Below, one piece after another: positions 1 to 64,000 of a stretch of DNA of 64,000 nt (its first letter is position 1; each line of letters starts with the position of its first letter). The notes below the pieces were generated by a model that saw only the letters and a list, made by a program, of their open reading frames with translations, was not told the origin of the DNA and made no database searches. This DNA is from Phocoena phocoena (taxonomy: Eukaryota; Chordata; Mammalia; Artiodactyla; Phocoenidae). A program made the position numbers and the translations under genes. Location of the stretch: positions 1,105,001 through 1,169,000 of the forward strand of contig NC_089239.1 in the NCBI RefSeq assembly GCF_963924675.1, in the 5' to 3' direction.

Positions 1-253
1 TGCGAGTAGAAGTTCACTCAGGGAAGGACCCATTGTGTATCTTGAGGGAGAAAGGCTGCTCGTGTTCCACCTGCAACTAAAGGAGACTTCTTCGTGTAAC
101 ACGGCAGTGTTTTGGGAGAGGAAATGCTTATAGGCCTCACTAGAGCCTGTCTTGTTGGAGGCAGTTTGCTACACGCAGAAGTCTCTGCGAAAGAAGTTGA
201 TTCACGTCAGGGCCCATTGTGAACCTCCTGTGTCTTTCGACACCTTAAATTTA

Positions 254-264
254 CAGGTAAGTAT
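254..264 (+). other. Splice-donor-like motif CAG/GTAAGTAT
   Basis: CAG|GTAAGTAT matches the U1-complementary donor consensus and is preceded by TTTA. It is present in every unit whose leader is visible. Subfamily 3 (U17-U23) has one inserted A, giving GTAAGTAAT, which still keeps GTAAGT. A second, weaker donor-like site, GAG|GTAAGG, lies near 513-521. There is no evidence in this window of transcription or of a matched acceptor, so this may be chance. Confidence 0.35.
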
Positions 265-275
265 ACTGCATGTTT

Positions 276-291
276 GCCTGCAAATGCAGGC
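276..291. repeat. Perfect 7-bp inverted repeat with AA spacer
   Basis: GCCTGCA-AA-TGCAGGC is a near-palindrome, unchanged in every unit I checked. The two-base spacer is too short for a stable hairpin loop, so a symmetric protein-binding site, or chance, is more likely than an RNA structure. Confidence 0.5.
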
Positions 292-592
292 CTGATGGCA
301 CAAGGCGTGTTTCCCATTCTGAAAGTTCTGTTCACGGGGCCTTGAATTTCCCGGAGAGGCATACTGTTCACGGCTCTGTTGAAATTGTAGGCCTGGCTCT
401 GGGAAGAAATGGGGTTTTCGCTACTAAAACATGCTGCTTCCAAGGCCCGGTTGGGAGCTGATGCTGTCATTCTCTATACCTACGTGAAGACCAAAAGTCA
501 AGCCGTTGCCTCGAGGTAAGGCCCTGAATTGCCCTGCTGAAGCGGAGGCATGCAGCAGTTTCAAAATGGACTTCGTCGCAGTGCAGGAAGGC

Positions 593-804
593 TTTTCTTC
601 TTCTTCTTCTTCTTTGTACACGGGGCTCTCACTGTTGTGGCCTCTCCCGCTCCGGAGCAGAGACTACAGACGCGCAGGCTCAGCGGCCTGGGCTCTCGGG
701 CCTATTCATTCAAGGGCATGTTGGAACCTCCCGGTCCGGGGCACGAACTCGTGTCTCCTGCATCGGCAGGCAGACCCTCCACCACTGCGCCACCGGGGAA
801 GCCC
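593..804 (-). mobile_element. SINE A, tRNA-derived CHR-type SINE (cetacean)
   Basis: Read on the minus strand the element starts at 804 with GGGCTTCCCCGGTGGCGCAG. It keeps an intact Pol III A box (TGGCGCAGTGG), then the GCCTGCCGATGCAGG segment and a B box with one mismatch (AGTTCGTGCCC). The body ends in GAGAGGCCACAACAGTGAGAG followed by the GAA-rich tail. The middle has drifted from the family consensus, notably around 690-730. No convincing target-site duplication is visible. The right flank is homologous to that of SINE B. Family assignment is from recognition of the consensus. Confidence 0.88.
594..615. repeat. (TTC)n microsatellite, the A-rich tail of SINE A
   Basis: On the minus strand this reads as a GAA/AAG-rich run directly after the 3' end of SINE A, so it is best read as the SINE's A-rich tail turned into a microsatellite. 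Its overall length is the same in the units compared. U1-U9 read GGCTTTTCTTC, and from U10 onward the first C is T, giving seven consecutive T's. Confidence 0.8.
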
Positions 805-1070
805 GACTTTCTGCATTATTGTAACGTTAGCACACATTTCCGGACACATAGAACACTCGCGTGGGCACCCTATTCCCTGCAAGGACACTGAGTAGCGGCA
901 GGCTCCACTCTTCTGCTCAGAAACATCCAGGCCCGGAAGCCATTCCCAGTCACTCTGTGTATGCCGAGCGTAGGGAAACACACGGCACTCTCCCCTGGGA
1001 GAGCTAGATTTCGTCAGCACACCAACAACTCCAGGAAGTCCGTTCTCTCGCGTGCTACAGGCCATAGAGG
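805..1070. repeat. R_A, right flank of SINE A
   Basis: This 266-bp non-coding segment aligns without gaps to R_B (1639-1904), with about 48 differences by my count (roughly 18%). The part from 995 on (CTGGGA...TTTCGTCAGCAC) resembles the leader near 399-445, another sign of an older sub-repeat. Confidence 0.8.
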
Positions 1071-1437
1071 TCTTCCTCATTGCCCTCATCTGAGCTGCAC
1101 CGGGAAAAACCATCTGCTTCGCATTCTATTTACGAACTCGTACTCGAAGACACCATACGATGAGGACATAGCCGGCATGCATTCCTACTGTAATGAAAGC
1201 ACAGAATTCTTCCTGTTAAACTGCAGCATTTCAGAAGAGACTAAGGACCGAGAGCCTACTTAAGAGAGTTCCGGGATGAGGGAGCTGCCTGCATGTTGAA
1301 CACCCTATGAAGAAAAGTTGATTCAGGGAGGGTACTAGTGTGTAGCTAGAGCCTCCTTTGACTTGTGAGAAAACACAAGGATACAGGCTGCATGTTCACT
1401 GGAGACGGAGGCCAGATGGCAGAAATCTACCCTGCCC
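1071..1437. repeat. P1, first copy of the near-identical 367-bp block
   Basis: P1 runs from TCTTCCTCATTGCC to the left edge of SINE B and recurs as P2 exactly 834 bp downstream with only a few differences. It contains an EcoRI site (GAATTC near 1204) and a further copy of the core seen at 1-36 and 186-221 (GAAGAAAAGTTGATTCAGGG near 1309). P1 of subfamily 1 usually reads GAGCCTACTT where P2 reads GAGCCCACTT. In subfamilies 2 and 3 P1 reads AAGTGGATTC where P2 reads AAGTTGATTC or AGGTTGATTC. Confidence 0.85.
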
Positions 1438-1448
1438 TTTTATTTTCC

Positions 1449-1638
1449 ATATGCGGGCCTCTAACTGCTGTGGCCTCTCCCGTTGCGGATCCCAGGCTCC
1501 AGAAGCACGGGCCCAGCGGCCATGGCTCACGGGCCCAGCCGCCTCTGCGTCCTGTGCGATCTCCCCGGGACGGGCCACGAACCTGTGTACCCCGCTTCGG
1601 CAGGCAGACTCTCAAACACTGCGCCACCAGGGAAGCCC
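1449..1638 (-). mobile_element. SINE B, CHR-type SINE, chimeric flanks
   Basis: On the minus strand it begins GGGCTTCCCTGGTGGCGCAG, keeps the A box, and has a good B box (GGTTCGTGGCCC). The body runs through GGCTGGGCCCGTGAGCCATGG to GGGAGAGGCCAC, ending in a degenerate tail (GGAAAATAAAAGGG, plus-strand about 1436-1449). Its left flank is P, as for SINE C, and its right flank is R, as for SINE A. The T at 1596 is shared with C, and the A at 1606 is shared with A; each differs from the family consensus as I know it. B is therefore probably a C/A recombinant and not a third insertion. Confidence 0.88.
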
Positions 1639-1904
1639 GAAGTTCTGCATTTCTTTACCGTTAGCACACGTCGCCGGACACTTAGAACACTCGCGTTGGC
1701 ACCCTCGTCCCTGTGAGGACACTGAGGAGCTGCAGGCTCCAGTGTTCCGCTTAGAAACATCCAGGCCCGGATGCACTTCCCGATCTCTCCGTGTATGCCG
1801 AGTGCGTGGCAACAAACTGCACTCTTCCTTGGGACAGCTAGATTTCGTCAGCACGCCCAGAGCTCCAGGAAGTCCGCTCTCTCACGTCCTACGTGCCACA
1901 GAAG
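1639..1904. repeat. R_B, right flank of SINE B
   Basis: Gap-free homologue of R_A at about 82% identity, no gene. The similarity jumps to near identity at 1905, where P2 begins. Confidence 0.8.
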
Positions 1905-2271
1905 TCTTCCTCATTGCCCTCATCTGAGCTGCACCGGGAAAAACCCTCTGCTTCGCATTCTATCTACGAACTCGTACTCGAAGACACCATACGATGAGGA
2001 CATAGCCGGCATGCATTCCTACTGTAATGAAAGCACAGAATTCTTCCTGTTAAACTGCAGCATTTCAGAAGAGACTAAGGACCGAGAGCCCACTTAAGAG
2101 AGTTCCGGGATGAGGGAGCTGCCTGCATGTTGAACACCCTATGAAGAAAAGTTGATTCAGGGAGGGTACTAGTGTGTAGCTAGAGCCTCCTTTGACTTGT
2201 GAGAAAACACAGGGTTATAGCTGCATGTTCACTGGAGACGGAGGCCAGATGGCAGAAATCTTCCCTGCCCG
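1905..2271. repeat. P2, second copy of the near-identical 367-bp block
   Basis: Direct repeat of P1 at 834-bp spacing. It differs in U1 at a handful of bases (CTATCTACG, AACCCTCTG, GAGCCCACTT) and near the right end, where P2 has ACAGGGTTATAGCTG and P1 has ACAAGGATACAGGCTG. In the short units only one P block remains. Confidence 0.85.
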
Positions 2272-2293
2272 TTTATTTTGCCCCTTCTTCGGC

Positions 2294-2484
2294 CATGTGC
2301 GGGCCTCTGGCTGTGGTGGCCTCTCCCGTTGCGGATCACACGTTCCAGAAGCCCAGGCCCAGCGGCCATGGCTCACGGGCCCAGCCGCTCTGCGTCCTGT
2401 GGGATCTTCCCAGACTGGGCTACGAAACCGTGTTGACGGCTTCGGCAGGCGGACTCTCAACCCCTGCGCCACCAGGGAAACCCC
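2294..2484 (-). mobile_element. SINE C, CHR-type SINE
   Basis: On the minus strand it begins GGGGTTTCCCTGGTGGCGCAG and runs to GGGAGAGGCCACCACAGCC and GCGGGCCTC-type sequence near the tail. The A box is intact. The B box is disrupted (GGTTTCGTAGCCC), so Pol III activity is less likely than for A or B. A degenerate tail follows (GGGGCAAAATAAACGGGC, plus-strand about 2267-2284). The left flank is P2. The right flank is the satellite tail, unrelated to R apart from weak similarity. Confidence 0.87.
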
Positions 2485-2705
2485 GCTTGCCCATCTTGAA
2501 AGGTCCATTCGTGCTGTCTGGAACCTTCCTAAAGTACAGGTTTCTAACGGGCCTGTCTGTAGGCAGTGTAGGCAGTACTCGGGGAACAAAGGCATTTTCG
2601 CCGAATATACAGGGTGCTACCGTAGCCCGTTTAGGAGCGGCACATGATTATAGGCCTAACTTGAGCCTGCCTCGGTTGACGCAGTTCACTAAACGCAGGA
2701 CACCC
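2485..2705. repeat. Tail segment of the unit
   Basis: Non-coding. The stretch from CCCATCTTGAAAGG (2490) through GGGAACAAAGGCATTTTCGCC (from 2582) is colinear with the next leader's CCCATTCTGAAAG (313 of the unit) and GGGAAGAAATGGGGTTTTCGC (401), at an offset of 528 bp. It ends in TATAGGCCTAAC...CGCAGGACACCC, which resembles the leader at about 129-185. Confidence 0.75.
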
Positions 2706-5409
2706 TGCGAGTAGAAGTTCATTCAGGGAAGGACCCATTGTGTATCTTGAGGGAGAAAGGCTGCTCGTGTTCCACCTGCAACTAAAGGAGACTTCTTCGT
2801 GTAACACGGCAGTGTTTTGGGAGAGGAAATGCTTATAGGCCTCACTAGAGCCTGTCTTGTTGGAGGCAGTTTGCTACACGCAGAAGTCTCTGCGAAAGAA
2901 GTTGATTCACGTCAGGGCCCATTGTGAACCTCCTGTGTCTTTCGACACCTTAAATTTACAGGTAAGTATACTGCATGTTTGCCTGCAAATGCAGGCCTGA
3001 TGGCACAAGGCGTGTTTCCCATTCTGAAAGTTCTGTTCACGGGGCCTTGAATTTCCCGGAGAGGCATACTGTTCACGGCTCTGTTGAAATTGTAGGCCTG
3101 GCTCTGTGAAGAAATGGGGTTTTCGCTGCTAAAACATGCTGCTTCCAAGGCCCGGTTGGGAGCTGATGCTGTCATTCTCTATACCTACGTGAAGACCAAA
3201 AGTCAGCCGTTGCCTCGAGGTAAGGCCCTGAATTGCCCTGCTGAAGCGGAGGCATGCAGCAGTTTCAAAATGGACTTCGTCGCAGTGCAGGAAGGCTTTT
3301 CTTCTTCTTCTTCTTCTTTGTACACGGGGCTCTCACTGTTGTGACCTCTCCCGCTCCGGAGCAGAGACTACAGACGCGCAGGCTCAGCGGCCTGGGCTCT
3401 CGGGCCTATTCATTCAAGGGCATGTTGGAACCTCCCGGTCCGGGGCACGAACTCGTGTCTCCTGCATCGGCAGGCAGACCCTCCACCACTGCGCCACCGG
3501 GGAAGCCCGACTTTCTGCATTATTGTAACGTTAGCACACATTTCCGGACACATAGAACACTCGCGTGGGCACCCTATTCCCTGCAAGGACACTGAGTAGC
3601 GGCAGGCTCCACTCTTCTGCTCAGAAACATCCAGGCCCGGAAGCCATTCCCAGTCACTCTGTGTATGCCGAGCGTAGGGAAACACACGGCACTCTCCCCT
3701 GGGACAGCTAGATTTCGTCAGCACACCAACAACTCCAGGAAGTCCGTTCTCTCGCGTGCTACAGGCCATAGAGGTCTTCCTCATTGCCCTCATCTGAGCT
3801 GCACCGGGAAAAACCATCTGCTTCGCATTCTATCTACGAACTCGTACTCGAAGACACCATACGATGAGGACATAGCCGGCATGCATTCCTACTGTAATGA
3901 AAGCACAGAATTCTTCCTGTTAAACTGCAGCATTTCAGAAGAGACTAAGGACCGAGAGCCTACTTAAGAGAGTTCCGGGATGAGGGAGCTGCCTGCATGT
4001 TGAACACCCTATGAAGAAAAGTTGATTCAGGGAGGGTACTAGTGTGTAGCTAGAGCCTCCTTTGACTTGTGAGAAAACACAAGGATACAGGCTGCATGTT
4101 CACTGGAGACGGAGGCCAGATGGCAGAAATCTACCCTGCCCTTTTATTTTCCATATGCGGGCCTCTAACTGCTGTGGCCTCTCCCGTTGCGGATCCCAGG
4201 CTCCAGAAGCACGGGCCCAGTGGCCATGGCTCACGGGCCCAGCCGCCTCTGCGTCCTGTGCGATCTCCCCGGGACGGGCCACGAACCTGTGTACCCCGCT
4301 TCGGCAGGCAGACTCTCAAACACTGCGCCACCAGGGAAGCCCGAAGTTCTGCATTTCTTTACCGTTAGCACACGTCGCCGGACACTTAGAACACTCGCGT
4401 TGGCACCCTCGTCCCTGTGAGGACACTGAGGAGCTGCAGGCTCCAGTGTTCCGCTTAGAAACATCCAGGCCCGGATGCACTTCCCGATCTCTCCGTGTAT
4501 GCCGAGTGCGTGGCAACAAACTGCACTCTTCCTTGGGACAGCTAGATTTCGTCAGCACGCCCAGAGCTCCAGGAAGTCCGCTCTCTCACGTCCTACGTGC
4601 CACAGAAGTCTTCCTCATTGCCCTCATCTGAGCTGCACCGGGAAAAACCCTCTGCTTCGCATTCTATCTACGAACTCGTACTCGAAGACACCATACGATG
4701 AGGACATAGCCGGCATGCATTCCTACTGTAATGAAAGCACAGAATTCTTCCTGTTAAACTGCAGCATTTCAGAAGAGACTAAGGACCGAGAGCCCACTTA
4801 AGAGAGTTCCGGGATGAGGGAGCTGCCTGCATGTTGAACACCCTATGAAGAAAAGTTGATTCAGGGAGGGTACTAGTGTGTAGCTAGAGCCTCCTTTGAC
4901 TTGTGAGAAAACACAGGGTTATAGCTGCATGTTCACTGGAGACGGAGGCCAGATGGCAGAAATCTTCCCTGCCCGTTTATTTTGCCCCTTCTTCGGCCAT
5001 GTGCGGGCCTCTGGCTGTGGTGGCCTCTCCCGTTGCGGATCACACGTTCCAGAAGCCCAGGCCCAGCGGCCATGGCTCACGGGCCCAGCCGCTCTGCGTC
5101 CTGTGGGATCTTCCCAGACTGGGCTACGAAACCGTGTTGACGGCTTCGGCAGGCGGACTCTCAACCCCTGCGCCACCAGGGAAACCCCGCTTGCCCATCT
5201 TGAAAGGTCCATTCGTGCTGTCTGGAACCTTCCTAAAGTACAGGTTTCTAACGGGCCTGTCTGTAGGCAGTGTAGGCAGTACTCGGGGAACAAAGGCATT
5301 TTCGCCGAATATACAGGGTGCTACCGTAGCCCGTTTAGGAGCGGCACATGATTATAGGCCTAACTTGAGCCTGCCTCGGTTGACGCAGTTCACTAAACGC
5401 AGGACACCC
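2706..5409 (+). repeat. Unit U2 (complete, 2,704 bp, U1-U2 subtype)
   Basis: SINEs: A 3297-3508, B 4153-4342, C 4998-5188. It is one base shorter than U1 because the leader reads AGTCAG. It shares GCACGGG in B, CTCTGGCTG in C and AACCCTCTG in P2 with U1. Private changes include CTCTGTGAAG near 3105, GCTGCTAAAAC near 3127 and TGACCTCTCCC near 3344. Confidence 0.95.
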
Positions 5410-7275
5410 TGCGAGTAGAAGTTCATTCACGGAAGGACCCATTGTGTATCTTGAGGGAGAAAGGCTGCTCGTGTTCCACCTGCAACTAAAGGAGACTTCT
5501 TCGTGTAACACGGCAGTGTTTTGGGAGAGGAAATGCTTATAGGCCTCACTAGAGCCTGTCTTGTTGGAGGCAGTTTGCTACACGCAGAAGTCTCTGCGAA
5601 AGAAGTTGATTCACGTCAGGGCCCATTGTGAACCTCCTGTGTCTTTCGACACCTTAAATTTACAGGTAAGTATACTGCATGTTTGCCTGCAAATGCAGGC
5701 CTGATGGCACAAGGCGTGTTTCCCATTCTGAAAGTTCTGTTCACGGGGCCTTGAATTTCCCGGAGAGGCATACGGTTCACGGCTCTGTTGAAATTGTAGG
5801 CCTGGCTCTGGGAAGAAATGGGGTTTTCGCTACTAAAACATGCTGCTTCCAAGGCCCGGTTGGGAGCTGATGCTGTCATTCTCTATACCTACGTGAAGAC
5901 CAAAAGTCAGCCGTTGCCTCGAGGTAAGGCCCTGAATTGCCCTGCTGAAGCGGAGGCATGCAGCAGTTTCAAAATGGATTTCGTCGCAGTGCAGGAAGGC
6001 TTTTCTTCTTCTTCTTCTTCTTTGTACACGGGGCTCTCACTGTTGTGGCCTCTCCCGCTCCGGAGCAGAGACTACAGACGCGCAGGCTCAGCGGCCTGGG
6101 CTCTCGGGCCTATTCATTCAAGGGCATGTTGGAACCTCCCGGTCCGGGGCACGAACTCGTGTCTCCTGCATCGGCAGGCAGACCCTCCACCACTGCGCCA
6201 CCGGGGAAGCCCGACTTTCTGCATTATTGTAACGTTAGCACACATTTCCGGACACATAGAACACTCGCGTGGGCACCCTATTCCCTGCAAGGACACTGAG
6301 TAGCGGCAGGCTCCACTCTTCTGCTCAGAAACATCTAGGCCCGGAAGCCATTCCCAGTCACTCTGTGTATGCCGAGCGCAGGGAAACACACGGCACTCTC
6401 CCCTGGGACAGCTAGATTTCGTCAGCACACCAACAACTCCAGGAAGTCCGTTCTCTCGCGTGCTACAGGCCATAGAGGTCTTCCTCATTGCCCTCATCTG
6501 AGCTGCAGCGGGAAAAACCATCTGCTTCGCATTCTATCTACGAACTCGTACTCGAAGACACCATACGATGAGGACATAGCCGGCATGCATTCCTACTGTA
6601 ATGAAAGCACAGAATTCTTCCTGTTAAACTGCAGCATTTCAGAAGAGACTAAGGACCGAGAGCCCACTTAAGAGAGTTCCGGGATGAGGGAGCTGCCTGC
6701 ATGTTGAACACCCTATGAAGAAAAGTTGATTCAGGGAGGGTACTAGTGTGTAGCTAGAGCCTCCTTTGACTTGTGAGAAAACACAGGGTTATAGCTGCAT
6801 GTTCACTGGAGACGGAGGCCAGATGGCAGAAATCTTCCCTGCCCGTTTATTTTGCCCCTTCTTCGGCCACGTGCGGGCCTCTGACTGTGGTGGCCTCTCC
6901 CGTTGCGGATCACACGTTCCAGAAGCCCAGGCCCAGCGGCCATGGCTCACGGGCCCAGCCGCTCTGCGTCCTGTGGGATCTTCCCAGACTGGGCTACGAA
7001 ACCGTGTTGACGGCTTCGGCAGGCGGACTCTCAACCACTGCGCCACCAGGGAAACCCCGCTTGCCCATCTTGAAAGGTCCATTCGTGCTGTCTGGAACCT
7101 TCCTAAAGTACAGGTTTCTAACGGGCCTGTAGGCAGTGTAGGCAGTACTCGGGGAACAAAGGCATTTTCGCCGAATATACAGGGTGCTACCGTAGCCCGT
7201 TTAGGAGCGGCACATGATTATAGGCCTAACTTGAGCCTGCCTCGGTTGACGCAGTTCACTAAACGCAGGACACCC
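5410..7275 (+). repeat. Unit U3 (short form, 1,866 bp, module B missing)
   Basis: Contains SINE A (6001-6212) and SINE C (6868-7058) joined through a single P block (6479-6845); SINE B, R_B and one P are absent. It has AGTCAG and the single-CTGT form in C (CCTGTAGGC near 7130), and the CATCTAGGCCC variant near 6334. The last two are shared with U5 but not with U4. It lies between the U1-U2 subtype and the U4-U9 subtype. Confidence 0.95.
6479..6845. repeat. Hybrid P block at the U3 deletion junction
   Basis: The left part carries the P1-side variant CTGCAGCGGG (G at 6508), found in P1 of U5-U9. The right part carries the P2-type GAGCCCACTT (C at 6665) and runs on into SINE C. An exchange between P1 and P2 located between 6508 and 6665 explains the loss of exactly one 834-bp module. 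Confidence 0.7.
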
Positions 7276-9980
7276 TGCGAGTAGAAGTTCACTCAGGGAA
7301 GGACCCATTGTGTATCTTGAGGGAGAAAGGCTGCTCGTGTTCCACCTGCAACTAAAGGAGACTTCTTCGTGTAACACGGCAGTGTTTTGGGAGAGGAAAT
7401 GCTTATAGGCCTCACTAGAGCCTGTCTTGTTGGAGGCAGTTTGCTACACGCAGAAGTCTCTGCGAAAGAAGTTGATTCACGTCAGGGCCCATTGTGAACC
7501 TCCTGTGTCTTTCGACACCTTAAATTTACAGGTAAGTATACTGCATGTTTGCCTGCAAATGCAGGCCTGATGGCACAAGGCGTGTTTCCCATTCTGAAAG
7601 TTCTGTTCACGGGGCCTTGAATTTCCCGGAGAGGCATACTGTTCACGGCTCTGTTGAAATTGTAGGCCTGGCTCTGGGAAGAAATGGGGTTTTCGCTACT
7701 AAAACATGCTGCTTCCAAGGCCCGGTTGGGAGCTGATGCTGTCATTCTCTATACCTACGTGAAGACCAAAAGTCAAGCCGTTGCCTCGAGGTAAGGCCCT
7801 GAATTGCCCTGCTGAAGCGGAGGCATGCAGCAGTTTCAAAATGGACTTCGTCGCAGTGCAGGAAGGCTTTTCTTCTTCTTCTTCTTCTTTGTACACGGGG
7901 CTCTCACTGTTGTGGCCTCTCCCGCTCCGGAGCAGAGACTACAGACGCGCAGGCTCAGCGGCCTGGGCTCTCGGGCCTATTCATTCAAGGGCATGTTGGA
8001 ACCTCCCGGTCCGGGGCACGAACTCGTGTCTCCTGCATCGGCAGGCAGACCCTCCACCACTGCGCCACCGGGGAAGCCCGACTTTCTGCATTATTGTAAC
8101 GTTAGCACACATTTCCGGACACATAGAACACTCGCGTGGGCACCCTATTCCCTGCAAGGACACTGAGTAGCGGCAGGCTCCATTCTTCTGCTCAGAAACA
8201 TCCAGGCCCGGAAGCCATTCCCAGTCACTCTGTGTATGCCGAGCGTAGGGAAACACACGGCACTCTCCCCTGGGACAGCTAGATTTCGTCAGCACACCAA
8301 CAACTCCAGGAAGTCCGTTCTCTTGCGTGCTACAGGCCATAGAGGTCTTCCTCATTGCCCTCATCTGAGCTGCACCGGGAAAAACCATCTGCTTCGCATT
8401 CTATCTACGAACTCGTACTCGAAGACACCATACGATGAGGACATAGCCGGCATGCATTCCTACTGTAATGAAAGCACAGAATTCTTCCTGTTAAACTGCA
8501 GCATTTCAGAAGAGACTAAGGACCGAGAGCCTACTTAAGAGAGTTCCGGGATGAGGGAGCTGCCTGCATGTTGAACACCCTATGAAGAAAAGTTGATTCA
8601 GGGAGGGTACTAGTGTGTAGCTAGAGCCTCCTTTGACTTGTGAGAAAACACAAGGATATAGGCTGCATGTTCACTGGAGACGGAGGCCAGATGGCAGAAA
8701 TCTACCCTGCCCTTTTATTTTCCATATGCGGGCCTCTAACTGCTGTGGCCTCTCCCGTTGCGGATCCCAGGCTCCAGAAGCGCGGGCCCAGCGGCCATGG
8801 CTCACGGGCCCAGCCGCCTCTGCGTCCTGTGCGATCTCCCCGGGACGGGCCACGAACCTGTGTACCCCGCTTCGGCAGGCAGACTCTCAAACACTGCGCC
8901 ACCAGGGAAGCCCGAAGTTCTGCATTTCTTTACCGTTAGCACACGTCGCCGGACACTTAGAACACTCGCGTTGGCACCCTCGTCCCTGTGAGGACACTGA
9001 GGAGCTGCAGGCTCCAGTGTTCCGCTTAGAAACATCCAGGCCCGGATGCACTTCCCGATCTCTCCGTGTATGCCGAGTGCGTGGCAACAAACTGCACTCT
9101 TCCTTGGGACAGCTAGATTTCGTCAGCACGCCCAGAGCTCCAGGAAGTCCGCTCTCTCACGTCCTACGTGCCACAGAAGTCTTCCTCATTGCCCTCATCT
9201 GAGCTGCACCGGGAAAAACCATCTGCTTCGCATTCTATCTACGAACTCGTACTCGAAGACACCATACGATGAGGACATAGCCGGCATGCATTCCTACTGT
9301 AATGAAAGCACAGAATTCTTCCTGTTAAACTGCAGCATTTCAGAAGAGACTAAGGACCGAGAGCCCACTTAAGAGAGTTCCGGGATGAGGGAGCTGCCTG
9401 CATGTTGAACACCCTATGAAGAAAAGTTGATTCAGGGAGGGTACTAGTGTGTAGCTAGAGCCTCCTTTGACTTGTGAGAAAACACAGGGTTATAGCTGCA
9501 TGTTCACTGGAGACGGAGGCCAGATGGCAGAAATCTTCCCTGCCCGTTTATTTTGCCCCTTCTTCGGCCACGTGCGGGCCTCTGACTGTGGTGGCCTCTC
9601 CCGTTGCGGATCACACGTTCCAGAAGCCCAGGCCCAGCGGCCATGGCTCACGGGCCCAGCCGCTCTGCGTCCTGTGGGATCTTCCCAGACTGGGCTACGA
9701 AACCGTGTTGACGGCTTCGGCAGGCGGACTCTCAACCACTGCGCCACCAGGGAAACCCCGCTTGCCCATCTTGAAAGGTCCATTCGTGCTGTCTGGAACC
9801 TTCCTAAAGTACAGGTTTCTAACGGGCCTGTCTGTAGGCAGTGTAGGCAGTACTCGGGGAACAAAGGCATTTTCGCCGAATATACAGGGTGCTACCGTAG
9901 CCCGTTTAGGAGCGGCACATGATTATAGGCCTAACTTGAGCCTGCCTCGGTTGACGCAGTTCACTAAACGCAGGACACCC
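7276..9980 (+). repeat. Unit U4 (complete, 2,705 bp, subfamily 1)
   Basis: SINEs: A 7868-8079, B 8724-8913, C 9569-9759. It has AGTCAAG and CTGTCTGT. First unit with GCGCGGG in B and CTCTGACTG in C together. Private: CCATTCTTC near 8181 and CTCTTGCGTG near 8321. Confidence 0.95.
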
Positions 9981-12680
9981 TGCGAGTAGAAGTTCACTCA
10001 GGGAAGGACCCATTGTGTATCTTGAGGGAGAAAGGCTGCTCGTGTTCCACCTGCAACTAAAGGAGACTTCTTCGTGTAACACGGCAGTGTTTTGGGAGAG
10101 GAAATGCTTATAGGCCTCACTAGAGCCTGTCTTGTTGGAGGCAGTTTGCTACACGCAGAAGTCTCTGCGAAAGAAGTTGATTCACGTCAGGGCCCATTGT
10201 GAACCTCCTGTGTCTTTCGACACCTTAAATTTACAGGTAAGTATACTGCATGTTTGCCTGCAAATGCAGGCCTGATGGCACAAGGCGTGTTTCCCATTCT
10301 GAAAGTTCTGTTCACGGGGCCTTGAATTTCCCGGAGAGGCATACTGTTCACGGCTCTGTTGAAATTGTAGGCCTGGCTCTGGGAAGAAATGGGGTTTTCG
10401 CTACTAAAACATGCTGCTTCCAAGGCCCGGTTGGGAGCTGATGCTGTCATTCTCTATACCTACGTGAAGACCAAAAGTCAGCCGTTGCCTCGAGGTAAGG
10501 CCCTGAATTGCCCTGCTGAAGCGGAGGCATGCAGCAGTTTCAAAATGGACTTCGTCGCAGTGCAGGAAGGCTTTTCTTCTTCTTCTTCTTCTTTGTACAC
10601 GGGGCTCTCACTGTTGTGGCCTCTCCCGCTCCGGAGCAGAGACTACAGACGCGCAGGCTCAGCGGCCTGGGCTCTCGGGCCTATTCATTCAAGGGCATGT
10701 TGGAACCTCCCGGTCCGGGGCACGAACTCGTGTCTCCTGCATCGGCAGGCAGACCCTCCACCACTGCGCCACCGGGGAAGCCCGACTTTCTGCATTATTG
10801 TAACGTTAGCACACATTTCCGGACACATAGAACACTCGCGTGGGCACCCTATTCCCTGCAAGGACACTGAGTAGCGGCAGGCTCCACTCTTCTGCTCAGA
10901 AACATCTAGGCCCGGAAGCCATTCCCAGTCACTCTGTGTATGCCGAGCGTAGGGAAACACACGGCACTCTCCCCTGGGACAGCTAGATTTCGTCAGCACA
11001 CCAACAACTCCAGGAAGTCCGTTCTCTCGCGTGCTACAGGCCATAGAGGTCTTCCTCATTGCCCTCATCTGAGCTGCAGCGGGAAAAACCATCTGCTTCG
11101 CATTCTATCTACGAACTCGTACTCGAAGACACCATACGATGAGGACATAGCCGGCATGCATTCCTACTGTAATGAAAGCACAGAATTCTTCCTGTTAAAC
11201 TGCAGCATTTCAGAAGAGACTAAGGACCGAGAGCCTACTTAAGAGAGTTCCGGGATGAGGGAGCTGCCTGCATGTTGAACACCCTATGAAGAAAAGTTGA
11301 TTCAGGGAGGGTACTAGTGTGTAGCTAGAGCCTCCTTTGACTTGTGAGAAAACACAAGGATATAGGCTGCATGTTCACTGGAGACGGAGGCCAGATGGCA
11401 GAATTCTACCCTGCACTTTTATTTTCCATATGCGGGCCTCTAACTGCTGTGGCCTCTCCCGTTGCGGATCCCAGGCTCCAGAAGCGCGGGCCCAGCGGCC
11501 ATGGCTCACGGGCCCAGCCGCCTCTGCGTCCTGTGCGATCTCCCCGGGACGGGCCACGAACCTGTGTACCCCGCTTCGGCAGGCAGACTCTCAAACACTG
11601 CGCCACCAGGGAAGCCCGAAGTTCTGCATTTCTTTACCGTTAGCACACGTCGCCGGACACTTAGAACACTCGCGTTGGCACCCTCGTCCCTGTGAGGACA
11701 CTGAGGAGCTGCAGGCTCCAGTGTTCCGCTTAGAAACATCCAGGCCCGGATGCACTTCCCGATCTCTCCGTGTATGCCGAGTGCGTGGCAACAAACTGCA
11801 CTCTTCCTTGGGACAGCTAGATTTCGTCAGCACGCCCAGAGCTCCAGGAAGTCCGCTCTCTCACGTCCTACGTGCCACAGAAGTCTTCCTCATTGCCCTC
11901 ATCTGAGCTGCACCGGGAAAAACCATCTGCTTCGCATTCTATCTACGAACTCGTACTCGAAGACACCATACGATGAGGACATAGCCGGCATGCATTCCTA
12001 CTGTAATGAAGGCACAGAATTCTTCCTGTTAAACTGCAGCATTTCAGAAGAGACTAAGGACCGAGATCCCACTTAAGAGAGTTCCGGGATGAGGGAGCTG
12101 CCTGCATGTTGAACACCCTATGAAGAAAAGTTGATTCAGGGAGGGTACTAGTGTGTAGCTAGAGCCTCCTTTGACTTGTGAGAAAACACAGGGTTATAGC
12201 TGCATGTTCACTGGAGACGGAGGCCAGATGGCAGAAATCTTCCCTGCCCGTTTATTTTGCCCCTTCTTCGGCCACGTGCGGGCCTCTGACTGTGGTGGCC
12301 TCTCCCGTTGCGGATCACACGTTCCAGAAGCCCAGGCCCAGCGGCCATGGCTCACGGGCCCAGCCGCTCTGCGTCCTGTGGGATCTTCCCAGACTGGGCT
12401 ACGAAACCGTGTTGACGGCTTCGGCAGGCGGACTCTCAACCACTGCGCCACCAGGGAAACCCCGCTTGCCCATCTTGAAACGTCCATTCGTGCTGTCTGG
12501 AACCTTCCTAAAGTACAGGTTTCTAACGGGCCTGTAGGCAGTGTAGGCAGTACTCGGGGAACAAAGGCATTTTCGCCGAATATACAGGGTGCTACCGTAG
12601 CCCGTTTAGGAGCGGCACATGATTATAGGCCTAACTTGAGCCTGCCTCGGTTGACACAGTTCACTAAACGCAGGACACCC
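9981..12680 (+). repeat. Unit U5 (complete, 2,700 bp, subfamily 1)
   Basis: SINEs: A 10572-10783, B 11428-11617, C 12273-12463. It has AGTCAG and the single CTGT, so it is 5 bp shorter than U4. It shares CATCTAGG with U3 and CTGCAGCGGG with U3 and U6-U9. Private: GAATTCTACCCTGCAC near 11402, GAGATCCC near 12063, AAACGTCC near 12478 and TTGACACAG near 12652. The first of these creates an extra EcoRI site. Confidence 0.95.
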
Positions 12681-15385
12681 TGCGAGTAGAAGTTCACTCA
12701 GGGAAGGACCCATTGTGTATCTTGAGGGAGAAAGGCTGCTCGTGTTCCACCTGCAACTAAAGGAGACTTCTTCGTGTAACACGGCAGTGTTTTGGGAGAG
12801 GAAATGCTTATAGGCCTCACTAGAGCCTGTCTTGTTGGAGGCAGTTTGCTACACGCAGAAGTCTCTGCGAAAGAAGTTGATTCACGTCAGGGCCCATTGT
12901 GAACCTCCTGTGTCTTTCGACACCTTAAATTTACAGGTAAGTATACTGCATGTTTGCCTGCAAATGCAGGCCTGATGGCACAAGGCGTGTTTCCCATTCT
13001 GAAAGTTCTGTTCACGGGGCCTTGAATTTCCCGGAGAGGCATACTGTTCACGGCTCTGTTGAAATTGTAGGCCTGGCTCTGGGAAGAAATGGGGTTTTCG
13101 CTACTAAAACATGCTGCTTCCAAGGCCCGGTTGGGAGCTGATGCTGTCATTCTCTATACCTACGTGAAGACCAAAAGTCAAGCCGTTGCCTCGAGGTAAG
13201 GCCCTGAATTGCCCTGCTGAAGCGGAGGCATGCAGCAGTTTCAAAATGGACTTCGTCGCAGTGCAGGAAGGCTTTTCTTCTTCTTCTTCTTCTTTGTACA
13301 CGGGGCTCTCACTGTTGTGGCCTCTCCCGCTCCGGAGCAGAGACTACAGACGCGCAGGCTCAGCGGCCTGGGCTCTCGGGCCTATTCATTCAAGGGCATG
13401 TTGGAACCTCCCGGTCCGGGGCACGAACTCGTGTCTCCTGCATCGGCAGGCAGACCCTCCACCACTGCGCCACCGGGGAAGCCCGACTTTCTGCATTATT
13501 GTAACGTTAGCACACATTTCCGGACACATAGAACACTCGCGTGGGCACCCTATTCCCTGCAAGGACACTGAGTAGCGGCAGGCTCCACTCTTCTGCTCAG
13601 AAACATCCAGGCCCGGAAGCCATTCCCAGTCACTCTGTGTATGCCGAGCGTAGGGAAACACACGGCACTCTCCCCTGGGACAGCTAGATTTCGTCAGCAC
13701 ACCAACAACTCCAGGAAGTCCGTTCTCTCGCGTGCTACAGGCCATAGAGGTCTTCCTCATTGCCCTCATCTGAGCTGCAGCGGGAAAAACCATCTGCTTC
13801 GCATTCTATCTACGAACTCGTACTCGAAGACACCATACGATGAGGACATAGCCGGCATGCATTCCTACTGTAATGAAAGCACAGAATTCTTCCTGTTAAA
13901 CTGCAGCATTTCAGAAGAGACTAAGGACCGAGAGCCTACTTAAGAGAGTTCCGGGATGAGGGAGCTGCCTGCATGTTGAACACCCTATGAAGAAAAGTTG
14001 ATTCAGGGAGGGTACTAGTGTGTAGCTAGAGCCTCCTTTGACTTGTGAGAAAACACAAGGATATAGGCTGCATGTTCACTGGAGACGGAGGCCAGATGGC
14101 AGAAATCTACCCTGCCCTTTTATTTTCCATATGCGGGCCTCTAACTGCTGTGGCCTCTCCCGTTGCGGATCCCAGGCTCCAGAAGCGCGGGCCCAGCGGC
14201 CATGGCTCACGGGCCCAGCCGCCTCTGCGTCCTGTGCGATCTCCCCGGGACGGGCCACGAACCTGTGTACCCCGCTTCGGCAGGCAGACTCTCAAACACT
14301 GCGCCACCAGGGAAGCCCGAAGTTCTGCATTTCTTTACCGTTAGCACACGTTGCCGGACACTTAGAACACTCGCGTTGGCACCCTCGTCCCTGTGAGGAC
14401 ACTGAGGAGCTGCAGGCTCCAGTGTTCCGCTTAGAAACATCCAGGCCCGGATGCACTTCCCGATCTCTCCGTGTATGCCGAGTGCGTGGCAACAAACTGC
14501 ACTCTTCCTTGGGACAGCTAGATTTCGTCAGCACGCCCAGAGCTCCCGGAAGTCCGCTCTCTCACGTCCTACGTGCCACAGAAGTCTTCCTCATTGCCCT
14601 CATCTGAGCTGCACCGGGAAAAACCATCTGCTTCGCATTCTATCTACGAACTCGTACTCGAAGACACCATACGATGAGGACATAGCCGGCATGCATTCCT
14701 ACTGTAATGAAAGCACAGAATTCTTCCTGTTAAACTGCAGCATTTCAGAAGAGACTAAGGACCGAGAGCCCACTTAAGAGAGTTCCGGGATGAGGGAGCT
14801 GCCTGCATGTTGAACACCCTATGAAGAAAAGTTGATTCAGGGAGGGTACTAGTGTGTAGCTAGAGCCTCCTTTGACTTGTGAGAAAACACAGGGTTATAG
14901 CTGCATGTTCACTGGAGACGGAGGCCAGATGGCAGAAATCTTCCCTGCCCGTTTATTTTGCCCCTTCTTCGGCCACGTGCGGGCCTCTGACTGTGGTGGC
15001 CTCTCCCGTTGCGGATCACACGTTCCAGAAGCCCAGGCCCAGCGGCCATGGCTCACGGGCCCAGCCGCTCTGCGTCCTGTGGGATCTTCCCAGACTGGGC
15101 TACGAAACCGTGTTGACGGCTTCGGCAGGCGGACTCTCAACCACTGCGCCACCAGGGAAACCCCGCTTGCCCATCTTGAAAGGTCCATTCGTGCTGTCTG
15201 GAACCTTCCTAAAGTACAGGTTTCTAACGGGCCTGTCTGTAGGCAGTGTAGGCAGTACTCGGGGAACAAAGGCATTTTCGCCGAATATACAGGGTGCTAC
15301 CGTAGCCCGTTTAGGAGCGGCACATGATTATAGGCCTAACTTGAGCCTGCCTCGGTTGACGCAGTTCACTAAACGCAGGACACCC
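12681..15385 (+). repeat. Unit U6 (complete, 2,705 bp, subfamily 1)
   Basis: SINEs: A 13273-13484, B 14129-14318, C 14974-15164. AGTCAAG and CTGTCTGT present. Private: ACGTTGCCGG near 14348 and GCTCCCGGAAG near 14543. Confidence 0.95.
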
Positions 15386-18090
15386 TGCGAGTAGAAGTTC
15401 ACTCAGGGAAGGACCCATTGTGTATCTTGAGGGAGAAAGGCTGCTCGTGTTCCACCTGCAACTAAAGGAGACTTCTTCGTGTAACACGGCAGTGTTTTGG
15501 GAGAGGAAATGCTTATAGGCCTCACTAGAGCCTGTCTTGTTGGAGGCAGTTTGCTACACGCAGAAGTCTCTGCGAAAGAAGTTGATTCACGTCAGGGCCC
15601 ATTGTGAACCTCCTGTGTCTTTCGACACCTTAAATTTACAGGTAAGTATACTGCATGTTTGCCTGCAAATGCAGGCCTGATGGCACAAGGCGTGTTTCCC
15701 ATTCTGAAAGTTCTGTTCACGGGGCCTTGAATTTCCCGGAGAGGCATACTGTTCACGGCTCTGTTGAAATTGTAGGCCTGGCTCTGGGAAGAAATGGGGT
15801 TTTCGCTACTAAAACATGCTGCTTCCAAGGCCCGGTTGGGAGCTGATGCTGTCATTCTCTATACCTACGTGAAGACCAAAAGTCAAGCCGTTGCCTCGAG
15901 GTAAGGCCCTGAATTGCCCTGCTGAAGCGGAGGCATGCAGCAGTTTCAAAATGGACTTCGTCGCAGTGCAGGAAGGCTTTTCTTCTTCTTCTTCTTCTTT
16001 GTACACGGGGCTCTCACTGTTGTGGCCTCTCCCGCTCCGGAGCAGAGACTACAGACGCGCAGGCTCAGCGGCCTGGGCTCTCGGGCCTATTCATTCAAGG
16101 GCATGTTGGAACCTCCCGGTCCGGGGCACGAACTCGTGTCTCCTGCATCGGCAGGCAGACCCTCCACCACTGCGCCACCGGGGAAGCCCGACTTTCTGCA
16201 TTATTGTAACGTTAGCACACATTTCCGGACACATAGAACACTCGCGTGGGCACCCTATTCCCTGCAAGGACACTGAGTAGCGGCAGGCTCCACTCTTCTG
16301 CTCAGAAACATCCAGGCCCGGAAGCCATTCCCAGTCACTCTGTGTATGCCGAGCGTAGGGAAACACACGGCACTCTCCCCTGGGACAGCTAGATTTCGTC
16401 AGCACACCAACAACTCCAGGAAGTCCGTTCTCTCGCGTGCTACAGGCCATAGAGGTCTTCCTCATTGCCCTCATCTGAGCTGCAGCGGGAAAAACCATCT
16501 GCTTCGCATTCTATCTACGAACTCGTACTCGAAGACACCATACGATGAGGACATAGCCGGCATGCATTCCTACTGTAATGAAAGCACAGAATTCTTCCTG
16601 TTAAACTGCAGCATTTCAGAAGAGACTAAGGACCGAGAGCCTACTTAAGAGAGTTCCGGGATGAGGGAGCTGCCTGCATGTTGAACACCCTATGAAGAAA
16701 AGTTGATTCAGGGAGGGTACTAGTGTGTAGCTAGAGCCTCCTTTGACTTGTGAGAAAACACAAGGATATAGGCTGCATGTTCACTGGAGACGGAGGCCAG
16801 ATGGCAGAAATCTACCCTGCCCTTTTATTTTCCATATGCGGGCCTCTAACTGCTGTGGCCTCTCCCGTTGCGGATCCCAGGCTCCAGAAGCGCGGGCCCA
16901 GCGGCCATGGCTCACGGGCCCAGCCGCCTCTGCGTCCTGTGCGATCTCCCCGGGACGGGCCACGAACCTGTGTACCCCGCTTCGGCAGGCAGACTCTCAA
17001 ACACTGCGCCACCAGGGAAGCCCGAAGTTCTGCATTTCTTTACCGTTAGCACACGTCGCCGGACACTTAGAACACTCGCGTTGGCACCCTCGTCCCTGTG
17101 AGGACACTGAGGAGCTGCAGGCTCCAGTGTTCCGCTTAGAAACATCCAGGCCCGGATGCACTTCCCGATCTCTCCGTGTATGCCGAGTGCGTGGCAACAA
17201 ACTGCACTCTTCCTTGGGACAGCTAGATTTCGTCAGCACGCCCAGAGCTCCAGGAAGTCCGCTCTCTCACGTCCTACGTGCCACAGAAGTCTTCCTCATT
17301 GCCCTCATCTGAGCTGCACCGGGAAAAACCATCTGCTTCGCATTCTATCTACGAACTCGTACTCGAAGACACCATACGATGAGGACATAGCCGGCATGCA
17401 TTCCTACTGTAATGAAGGCACAGAATTCTTCCTGTTAAACTGCAGCATTTCAGAAGAGACTAAGGACCGAGAGCCCACTTAAGAGAGTTCCGGGATGAGG
17501 GAGCTGCCTGCATGTTGAACACCCTATGAAGAAAAGTTGATTCAGGGAGGGTACTAGTGTGTAGCTAGAGCCTCCTTTGACTTGTGAGAAAACACAGGGT
17601 TATAGCTGCATGTTCACTGGAGACGGAGGCCAGATGGCAGAAATCTTCCCTGCCCGTTTATTTTGCCCCTTCTTCGGCCACGTGCGGGCCTCTGACTGTG
17701 GTGGCCTCTCCCGTTGCGGATCACACGTTCCAGAAGCCCAGGCCCAGCGGCCATGACTCACGGGCCCAGCCGCTCTGCGTCCTGTGGGATCTTCCCAGAC
17801 TGGGCTACGAAACCGTGTTGACGGCTTCGGCAGGCGGACTCTCAACCACTGCGCCACCAGGGAAACCCCGCTTGCCCATCTTGAAAGGTCCATTCGTGCT
17901 GTCTGGAACCTTCCTAAAGTACAGGTTTCTAACGGGCCTGTCTGTAGGCAGTGTAGGCAGTACTCGGGGAACAAAGGCATTTTCGCCGAATATACAGGGT
18001 GCTACCGTAGCCCGTTTAGGAGCGGCACATGATTATAGGCCTAACTTGAGCCTGCCTCGGTTGACGCAGTTCACTAAACGCAGGACACCC
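15386..18090 (+). repeat. Unit U7 (complete, 2,705 bp, subfamily 1)
   Basis: SINEs: A 15978-16189, B 16834-17023, C 17679-17869. P2 reads TGAAGGCAC (near 17414), as in U5 and U8. Private: GGCCATGACTC near 17751 in SINE C. Confidence 0.95.
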
Positions 18091-20795
18091 TGCGAGTAGA
18101 AGTTCACTCAGGGAAGGACCCATTGTGTATCTTGAGGGAGAAAGGCTGCTCGTGTTCCACCTGCAACTAAAGGAGACTTCTTCGTGTAACACGGCAGTGT
18201 TTTGGGAGAGGAAATGCTTATAGGCCTCACTAGAGCCTGTCTTGTTGGAGGCAGTTTGCTACACGCAGAAGTCTCTGCGAAAGAAGTTGATTCACGTCAG
18301 GGCCCATTGTGAACCTCCTGTGTCTTTCGACACCTTAAATTTACAGGTAAGTATACTGCATGTTTGCCTGCAAATGCAGGCCTGATGGCACAAGGCGTGT
18401 TTCCCATTCTGAAAGTTCTGTTCACGGGGCCTTGAATTTCCCGGAGAGGCATACTGTTCACGGCTCTGTTGAAATTGTAGGCCTGGCTCTGGGAAGAAAT
18501 GGGGTTTTCGCTACTAAAACATGCTGCTTCCAAGGCCCGGTTGGGAGCTGATGCTGTCATTCTCTATACCTACGTGAAGACCAAAAGTCAAGCCGTTGCC
18601 TCGAGGTAAGGCCCTGAATTGCCCTGCTGAAGCGGAGGCATGCAGCAGTTTCAAAATGGACTTCGTCGCAGTGCAGGAAGGCTTTTCTTCTTCTTCTTCT
18701 TCTTTGTACACGGGGCTCTCACTGTTGTGGCCTCTCCCGCTCCGGAGCAGAGACTACAGACGCGCAGGCTCAGCGGCCTGGGCTCTCGGGCCTATTCATT
18801 CAAGGGCATGTTGGAACCTCCCGGTCCGGGGCACGAACTCGTGTCTCCTGCATCGGCAGGCAGACCCTCCACCACTGCGCCACCGGGGAAGCCCGACTTT
18901 CTGCATTATTGTAACGTTAGCACACATTTCCGGACACATAGAACACTCGCGTGGGCACCCTATTCCCTGCAAGGACACTGAGTAGCGGCAGGCTCCACTC
19001 TTCTGCTCAGAAACATCCAGGCCCGGAAGCCATTCCCAGTCACTCTGTGTATGCCGAGCGTAGGGAAACACACGGCACTCTCCCCTGGGACAGCTAGATT
19101 TCGTCAGCACACCAACAACTCCAGGAAGTCCGTTCTCTCGCGTGCTACAGGCCATAGAGGTCTTCCTCATTGCCCTCATCTGAGCTGCAGCGGGAAAAAC
19201 CATCTGCTTCGCATTCTATCTACGAACTCGTACTCGAAGACACCATACGATGAGGACATAGCCGGCATGCATTCCTACTGTAATGAAAGCACAGAATTCT
19301 TCCTGTTAAACTGCAGCATTTCAGAAGAGACTAAGGACCGAGAGCCTACTTAAGAGAGTTCCGGGATGAGGGAGCTGCCTGCATGTTGAACACCCTATGA
19401 AGAAAAGTTGATTCAGGGAGGGTACTAGTGTGTAGCTAGAGCCTCCTTTGACTTGTGAGAAAACACAAGGATATAGGCTGCATGTTCACTGGAGACGGAG
19501 GCCAGATGGCAGAAATCTACCCTGCCCTTTTATTTTCCATATGCGGGCCTCTAACTGCTGTGGCCTCTCCCGTTGCGGATCCCAGGCTCCAGAAGCGCGG
19601 GCCCAGCGGCCATGGCTCACGGGCCCAGCCGCCTCTGCGTCCTGTGCGATCTCCCCGGGACGGGCCACGAACCTGTGTACCCCGCTTCGGCAGGCAGACT
19701 CTCAAACACTGCGCCACCAGGGAAGCCCGAAGTTCTGCATTTCTTTACCGTTAGCACACGTCGCCGGACACTTAGAACACTCGCGTTGGCACCCTCGTCC
19801 CTGTGAGGACACTGAGGAGCTGCAGGCTCCAGTGTTCCGCTTAGAAACATCCAGGCCCGGATGCACTTCCCGATCTCTCCGTGTATGCCGAGTGCGTGGC
19901 AACAAACTGCACTCTTCCTTGGGACAGCTAGATTTCGTCAGCACGCCCAGAGCTCCAGGAAGTCCGCTCTCTCACGTCCTACGTGCCACAGAAGTCTTCC
20001 TCATTGCCCTCATCTGAGCTGCACCGGGAAAAACCATCTGCTTCGCATTCTATCTACGAACTCGTACTCGAAGACACCATACGATGAGGACATAGCCGGC
20101 ATGCATTCCTACTGTAATGAAGGCACAGAATTCTTCCTGTTAAACTGCAGCATTTCAGAAGAGACTAAGGACCGAGAGCCCACTTAAGAGAGTTCCGGGA
20201 TGAGGGAGCTGCCTGCATGTTGAACACCCTATGAAGAAAAGTTGATTCAGGGAGGGTACTAGTGTGTAGCTAGAGCCTCCTTTGACTTGTGAGAAAACAC
20301 AGGGTTATAGCTGCATGTTCACTGGAGACGGAGGCCAGATGGCAGAAATCTTCCCTGCCCGTTTATTTTGCCCCTTCTTCGGCCACGTGCGGGCCTCTGA
20401 CTGTGGTGGCCTCTCCCGTTGCGGATCACACGTTCCAGAAGCCCAGGCCCAGCGGCCATGGCTCACGGGCCCAGCCGCTCTGCGTCCTGTGGGATCTTCC
20501 CAGACTGGGCTACGAAACCGTGTTGACGGCTTCGGCAGGCGGACTCTCAACCACTGCGCCACCAGGGAAACCCCGCTTGCCCATCTTGAAAGGTCCATTC
20601 GTGCTGTCTGGAACCTTCCTAAAGTACAGGTTTCTAACGGGCCTGTCTGTAGGCAGTGTAGGCAGTACTCGGGGAACAAAGGCATTTTCGCCGAATATAC
20701 AGGGTGCTACCGTAGCCCGTTTAGGAGCGGCACATGATTATAGGCCTAACTTGAGCCTGCCTCGGTTGACGCAGTTCACTAAACGCAGGACACCC
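18091..20795 (+). repeat. Unit U8 (complete, 2,705 bp, subfamily 1)
   Basis: SINEs: A 18683-18894, B 19539-19728, C 20384-20574. Almost identical to U7 apart from the private change in U7's SINE C. Confidence 0.95.
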
Positions 20796-22227
20796 TGCGA
20801 GTAGAAGTTCACTCAGGGAAGGACCCATTGTGTATCTTGAGGGAGAAAGGCTGCTCGTGTTCCACCTGCAACTAAAGGAGACTTCTTCGTGTAACACGGC
20901 AGTGTTTTGGGAGAGGAAATGCTTATAGGCCTCACTAGAGCCTGTCTTGTTGGAGGCAGTTTGCTACACGCAGAAGTCTCTGCGAAAGAAGTTGATTCAC
21001 GTCAGGGCCCATTGTGAACCTCCTGTGTCTTTCGACACCTTAAATTTACAGGTAAGTATACTGCATGTTTGCCTGCAAATGCAGGCCTGATGGCACAAGG
21101 CGTGTTTCCCATTCTGAAAGTTCTGTTCACGGGGCCTTGAATTTCCCGGAGAGGCATACTGTTCACGGCTCTGTTGAAATTGTAGGCCTGGCTCTGGGAA
21201 GAAATGGGGTTTTCGCTACTAAAACATGCTGCTTCCAAGGCCCGGTTGGGAGCTGATGCTGTCATTCTCTATACCTACGTGAAGACCAAAAGTCAAGCCG
21301 TTGCCTCGAGGTAAGGCCCTGAATTGCCCTGCTGAAGCGGAGGCATGCAGCAGTTTCAAAATGGACTTCGTCGCAGTGCAGGAAGGCTTTTCTTCTTCTT
21401 CTTCTTCTTTGTACACGGGGCTCTCACTGTTGTGGCCTCTCCCGCTCCGGAGCAGAGACTACAGACGCGCAGGCTCAGCGGCCTGGGCTCTCGGGCCTAT
21501 TCATTCAAGGGCATGTTGGAACCTCCCGGTCCGGGGCACGAACTCGTGTCTCCTGCATCGGCAGGCAGACCCTCCACCACTGCGCCACCGGGGAAGCCCG
21601 ACTTTCTGCATTATTGTAACGTTAGCACACATTTCCGGACACATAGAACACTCGCGTGGGCACCCTATTCCCTGCAAGGACACTGAGTAGCGGCAGGCTC
21701 CACTCTTCTGCTCAGAAACATCCAGGCCCGGAAGCCATTCCCAGTCACTCTGTGTATGCCGAGCGTAGGGAAACACACGGCACTCTCCCCTGGGACAGCT
21801 AGATTTCGTCAGCACACCAACAACTCCAGGAAGTCCGTTCTCTCGCGTGCTACAGGCCATAGAGGTCTTCCTCATTGCCCTCATCTGAGCTGCAGCGGGA
21901 AAAACCATCTGCTTCGCATTCTATCTACGAACTCGTACTCGAAGACACCATACGATGAGGACATAGCCGGCATGCATTCCTACTGTAATGAAAGCACAGA
22001 ATTCTTCCTGTTAAACTGCAGCATTTCAGAAGAGACTAAGGACCGAGAGCCTACTTAAGAGAGTTCCGGGATGAGGGAGCTGCCTGCATGTTGAACACCC
22101 TATGAAGAAAAGTTGATTCAGGGAGGGTACTAGTGTGTAGCTAGAGCCTCCTTTGACTTGTGAGAAAACACAAGGATATAGGCTGCATGTTCACTGGAGA
22201 CGGAGGCCAGATGGCAGAAATCTACCC
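20796..22227 (+). repeat. Unit U9 (cut by the assembly gap, subfamily 1)
   Basis: Holds the leader, SINE A (21388-21599), R_A and P1, and then stops at TCTACCC where the N run begins. All visible markers are subfamily 1. By analogy with U8, about 1.3 kb (SINE B to the next unit start) is missing. Confidence 0.95.
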
Positions 22228-22427
22228 NNNNNNNNNNNNNNNNNNNNNNNNNNNNNNNNNNNNNNNNNNNNNNNNNNNNNNNNNNNNNNNNNNNNNNNNN
22301 NNNNNNNNNNNNNNNNNNNNNNNNNNNNNNNNNNNNNNNNNNNNNNNNNNNNNNNNNNNNNNNNNNNNNNNNNNNNNNNNNNNNNNNNNNNNNNNNNNNN
22401 NNNNNNNNNNNNNNNNNNNNNNNNNNN
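22228..22427. other. Assembly gap of exactly 200 N
   Basis: A round-number N run, typical of a scaffolding placeholder and not a measured size. From the phase of the sequence on either side, the missing DNA should be close to 1,298 bp plus a whole number of 2.7-kb units (or short units). Subfamily 1 is on the left and subfamily 2 on the right. Confidence 0.98.
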
Positions 22428-25100
22428 GACCCATTGTGTATCTTGAGGGAGAAAGGCTGCTCGTGTTCCACCTGCAACTAAAGGTGACTTCTTCGTGTAA
22501 CACGGCAGTGTTTTGGGAGAGGAAATGCTTATAGGCCTCACTAGAGCGTGTCTTGTTGGAGGCAGTTTGCTATCCGCAGAAGTCTCTGCGAAGGAAGTTG
22601 ATTCACGTCAGGGCCCATTGTGAAGCTCCTGTGTCTTTCGACACCTTAAATTTACAGGTAAGTATACTGCATGTTTGCCTGCAAATGCAGGCCTGATGGC
22701 ACAAGGCGTGTTTCCCATTCTGAAAGTTCTGTTCACGGGGCCTTGAATTTCCCGGAGAGGCATACTGTTCACGGCTCTGTTGCAATTGTAGGCCTGGCTC
22801 TGGGAAGAAATGGGGTTTTCGCTACTAAAACATGCTGCTTCCAAGGCCCGGTTGGGAGCTGATGCTGTCATTCTCTATACCTACGTGAAGACCAAAAGTC
22901 AGCCGTTGCCTCGAGGTAAGGCCCTGAATTGCCCTGCTGAAGCGGAGGCATGCAGCAGTTTCAAAATGGACTTCGTCGCAGTGCAGGAAGGCTTTTTTTC
23001 TTCTTCTTCTTCTTTGTACACGGGGCTCTCACTGTTGTGGCCTCTCCCGTTCCGGAGCAGAGACTATAGACGCGCAGGCTCAGCGGCCTGGGCTCTCGGG
23101 CCTATTCATTCAAGGGCATGTTGGAACCTCCCGGTCCGGGGCACGAACTCGTGTCTCCTGCATCGGCAGGCAGACCCTCCACCACTGCGCCACCGGGGAA
23201 GCCCGACTTTCTGCATTATTGTAACGTTAGCACACATTTCCGGACACATAGAACACTCGCGTGGGCACCCTATTCCCTGCAAGGACACTGAGTAGCGGCA
23301 GGCTCCACTCTTCTGCTCAGAAACATCCAGGCCCGGAAGCCATTCCCAGTCACTCTGTGTATGCCGAGCGTAGGGAAACACACGGCACTCTCCCCTGGGA
23401 CAGCTAGATTTCGTCAGCACACCAACAACTCCAGGAAGTCCGTTCTCTCGCGTGCTACAGGCCATAGAGGTCTTCCTCATTGCCCTCATCTGAGCTGCAC
23501 CGGGAAAAACCATCTGCTTCGCATTCTATCTACGAACTCGTACTCGAAGACACCATACGATGAGGACATAGCCGGCATGCATTCCTACTGTAATGAAAGC
23601 ACAGAATTCTTCCTGTTAAACTGCAGCATTTCAGAAGAGACTAAGGACCGAGAGCCTACTTAAGAGAGTTCCGGGATGAGGGAGCTGCCTGCATGTTGAA
23701 CACCCTATGAAGAAAAGTGGATTCAGGGAGGGTACTAGTGTGTAGCTAGAGCCTCCTTTGACTTGTGAGAAAACACAAGGATATAGGCTGCATGTTCACT
23801 GGAGACGGAGGCCAGATGGCAGAAATCTACCCTGCCCTTTTATATTCCATATGCGGGCCTCTAACTGCTGTGGCCTCTCCCGTTGCGGCTCCCAGGCTCC
23901 AGAAGCGCGGGCCCAGCGGCCATGGCTCACGGGCCCAGCCGCTCTGCGTCCTGTGCGATCTTCCCGGGACGGGCCACGAACCTGTGTACCCCGCTTCGGC
24001 AGGCAGACTCTCAAACACTGCGCCACCTGGGAAGCCCGAAGTTCTGCATTTCTTTCCCGTTAGCACACGTCGCCGGACACTTAGAACACTCGCGTTGGCA
24101 CCCTCGTCCCTGTGAGGACACTGAGGAGCTGCAGGCTCCAGTGTTCCGCTTAGAAACATCCAGGCCCGGATGCACTTCCCGATCTCTCCGTGTATGCCGA
24201 GTGCGTGGCAACAAACTGCACTCTTCCTTGGGACAGCTAGATTTCGTCAGCACGCCCAGAGCTCCAGGAAGTCCGCTCTCTCACGTCCTACGTGCCACAG
24301 AAGTCTTCCTCATTGCCCTCATCTGAGCTGCACCGGGAAAAACCATCTGCTTTGCATTCTATCTACGAACTCGTACTCGAAGACACCATACGATGAGGAC
24401 ATAGCCGGCATGCATTCCTACTGTAATGAAAGCACAGAATTCTTCCTGTTAAACTGCAGCATTTCAGAAGAGACTAAGGACCGAGAGCCCACTTAAGAGA
24501 GTTCCGGGATGAGGGAGCTGCCTGCGTGTTGAACACCCTATGAAGAAAAGTTGATTCAGGGAGGGTACTAGTGTGTAGCTAGAGCCTCCTTTGACTTGTG
24601 AGAAAACACAGGGTTATAGCTGCATGTTCACTGGAGTCGGAGGCCAGATGGCAGAAATCTTCCCTGCCCGTTTATTTTGCCCCTTCTTCGGCGATGTGCG
24701 GGCCTCTAACTGTTGTGGCCTCTCCCGTTGCGGATCACACGTTCCAGAAGCCCAGGCCCAGCGGCCAAGGCTCACGGGCCCAGCCGCTCTGCGTCCTGTG
24801 GGATCTTCCCAGACTGGGCTACGAAACCGTGTTGACGGCTTCGGCAGGCGGACTCTCAACCACTGCGCCACCAGGGAAACCCCGCTTGCCCATCTTGAAA
24901 GGTCCATTCGTGCTGTCTGGAACCTTCCTAAAGTACAGGTTTCTAACGGGCCTGTAGGCAGTGTAGGCAGTACTCGGGGAACAAAGGCATTTTCGCCGAA
25001 TATACAGGGTGCTACCGTAGCCCGTTTAGGAGCGGCACATGATTATAGGCCTAACTTGAGCCTGCCTCGGTTGACGCAGTTCACTGAACGCAGGACACCC
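22428..25100 (+). repeat. Unit U10 (start lost in gap, subfamily 2)
   Basis: About 26 bp of its start is in the gap. SINEs: A 22993-23204, B 23849-24037, C 24693-24883. Subfamily 2 markers: AAAGGTGACTTC, AGAGCGTGTC, CTATCCGCAG, CGAAGGAAG, GAAGCTCC, CCCGTTCCGG in A, TTTATATTCC and GCGGCTCCC in B (B one base shorter, GCCGCTCTG), GAGTCGGAGG before C. It also has GTTGCAATTG and GACTATAGACG. Private: CGGCGATGTG near 24690. Confidence 0.95.
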
Positions 25101-27799
25101 TGCGAGTAGAAGTTCATTCAGGGAAGGACCCATTGTGTATCTTGAGGGAGAAAGGCTGCTCGTGTTCCACCTGCAACTAAAGGTGACTTCTTCGTGTAAC
25201 ACGGCAGTGTTTTGGGAGAGGAAATGCTTATAGGCCTCACTAGAGCGTGTCTTGTTGGAGGCAGTTTGCTATCCGCAGAAGTCTCTGCGAAGGAAGTTGA
25301 TTCACGTCAGGGCCCATTGTGAAGCTCCTGTGTCTTTCGACACCTTAAATTTACAGGTAAGTATACTGCATGTTTGCCTGCAAATGCAGGCCTGATGGCA
25401 CAAGGCGTGTTTCCCATTCTGAAAGTTCTGTTCACGGGGCCTTGAATTTCCCGGAGAGGCATACTGTTCACGGCTCTGTTGAAATTGTAGGCCTGGCTCT
25501 GGGAAGAAATGGGGTTTTCGCTACTAAAACATGCTGCTTCCAAGGCCCGGTTGGGAGCTGATGCTGTCATTCTCTATACCTACGTGAAGACCAAAAGTCA
25601 GCCGTTGCCTCGAGGTAAGGCCCTGAATTGCCCTGCTGAAGCGGAGGCATGCAGCAGTTTCAAAATGGACTTCGTCGCAGTGCAGGAAGGCTTTTTTTCT
25701 TCTTCTTCTTCTTTGTACACGGGGCTCTCACTGTTGTGGCCTCTCCCGTTCCGGAGCAGAGACTACAGACGCGCAGGCTCAGCGGCCTGGGCTCTCGGGC
25801 CTATTCATTCAAGGGCATGTTGGAACCTCCCGGTCCGGGGCACGAACTCGTGTCTCCTGCATCGGCAGGCAGACCCTCCACCACTGCGCCACCGGGGAAG
25901 CCCGACTTTCTGCATTATTGTAACGTTAGCACACATTTCCGGACACATAGAACACTCGCGTGGGCACCCTATTCCCTGCAAGGACACTGAGTAGCGGCAG
26001 GCTCCACTCTTCTGCTCAGAAACATCCAGGCCCGGAAGCCATTCCCAGTCACTCTGTGTATGCCGAGCGTAGGGAAACACACGGCACTCTCCCCTGGGAC
26101 AGCTAGATTTCGTCAGCACACCAACAACTCCAGGAAGTCCGTTCTCTCGCGTGCTACAGGCCATAGAGGTCTTCCTCATTGCCCTCATCTGAGCTGCACC
26201 GGGAAAAACCATCTGCTTCGCATTCTATCTACGAACTCGTACTCGAAGACACCATACGATGAGGACATAGCCGGCATGCATTCCTACTGTAATGAAAGCA
26301 CAGAATTCTTCCTGTTAAACTGCAGCATTTCAGAAGAGACTAAGGACCGAGAGCCTACTTAAGAGAGTTCCGGGATGAGGGAGCTGCCTGCATGTTGAAC
26401 ACCCTATGAAGAAAAGTGGATTCAGGGAGGGTACTAGTGTGTAGCTAGAGCCTCCTTTGACTTGTGAGAAAACACAAGGATATAGGCTGCATGTTCACTG
26501 GAGACGGAGGCCAGATGGCAGAAATCTACCCTGCCCTTTTATATTCCATATGCGGGCCTCTAACTGCTGTGGCCTCTCCCGTTGCGGCTCCCAGGCTCCA
26601 GAAGCGCGGGCCCAGCGGCCATGGCTCACGGGCCCAGCCGCTCTGCGTCCTGTGCGATCTTCCCGGGACGGGCCACGAACCTGTGTACCCCGCTTCGGCA
26701 GGCAGACTCTCAAACACTGCGCCACCTGGGAAGCCCGAAGTTCTGCATTTCTTTCCCGTTAGCACACGTCGCCGGACACTTAGAACACTCGCGTTGGCAC
26801 CCTCGTCCCTGTGAGGACACTGAGGAGCTGCAGGCTCCAGTGTTCCGCTTAGAAACATCCAGGCCCGGATGCACTTCCCGATCTCTCCGTGTATGCCGAG
26901 TGCGTGGCAACAAACTGCACTCTTCCTTGGGACAGCTAGATTTCGTCAGCACGCCCAGAGCTCCAGGAAGTCCGCTCTCTCACGTCCTACGTGCCACAGA
27001 AGTCTTCCTCATTGCCCTCATCTGAGCTGCACCGGGAAAAACCATCTGCTTTGCATTCTATCTACGAACTCGTACTCGAAGACACCATACGATGAGGACA
27101 TAGCCGGCATGCATTCCTACTGTAATGAAAGCACAGAATTCTTCCTGTTAAACTGCAGCATTTCAGAAGAGACTAAGGACCGAGAGCCCACTTAAGAGAG
27201 TTCCGGGATGAGGGAGCTGCCTGCGTGTTGAACACCCTATGAAGAAAAGTTGATTCAGGGAGGGTACTAGTGTGTAGCTAGAGCCTCCTTTGACTTGTGA
27301 GAAAACACAGGGTTATAGCTGCATGTTCACTGGAGTCGGAGGCCAGATGGCAGAAATCTTCCCTGCCCGTTTATTTTGCCCCTTCTTCGGCCATGTGCGG
27401 GCCTCTAACTGTTGTGGCCTCTCCCGTTGCGGATCACACGTTCCAGAAGCCCAGGCCCAGCGGCCAAGGCTCACGGGCCCAGCCGCTCTGCGTCCTGTGG
27501 GATCTTCCCAGACTGGGCTACGAAACCGTGTTGACGGCTTCGGCAGGCGGACTCTCAACCACTGCGCCACCAGGGAAACCCCGCTTGCCCATCTTGAAAG
27601 GTCCATTCGTGCTGTCTGGAACCTTCCTAAAGTACAGGTTTCTAACGGGCCTGTAGGCAGTGTAGGCAGTACTCGGGGAACAAAGGCATTTTCGCCGAAT
27701 ATACAGGGTGCTACCGTAGCCCGTTTAGGAGCGGCACATGATTATAGGCCTAACTTGAGCCTGCCTCGGTTGACGCAGTTCACTGAACGCAGGACACCC
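25101..27799 (+). repeat. Unit U11 (complete, 2,699 bp, subfamily 2)
   Basis: SINEs: A 25692-25903, B 26548-26736, C 27392-27582. Differs from U10, U12 and U13 in having GTTGAAATTG and GACTACAGACG. Confidence 0.95.
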
Positions 27800-30498
27800 T
27801 GCGAGTAGAAGTTCATTCAGGGAAGGACCCATTGTGTATCTTGAGGGAGAAAGGCTGCTCGTGTTCCACCTGCAACTAAAGGTGACTTCTTCGTGTAACA
27901 CGGCAGTGTTTTGGGAGAGGAAATGCTTATAGGCCTCACTAGAGCGTGTCTTGTTGGAGGCAGTTTGCTATCCGCAGAAGTCTCTGCGAAGGAAGTTGAT
28001 TCACGTCAGGGCCCATTGTGAAGCTCCTGTGTCTTTCGACACCTTAAATTTACAGGTAAGTATACTGCATGTTTGCCTGCAAATGCAGGCCTGATGGCAC
28101 AAGGCGTGTTTCCCATTCTGAAAGTTCTGTTCACGGGGCCTTGAATTTCCCGGAGAGGCATACTGTTCACGGCTCTGTTGCAATTGTAGGCCTGGCTCTG
28201 GGAAGAAATGGGGTTTTCGCTACTAAAACATGCTGCTTCCAAGGCCCGGTTGGGAGCTGATGCTGTCATTCTCTATACCTACGTGAAGACCAAAAGTCAG
28301 CCGTTGCCTCGAGGTAAGGCCCTGAATTGCCCTGCTGAAGCGGAGGCATGCAGCAGTTTCAAAATGGACTTCGTCGCAGTGCAGGAAGGCTTTTTTTCTT
28401 CTTCTTCTTCTTTGTACACGGGGCTCTCACTGTTGTGGCCTCTCCCGTTCCGGAGCAGAGACTATAGACGCGCAGGCTCAGCGGCCTGGGCTCTCGGGCC
28501 TATTCATTCAAGGGCATGTTGGAACCTCCCGGTCCGGGGCACGAACTCGTGTCTCCTGCATCGGCAGGCAGACCCTCCACCACTGCGCCACCGGGGAAGC
28601 CCGACTTTCTGCATTATTGTAACGTTAGCACACATTTCCGGACACATAGAACACTCGCGTGGGCACCCTATTCCCTGCAAGGACACTGAGTAGCGGCAGG
28701 CTCCACTCTTCTGCTCAGAAACATCCAGGCCCGGAAGCCATTCCCAGTCACTCTGTGTATGCCGAGCGTAGGGAAACACACGGCACTCTCCCCTGGGACA
28801 GCTAGATTTCGTCAGCACACCAACAACTCCAGGAAGTCCGTTCTCTCGCGTGCTACAGGCCATAGAGGTCTTCCTCATTGCCCTCATCTGAGCTGCACCG
28901 GGAAAAACCATCTGCTTCGCATTCTATCTACGAACTCGTACTCGAAGACACCATACGATGAGGACATAGCCGGCATGCATTCCTACTGTAATGAAAGCAC
29001 AGAATTCTTCCTGTTAAACTGCAGCATTTCAGAAGAGACTAAGGACCGAGAGCCTACTTAAGAGAGTTCCGGGATGAGGGAGCTGCCTGCATGTTGAACA
29101 CCCTATGAAGAAAAGTGGATTCAGGGAGGGTACTAGTGTGTAGCTAGAGCCTCCTTTGACTTGTGAGAAAACACAAGGATATAGGCTGCATGTTCACTGG
29201 AGACGGAGGCCAGATGGCAGAAATCTACCCTGCCCTTTTATATTCCATATGCGGGCCTCTAACTGCTGTGGCCTCTCCCGTTGCGGCTCCCAGGCTCCAG
29301 AAGCGCGGGCCCAGCGGCCATGGCTCACGGGCCCAGCCGCTCTGCGTCCTGTGCGATCTTCCCGGGACGGGCCACGAACCTGTGTACCCCGCTTCGGCAG
29401 GCAGACTCTCAAACACTGCGCCACCTGGGAAGCCCGAAGTTCTGCATTTCTTTCCCGTTAGCACACGTCGCCGGACACTTAGAACACTCGCGTTGGCACC
29501 CTCGTCCCTGTGAGGACACTGAGGAGCTGCAGGCTCCAGTGTTCCGCTTAGAAACATCCAGGCCCGGATGCACTTCCCGATCTCTCCGTGTATGCCGAGT
29601 GCGTGGCAACAAACTGCACTCTTCCTTGGGACAGCTAGATTTCGTCAGCACGCCCAGAGCTCCAGGAAGTCCGCTCTCTCACGTCCTACGTGCCACAGAA
29701 GTCTTCCTCATTGCCCTCATCTGAGCTGCACCGGGAAAAACCATCTGCTTTGCATTCTATCTACGAACTCGTACTCGAAGACACCATACGATGAGGACAT
29801 AGCCGGCATGCATTCCTACTGTAATGAAAGCACAGAATTCTTCCTGTTAAACTGCAGCATTTCAGAAGAGACTAAGGACCGAGAGCCCACTTAAGAGAGT
29901 TCCGGGATGAGGGAGCTGCCTGCGTGTTGAACACCCTATGAAGAAAAGTTGATTCAGGGAGGGTACTAGTGTGTAGCTAGAGCCTCCTTTGACTTGTGAG
30001 AAAACACAGGGTTATAGCTGCATGTTCACTGGAGTCGGAGGCCAGATGGCAGAAATCTTCCCTGCCCGTTTATTTTGCCCCTTCTTCGGCCATGTGCGGG
30101 CCTCTAACTGTTGTGGCCTCTCCCGTTGCGGATCACACGTTCCAGAAGCCCAGGCCCAGCGGCCAAGGCTCACGGGCCCAGCCGCTCTGCGTCCTGTGGG
30201 ATCTTCCCAGACTGGGCTACGAAACCGTGTTGACGGCTTCGGCAGGCGGACTCTCAACCACTGCGCCACCAGGGAAACCCCGCTTGCCCATCTTGAAAGG
30301 TCCATTCGTGCTGTCTGGAACCTTCCTAAAGTACAGGTTTCTAACGGGCCTGTAGGCAGTGTAGGCAGTACTCGGGGAACAAAGGCATTTTCGCCGAATA
30401 TACAGGGTGCTACCGTAGCCCGTTTAGGAGCGGCACATGATTATAGGCCTAACTTGAGCCTGCCTCGGTTGACGCAGTTCACTGAACGCAGGACACCC
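27800..30498 (+). repeat. Unit U12 (complete, 2,699 bp, subfamily 2)
   Basis: SINEs: A 28391-28602, B 29247-29435, C 30091-30281. GTTGCAATTG and GACTATAGACG, as in U10 and U13. Confidence 0.95.
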
Positions 30499-33197
30499 TG
30501 CGAGTAGAAGTTCATTCAGGGAAGGACCCATTGTGTATCTTGAGGGAGAAAGGCTGCTCGTGTTCCACCTGCAACTAAAGGTGACTTCTTCGTGTAACAC
30601 GGCAGTGTTTTGGGAGAGGAAATGCTTATAGGCCTCACTAGAGCGTGTCTTGTTGGAGGCAGTTTGCTATCCGCAGAAGTCTCTGCGAAGGAAGTTGATT
30701 CACGTCAGGGCCCATTGTGAAGCTCCTGTGTCTTTCGACACCTTAAATTTACAGGTAAGTATACTGCATGTTTGCCTGCAAATGCAGGCCTGATGGCACA
30801 AGGCGTGTTTCCCATTCTGAAAGTTCTGTTCACGGGGCCTTGAATTTCCCGGAGAGGCATACTGTTCACGGCTCTGTTGCAATTGTAGGCCTGGCTCTGG
30901 GAAGAAATGGGGTTTTCGCTACTAAAACATGCTGCTTCCAAGGCCCAGTTGGGAGCTGATGCTGTCATTCTCTATACCTACGTGAAGACCAAAAGTCAGC
31001 CGTTGCCTCGAGGTAAGGCCCTGAATTGCCCTGCTGAAGCGGAGGCATGCAGCAGTTTCAAAATGGACTTCGTCGCAGTGCAGGAAGGCTTTTTTTCTTC
31101 TTCTTCTTCTTTGTACACGGGGCTCTCACTGTTGTGGCCTCTCCCGTTCCGGAGCAGAGACTATAGACGCGCAGGCTCAGCGGCCTGGGCTCTCGGGCCT
31201 ATTCATTCAAGGGCATGTTGGAACCTCCCGGTCCGGGGCACGAACTCGTGTCTCCTGCATCGGCAGGCAGACCCTCCACCACTGCGCCACCGGGGAAGCC
31301 CGACTTTCTGCATTATTGTAACGTTAGCACACATTTCCGGACACATAGAACACTCGCGTGGGCACCCTATTCCCTGCAAGGACACTGAGTAGCGGCAGGC
31401 TCCACTCTTCTGCTCAGAAACATCCAGGCCCGGAAGCCATTCCCAGTCACTCTGTGTATGCCGAGCGTAGGGAAACACACGGCACTCTCCCCTGGGACAG
31501 CTAGATTTCGTCAGCACACCAACAACTCCAGGAAGTCCGTTCTCTCGCGTGCTACAGGCCATAGAGGTCTTCCTCATTGCCCTCATCTGAGCTGCACCGG
31601 GAAAAACCATCTGCTTCGCATTCTATCTACGAACTCGTACTCGAAGACACCATACGATGAGGACATAGCCGGCATGCATTCCTACTGTAATGAAAGCACA
31701 GAATTCTTCCTGTTAAACTGCAGCATTTCAGAAGAGACTAAGGACCGAGAGCCTACTTAAGAGAGTTCCTGGATGAGGGAGCTGCCTGCATGTTGAACAC
31801 CCTATGAAGAAAAGTGGATTCAGGGAGGGTACTAGTGTGTAGCTAGAGCCTCCTTTGACTTGTGAGAAAACACAAGGATATAGGCTGCATGTTCACTGGA
31901 GACGGAGGCCAGATGGCAGAAATCTACCCTGCCCTTTTATATTCCATATGCGGGCCTCTAACTGCTGTGGCCTCTCCCGTTGCGGCTCCCAGGCTCCAGA
32001 AGCGCGGGCCCAGCGGCCATGGCTCACGGGCCCAGCCGCTCTGCGTCCTGTGCGATCTTCCCGGGACGGGCCACGAACCTGTGTACCCCGCTTCGGCAGG
32101 CAGACTCTCAAACACTGCGCCACCTGGGAAGCCCGAAGTTCTGCATTTCTTTCCCGTTAGCACACGTCGCCGGACACTTAGAACACTCGCGTTGGCACCC
32201 TCGTCCCTGTGAGGACACTGAGGAGCTGCAGGCTCCAGTGTTCCGCTTAGAAACATCCAGGCCCGGATGCACTTCCCGATCTCTCCGTGTATGCCGAGTG
32301 CGTGGCAACAAACTGCACTCTTCCTTGGGACAGCTAGATTTCGTCAGCACGCCCAGAGCTCCAGGAAGTCCGCTCTCTCACGTCCTACGTGCCACAGAAG
32401 TCTTCCTCATTGCCCTCATCTGAGCTGCACCGGGAAAAACCATCTGCTTTGCATTCTATCTACGAACTCGTACTCGAAGACACCATACGATGAGGACATA
32501 GCCGGCATGCATTCCTACTGTAATGAAAGCACAGAATTCTTCCTGTTAAACTGCAGCATTTCAGAAGAGACTAAGGACCGAGAGCCCACTTAAGAGAGTT
32601 CCGGGATGAGGGAGCTGCCTGCGTGTTGAACACCCTATGAAGAAAAGTTGATTCAGGGAGGGTACTAGTGTGTAGCTAGAGCCTCCTTTGACTTGTGAGA
32701 AAACACAGGGTTATAGCTGCATGTTCACTGGAGTCGGAGGCCAGATGGCAGAAATCTTCCCTGCCCGTTTATTTTGCCCCTTCTTCGGCCATGTGCGGGC
32801 CTCTAACTGTTGTGGCCTCTCCCGTTGCGGATCACACGTTCCAGAAGCCCAGGCCCAGCGGCCAAGGCTCACGGGCCCAGCCGCTCTGCGTCCTGTGGGA
32901 TCTTCCCAGACTGGGCTACGAAACCGTGTTGACGGCTTCGGCAGGCGGACTCTCAACCACTGCGCCACCAGGGAAACCCCGCTTGCCCATCTTGAAAGGT
33001 CCATTCGTGCTGTCTGGAACCTTCCTAAAGTACAGGTTTCTAACGGGCCTGTAGGCAGTGTAGGCAGTACTCGGGGAACAAAGGCATTTTCGCCGAATAT
33101 ACAGGGTGCTACCGTAGCCCGTTTAGGAGCGGCACATGATTATAGGCCTAACTTGAGCCTGCCTCGGTTGACGCAGTTCACTGAACGCAGGACACCC
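30499..33197 (+). repeat. Unit U13 (complete, 2,699 bp, subfamily 2)
   Basis: SINEs: A 31090-31301, B 31946-32134, C 32790-32980. Private within its subfamily: GGCCCAGTTGG (A at 30947) and GAGTTCCTGG near 31764. Confidence 0.95.
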
Positions 33198-35896
33198 TGC
33201 GAGTAGAAGTTCATTCAGGGAAGGACCCATTGTGTATCTTGAGGGAGAAAGGCTGCTCGTGTTCCACCTGCAACTAAAGGTGACTTCTTCGTGTAACACG
33301 GCAGTGTTTTGGGAGAGGAAATGCTTATAGGCCTCACTAGAGCGTGTCTTGTTGGAGGCAGTTTGCTATCCGCAGAAGTCTCTGCGAAGGAAGTTGATTC
33401 ACGTCAGGGCCCATTGTGAAGCTCCTGTGTCTTTCGACACCTTAAATTTACAGGTAAGTATACTGCATGTTTGCCTGCAAATGCAGGCCTGATGGCACAA
33501 GGCGTGTTTCCCATTCTGAAAGTTCTGTTCACGGGGCCTTGAATTTCCCGGAGAGGCATACTGTTCACGGCTCTGTTGCAATTGTAGGCCTGGCTCTGGG
33601 AAGAAATGGGGTTTTCGCTACTAAAACATGCTGCTTCCAAGGCCCGGTTGGGAGCTGATGCTGTCATTCTCTATACCTACGTGAAGACCAAAAGTCAGCC
33701 GTTGCCTCGAGGTAAGGCCCTGAATTGCCCTGCTGAAGCGGAGGCATGCAGCAGTTTCAAAATGGACTTCGTCGCAGTGCAGGAAGGCTTTTTTTCTTCT
33801 TCTTCTTCTTTGTACACGGGGCTCTCACTGTTGTGGCCTCTCCCGTTCCGGAGCAGAGACTACAGACGCGCAGGCTCAGCGGCCTGGGCTCTCGGGCCTA
33901 TTCATTCAAGGGCATGTTGGAACCTCCCGGTCCGGGGCACGAACTCGTGTCTCCTGCATCGGCAGGCAGACCCTCCACCACTGCGCCACCGGGGAAGCCC
34001 GACTTTCTGCATTATTGTAACGTTAGCACACATTTCCGGACACATAGAACACTCGCGTGGGCACCCTATTCCCTGCAAGGACACTGAGTAGCGGCAGGCT
34101 CCACTCTTCTGCTCAGAAACATCCAGGCCCGGAAGCCATTCCCAGTCACTCTGTGTATGCCGAGCGTAGGGAAACACACGGCACTCTCCCCTGGGACAGC
34201 TAGATTTCGTCAGCACACCAACAACTCCAGGAAGTCCGTTCTCTCGCGTGCTACAGGCCATAGAGGTCTTCCTCATTGCCCTCATCTGAGCTGCACCGGG
34301 AAAAACCATCTGCTTCGCATTCTATCTACGAACTCGTACTCGAAGACACCATACGATGAGGACATAGCCGGCATGCATTCCTACTGTAATGAAAGCACAG
34401 AATTCTTCCTGTTAAACTGCAGCATTTCAGAAGAGACTAAGGACCGAGAGCCTACTTAAGAGAGTTCCGGGATGAGGGAGCTGCCTGCATGTTGAACACC
34501 CTATGAAGAAAAGTGGATTCAGGGAGGGTACTAGTGTGTAGCTAGAGCCTCCTTTGACTTGTGAGAAAACACAAGGATATAGGCTGCATGTTCACTGGAG
34601 ACGGAGGCCAGATGGCAGAAATCTACCCTGCCCTTTTATATTCCATATGCGGGCCTCTAACTGCTGTGGCCTCTCCCGTTGCGGCTCCCAGGCTCCAGAA
34701 GCGCGGGCCCAGCGGCCATGGCTCACGGGCCCAGCCGCTCTGCGTCCTGTGCGATCTTCCCGGGACGGGCCACGAACCTGTGTACCCCGCTTCGGCAGGC
34801 AGACTCTCAAACACTGCGCCACCTGGGAAGCCCGAAGTTCTGCATTTCTTTCCCGTTAGCACACGTCGCCGGACACTTAGAACACTCGCGTTGGCACCCT
34901 CGTCCCTGTGAGGACACTGAGGAGCTGCAGGCTCCAGTGTTCCGCTTAGAAACATCCAGGCCCGGATGCACTTCCCGATCTCTCCGTGTATGCCGAGTGC
35001 GTGGCAACAAACTGCACTCTTCCTTGGGACAGCTAGATTTCGTCAGCACGCCCAGAGCTCCAGGAAGTCCGCTCTCTCACGTCCTACGTGCCACAGAAGT
35101 CTTCCTCATTGCCCTCATCTGAGCTGCACCGGGAAAAACCATCTGCTTTGCATTCTATCTACGAACTCGTACTCGAAGACACCATACGATGAGGACATAG
35201 CCGGCATGCATTCCTACTGTAATGAAAGCACAGAATTCTTCCTGTTAAACTGCAGCATTTCAGAAGAGACTAAGGACCGAGAGCCCACTTAAGAGAGTTC
35301 CGGGATGAGGGAGCTGCCTGCGTGTTGAACACCCTATGAAGAAAAGTTGATTCAGGGAGGGTACTAGTGTGTAGCTAGAGCCTCCTTTGACTTGTGAGAA
35401 AACACAGGGTTATAGCTGCATGTTCACTGGAGTCGGAGGCCAGATGGCAGAAATCTTCCCTGCCCGTTTATTTTGCCCCTTCTTCGGCCATGTGCGGGCC
35501 TCTAACTGTTGTGGCCTCTCCCGTTGCGGATCACACGTTCCAGAAGCCCAGGCCCAGCGGCCAAGGCTCACGGGCCCAGCCGCTCTGCGTCCTGTGGGAT
35601 CTTCCCAGACTGGGCTACGAAACCGTGTTGACGGCTTCGGCAGGCGGACTCTCAACCACTGCGCCACCAGGGAAACCCCGCTTGCCCATCTTGAAAGGTC
35701 CATTCGTGCTGTCTGGAACCTTCCTAAAGTACAGGTTTCTAACGGGCCTGTAGGCAGTGTAGGCAGTACTCGGGGAACAAAGGCATTTTCGCCGAATATA
35801 CAGGGTGCTACCGTAGCCCGTTTAGGAGCGGCACATGATTATAGGCCTAACTTGAGCCTGCCTCGGTTGACGCAGTTCACTGAACGCAGGACACCC
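33198..35896 (+). repeat. Unit U14 (complete, 2,699 bp, subfamily 2)
   Basis: SINEs: A 33789-34000, B 34645-34833, C 35489-35679. GTTGCAATTG, but GACTACAGACG in SINE A. Confidence 0.95.
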
Positions 35897-38596
35897 TGCG
35901 AGTAGAAGTTCATTCAGGGAAGGACCCATTGTGTATCTTGAGGGAGAAAGGCTGCTCGTGTTCCACCTGCAACTAAAGGTGACTTCTTCGTGTAACACGG
36001 CAGTGTTTTGGGAGAGGAAATGCTTATAGGCCTCACTAGAGCGTGTCTTGTTGGAGGCAGTTTGCTATCCGCAGAAGTCTCTGCGAAGGAAGTTGATTCA
36101 CGTCAGGGCCCATTGTGAAGCTCCTGTGTCTTTCGACACCTTAAATTTACAGGTAAGTATACTGCATGTTTGCCTGCAAATGCAGGCCTGATGGCACAAG
36201 GCGTGTTTCCCATTCTGAAAGTTCTGTTCACGGGGCCTTGAATTTCCCGGAGAGGCATACTGTTCACGGCTCTGTTGAAATTGTAGGCCTGGCTCTGGGA
36301 AGAAATGGGGTTTTCGCTACTAAAACATGCTGCTTCCAAGGCCCGGTTGGGAGCTGATGCTGTCATTCTCTATACCTACGTGAAGACCAAAAGTCAGCCG
36401 TTGCCTCGAGGTAAGGCCCTGAATTGCCCTGCTGAAGCGGAGGCATGCAGCAGTTTCAAAATGGACTTCGTCGCAGTGCAGGAAGGCTTTTTTTCTTCTT
36501 CTTCTTCTTTGTACACGGGGCTCTCACTGTTGTGGCCTCTCCCGTTCCGGAACAGAGACTACAGACGCGCAGGCTCAGCGGCCTGGGCTCTCGGGCCTAT
36601 TCATTCAAGGGCATGTTGGAACCTCCCGGTCCGGGGCACGAACTCGTGTCTCCTGCATCGGCAGGCAGACCCTCCACCACTGCGCCACCGGGGAAGCCCG
36701 ACTTTCTGCATTATTGTAACGTTAGCACACATTTCCGGACACATAGAACACTCGCGTGGGCACCCTATTCCCTGCAAGGACACTGAGTAGCGGCAGGCTC
36801 CACTCTTCTGCTCAGAAACATCCAGGCCCGGAAGCCATTCCCAGTCACTCTGTGTATGCCGAGCGTAGGGAAACACACGGCACTCTCCCCTGGGACAGCT
36901 AGATTTCGTCAGCACACCAACAACTCCAGGAAGTCCGTTCTCTCGCGTGCTACAGGCCATAGAGGTCTTCCTCATTGCCCTCATCTGAGCTGCACCGGGA
37001 AAAACCCTCTGCTTCGCATTCTATCTACGAACTCGTACTCGAAGACACCATACGATGAGGACATAGCCGGAATGCATTCCTACTGTAATGAAAGCACAGA
37101 ATTCTTCCTGTTAAACTGCAGCATTTCAGAAGAGACTAAGGACCGAGAGCCTACTTAAGAGAGTTCCGGGATGAGGGAGCTGCCTGCATGTTGAACACCC
37201 TATGAAGAAAAGTGGATTCAGGGAGTGTACTAGTGTGTAGCTAGAGCCTCCTTTGACTTGTGAGAAAACACAAGGATATAGGCTGCATGTTCACTGGAGA
37301 CGGAGGCCAGATGGCAGAAATCTACCCTGCCCTTTTATTTTCCATATGCGGGCCTCTAACTGCTGTGGCCTCTCCCGTTGCGGATCCCAGGCTCCAGAAG
37401 CGTGGGCCCAGCGGCCATGGCTCACGGGCCCAGCCGCCTCTGCGTCCTGTGCGATCTTCCCGGGACGGGCCACGACCTTGTGTACCCCGCTTCGGCAGGC
37501 AGACTCTCAAACACTGCGCCACCAGGGAAGCCCGAAGTTCTGCATTTCTTTACCGTTAGCACACGTCGCCGGACACTTAGAACACTCGCGTTGGCACCCT
37601 CGTCCCTGTGAGGACACTGAGGAGCTGCAGACTCCAGTGTTCCGCTTAGAAACATCCAGGCCCGGATGCACTTCCCGATCTCTCCGTGTATGCCGAGTGC
37701 GTGGCAACAAACTGCACTCTTCCTTGGGACAGCTAGATTTCGTCAGCACGCCCAGAGCTCCAGGAAGTCCGCTCTCTCACGTCCTACGTGCCACAGAAGT
37801 CTTCCTCATTGCCCTCATCTGAGCTGCACCGGGAAAAACCATCTGCTTCGCATTCTATCTACGAACTCGTACTCGAAGACACCATACGATGAGGACATAG
37901 CCGGCATGCATTCCTACTGTAATGAAAGCACAGAATTCTTCCTGTTAAACTGCAGCATTTCAGAAGAGACTAAGGACCGAGAGCCCACTTAAGAGAGTTC
38001 CGGGATGAGGGAGCTGCCTGCGTGTTGAACACCCTATGAAGAAAAGTTGATTCAGGGAGGGTACTAGTGTGTAGCTAGAGCCTCCTTTGACTTGTGAGAA
38101 AACACAGGGTTATAGCTGCATGTTCACTGGAGTCGGAGGCCAGATGGCAGAAATCTTCCCTGCCCGTTTATTTTGCCCCTTCTTCGGCCATGTGCGGGCC
38201 TCTAACTGTTGTGGCCTCTCCCGTTGCGGATCACACGTTCCAGAAGCCCAGGCCCAGCGGCCAAGGCTCACGGGCCCAGCCGCTCTGCGTCCTGTGGGAT
38301 CTTCCCAGACTGGGCTACGAAACCGTGTTGACGGCTTCGGCAGGCGGACTCTCAACCACTGCGCCACCAGGGAAACCCCGCTTGCCCATCTTGAAAGGTC
38401 CATTCGTGCTGTCTGGAACCTTCCTAAAGTACAGGTTTCTAACGGGCCTGTAGGCAGTGTAGGCAGTACTCGGGGAACAAAGGCATTTTCGCCGAATATA
38501 CAGGGTGCTACCGTAGCCCGTTTAGGAGCGGCACATGATTATAGGCCTAACTTGAGCCTGCCTCGGTTGACGCAGTTCACTGAACGCAGGACACCC
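35897..38596 (+). repeat. Unit U15 (complete, 2,700 bp, mosaic of subfamilies 2 and 3)
   Basis: SINEs: A 36488-36699, B 37344-37533, C 38189-38379. Leader and SINE A are subfamily 2 (AGAGCGTGTC, CCCGTTCCGG). Module B is subfamily 3 (TTTATTTTCC, GCGTGGGCC, CACGACCTTG, GCAGACTCC). C returns to subfamily 2 (GAGTCGGAGG). Private: CCGGAACAG near 36549 and GGAGTGTACT near 37224. P1 reads AACCCTCTG and GCCGGAATGC, shared with U16. Confidence 0.95.
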
Positions 38597-41296
38597 TGCG
38601 AGTAGAAGTTCATTCAGGGAAGGACCCATTGTGTATCTTGAGGGAGAAAGGCTGCTCGTGTTCCACCTGCAACTAAAGGTGACTTCTTCGTGTAACACGG
38701 CAGTGTTTTGGGAGAGGAAATGCTTATAGGCCTCACTAGAGCGTGTCTTGTTGGAGGCAGTTTGCTATCCGCAGAAGTCTCTGCGAAGGAAGTTGATTCA
38801 CGTCAGGGCCCATTGTGAAGCTCCTGTGTCTTTCGACACCTTAAATTTACAGGTAAGTATACTGCATGTTTGCCTGCAAATGCAGGCCTGATGGCACAAG
38901 GCGTGTTTCCCATTCTGAAAGTTCTGTTCACGGGGCCTTGAATTTCCCGGAGAGGCATACTGTTCACGGCTCTGTTGAAATTGTAGGCCTGGCTCTGGGA
39001 AGAAATGGGGTTTTCGCTACTAAAACATGCTGCTTCCAAGGCCCGGTTGGGAGCTGATGCTGTCATTCTCTATACCTACGTGAAGACCAAAAGTCAGCCG
39101 TTGCCTCGAGGTAAGGCCCTGAATTGCCCTGCTGAAGCGGAGGCATGCAGCAGTTTCAAAATGGACTTCGTCGCAGTGCAGGAAGGCTTTTTTTCTTCTT
39201 CTTCTTCTTTGTACACGGGGCTCTCACTGTTGTGGCCTCTCCCGCTCCGGAGCAGAGACTACAGACGCGCAGGCTCAGCGGCCTGGGCTCTCGGGCCTAT
39301 TCATTCAAGGGCATGTAGGAACCTCCCGGTCCGGGGCACGAACTCGTGTCTCCTGCATCGGCAGGCAGACCCTCCACCACTGCGCCACCGGGGAAGCCCG
39401 ACTTTCTGCATTATTGTAACGTTAGCACACATTTCCGGACACATAGAACACTCGCGTGGGCACCCTATTCCCTGCAAGGACACTGAGTAGCGGCAGGCTC
39501 CACTCTTCTGCTCAGAAACATCCAGGCCCGGAAGTCATTCCCAGTCACTCTGTGTATGCCGAGCGTAGGGAAACACACGGCACTCTCCCCTGGGACAGCT
39601 AGATTTCGTCAGCACACCAACAACTCCAGGAAGTCCGTTCTCTCGCGTGCTACAGGCCATAGAGGTCTTCCTCATTGCCCTCATCTGAGCTGCACCGGGA
39701 AAAACCCTCTGCTTCGCATTCTATCTACGAACTCGTACTCGAAGACACCATACGATGAGGACATAGCCGGAATGCATTCCTACTGTAATGAAAGCACAGA
39801 ATTCTTCCTGTTAAACTGCAGCATTTCAGAAGAGACTAAGGACCGAGAGCCTACTTAAGAGAGTTCCGGGATGAGGGAGCTGCCTGCATGTTGAACACCC
39901 TATGAAGAAAAGTGGATTCAGGGAGGGTACTAGTGTGTAGCTAGAGCCTCCTTTGACTTGTGAGAAAACACAAGGATATAGGCTGCATGTTCACTGGAGA
40001 CGGAGGCCAGATGGCAGAAATCTACCCTGCCCTTTTATTTTCCATATGCGGGCCTCTAACTGCTGTGGCCTCTCCCGTTGCGGATCCCAGGCTCCAGAAG
40101 CGTGGGCCCAGCGGCCATGGCTCACGGGCCCAGCCGCCTCTGCGTCCTGTGCGATCTTCCCGGGACGGGCCACGACCTTGTGTACCCCGCTTCGGCAGGC
40201 AGACTCTCAAACACTGCGCCACCAGGGAAGCCCGAAGTTCTGCATTTCTTTACCGTTAGCACACGTCGCCGGACACTTAGAACACTCGCGTTGGCACCCT
40301 CGTCCCTGTGAGGACACTGAGGAGCTGCAGACTCCAGTGTTCCGCTTAGAAACATCCAGGCCCGGATGCACTTCCCGATCTCTCCGTGTATGCCGAGTGC
40401 GTGGCAACAAACTGCACTCTTCCTTGGGACAGCTAGATTTCGTCAGCACGCCCAGAGCTCCAGGAAGTCCGCTCTCTCACGTCCTACGTGCCACAGAAGT
40501 CTTCCTCATTGCCCTCATCTGAGCTGCACCGGGAAAAACCATCTGCTTCGCATTCTATCTACGAACTCGTACTCGAAGACACCATACGATGAGGACATAG
40601 CCGTCATGCATTCCTACTGTAATGAAGGCACAGAATTCTTCCTGTTAAACTGCAGCATTTCAGAAGAGACTAAGGTCCGAGAACCCACTTAAGAGAGTTC
40701 CGGGATGAGGCAGTTGCCTGCATGTTGAACACCCTATGAAGAAAGGTTGATTCAGGGAGGGTACTAGTGTGTAGCTAGAGCCTCCTTTGACTTGTGAGAA
40801 AACACAGGGTTATAGCTGCATGTTCACTGGAGACGGAGGCCAGATGGCAGAAATCTTCCCTGCCCGTTTATTTTGCCCCTTCTTCGGCCATGTGCGGGCC
40901 TCTAACTGTTGTGGCCTCTCCCGTTGCGGATCACACGTTCCAGAAGCCCAGGCCCAGCGGCCAAGGCTCACGGGCCCAGCCGCTCTGCGTCCTGTGGGAT
41001 CTTCCCAGACTGGGCTACGAAACCGTGTTGACGGCTTCGGCAGGCGGACTCTCAACCACTGCGCCACCAGGGAAACCCCGCTTGCCCATCTTGAAAGGTC
41101 CATTCGTGCTGTCTGGAACCTTCCTAAAGTACAGGTTTCTAACGGGCCTGTAGGCAGTGTAGGCAGTACTCGGGGAACAAAGGCATTTTCGCCGAATATA
41201 CAGGGTGCTACCGTAGCCCGTTTAGGAGCGGCACATGATTATAGGCCTAACTTGAGCCTGCCTCGGTTGACGCAGTTCACTGAACGCAGGACACCC
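38597..41296 (+). repeat. Unit U16 (complete, 2,700 bp, mosaic)
   Basis: SINEs: A 39188-39399, B 40044-40233, C 40889-41079. The leader is subfamily 2 (AGAGCGTGTC, CTATCCGC). From SINE A onward it is subfamily 3 (CCCGCTCCGG, GAGACGGAGG, GAGGCAGTTGCC, GAAAGGTTGATT). GCATGTAGGAAC in SINE A (near 39313) is shared with U24 only. P2 carries GCCGTCATGC (near 40600), shared with U17 only. Confidence 0.95.
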
Positions 41297-43997
41297 TGCG
41301 AGTAGAAGTTCATTCAGGGAAGGACCCATTGTGTATCTTGAGGGAGAAAGGCTGCTCGTGTTCCACCTGCAACTAAAGGTGACTTCTTCGTGTAACACGG
41401 CAGTGTTTTGGGAGAGGAAATGCTTATAGGCCTCACTAGAGCCTGTCTTGTTGGAGGCAGTTTGCTACACGCAGAAGTCTCTGCGAAAGAAGTTGATTCA
41501 CGTCAGGGCCCATTGTGAACCTCCTGTGTCTTTCGACACCTTAAATTTACAGGTAAGTAATACTGCATGTTTGCCTGCAAATGCAGGCCTGATGGCACAA
41601 GGCGTGTTTCCCATTCTGAAAGTTCTGTTCACGGGGCCTTGAATTTCCCGGAGAGGCATACTGTTCACGGCTCTGTTGCATTTGTAGGCCTGGCTCTGGG
41701 AAGAAATGGGGTTTTCGCTACTAAAACATGCTGCTTCCAAGGCCCGGTTGGGAGCTGATGCTGTCATTCTCTATACCTACGTGAAGACCAAAAGTCAGCC
41801 GTTGCCTCGAGGTAAGGCCCTGAATTGCCCTGCTGAAGCGGAGGCATGCAGCAGTTTCAAAATGGACTTCGTCGCAGTGCAGGAAGGCTTTTTTTCTTCT
41901 TCTTCTTCTTTGTACACGGGGCTCTCACTGTTGTGGCCTCTCCCGCTCCGGAGCAGAGACTACAGACGCGCAGGCTCAGCGGCCTGGGCTCTCGGGCCTA
42001 TTCATTCAAGGCCATGTTGGAACCTCCCGGTCCGGGGCACGAACTCGTGTCTCCTGCATCGGCAGGCAGACCCTCCACCACTGCGCCACCGGGGAAGCCC
42101 GACTTTCTGCATTATTGTAACGTTAGCACACATTTCCGGACACATAGAACACTCGCGTGGGCACCCTATTCCCTGCAAGGACACTGAGTAGCGGCAGGCT
42201 CCACTCTTCTGCTCAGAAACATCCAGGCCCGGAAGCCATTCCCAGTCACTCTGTGTATGCCGAGCGTAGGGAAACACACGGCACTCTCCCCTGGGACTGC
42301 TAGATTTCGTCAGCACACCAACAACTCCAGGAAGTCCGTTCTCTCGCGTGCTACAAGCCATAGAGGTCTTCCTCATTGCCCTCATCTGAGCTGCACCGGG
42401 AAAAACCATCAGCTTCGCATTCTATCTACGAACTCGTACTCGAAGACACCATACGATGAGGACATAGCCGGCATGCATTCCTACTGTAATGAAAGCACAG
42501 AATTCTTCCTGTTAAACTGCAGCATTTCAGAAGAGACTAAGGACCGAGAGCCCACTTAAGAGAGTTCCGGGATGAGGGAGCTGCCTGCATGTTGAACACC
42601 CTATGAAGAAAAGTGGATTCAGGGAGGGTACTAGTGTGTAGCTAGAGCCTCCTTTGACTTGTGAGAAAACACAAGGATATAGGCTGCATGTTCACTGGAG
42701 ACGGAGGCCAGATGGCAGAAATCTACCCTGCCCTTTTATTTTCCATATGCGGGCCTCTAACTGCTGTGGCCTCTCCCGTTGCGGATCCCAGGCTCCAGAA
42801 GCGTGGGCCCAGCGGCCATGGCTCACGGGCCCAGCCGCCTCTGCGTCCTGTGCGATCTTCCCGGGACGGGCCACGACCTTGTGTACCCCGCTTCGGCAGG
42901 CAGACTCTCAAACACTGCGCCACCAGGGAAGCCCGAAGTTCTGCATTTCTTTACCGTTAGCACACGTCGCCGGACACTTAGAACACTCGCGTTGGCACCC
43001 TCGTCCCTGTGAGGACACTGAGGAGCTGCAGACTCCAGTGTTCCGCTTAGAAACATCCAGGCCCGGATGCACTTCCCGATCTCTCCGTGTATGCCGAGTG
43101 CGTGGCAACAAACTGCACTCTTCCTTGGGACAGCTAGATTTCGTCAGCACGCCCAGAGCTCCAGGAAGTCCGCTCTCTCACGTCCTACGTGCCACAGAAG
43201 TCTTCCTCATTGCCCTCATCTGAGCTGCACCGGGAAAAACCATCTGCTTCGCATTCTATCTACGAACTCGTACTCGAAGACACCATACGATGAGGACATA
43301 GCCGTCATGCATTCCTACTGTAATGAAGGCACAGAATTCTTCCTGTTAAACTGCAGCATTTCAGAAGAGACTAAGGTCCGAGAACCCACTTAAGAGAGTT
43401 CCGGGATGAGGCAGTTGCCTGCATGTTGAACACCCTATGAAGAAAGGTTGATTCAGGGAGGGTACTAGTGTGTAGCTAGAGCCTCCTTTGACTTGTGAGA
43501 AAACACAGGGTTATAGCTGCATGTTCACTGGAGACGGAGGCCAGATGGCAGAAATCTTCCCTGCCCGTTTATTTTGCCCCTTCTTCGGCCATGTGCGGGC
43601 CTCTAACTGTTGTGGCCTCTCCCGTTGCGGATCACACGTTCCAGAAGCCCAGGCCCAGCGGCCAAGGCTCACGGGCCCAGCCGCTCTGCGTCCTGTGGGA
43701 TCTTCCCAGACTGGGCTACGAAACCGTGTTGACGGCTTCGGCAGGCGGACTCTCAACCACTGCGCCACCAGGGAAACCCCGCTTGCCCATCTTGAAAGGT
43801 CCATTCGTGCTGTCTGGAACCTTCCTAAAGTACAGGTTTCTAACGGGCCTGTAGGCAGTGTAGGCAGTACTCGGGGAACAAAGGCATTTTCGCCGAATAT
43901 ACAGGGTGCTACCGTAGCCCGTTTAGGAGCGGCACATGATTATAGGCCTAACTTGAGCCTGCCTCGGTTGACGCAGTTCACTGAACGCAGGACACCC
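41297..43997 (+). repeat. Unit U17 (complete, 2,701 bp, first full subfamily 3 unit)
   Basis: SINEs: A 41889-42100, B 42745-42934, C 43590-43780. Subfamily 3 markers: GTAAGTAATAC (one extra A), GTTGCATTTG, CAAGGCCATG in A, GAGGCAGTTGCC and GAAAGGTTGATT in P2. Private: GGGACTGCTAG near 42296, CTACAAGCC near 42355 and CATCAGCTTC near 42409. Confidence 0.95.
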
Positions 43998-46698
43998 TGC
44001 GAGTAGAAGTTCATTCAGGGAAGGACCCATTGTGTATCTTGAGGGAGAAAGGCTGCTCGTGTTCCACCTGCAACTAAAGGTGACTTCTTCGTGTAACACG
44101 GCAGTGTTTTGGGAGAGGAAATGCTTATAGGCCTCACTAGAGCCTGTCTTGTTGGAGGCAGTTTGCTACACGCAGAAGTCTCTGCGAAAGAAGTTGATTC
44201 ACGTCAGGGCCCATTGTGAACCTCCTGTGTCTTTCGACACCTTAAATTTACAGGTAAGTAATACTGCATGTTTGCCTGCAAATGCAGGCCTGATGGCACA
44301 AGGCGTGTTTCCCATTCTGAAAGTTCTGTTCACGGGGCCTTGAATTTCCCGGAGAGGCATACTGTTCACGGCTCTGTTGCATTTGTAGGCCTGGCTCTGG
44401 GAAGAAATGGGGTTTTCGCTACTAAAACATGCTGCTTCCAAGGCCCAGTTGGGAGCTGATGCTGTCATTCTCTATACCTACGTGAAGACCAAAAGTCAGC
44501 CGTTGCCTCGAGGTAAGGCCCTGAATTGCCCTGCTGAAGCGGAGGCATGCAGCAGTTTCAAAATGGACTTCGTCGCAGTGCAGGAAGGCTTTTTTTCTTC
44601 TTCTTCTTCTTTGTACACGGGGCTCTCACTGTTGTGGCCTCTCCCGCTCCGGAGCAGAGACTACAGACGCGCAGGCTCAGCGGCCTGGGCTCTCGGGCCT
44701 ATTCATTCAAGGCCATGTTGGAACCTCCCGGTCCGGGGCACGAACTCGTGTCTCCTGCATCGGCAGGCAGACCCTCCACCACTGCGCCACCGGGGAAGCC
44801 CGACTTTCTGCATTATTGTAACGTTAGCACACATTTCCGGACACATAGAACACTCGCGTGGGCACCCTATTCCCTGCAAGGACACTGAGTAGCGGCAGGC
44901 TCCACTCTTCTGCTCAGAAACATCCAGGCCCGGAAGCCATTCCCAGTCACTCTGTGTATGCCGAGCGTAGGGAAACACACGGCACTCTCCCCTGGGACAG
45001 CTAGATTTCGTCAGCACACCAACAACTCCAGGAAGTCCGTTCTCTCGCGTGCTACAGGCCATAGAGGTCTTCCTCATTGCCCTCATCTGAGCTGCACCGG
45101 GAAAAACCATCTGCTTCGCATTCTATCTACGAACTCGTACTCGAAGACACCATACGATGAGGACATAGCCGGCATGCATTCCTACTGTAATGAAAGCACA
45201 GAATTCTTCCTGTTAAACTGCAGCATTTCAGAAGAGACTAAGGACCGAGAGCCCACTTAAGAGAGTTCCGGGATGAGGGAGCTGCCTGCATGTTGAACAC
45301 CCTATGAAGAAAAGTGGATTCAGGGAGGGTACTAGTGTGTAGCTAGAGCCTCCTTTGACTTGTGAGAAAACACAAGGATATAGGCTGCATGTTCACTGGA
45401 GACGGAGGCCAGATGGCAGAAATCTACCCTGCCCTTTTATTTTCCATATGCGGGCCTCTAACTGCTGTGGCCTCTCCCGTTGCGGATCCCAGGCTCCAGA
45501 AGCGTGGGCCCAGCGGCCATGGCTCACGGGCCCAGCCGCCTCTGCGTCCTGTGCGATCTTCCCGGGACGGGCCACGACCTTGTGTACCCCGCTTCGGCAG
45601 GCAGACTCTCAAACACTGCGCCACCAAGGAAGCCCGAAGTTCTGCATTTCTTTACCGTTAGCACACGTCGCCGGACACTTAGAACACTCGCGTTGGCACC
45701 CTCGTCCCTGTGAGGACACTGAGGAGCTGCAGACTCCAGTGTTCCGCTTAGAAACATCCAGGCCCGGATGCACTTCCCGATCTCTCCGTGTATGCCGAGT
45801 GCGTGGCAACAAACTGCACTCTTCCTTGGGACAGCTAGATTTCGTCAGCACGCCCAGAGCTCCAGGAAGTCCGCTCTCTCACGTCCTACGTGCCACAGAA
45901 GTCTTCCTCATTGCCCTCATCTGAGCTGCACCGGGAAAAACCATCTGCTTCGCATTCTATCTACGAACTCGTACTCGAAGACACCATACGATGAGGACAT
46001 AGCCGGCATGCATTCCTACTGTAATGAAGGCACAGAATTCTTCCTGTTAAACTGCAGCATTTCAGAAGAGACTAAGGTCCGAGAACCCACTTAAGAGAGT
46101 TCCGGGATGAGGCAGTTGCCTGCATGTTGAACACCCTATGAAGAAAGGTTGATTCAGGGAGGGTACTAGTGTGTAGCTAGAGCCTCCTTTGACTTGTGAG
46201 AAAACACAGGGTTATAGCTGCATGTTCACTGGAGACGGAGGCCAGATGGCAGAAATCTTCCCTGCCCGTTTATTTTGCCCCTTCTTCGGCCATGTGCGGG
46301 CCTCTAACTGTTGTGGCCTCTCCCGTTGCGGATCACACGTTCCAGTAGCCCAGGCCCAGCGGCCAAGGCTCACGGGCCCAGCCGCTCTGCGTCCTGTGGG
46401 ATCTTCCCAGACTGGGCTACGAAACCGTGTTGACGGCTTCGGCAGGCGGACTCTCAACCACTGCGCCACCAGGGAAACCCCGCTTGCCCATCTTGAAAGG
46501 TCCATTCGTGCTGTCTGGAACCTTCCTAAAGTACAGGTTTCTAACGGGCCTGTAGGCAGTGTAGGCAGTACTCGGGGAACAAAGGCATTTTCGCCGAATA
46601 TACAGGGTGCTACCGTAGCCCGTTTAGGAGCGGCACATGATTATAGGCCTAACTTGAGCCTGCCTCGGTTGACGCAGTTCACTGAACGCAGGACACCC
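43998..46698 (+). repeat. Unit U18 (complete, 2,701 bp, subfamily 3)
   Basis: SINEs: A 44590-44801, B 45446-45635, C 46291-46481. GGCCCAGTTGG (A at 44447) recurs here as in U13. Private: CCACCAAGGAAG near 45626 and CCAGTAGCCC near 46344. Confidence 0.95.
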
Positions 46699-49399
46699 TG
46701 CGAGTAGAAGTTCATTCAGGGAAGGACCCATTGTGTATCTTGAGGGAGAAAGGCTGCTCGTGTTCCACCTGCAACTAAAGGTGACTTCTTCGTGTAACAC
46801 GGCAGTGTTTTGGGAGAGGAAATGCTTATAGGCCTCACTAGAGCCTGTCTTGTTGGAGGCAGTTTGCTACACGCAGAAGTCTCTGCGAAAGAAGTTGATT
46901 CACGTCAGGGCCCATTGTGAACCTCCTGTGTCTTTCGACACCTTAAATTTACAGGTAAGTAATACTGCATGTTTGCCTGCAAATGCAGGCCTGATGGCAC
47001 AAGGCGTGTTTCCCATTCTGAAAGTTCTGTTCACGGGGCCTTGAATTTCCCGGAGAGGCATACTGTTCACGGCTCTGTTGCATTTGTAGGCCTGGCTCTG
47101 GGAAGAAATGGGGTTTTCGCTACTAAAACATGCTGCTTCCAAGGCCCGGTTGGGAGCTGATGCTGTCATTCTCTATACCTACGTGAAGACCAAAAGTCAG
47201 CCGTTGCCTCGAGGTAAGGCCCTGAATTGCCCTGCTGAAGCGGAGGCATGCAGCAGTTTCAAAATGGACTTCGTCGCAGTGCAGGAAGGCTTTTTTTCTT
47301 CTTCTTCTTCTTTGTACACGGGGCTCTCACTGTTGTGGCCTCTCCCGCTCCGGAGCAGAGACTACAGACGCGCAGGCTCAGCGGCCTGGGCTCTCGGGCC
47401 TATTCATTCAAGGCCATGTTGGAACCTCCCGGTCCGGGGCACGAACTCGTGTCTCCTGCATCGGCAGGCAGACCCTCCACCACTGCGCCACGGGGGAAGC
47501 CCGACTTTCTGCATTATTGTAACGTTAGCACACATTTCCGGACACATAGAACACTCGCGTGGGCACCCTATTCCCTGCAAGGACACTGAGTAGCGGCAGG
47601 CTCCACTCTTCTGCTCAGAAACATCCAGGCCCGGAAGCCATTCCCAGTCACTCTGTGTATGCCGAGCGTAGGGAAACACACGGCACTCTCCCCTGGGACA
47701 GCTAGATTTCGTCAGCACACCAACAACTCCAGGAAGTCCGTTCTCTCGCGTGCTACAGGCCATAGAGGTCTTCCTCATTGCCCTCATCTGAGCTGCACCG
47801 GGAAAAACCATCTGCTTCGCATTCTATCTACGAACTCGTACTCGAAGACACCATACGATGAGGACATAGCCGGCATGCATTCCTACTGTAATGAAAGCAC
47901 AGAATTCTTCCTGTTAAACTGCAGCATTTCAGAAGAGACTAAGGACCGAGAGCCCACTTAAGAGAGTTCCGGGATGAGGGAGCTGCCTGCATGTTGAACA
48001 CCCTATGAAGAAAAGTGGATTCAGGGAGGGTACTAGTGTGTAGCTAGAGCCTCCTTTGACTTGTGAGAAAACACAAGGATATAGGCTGCATGTTCACTGG
48101 AGACGGAGGCCAGATGGCAGAAATCTACCCTGCCCTTTTATTTTCCATATGCGGGCCTCTAACTGCTGTGGCCTCTCCCGTTGCGGATCCCAGGCTCCAG
48201 AAGCGTGGGCCCAGCGGCCATGGCTCACGGGCCCAGCCGCCTCTGCGTCCTGTGCGATCTTCCCGGGACGGGCCACGACCTTGTGTACCCCGCTTCGGCA
48301 GGCAGACTCTCAAACACTGCGCCACCAGGGAAGCCCGAAGTTCTGCATTTCTTTACCGTTAGCACACGTCGCCGGACACTTAGAACACTCGCGTTGGCAC
48401 CCTCGTCCCTGTGAGGACACTGAGGAGCTGCAGACTCCAGTGTTCCGCTTAGAAACATCCAGGCCCGGATGCACTTCCCGATCTCTCCGTGTATGCCGAG
48501 TGCGTGGCAACAAACTGCACTCTTCCTTGGGACAGCTAGATTTCGTCAGCACGCCCAGAGCTCCAGGAAGTCCGCTCTCTCACGTCCTACGTGCCACAGA
48601 AGTCTTCCTCATTGCCCTCATCTGAGCTGCACCGGGAAAAACCATCTGCTTCGCATTCTATCTACGAACTCGTACTCGAAGACACCATACGATGAGGACA
48701 TAGCCGGCATGCATTCCTACTGTAATGAAGGCACAGAATTCTTCCTGTTAAACTGCAGCATTTCAGAAGAGACTAAGGTCCGAGAACCCACTTAAGAGAG
48801 TTCCGGGATGAGGCAGTTGCCTGCATGTTGAACACCCTATGAAGAAAGGTTGATTCAGGGAGGGTACTAGTGTGTAGCTAGAGCCTCCTTTGACTTGTGA
48901 GAAAACACAGGGTTATAGCTGCATGTTCACTGGAGACGGAGGCCAGATGGCAGAAATCTTCCCTGCCCGTTTATTTTGCCCCTTCTTCGGCCATGTGCGG
49001 GCCTCTAACTGTTGTGGCCTCTCCCGTTGCGGATCACACGTTCCAGAAGCCCAGGCCCAGCGGCCAAGGCTCACGGGCCCAGCCGCTCTGCGTCCTGTGG
49101 GATCTTCCCAGACTGGGCTACGAAACCGTGTTGACGGCTTCGGCAGGCGGACTCTCAACCACTGCGCCACCAGGGAAACCCCGCTTGCCCATCTTGAAAG
49201 GTCCATTCGTGCTGTCTGGAACCTTCCTAAAGTACAGGTTTCTAACGGGCCTGTAGGCAGTGTAGGCAGTACTCGGGGAACAAAGGCATTTTCGCCGAAT
49301 ATACAGGGTGCTACCGTAGCCCGTTTAGGAGCGGCACATGATTATAGGCCTAACTTGAGCCTGCCTCGGTTGACGCAGTTCACTGAACGCAGGACACCC
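46699..49399 (+). repeat. Unit U19 (complete, 2,701 bp, subfamily 3)
   Basis: SINEs: A 47291-47502, B 48147-48336, C 48992-49182. Private: GCCACGGGGGAAG near 47490. Confidence 0.95.
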
Positions 49400-52100
49400 T
49401 GCGAGTAGAAGTTCATTCAGGGAAGGACCCATTGTGTATCTTGAGGGAGAAAGGCTGCTCGTGTTCCACCTGCAACTAAAGGTGACTTCTTCGTGTAACA
49501 CGGCAGTGTTTTGGGAGAGGAAATGCTTATAGGCCTCACTAGAGCCTGTCTTGTTGGAGGCAGTTTGCTACACGCAGAAGTCTCTGCGAAAGAAGTTGAT
49601 TCACGTCAGGGCCCATTGTGAACCTCCTGTGTCTTTCGACACCTTAAATTTACAGGTAAGTAATACTGCATGTTTGCCTGCAAATGCAGGCCTGATGGCA
49701 CAAGGCGTGTTTCCCATTCTGAAAGTTCTGTTCACGGGGCCTTGAATTTCCCGGAGAGGCATACTGTTCACGGCTCTGTTGCATTTGTAGGCCTGGCTCT
49801 GGGAAGAAATGGGGTTTTCGCTACTAAAACATGCTGCTTCCAAGGCCCGGTTGGGAGCTGATGCTGTCATTCTCTATACCTACGTGAAGACCAAAAGTCA
49901 GCCGTTGCCTCGAGGTAAGGCCCTGAATTGCCCTGCTGAAGCGGAGGCATGCAGCAGTTTCAAAATGGACTTCGTCGCAGTGCAGGAAGGCTTTTTTTCT
50001 TCTTCTTCTTCTTTGTACACGGGGCTCTCACTGTTGTGGCCTCTCCCGCTCCGGAGCAGAGACTACAGACGCGCAGGCTCAGCGGCCTGGGCTCTCGGGC
50101 CTATTCATTCAAGGCCATGTTGGAACCTCCCGGTCCGGGGCACGAACTCGTGTCTCCTGCATCGGCAGGCAGACCCTCCACCACTGCGCCACCGGGGAAG
50201 CCCGACTTTCTGCATTATTGTAACGTTAGCACACATTTCCGGACACATAGAACACTCGCGTGGGCACCCTATTCCCTGCAAGGACACTGAGTAGCGGCAG
50301 GCTCCACTCTTCTGCTCAGAAACATCCAGGCCCGGAAGCCATTCCCAGTCACTCTGTGTATGCCGAGCGTAGGGAAACACACGGCACTCTCCCCTGGGAC
50401 AGCTAGATTTCGTCAGCACACCAACAACTCCAGGAAGTCCGTTCTCTCGCGTGCTACAGGCCATAGAGGTCTTCCTCATTGCCCTCATCTGAGCTGCACC
50501 GGGAAAAACCATCTGCTTCGCATTCTATCTACGAACTCGTACTCGAAGACACCATACGATGAGGACATAGCCGGCATGCATTCCTACTGTAATGAAAGCA
50601 CAGAATTCTTCCTGTTAAACTGCAGCATTTCAGAAGAGACTAAGGACCGAGAGCCCACTTAAGAGAGTTCCGGGATGAGGGAGCTGCCTGCATGTTGAAC
50701 ACCCTATGAAGAAAAGTGGATTCAGGGAGGGTACTAGTGTGTAGCTAGAGCCTCCTTTGACTTGTGAGAAAACACAAGGATATAGGCTGCATGTTCACTG
50801 GAGACGGAGGCCAGATGGCAGAAATCTACCCTGCCCTTTTATTTTCCATATGCGGGCCTCTAACTGCTGTGGCCTCTCCCGTTGCGGATCCCAGGCTCCA
50901 GAAGCGTGGGCCCAGCGGCCATGGCTCACGGGCCCAGCCGCCTCTGCGTCCTGTGCGATCTTCCCGGGACGGGCCACGACCTTGTGTACCCCGCTTCGGC
51001 AGGCAGACTCTCAAACACTGCGCCACCAGGGAAGCCCGAAGTTCTGCATTTCTTTACCGTTAGCACACGTCGCCGGACACTTAGAACACTCGCGTTGGCA
51101 CCCTCGTCCCTGTGAGGACACTGAGGAGCTGCAGACTCCAGTGTTCCGCTTAGAAACATCCAGGCCCGGATGCACTTCCCGATCTCTCCGTGTATGCCGA
51201 GTGCGTGGCAACAAACTGCACTCTTCCTTGGGACAGCTAGATTTCGTCAGCACGCCCAGAGCTCCAGGAAGTCCGCTCTCTCACGTCCTACGTGCCACAG
51301 AAGTCTTCCTCATTGCCCTCATCTGAGCTGCACCGGGAAAAACCATCTGCTTCGCATTCTATCTACGAACTCGTACTCGAAGACCCCATACGATGAGGAC
51401 ATAGCCGGCATGCATTCCTACTGTAATGAAGGCACAGAATTCTTCCTGTTAAACTGCAGCATTTCAGAAGAGACTAAGGTCCGAGAACCCACTTAAGAGA
51501 GTTCCGGGATGAGGCAGTTGCCTGCATGTTGAACACCCTATGAAGAAAGGTTGATTCAGGGAGGGTACTAGTGTGTAGCTAGAGCCTCCTTTGACTTGTG
51601 AGAAAACACAGGGTTATAGCTGCATGTTCACTGGAGACGGAGGCCAGATGGCAGAAATCTTCCCTGCCCGTTTATTTTGCCCCTTCTTCGGCCATGTGCG
51701 GGCCTCTAACTGTTGTGGCCTCTCCCGTTGCGGATCACACGTTCCAGAAGCCCAGGCCCAGCGGCCAAGGCTCACGGGCCCAGCCGCTCTGCGTCCTGTG
51801 GGATCTTCCCAGACTGGGCTACGAAACCGTGTTGACGGCTTCGGCAGGCGGACTCTCAACCACTGCGCCACCAGGGAAACCCCGCTTGCCCATCTTGAAA
51901 GGTCCATTCGTGCTGTCTGGAACCTTCCTAAAGTACAGGTTTCTAACGGGCCTGTAGGCAGTGTAGGCAGTACTCGGGGAACAAAGGCATTTTCGCCGAA
52001 TATACAGGGTGCTACCGTAGCCCGTTTAGGAGCGGCACATGATTATAGGCCTAACTTGAGCCTGCCTCGGTTGACGCAGTTCACTGAACGCAGGACACCC
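49400..52100 (+). repeat. Unit U20 (complete, 2,701 bp, subfamily 3)
   Basis: SINEs: A 49992-50203, B 50848-51037, C 51693-51883. P2 carries AAGACCCCATACG near 51384, shared only with the next unit. Confidence 0.95.
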
Positions 52101-54801
52101 TGCGAGTAGAAGTTCATTCAGGGAAGGACCCATTGTGTATCTTGAGGGAGAAAGGCTGCTCGTGTTCCACCTGCAACTAAAGGTGACTTCTTCGTGTAAC
52201 ACGGCAGTGTTTTGGGAGAGGAAATGCTTATAGGCCTCACTAGAGCCTGTCTTGTTGGAGGCAGTTTGCTACACGCAGAAGTCTCTGCGAAAGAAGTTGA
52301 TTCACGTCAGGGCCCATTGTGAACCTCCTGTGTCTTTCGACACCTTAAATTTACAGGTAAGTAATACTGCATGTTTGCCTGCAAATGCAGGCCTGATGGC
52401 ACAAGGCGTGTTTCCCATTCTGAAAGTTCTGTTCACGGGGCCTTGAATTTCCCGGAGAGGCATACTGTTCACGGCTCTGTTGCATTTGTAGGCCTGGCTC
52501 TGGGAAGAAATGGGGTTTTCGCTACTAAAACATGCTGCTTCCAAGGCCCGGTTGGGAGCTGATGCTGTCATTCTCTATACCTACGTGAAGACCAAAAGTC
52601 AGCCGTTGCCTCGAGGTAAGGCCCTGAATTGCCCTGCTGAAGCGGAGGCATGCAGCAGTTTCAAAATGGACTTCGTCGCAGTGCAGGAAGGCTTTTTTTC
52701 TTCTTCTTCTTCTTTGTACACGGGGCTCTCACTGTTGTGGCCTCTCCCGCTCCGGAGCAGAGACTACAGACGCGCAGGCTCAGCGGCCTGGGCTCTCGGG
52801 CCTATTCATTCAAGGCCATGTTGGAACCTCCCGGTCCGGGGCACGAACTCGTGTCTCCTGCATCGGCAGGCAGACCCTCCACCACTGCGCCACCGGAGAA
52901 GCCCGACTTTCTGCATTATTGTAACGTTAGCACACATTTCCGGACACATAGAACACTCGCGTGGGCACCCTATTCCCTGCAAGGACACTGAGTAGCGGCA
53001 GGCTCCACTCTTCTGCTCAGAAACATCCAGGCCCGGAAGCCATTCCCAGTCACTCTGTGTATGCCGAGCGTAGGGAAACACACGGCACTCTCCCCTGGGA
53101 CAGCTAGATTTCGTCAGCACACCAACAACTCCAGGAAGTCCGTTCTCTCGCGTGCTACAGGCCATAGAGGTCTTCCTCATTGCCCTCATCTGAGCTGCAC
53201 CGGGAAAAACCATCTGCTTCGCATTCTATCTACGAACTCGTACTCGAAGACACCATACGATGAGGACATAGCCGGCATGCATTCCTACTGTAATGAAAGC
53301 ACAGAATTCTTCCTGTTAAACTGCAGCATTTCAGAAGAGACTAAGGACCGAGAGCCCACTTAAGAGAGTTCCGGGATGAGGGAGCTGCCTGCATGTTGAA
53401 CACCCTATGAAGAAAAGTGGATTCAGGGAGGGTACTAGTGTGTAGCTAGAGCCTCCTTTGACTTGTGAGAAAACACAAGGATATAGGCTGCATGTTCACT
53501 GGAGACGGAGGCCAGATGGCAGAAATCTACCCTGCCCTTTTATTTTCCATATGCGGGCCTCTAACTGCTGTGGCCTCTCCCGTTGCGGATCCCAGGCTCC
53601 AGAAGCGTGGGCCCAGCGGCCATGGCTCACGGGCCCAGCCGCCTCTGCGTCCTGTGCGATCTTCCCGGGACGGGCCACGACCTTGTGTACCCCGCTTCGG
53701 CAGGCAGACTCTCAAACACTGCGCCACCAGGGAAGCCCGAAGTTCTGCATTTCTTTACCGTTAGCACACATCGCCGGACACTTAGAACACTCGCGTTGGC
53801 ACCCTCGTCCCTGTGAGGACACTGAGGAGCTGCAGACTCCAGTGTTCCGCTTAGAAACATCCAGGCCCGGATGCACTTCCCGATCTCTCCGTGTATGCCG
53901 AGTGCGTGGCAACAAACTGCACTCTTCCTTGGGACAGCTAGATTTCGTCAGCACGCCCAGAGCTCCAGGAAGTCCGCTCTCTCACGTCCTACGTGCCACA
54001 GAAGTCTTCCTCATTGCCCTCATCTGAGCTGCACCGGGAAAAACCATCTGCTTCGCATTCTATCTACGAACTCGTACTCGAAGACCCCATACGATGAGGA
54101 CATAGCCGGCATGCATTCCTACTGTAATGAAGGCACAGAATTCTTCCTGTTAAACTGCAGCATTTCAGAAGAGACTAAGGTCCGAGAACCCACTTAAGAG
54201 AGTTCCGGGATGAGGCAGTTGCCTGCATGTTGAACACCCTATGAAGAAAGGTTGATTCAGGGAGGGTACTAGTGTGTAGCTAGAGCCTCCTTTGACTTGT
54301 GAGAAAACACAGGGTTATAGCTGCATGTTCACTGGAGACGGAGGCCAGATGGCAGAAATCTTCCCTGCCCGTTTATTTTGCCCCTTCTTCGGCCATGTGC
54401 GGGCCTCTAACTGTTGTGGCCTCTCCCGTTGCGGATCACACGTTCCAGAAGCCCAGGCCCAGCGGCCAAGGCTCACGGGCCCAGCCGCTCTGCGTCCTGT
54501 GGGATCTTCCCAGACTGGGCTACGAAACCGTGTTGACGGCTTCGGCAGGCGGACTCTCAACCACTGCGCCACCAGGGAAACCCCGCTTGCCCATCTTGAA
54601 AGGTCCATTCGTGCTGTCTGGAACCTTCCTAAAGTACAGGTTTCTAACGGGCCTGTAGGCAGTGTAGGCAGTACTCGGGGAACAAAGGCATTTTCGCCGA
54701 ATATACAGGGTGCTACCGTAGCCCGTTTAGGAGCGGCACATGATTATAGGCCTAACTTGAGCCTGCCTCGGTTGACGCAGTTCACTGAACGCAGGACACC
54801 C
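52101..54801 (+). repeat. Unit U21 (complete, 2,701 bp, subfamily 3)
   Basis: SINEs: A 52693-52904, B 53549-53738, C 54394-54584. Shares AAGACCCCATACG (near 54085) with U20. Private: CACCGGAGAAG near 52894 and CACACATCGCC near 53768. Confidence 0.95.
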
Positions 54802-57502
54802 TGCGAGTAGAAGTTCATTCAGGGAAGGACCCATTGTGTATCTTGAGGGAGAAAGGCTGCTCGTGTTCCACCTGCAACTAAAGGTGACTTCTTCGTGTAA
54901 CACGGCAGTGTTTTGGGAGAGGAAATGCTTATAGGCCTCACTAGAGCCTGTCTTGTTGGAGGCAGTTTGCTACACGCAGAAGTCTCTGCGAAAGAAGTTG
55001 ATTCACGTCAGGGCCCATTGTGAACCTCCTGTGTCTTTCGACACCTTAAATTTACAGGTAAGTAATACTGCATGTTTGCCTGCAAATGCAGGCCTGATGG
55101 CACAAGGCGTGTTTCCCATTCTGAAAGTTCTGTTCACGGGGCCTTGAATTTCCCGGAGAGGCATACTGTTCACGGCTCTGTTGCATTTGTAGGCCTGGCT
55201 CTGGGAAGAAATGGGGTTTTCGCTACTAAAACATGCTGCTTCCAAGGCCCGGTTGGGAGCTGATGCTGTCATTCTCTATACCTACGTGAAGACCAAAAGT
55301 CAGCCGTTGCCTCGAGGTAAGGCCCTGAATTGCCCTGCTGAAGCGGAGGCATGCAGCAGTTTCAAAATGGACTTCGTCGCAGTGCAGGAAGGCTTTTTTT
55401 CTTCTTCTTCTTCTTTGTACACGGGGCTCTCACTGTTGTGGCCTCTCCCGCTCCGGAGCAGAGACTACAGACGCGCAGGCTCAGCGGCCTGGGCTCTCGG
55501 GCCTATTCATTCAAGGCCATGTTGGAACCTCCCGGTCCGGGGCACGAACTCGTGTCTCCTGCATCGGCAGGCAGACCCTCCACCACTGCGCCACCGGGGA
55601 AGCCCGACTTTCTGCATTATTGTAACGTTAGCACACATTTCCGGACACATAGAACACTCGCGTGGGCACCCTATTCCCTGCAAGGACACTGAGTAGCGGC
55701 AGGCTCCACTCTTCTGCTCAGAAACATCCAGGCCCGGAAGCCATTCCCAGTCACTCTGTGTATGCCGAGCGTAGGGAAACACACGGCACTCTCCCCTGGG
55801 ACAGCTAGATTTCGTCAGCACACCAACAACTCCAGGAAGTCCGTTCTCTCGCGTGCTACAGGCCATAGAGGTCTTCCTCATTGCCCTCATCTGAGCTGCA
55901 CCGGGAAAAACCATCTGCTTCGCATTCTATCTACGAACTCGTACTCGAAGACACCATACGATGAGGACATAGCCGGCATGCATTCCTACTGTAATGAAAG
56001 CACAGAATTCTTCCTGTTAAACTGCAGCATTTCAGAAGAGACTAAGGACCGAGAGCCCACTTAAGAGAGTTCCGGGATGAGGGAGCTGCCTGCATGTTGA
56101 ACACCCTATGAAGAAAAGTGGATTCAGGGAGGGTACTAGTGTGTAGCTAGAGCCTCCTTTGACTTGTGAGAAAACACAAGGATATAGGCTGCATGTTCAC
56201 TGGAGACGGAGGCCAGATGGCAGAAATCTACCCTGCCCTTTTATTTTCCATATGCGGGCCTCTAACTGCTGTGGCCTCTCCCGTTGCGGATCCCAGGCTC
56301 CAGAAGCGTGGGCCCAGCGGCCATGGCTCACGGGCCCAGCCGCCTCTGCGTCCTGTGCGATCTTCCCGGGACGGGCCACGACCTTGTGTACCCCGCTTCG
56401 GCAGGCAGACTCTCAAACACTGCGCCACCAGGGAAGCCCGAAGTTCTGCATTTCTTTACCGTTAGCACACGTCGCCGGACACTTAGAACACTCGCGTTGG
56501 CACCCTCGTCCCTGTGAGGACACTGAGGAGCTGCAGACTCCAGTGTTCCGCTTAGAAACATCCAGGCCCGGATGCACTTCCCGATCTCTCCGTGTATGCC
56601 GAGTGCGTGGCAACAAACTGCACTCTTCCTTGGGACAGCTAGATTTCGTCAGCACGCCCAGAGCTCCAGGAAGTCCGCTCTCTCACGTCCTACGTGCCAC
56701 AGAAGTCTTCCTCATTGCCCTCATCTGAGCTGCACCGGGAAAAACCATCTGCTTCGCATTCTATCTACGAACTCGTACTCGAAGACACCATACGATGAGG
56801 ACATAGCCGGCATGCATTCCTACTGTAATGAAGGCACAGAATTCTTCCTGTTAAACTGCAGCATTTCAGAAGAGACTAAGGTCCGAGAACCCACTTAAGA
56901 GAGTTCCGGGATGAGGCAGTTGCCTGCATGTTGAACACCCTATGAAGAAAGGTTGATTCAGGGAGGGTACTAGTGTGTAGCTAGAGCCTCCTTTGACTTG
57001 TGAGAAAACACAGGGTTATAGCTGCATGTTCACTGGAGACGGAGGCCAGATGGCAGAAATCTTCCCTGCCCGTTTATTTTGCCCCTTCTTCGGCCATGTG
57101 CGGGCCTCTAACTGTTGTGGCCTCTCCCGTTGCGGATCACACGTTCCAGAAGCCCAGGCCCAGCGGCCAAGGCTCACGGGCCCAGCCGCTCTGCGTCCTG
57201 TGGGATCTTCCCAGACTGGGCTACGAAACCGTGTTGACGGCTTCGGCAGGCGGACTCTCAACCACTGCGCCACCAGGGAAACCCCGCTTGCCCATCTTGA
57301 AAGGTCCATTCGTGCTGTCTGGAACCTTCCTAAAGTACAGGTTTCTAACGGGCCTGTAGGCAGTGTAGGCAGTACTCGGGGAACAAAGGCATTTTCGCCG
57401 AATATACAGGGTGCTACCGTAGCCCGTTTAGGAGCGGCACATGATTATAGGCCTAACTTGAGCCTGCCTCGGTTGACGCAGTTCACTGAACGCAGGACAC
57501 CC
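54802..57502 (+). repeat. Unit U22 (complete, 2,701 bp, subfamily 3)
   Basis: SINEs: A 55394-55605, B 56250-56439, C 57095-57285. I noticed no private change; it reads as the subfamily 3 consensus. Confidence 0.95.
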
Positions 57503-59369
57503 TGCGAGTAGAAGTTCATTCAGGGAAGGACCCATTGTGTATCTTGAGGGAGAAAGGCTGCTCGTGTTCCACCTGCAACTAAAGGTGACTTCTTCGTGTA
57601 ACACGGCAGTGTTTTGGGAGAGGAAATGCTTATAGGCCTCACTAGAGCCTGTCTTGTTGGAGGCAGTTTGCTACACGCAGAAGTCTCTGCGAAAGAAGTT
57701 GATTCACGTCAGGGCCCATTGTGAACCTCCTGTGTCTTTCGACACCTTAAATTTACAGGTAAGTAATACTGCATGTTTGCCTGCAAATGCAGGCCTGATG
57801 GCACAAGGCGTGTTTCCCATTCTGAAAGTTCTGTTCACGGGGCCTTGAATTTCCCGGAGAGGCATACTGTTCACGGCTCTGTTGAAACTGTAGGCCTGGC
57901 TCTGGGAAGAAATGGGGTTTTCGCTACTAAAACATGCTGCTTCCAAGGCCCGGTTGGGAGCTGATGCTGTCATTCTCTATACCTACGTGAAGACCAAAAG
58001 TCAGCCGTTGCCTCGAGGTAAGGCCCTGAATTGCCCTGCTGAAGCGGAGGCATGCAGCAGTTTCAAAATGGACTTCGTCGCAGTGCAGGAAGGCTTTTTT
58101 TCTTCTTCTTCTTCTTTGTACACGGGGCTCTCACTGTTGTGGCCTCTCCCGCTCAGGAGCAGAGACTACAGACGCGCAGGCTCAGCGGCCTGGGCTCTCG
58201 GGCCTATTCATTCAAGGCCATGTTGGAACCTCCCGGTCCGGGGCACGAACTCGTGTCTCCTGCATCGGCAGGCAGACCCTCCACCACTGCGCCACCGGGG
58301 AAGCCCGACTTTCTGCATTATTGTAACGTTAGCACACATTTCCGGACACATAGAACACTCGCGTGGGCACCCTATTCCCTGCAAGGACACTGAGTAGCGG
58401 CAGGCTCCACTCTTCTGCTCAGAAACATCCAGGCCCGGAAGCCATTCCCAGTCACTCTGTGTATGCCGAGCGTAGGGAAACACACGGCACTCTCCCCTGG
58501 GACAGCTAGATTTCGTCAGCACACCAACAACTCCAGGAAGTCCGTTCTCTCGCGTGCTACAGGCCATAGAGGTCTTCCTCATTGCCCTCATCTGAGCTGA
58601 ACCGGGAAAAACCATCTGCTTCGCATTCTATCTACGAACTCGTACTCGAAGACACCATACGATGAGGACATAGCCGGCATGCATTCCTACTGTAATGAAG
58701 GCACAGAATTCTTCCTGTTAAACTGCAGCATTTCAGAAGAGACTAAGGACTGAGAACCCACTTAAGAGAGTTCCGGGATGAGGCAGTTGCCTGCATGTTG
58801 AACACCCTATGAAGAAAAGTTGATTCAGGGAGGGTACTAGTGTGTAGCTAGAGCCTCCTTTGACTTGTGAGAAAACACAGGGTTATAGCTGCATGTTCAC
58901 TGGAGACGGAGGCCAGATGGCAGAAATCTTCCCTGCCCGTTTATTTTGCCCCTTCTTCGGCCATGTGCGGGCCTCTAACTGTTGTGGCCTCTCCCGTTGC
59001 GGATCACACGTTCCAGAAGCCCAGGCCCAGCGGCCAAGGCTCACGGGCCCAGCCGCTCTGCGTCCTGTGGGATCTTCCCAGACTGGGCTACGAAACCGTG
59101 TTGACGGCTTCGGCAGGCGGACTCTCAACCACTGCGCCACCAGGGAAACCCCGCTTGCCCATCTTGAAAGGTCCATTCGTGCGGTCTGGAACCTTCCTAA
59201 AGTACAGGTTTCTAATGGGCCTGTAGGCAGTGTAGGCAGTACTCGGGGAACAAAGGCATTTTCGCCGAATATACAGGGTGCTACCGTAGCCCGTTTAGGA
59301 GCGGCACATGATTATAGGCCTAACTTGAGCCTGCCTCGGTTGAGGCAGTTCACTAAACGCAGGACACCC
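57503..59369 (+). repeat. Unit U23 (short form, 1,867 bp, module B missing)
   Basis: SINE A 58095-58306 and SINE C 58962-59152 with a single P (58573-58939). The leader keeps the extra A (GTAAGTAATAC) and CAAGGCCATG of subfamily 3. The right part (AAAAGTTGATT, GTTGAGGCAGTT near 59340) matches U24 better. Private: GTTGAAACTG near 57882, GCTCAGGAGC near 58152, GAGCTGAACC near 58596 and GTGCGGTCTGG near 59179. Confidence 0.95.
58573..58939. repeat. Hybrid P block at the U23 deletion junction
   Basis: It follows R_A directly, so its left end is P1. From G at 58700 (TGAAGGCAC) it carries P2 markers (GAACCC, GAGGCAGTTGCC) and runs into SINE C. The exchange point therefore lies between 58573 and 58700. 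The AAGGACTGAG and AAAAGTTGATT reading is closer to P2 of U24 than to P2 of U22. Confidence 0.65.
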
Positions 59370-62068
59370 TGCGAGTAGAAGTTCATTCAGGGAAGGACCC
59401 ATTGTGTATCTTGAGGGAGAAAGGCTGCTCGTGTTCCACCTGCAACTAAAGGAGACTTCTTCGTGTAACACGGCAGTGTTTTGGGAGAGGAAATGCTTGT
59501 AGGCCTCACTAGAGCCTGTCTTGTTGGAGGCAGTTTGCTACATGCAGAAGTCTCCGCGAAAGAAGTTGATTCACGTCAGGGCCCATTGTGAACCTCCTGT
59601 GTCTTTTGACACCTTAAATTTACAGGTAAGTATACTGCATGTTTGCCTGCAAATGCAGGCCTGATGGCACAAGGCGTGTTTCCCATTCTGAAAGTTCTGT
59701 TCACGGGGCCTTGAATTTCCCGGAGAGGCATACTGTTCACGGCTCTGTTGAAATTGTAGGCCTGGCTCTGGGAAGAAATGGGGTTTTCGCTACTAAAACA
59801 TGCTGCTTCCAAGGCCCGGTTGGGAGCTGATGCTGTCATTCTCTATACCTACGTGAAGACCAAAAGTCAGCCGTTGCCTCGAGGTAAGGCCCTGAATTGC
59901 CCTGCTGAAGCGGAGGCATGCAGCAGTTTCAAAATGGACTTCGTCGCAGTGTAGGAAGGCTTTTTTTCTTCTTCTTCTTCTTTGTACACGGGGCTCTCAC
60001 TGTTGTGGCCTCTCCCGTTCCGGAGCAGAGACTACAGACGCGCAGGCTCAGCGGCCTGGGCTCTCGGGCCTATTCATTCAAGGGCATGTAGGAACCTCCC
60101 GGTCCGGGGCACGAACTCGTGTCTCCTGCATCGGCAGGCAGACCCTCCACCAGTGCGCCACCGGGGAAGCCCGACTTTCTGCATTATTGTAACGTTAGCA
60201 CACATTTCCGGACACATAGAACACTCGCGTGGGCACCCTATTCCCTGCAAGGACACTGAGTAGCGGCAGGCTCCACTCTTCTGCTCAGAAACATCCAGGC
60301 CCGGAAGCCATTCCCAGTCACTCTGTGTATGCCGAGCGTAGGGAAACACACGGCACTCTCCCCTGGGACAGCTAGATTTCGTCAGCACACCAACAACTCC
60401 AGGAAGTCCGTTCTCTCGCGTTCTACAGGCCATAGAGGTCTTCCTCATTGCCCTCATCTGAGCTGCACCGGGAAAAACCATCTGCTTCGCATTCTATCTA
60501 CGAACTCGTACTCGAAGACACCATACGATGAGGACATAGCCGGCATGCATTCCTACTGTAATGAAAGCACAGAATTCTTCCTGTTAAACTGCAGCATTTC
60601 AGAAGAGACTAAGGACCGAGAGCCTACTTAAGAGAGTTCTGGGATGAGGGAGCTGCCTGCATGTTGAACACCCTATGAAGAAAAGTGGATTCAGGGAGGG
60701 TACTAGTGTGTAGCTAGAGCCTCCTTTGACTTGTGAGAAAACACAAGGATATAGGCTGCATGTTCACTGGAGACGGAGGCCAGATGGCAGAAATCTACCC
60801 TGCCCTTTTACATTCCATATGCGGGCCTCTAACTGCTGTGGCCTCTCCCGTTGCGGCTCCCAGGCTCCAGAAGCGCGGGCCCAGCGGCCATGGCTCACGG
60901 GCCCAGCCGCTCTGCGTCCTGTGCGATCTTCCCGGGACGGGCCACGAACCTGTGTACCCCGCTTCGGCAGGCAGACTCTCAAACACTGCGCCACCAGGGA
61001 AGCCCGAAGTTCTGCATTTCTTTACCGTTAGCACACGTCGCCGGACACTTAGAACACTCGCGTTGGCACCCTCGTCCCTGTGAGGACACTGAGGAGCTGC
61101 AGGCTCCAGTGTTCCGCTTAGAAACATCCAGGCCCGGATGCACTTCCCGATCTCTCCGTGTATGCCGAGTGCGTGGCAACAAACTGCACTCTTCCTTGGG
61201 ACAGCTAGATTTCGTCAGGACGCCCAGAGCTCCAGGAAGTCCGCTCTCTCACGTCCTACGTGCCACAGAAGTCTTCCTCATTGCCCTCATCTGAGCTGCA
61301 CCGGGAAAAACCATCTCCTTCGCATTCTATCTACGAACTCGTACTCGAAGACACCATACGATGAGGACATAGCCGGCATCCATTCCTACTGTAATGAAGG
61401 CACAGAATTCTTCCTGTTAAACTGCAGCATTTCAGAAGAGACTAAGGACCGAGAGCCCACTTAAGAGAGTTCCGGGATGAGGCAGTTGCCTGCATGTTGA
61501 ACACCCTATGAAGAAAAGTTGATTCAGGGAGGGTACTAGTGTGTAGCTAGAGCCTCCTTTGACTTGTGAGAAAACACAGGGTTATAGCTGCATGTTCACT
61601 GGAGACGGAGGCCAGACGGCAGAAATCTTCCCTGCCCGTTTATTTTGCCCTTTCTTCGGCCATGTGCGGGCCTCTAACTGTTGTGGCCTCTCCCGTTGCG
61701 GATCACACGTTCCAGAAGCCCAGGCCCAGCGGCCATGGCTCACGGGCCCAGCCGCTCTGCGTCCTGTGGGATCTTCCCAGACTGGGCTACGAAACCGTGT
61801 TGACGGCTTCGGCAGGCGGACTCTCAACCACTGCGCCACCAGGGAAACCCCGCTTGCCCATCTTGAAAGGTCCATTCGTGCTGTCTGGAACCTTCCTAAA
61901 GGACAGGTTCCTAACGGGCCTGTAGGCAGTGTAGGCAGTACTCGGGGAACAAAGGCATTTTCGCCGAATATACAGGGTGCTACCGTAGCCCGTTTAGGAG
62001 CGGCACATGATTATAGGCCTAACTTGAGCCTGCCTCGGTTGAGGCAGTTCACTAAACGCAGGACACCC
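59370..62068 (+). repeat. Unit U24 (complete, 2,699 bp, diverged type)
   Basis: SINEs: A 59961-60172, B 60817-61005, C 61661-61851. It has the GTAAGTATAC leader and GGAGACTTC of subfamily 1, but CCCGTTCCGG and GCGGCTCCC as in subfamily 2, and GAGGCAGTTGCC in P2. Many private changes: GCTTGTAGGCC, ACATGCAG, TCTCCGCG, CTTTTGACAC, GTGTAGGAAGG, CCAGTGCGCC, GCGTTCTAC, TTACATTCC, CAGGACGCC, CATCTCCTTC, GCATCCATTC, CAGACGGC, AAGGACAGGTTCC. Confidence 0.95.
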
Positions 62069-64000
62069 TGCGAGTAGAAGTTCATTCAGGGAAGGACCCA
62101 TTGTGTATCTTGAGGGAGAAAGGCTGCTCGTGTTCCACCTGCAACTAAAGGAGACTTCTTCGTGTAACACGGCAGTGTTTTGGGAGAGGAAATGCTTATA
62201 GGCCTCACTAGAGCCTGTCTTGTTGGAGGCAGTTGGCTACACACAGAAGTCTCTGCGAAAGAAGTTGATTCACGTCAGGGCCCATTGTGAATCTCCTGTG
62301 TCTTTCGACACCTTAAATTTACAGGTAAGTATACTGCATGTTTGCCTGCAAATGCAGGCCTGATGGCACAAGGCGTGTTTCCCATTCTGAAAGTTCTGTT
62401 CACGGGGCCTTGAATTTCCCGGAGAGGCATACTGTTCACGGCTCTGTTGCAATTGTAGGCCTGGCTCTGGGAAGAAATGGGGTTTTCGCTACTAAAACAT
62501 GCTGCTTCCAAGGCCCGGTTGGGAGCTGATGCTGTCATTCTCTATACCTACGTGAAGACCAAAAGTCAGCCGTTGCCTCGAGGTAAGGCCCTGAATTGCC
62601 CTGCTGAAGCGGAGGCATGCAGCAGTTTCAAAATGGACTTCGTCGCAGTGCAGGAAGGCTTTTTTTCTTCTTCTTCTTCTTTGTACACGGGGCTCTCACT
62701 GTTGTGGCCTCTCCAGTTCCGGAGCAGAGACTACAGACGCGCAGGCTCAGCGGCCTGGGCTCTCGGGCCTCTTCATTCAAGGGCATGTTGGAACCTCCCG
62801 GTCCGGGGCACGAACTCGTGTCTCCTGCATCGGCAGGCAGACCCTCCACCACTGCGCCACCGGGGAAGCCCGACTTTCTGCATTATTGTAACGTTAGCAC
62901 ACATTTCTGGACACATAGAACACTCGCGTGGGCACCCTATTCCCTGCAAGGACACTGAGTAGCGGCAGGCTCCACTCTTCTGCTCAGAAACATCCAGGCC
63001 CGGAAGCCATTCCCAGTCACTCTGTGTATGCCGAGCGTAGGGAAACACACGGCACTCTCCCCTGGGACAGCTAGATTTCGTCAGCACACCAACAACTCCA
63101 GGAGTCCGTTCTCTCGCGTGCTACAGGCCATAGAGGTCTTCCTCATTGCCCTCATCTGAGCTGCACCGGGAAAAACCATCTGCTTCGCATTCTATCTACG
63201 AACTCGTACTCGAAGACACCATACGATGAGGACATAGCCGGCATGCATTCCTACTGTAATGAAAGCACAGAATTCTTCCTGTTAAACTGCAGCATTTCAG
63301 AAGAGACTAAGGACCGAGAGCCTACTTAAGAGAGTTCCGGGATGAGGGAGCTGCCTGCATGTTGAACACCCTATGAAGAAAAGTGGATTCAGGGAGGGTA
63401 CTAGTGTGTAGCTAGAGCCTCCTTTGACTTGTGAGAAAACACAAGGATATAGGCTGCATGTTCACTGGAGACGGAGGCCAGATGGCAGAAATCTACCCTG
63501 CCCTTTTATTTTCCATATGCGGGCCTCTAACTGCTGTGGCCTCTCCCGTTGCGGATCCCAGGCTCCAGAAGCGTGGGCCCAGCGGCCATGGCTCACGGGC
63601 CCAGCCGCCTCTGCGTCCTGTGCGATCTTCCCGGGACGGGCCACGACCTTGTGTACCCCGCTTCGGCAGGCAGACTCTCAAACACTGCGCCACCAGGGAA
63701 GCCCGAAGTTCTGCATTTCTTTACCGTTAGCACACGTCGCCGGACACTTAGAACACTCGCGTTGGCACCCTCGTCCCTGTGAGGACACTGAGGAGCTGCA
63801 GACTCCAGTGTTCCGCTTAGAAACATCCAGGCCCGGATGCACTTCCCGATCTCTCCGTGTATGCCGAGTGCGTGGCAACAAACTGCACTCTTCCTTGGGA
63901 CAGCTAGATTTCGTCAGCACGCCCAGAGCTCCAGGAAGTCCGCTCTCTCACGTCCTACGTGCCACAGAAGTCTTCCTCATTGCCCTCATCTGAGCTGCAC
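62069..64000 (+). repeat. Unit U25 (cut by the window end, diverged type)
   Basis: SINEs: A 62660-62871, B 63515-63704; the window ends in P2 before SINE C. Module B is subfamily 3 (GCGTGGGCC, CACGACCTTG). Private: AGTTGGCTAC, ACACAGAAG, GAATCTCC, CTCCAGTTCC, GCCTCTTCATT, TTTCTGGAC, and a 1-bp deletion in CCAGGAGTCC near 63102. Confidence 0.95.

What the first reader, a model, noticed from the sequence alone, without database searches (positions are those of the whole stretch)
1..64000. A 2.70-kb SINE-built macrosatellite in a cetacean genome
At least 25 consecutive units fill the window with no other sequence. The unit is much longer than typical centromeric monomers and about a quarter of it is tRNA-derived SINE, with all copies in the same orientation. 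I do not recognise it as a described cetacean satellite. Large arrays with kilobase units (DXZ4, D4Z4, RS447 and similar) often have chromatin or copy-number roles, so this could be a lineage-specific analogue, but no function is shown here.
Basis: partly seen in the sequence, partly recalled or inferred. Interest (0 to 1): 0.75.

Follow-up and report, generated by a model that had tools for sequence, protein, structure and literature searches.

The report
Whale repeat array with SINE passengers
This is a long stretch of whale or dolphin DNA made of one 2,700-letter unit copied end to end; mobile elements landed inside an older repeat and recombination between them helped build today's unit, an ordinary kind of repeat array with an unusually readable history and no sign of a gene.

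Summary
The array is real. The 21 long units are 98.4-99.96% alike and form local blocks. Three SINE bodies per unit match a published finless-porpoise SINE at 83-84%, supporting a cetacean source. "SINE-built" is only partly right: SINE bodies are 21% of the unit and look like insertions into an older repeat. S3 has an empty site inside the unit; S1 has one in one of three informative database relatives. The middle SINE, S2, is an S3/S1 chimera, the mark of a SINE-SINE unequal exchange that duplicated the core. A 308-column block shows no fixed difference between the two cores; both short units switch cores in or at its edge. No Pfam domain, Rfam family or CTCF-consensus match was found, and the longest ORF is within chance, so a DXZ4/D4Z4-type role has no support here. 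Verdict: new member of a known kind, a TE-bearing megasatellite. Species, chromosome and full size are unknown.

The parts
1..64000 (+). Head-to-tail array, running off both window ends; 25 XhoI sites, 24 intervals
3214..5917 (+). Reference unit u02 (XhoI to XhoI, 2,704 bp) used for the anatomy below
3320..3508 (-). S1, SINE body before core A
   Evidence: 83.1% (157/189) to porpoise STR19 SINE, score 250, null max 41
3509..4153 (+). Core A, non-SINE
   Evidence: frames match ENA-derived proteins P0001-P0005
4154..4342 (-). S2, chimeric SINE body: left side S3-like, right flank S1-like
   Evidence: 83.1% (157/189) to the porpoise SINE; chimerism
4343..5002 (+). Core B, non-SINE
   Evidence: 91% to core A overall, about 82-84% outside the homogenised block
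3774..4081 (+). Homogenised block in core A
   Evidence: 308 columns with no fixed A/B difference in 21 units
4608..4915 (+). Homogenised block in core B
5003..5187 (-). S3, SINE body after core B
   Evidence: 84.3% (156/185) to the porpoise SINE; empty site in spacer D
5188..6022 (+). Spacer D up to the next S1, holding two diverged copies of the right part of the core and a second copy of its own first ~154 bp
5918..7784 (+). Short unit u03 (1,867 bp), one core fewer
58012..59877 (+). Short unit u23 (1,866 bp), one core fewer
22228..22427 (.). 200-N scaffold gap
36405..39104 (+). Mosaic unit u15 between subfamily blocks u10-u14 and u16-u22

Best explanation
A non-coding, TE-bearing megasatellite of a cetacean, kept alike by recombination, with no shown host function. 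Inferred order: (1) an older SINE-free repeat; (2) two same-orientation SINEs inserted, S1 before the core and S3 after it, giving a D-S1-core-S3 unit of about 1.87 kb; (3) unequal exchange between S3 and S1 duplicated the core and left the chimeric S2, giving the 2.70-kb unit; (4) the unit was amplified head to tail and is homogenised locally by unequal exchange and conversion, with exchange between the two cores inside a ~308-bp block still giving 1.87-kb units. Shown: anatomy, junction of the duplication inside a SINE, empty site of S3, local subfamily blocks, mosaic unit, homogenised block. Inferred: order of events, the molecular process, lack of function, array size. The S1 empty site rests on one relative.
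For: Units form local near-identical blocks and u15 is a mosaic of two of them. S2's left flank matches only S3's (97% over 232 bp; most of this lies in the homogenised block) and its right flank only S1's (83% over 245 bp), other flank pairs scoring 20-25 against a null of 28; relative to the porpoise copy 10 base changes in the body are shared with S3, 2 with S1, none by S1 and S3 alone (its printed 11 includes one gap column made by trimming). Core-right plus the sequence after S3, with the SINE body left out, aligns through to an inner SINE-free copy at score 627, null maximum 351 in 100 shuffles (BLAST hits). P0001 residues 1-20 best match the flank left of S1, 0 of 300 shuffles as good, and residues from 22 continue right of S1. 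51 fixed A/B differences lie outside a 308-column run; the longest run in 10,000 random placements was under half that. Block variation between units is not reduced: 10 of 306 and 13 of 305 columns, left cores 8 and 6 of 271. Short units switch cores at unit positions 590-740 and 560-740.
Against: In one search the right side alone scored 272, below the null maximum; the case rests on collinearity and on the BLAST hit of E 2e-9. P0002 and P0004, which also reach the S1 edge, do not show the flank, and P0004 matches SINE bodies weakly (19 and 14 of 300 shuffles). The short units could be survivors of the older 1.87-kb form rather than later losses. Target-site duplications of S1 and S3 are short and unclear by eye. 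One polymorphism only is shared between blocks A and B. No other cetacean sequence could be searched, so order and age are untested.
Confidence: 0.72

Rival explanations
1. The unit is a functional macrosatellite like DXZ4 or D4Z4: a copy-number-sensitive chromatin element with CTCF binding, regulated CpG methylation and an array transcript or gene.
For: Unit size, head-to-tail order and CpG observed/expected of 0.66 resemble DXZ4, which has 3-kb units, 62% GC and 186 CpGs (PMC3218863, passages).
Against: GC is 54% with 131 CpGs. No CTCF consensus match at up to 2 mismatches, 24.55 expected. No Pfam family in ten frames. The 193-codon ORF is equalled by 24 of 200 shuffles and is 176 codons in 6 of 21 units. 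A weight-matrix CTCF search was not done, and chromatin data are not at hand.
Confidence: 0.07
2. The near-identical block in the two cores is a constrained functional element, not a product of conversion.
For: 308 columns lack fixed A/B differences while most of the left core is about 82-84% alike.
Against: Unit-to-unit variation in the blocks (10 of 306 and 13 of 305 columns) is as high as in the left cores (8 and 6 of 271), and the block part is less like the relatives than the left part in 4 of 5.
Confidence: 0.05
3. A centromeric satellite of the species.
For: Long homogeneous array with local blocks; two one-mismatch CENP-B-like sites per unit (50 in the window, 10.36 expected).
Against: No exact CENP-B box was seen; about 0.44 one-mismatch sites are expected per unit, so two in one repeated unit is weak. 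Position on the chromosome is unknown.
Confidence: 0.1
4. Assembly artefact: copies multiplied by the assembler.
For: A 200-N gap joins two contigs inside the array.
Against: No pair of the 21 long units is identical (maximum 99.96%), there are four local blocks and a mosaic unit. The order and copy number across the gap remain unproven.
Confidence: 0.06

Closest known systems
Human TE-patterned megasatellites, e.g. the LTR array on 13q11/18p11/21q11 (PMC2588610, passages)
   Same: Kilobase units without genes, fixed pattern of transposable elements, later TE insertion into a unit, higher-order units, single missing monomers attributed to unequal crossing-over.
   Different: Here the TEs are cetacean SINEs, the core is not a recognised TE, and a SINE-SINE junction made the longer unit.
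DXZ4 and D4Z4 macrosatellites (PMC3218863, passages)
   Same: Uninterrupted head-to-tail array, units near 3 kb, CpG-rich.
   Different: 54% GC against 62% for DXZ4, no CTCF consensus match, no ORF beyond chance; location, expression and methylation unknown.
Common cetacean satellite (PMC9659126, PMC6947457, PMC5615363, passages)
   Same: Kilobase tandem repeat of cetaceans with a TE link.
   Different: It is described as L1-3'-derived; this unit carries SINEs, and no Pfam family was seen in ten frames. Its published sequence was not at hand, so no direct comparison was made; its unit length (about 1.6-1.8 kb) is recalled.
SINE-derived satellites: Xenopus Satellite 1, Hydromantes Hy/Pol III (PMC9659126, PMC6947457, tables)
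   Same: Satellite units containing SINE-type sequence.
   Different: There the unit derives from the tRNA-related region; here SINE bodies are 21% of the unit and look inserted.

Membership tests
TE-bearing megasatellite / macrosatellite | Head-to-tail kilobase units with a fixed TE pattern | tested here: met
TE-bearing megasatellite / macrosatellite | Restricted to one or two genomic places, copy-number variable | not testable with these tools
   The genome search did not complete (9 attempts); no population data
Cetacean tRNA-type SINE (CHR group; group name recalled) | Full-length alignment to a known cetacean copy | tested here: met
   185-189 columns at 83-84%, scores 247-254, null max 41 in 100 shuffles
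Cetacean tRNA-type SINE (CHR group; group name recalled) | tRNA likeness / box B | tested here: inconclusive
   ARAGORN 0, Rfam 0 at E<=1 in 1-6000; box B pattern 14 matches, 12.88 expected
Common cetacean satellite | Sequence identity to the published L1-derived unit | not testable with these tools
   no copy at hand; ten frames show no Pfam family, which does not exclude a non-coding L1 3' end
DXZ4-like CTCF macrosatellite | CTCF site in each unit | tested here: not met
   0 consensus matches at up to 2 mismatches, 24.55 expected; consensus recalled, no weight matrix used
D4Z4-like coding macrosatellite | Conserved ORF in each unit | tested here: not met
Centromeric satellite | CENP-B box | tested here: inconclusive
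   one-mismatch sites only, two per unit; motif recalled; many centromeric satellites lack it

The most novel reading that the evidence does not exclude
A cetacean-lineage satellite family whose unit was rebuilt by SINE-SINE unequal exchange and whose ~308-bp core block is a preferred exchange site: both short units switch in it or at its edge, one of the two subfamily switches in u15 lies inside block B and the other overlaps block A. The array could then be a natural recorder of exchange in whale genomes and might carry a lineage-specific chromatin role. The blocks are about 23% of the unit, so the u15 coincidence is not significant.
Probability: 0.12. Interest if true: 0.5.

Novelty: new member of a known kind. 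Interest (0 to 1): 0.28.

Why it matters
The steps of satellite birth can be read from one unit: old repeat, SINE insertions, SINE-SINE exchange, amplification, local conversion. That would help repeat masking, judging scaffold joins in such arrays, and study of exchange in whale genomes. My paper searches returned mostly reviews and genome papers for cetacean satellites and no description of this unit in the passages seen. It does not change what is known of how such arrays arise.

Tried and rejected
Tandem Repeats Finder listed nothing, its longest period being 500. ARAGORN on the window and Rfam on 1-6000 gave nothing. CTCF, CENP-B and box-B patterns, all recalled, gave no or weak support. 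Coding reading rejected. Scans of viral contigs and genome contigs with unit or SINE patterns found nothing, and with a protein profile 56 and 39 pattern matches, none confirmed. Three protein searches gave 2, 5 and 5 relatives, five in all; the search needs shared 5-residue words and limited length, so absence of others means little. The first A/B comparison mixed short with long units and is superseded, which uses the 21 complete long units and drops the two short, the gap and the end units. By eye I first took P0002 and P0004 as further S1 empty sites (note); the test did not bear that out. The count of 11 sites shared by S2 and S3 includes one gap column caused by trimming, and its 7 'all three' columns include three such; I use 10. 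The 309 printed is a distance between two fixed differences, hence 308 columns. For all papers named I saw only passages or listings, no whole text.
Full report
Observation. The window is a head-to-tail array. The best self-match shift is 2701. XhoI sites occur 25 times; of 24 intervals 21 are 2,699-2,705 bp, two (5918-7784 and 58012-59877) are 1,867 and 1,866 bp, and one contains 200 Ns at 22228-22427. The left contig ends at unit position 923; that end is 100% identical to u06, u07 and u08. The right contig begins 482 bp before the next XhoI site and that stretch is 100% identical to u11 and u13. The contigs thus end in different subfamily blocks. The array runs off both window ends; its full size is unknown.

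Units. The 21 complete long units are 98.41-99.96% alike, mean 99.01%; identity averages 99.63% between successive long units and 98.75% at lag 8, short and gap units being left out. The tree and the informative sites show blocks u01-u08, u10-u14, u16-u22 and u24 alone; u15 agrees with u14 at columns 141-431, with u16 at 603-1445 and with u14 again from 1500. This is localised homogenisation.

Anatomy. In unit u02 (3214-5917) the order is spacer end, S1 (3320-3508), core A (3509-4153), S2 (4154-4342), core B (4343-5002), S3 (5003-5187), spacer D (5188 to the next S1). The internal duplication has an offset of 833/834 bp. The SINE bodies are on the - strand and match the SINE printed in the finless-porpoise STR19 locus (PMC12427282, one passage) at 83.1, 83.1 and 84.3%, scores 247-254 against a maximum of 41 in 100 shuffles. 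The CHR group name and tRNA origin are recalled; passages of PMC3219603 describe cetacean CHR SINEs as tRNA-derived. ARAGORN and Rfam found nothing and the box-B pattern is at chance level (14 against 12.88).

SINEs as passengers. Spacer D holds diverged copies of the right part of the core (61-62%, E 4e-16 and 1e-16, and a shorter one) and a second copy of its own first 154 bp (63.7%, E 2e-9). One inner core copy runs straight into that second copy, whereas core B is separated from the first copy by S3. With the S3 body left out, the two sides align through at 627 against a null maximum of 351; the left side alone scores 446, the right side alone 272, so the right side is carried by collinearity and by the BLAST hit. 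For S1, a protein search with one frame of the core found P0001 and P0002, then P0003-P0005, each from a single ENA contig. P0001 joins the left flank of S1 to the right flank without a SINE: residues 1-20 match the flank with 0 of 300 shuffles as good (tblastn alone gives E 0.095), and residues from 22 continue at 3515. P0002 and P0004, which also reach this edge, do not decide, and P0004 matches SINE bodies weakly (19 and 14 of 300 shuffles). So the S3 case is good and the S1 case moderate.

S2 is a chimera. Its left flank pairs only with that of S3 (97% over 232 bp, most of it in the homogenised block), its right flank only with that of S1 (83% over 245 bp); other flank pairs score 20-25 against a null of 28. 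Relative to the porpoise copy, 10 base changes in the body are shared by S2 and S3, 2 by S2 and S1 and none by S1 and S3 alone; S2 is as close to S1 as to S3 only in the last third (84 against 83%). The junction of the core duplication therefore lies inside a SINE, as an unequal exchange between S3 and S1 would leave it, turning a D-S1-core-S3 unit of about 1.87 kb into the 2.70-kb unit.

Core conversion. Between cores A and B 51 of 646 columns are fixed differences in 21 units, and a run of 308 columns has none; no run of half that length arose in 10,000 random placements. One polymorphism in the block is shared by A and B copies of different units. The block is not less variable between units (3.27 and 4.26% of columns against 2.95 and 2.21% in the left cores) and is less like the relatives than the left part in 4 of 5. 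Conversion or exchange is likelier than selection. The two short units change from core A to core B at unit positions 590-740 and 560-740, in the block or at its edge, as expected if they arise by A-B exchange; survival of the older form is not excluded.

Function. The longest open frame, 193 codons, is equalled by 24 of 200 dinucleotide shuffles and is 176 codons in 6 of 21 units. Ten frames have no Pfam family. P0003, P0004 and P0005 match the window in more than one frame, a sign of non-coding drift. The CTCF consensus is absent at up to 2 mismatches (0, 24.55 expected). CENP-B-like sites have one mismatch each (50 in the window, 10.36 expected) and are weak at the level of one unit. CpG observed/expected is 0.66. 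Transitions are seen at 11 of 262 CpG positions against 22 of 1,198 other C/G positions, ratio 2.3, P 0.035; a looser count gives 2.7. Low germ-line methylation or mere homogenisation could explain this. I see no support for a DXZ4- or D4Z4-like role.

Relation to known things. Human megasatellites with fixed TE patterns expanded by unequal crossing-over are the nearest kind (PMC2588610, passages). Satellites from SINE-like elements are listed for Xenopus and Hydromantes, and the common cetacean satellite as L1-derived (PMC9659126, PMC6947457, passages and tables). The VGP preprint PMC13320880 reports 94% of its satellite families restricted to one species (passage), so a lineage-specific array is expected. 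Six strings of the unit occur in none of the 5.39 million papers, which says little about Dfam or GenBank.

Verdict. A real cetacean megasatellite with a readable history; new member of a known kind; interest 0.28.

Noticed in passing
22228-22427: A 200-N scaffold gap inside the array; the contigs on its two sides end in different subfamily blocks, so much sequence may be missing there.
   Followed up: partly
36405-39104: Unit u15 is a mosaic: u14-like to column 431, u16-like from 603 to 1445, u14-like from 1500.
   Followed up: partly
3509-3907 and 4343-4741: Frames of the cores match five proteins predicted from single ENA contigs of unknown source (P0001-P0005), mutually 64-78% identical, so the non-SINE repeat exists elsewhere in diverged form.
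   Followed up: partly
3214-5917: CpG observed/expected is 0.66 over the unit, with lows of 0.26 and 0.19 in the 200-bp windows at unit positions 751 and 1501, within the two homogenised blocks.
   Followed up: partly
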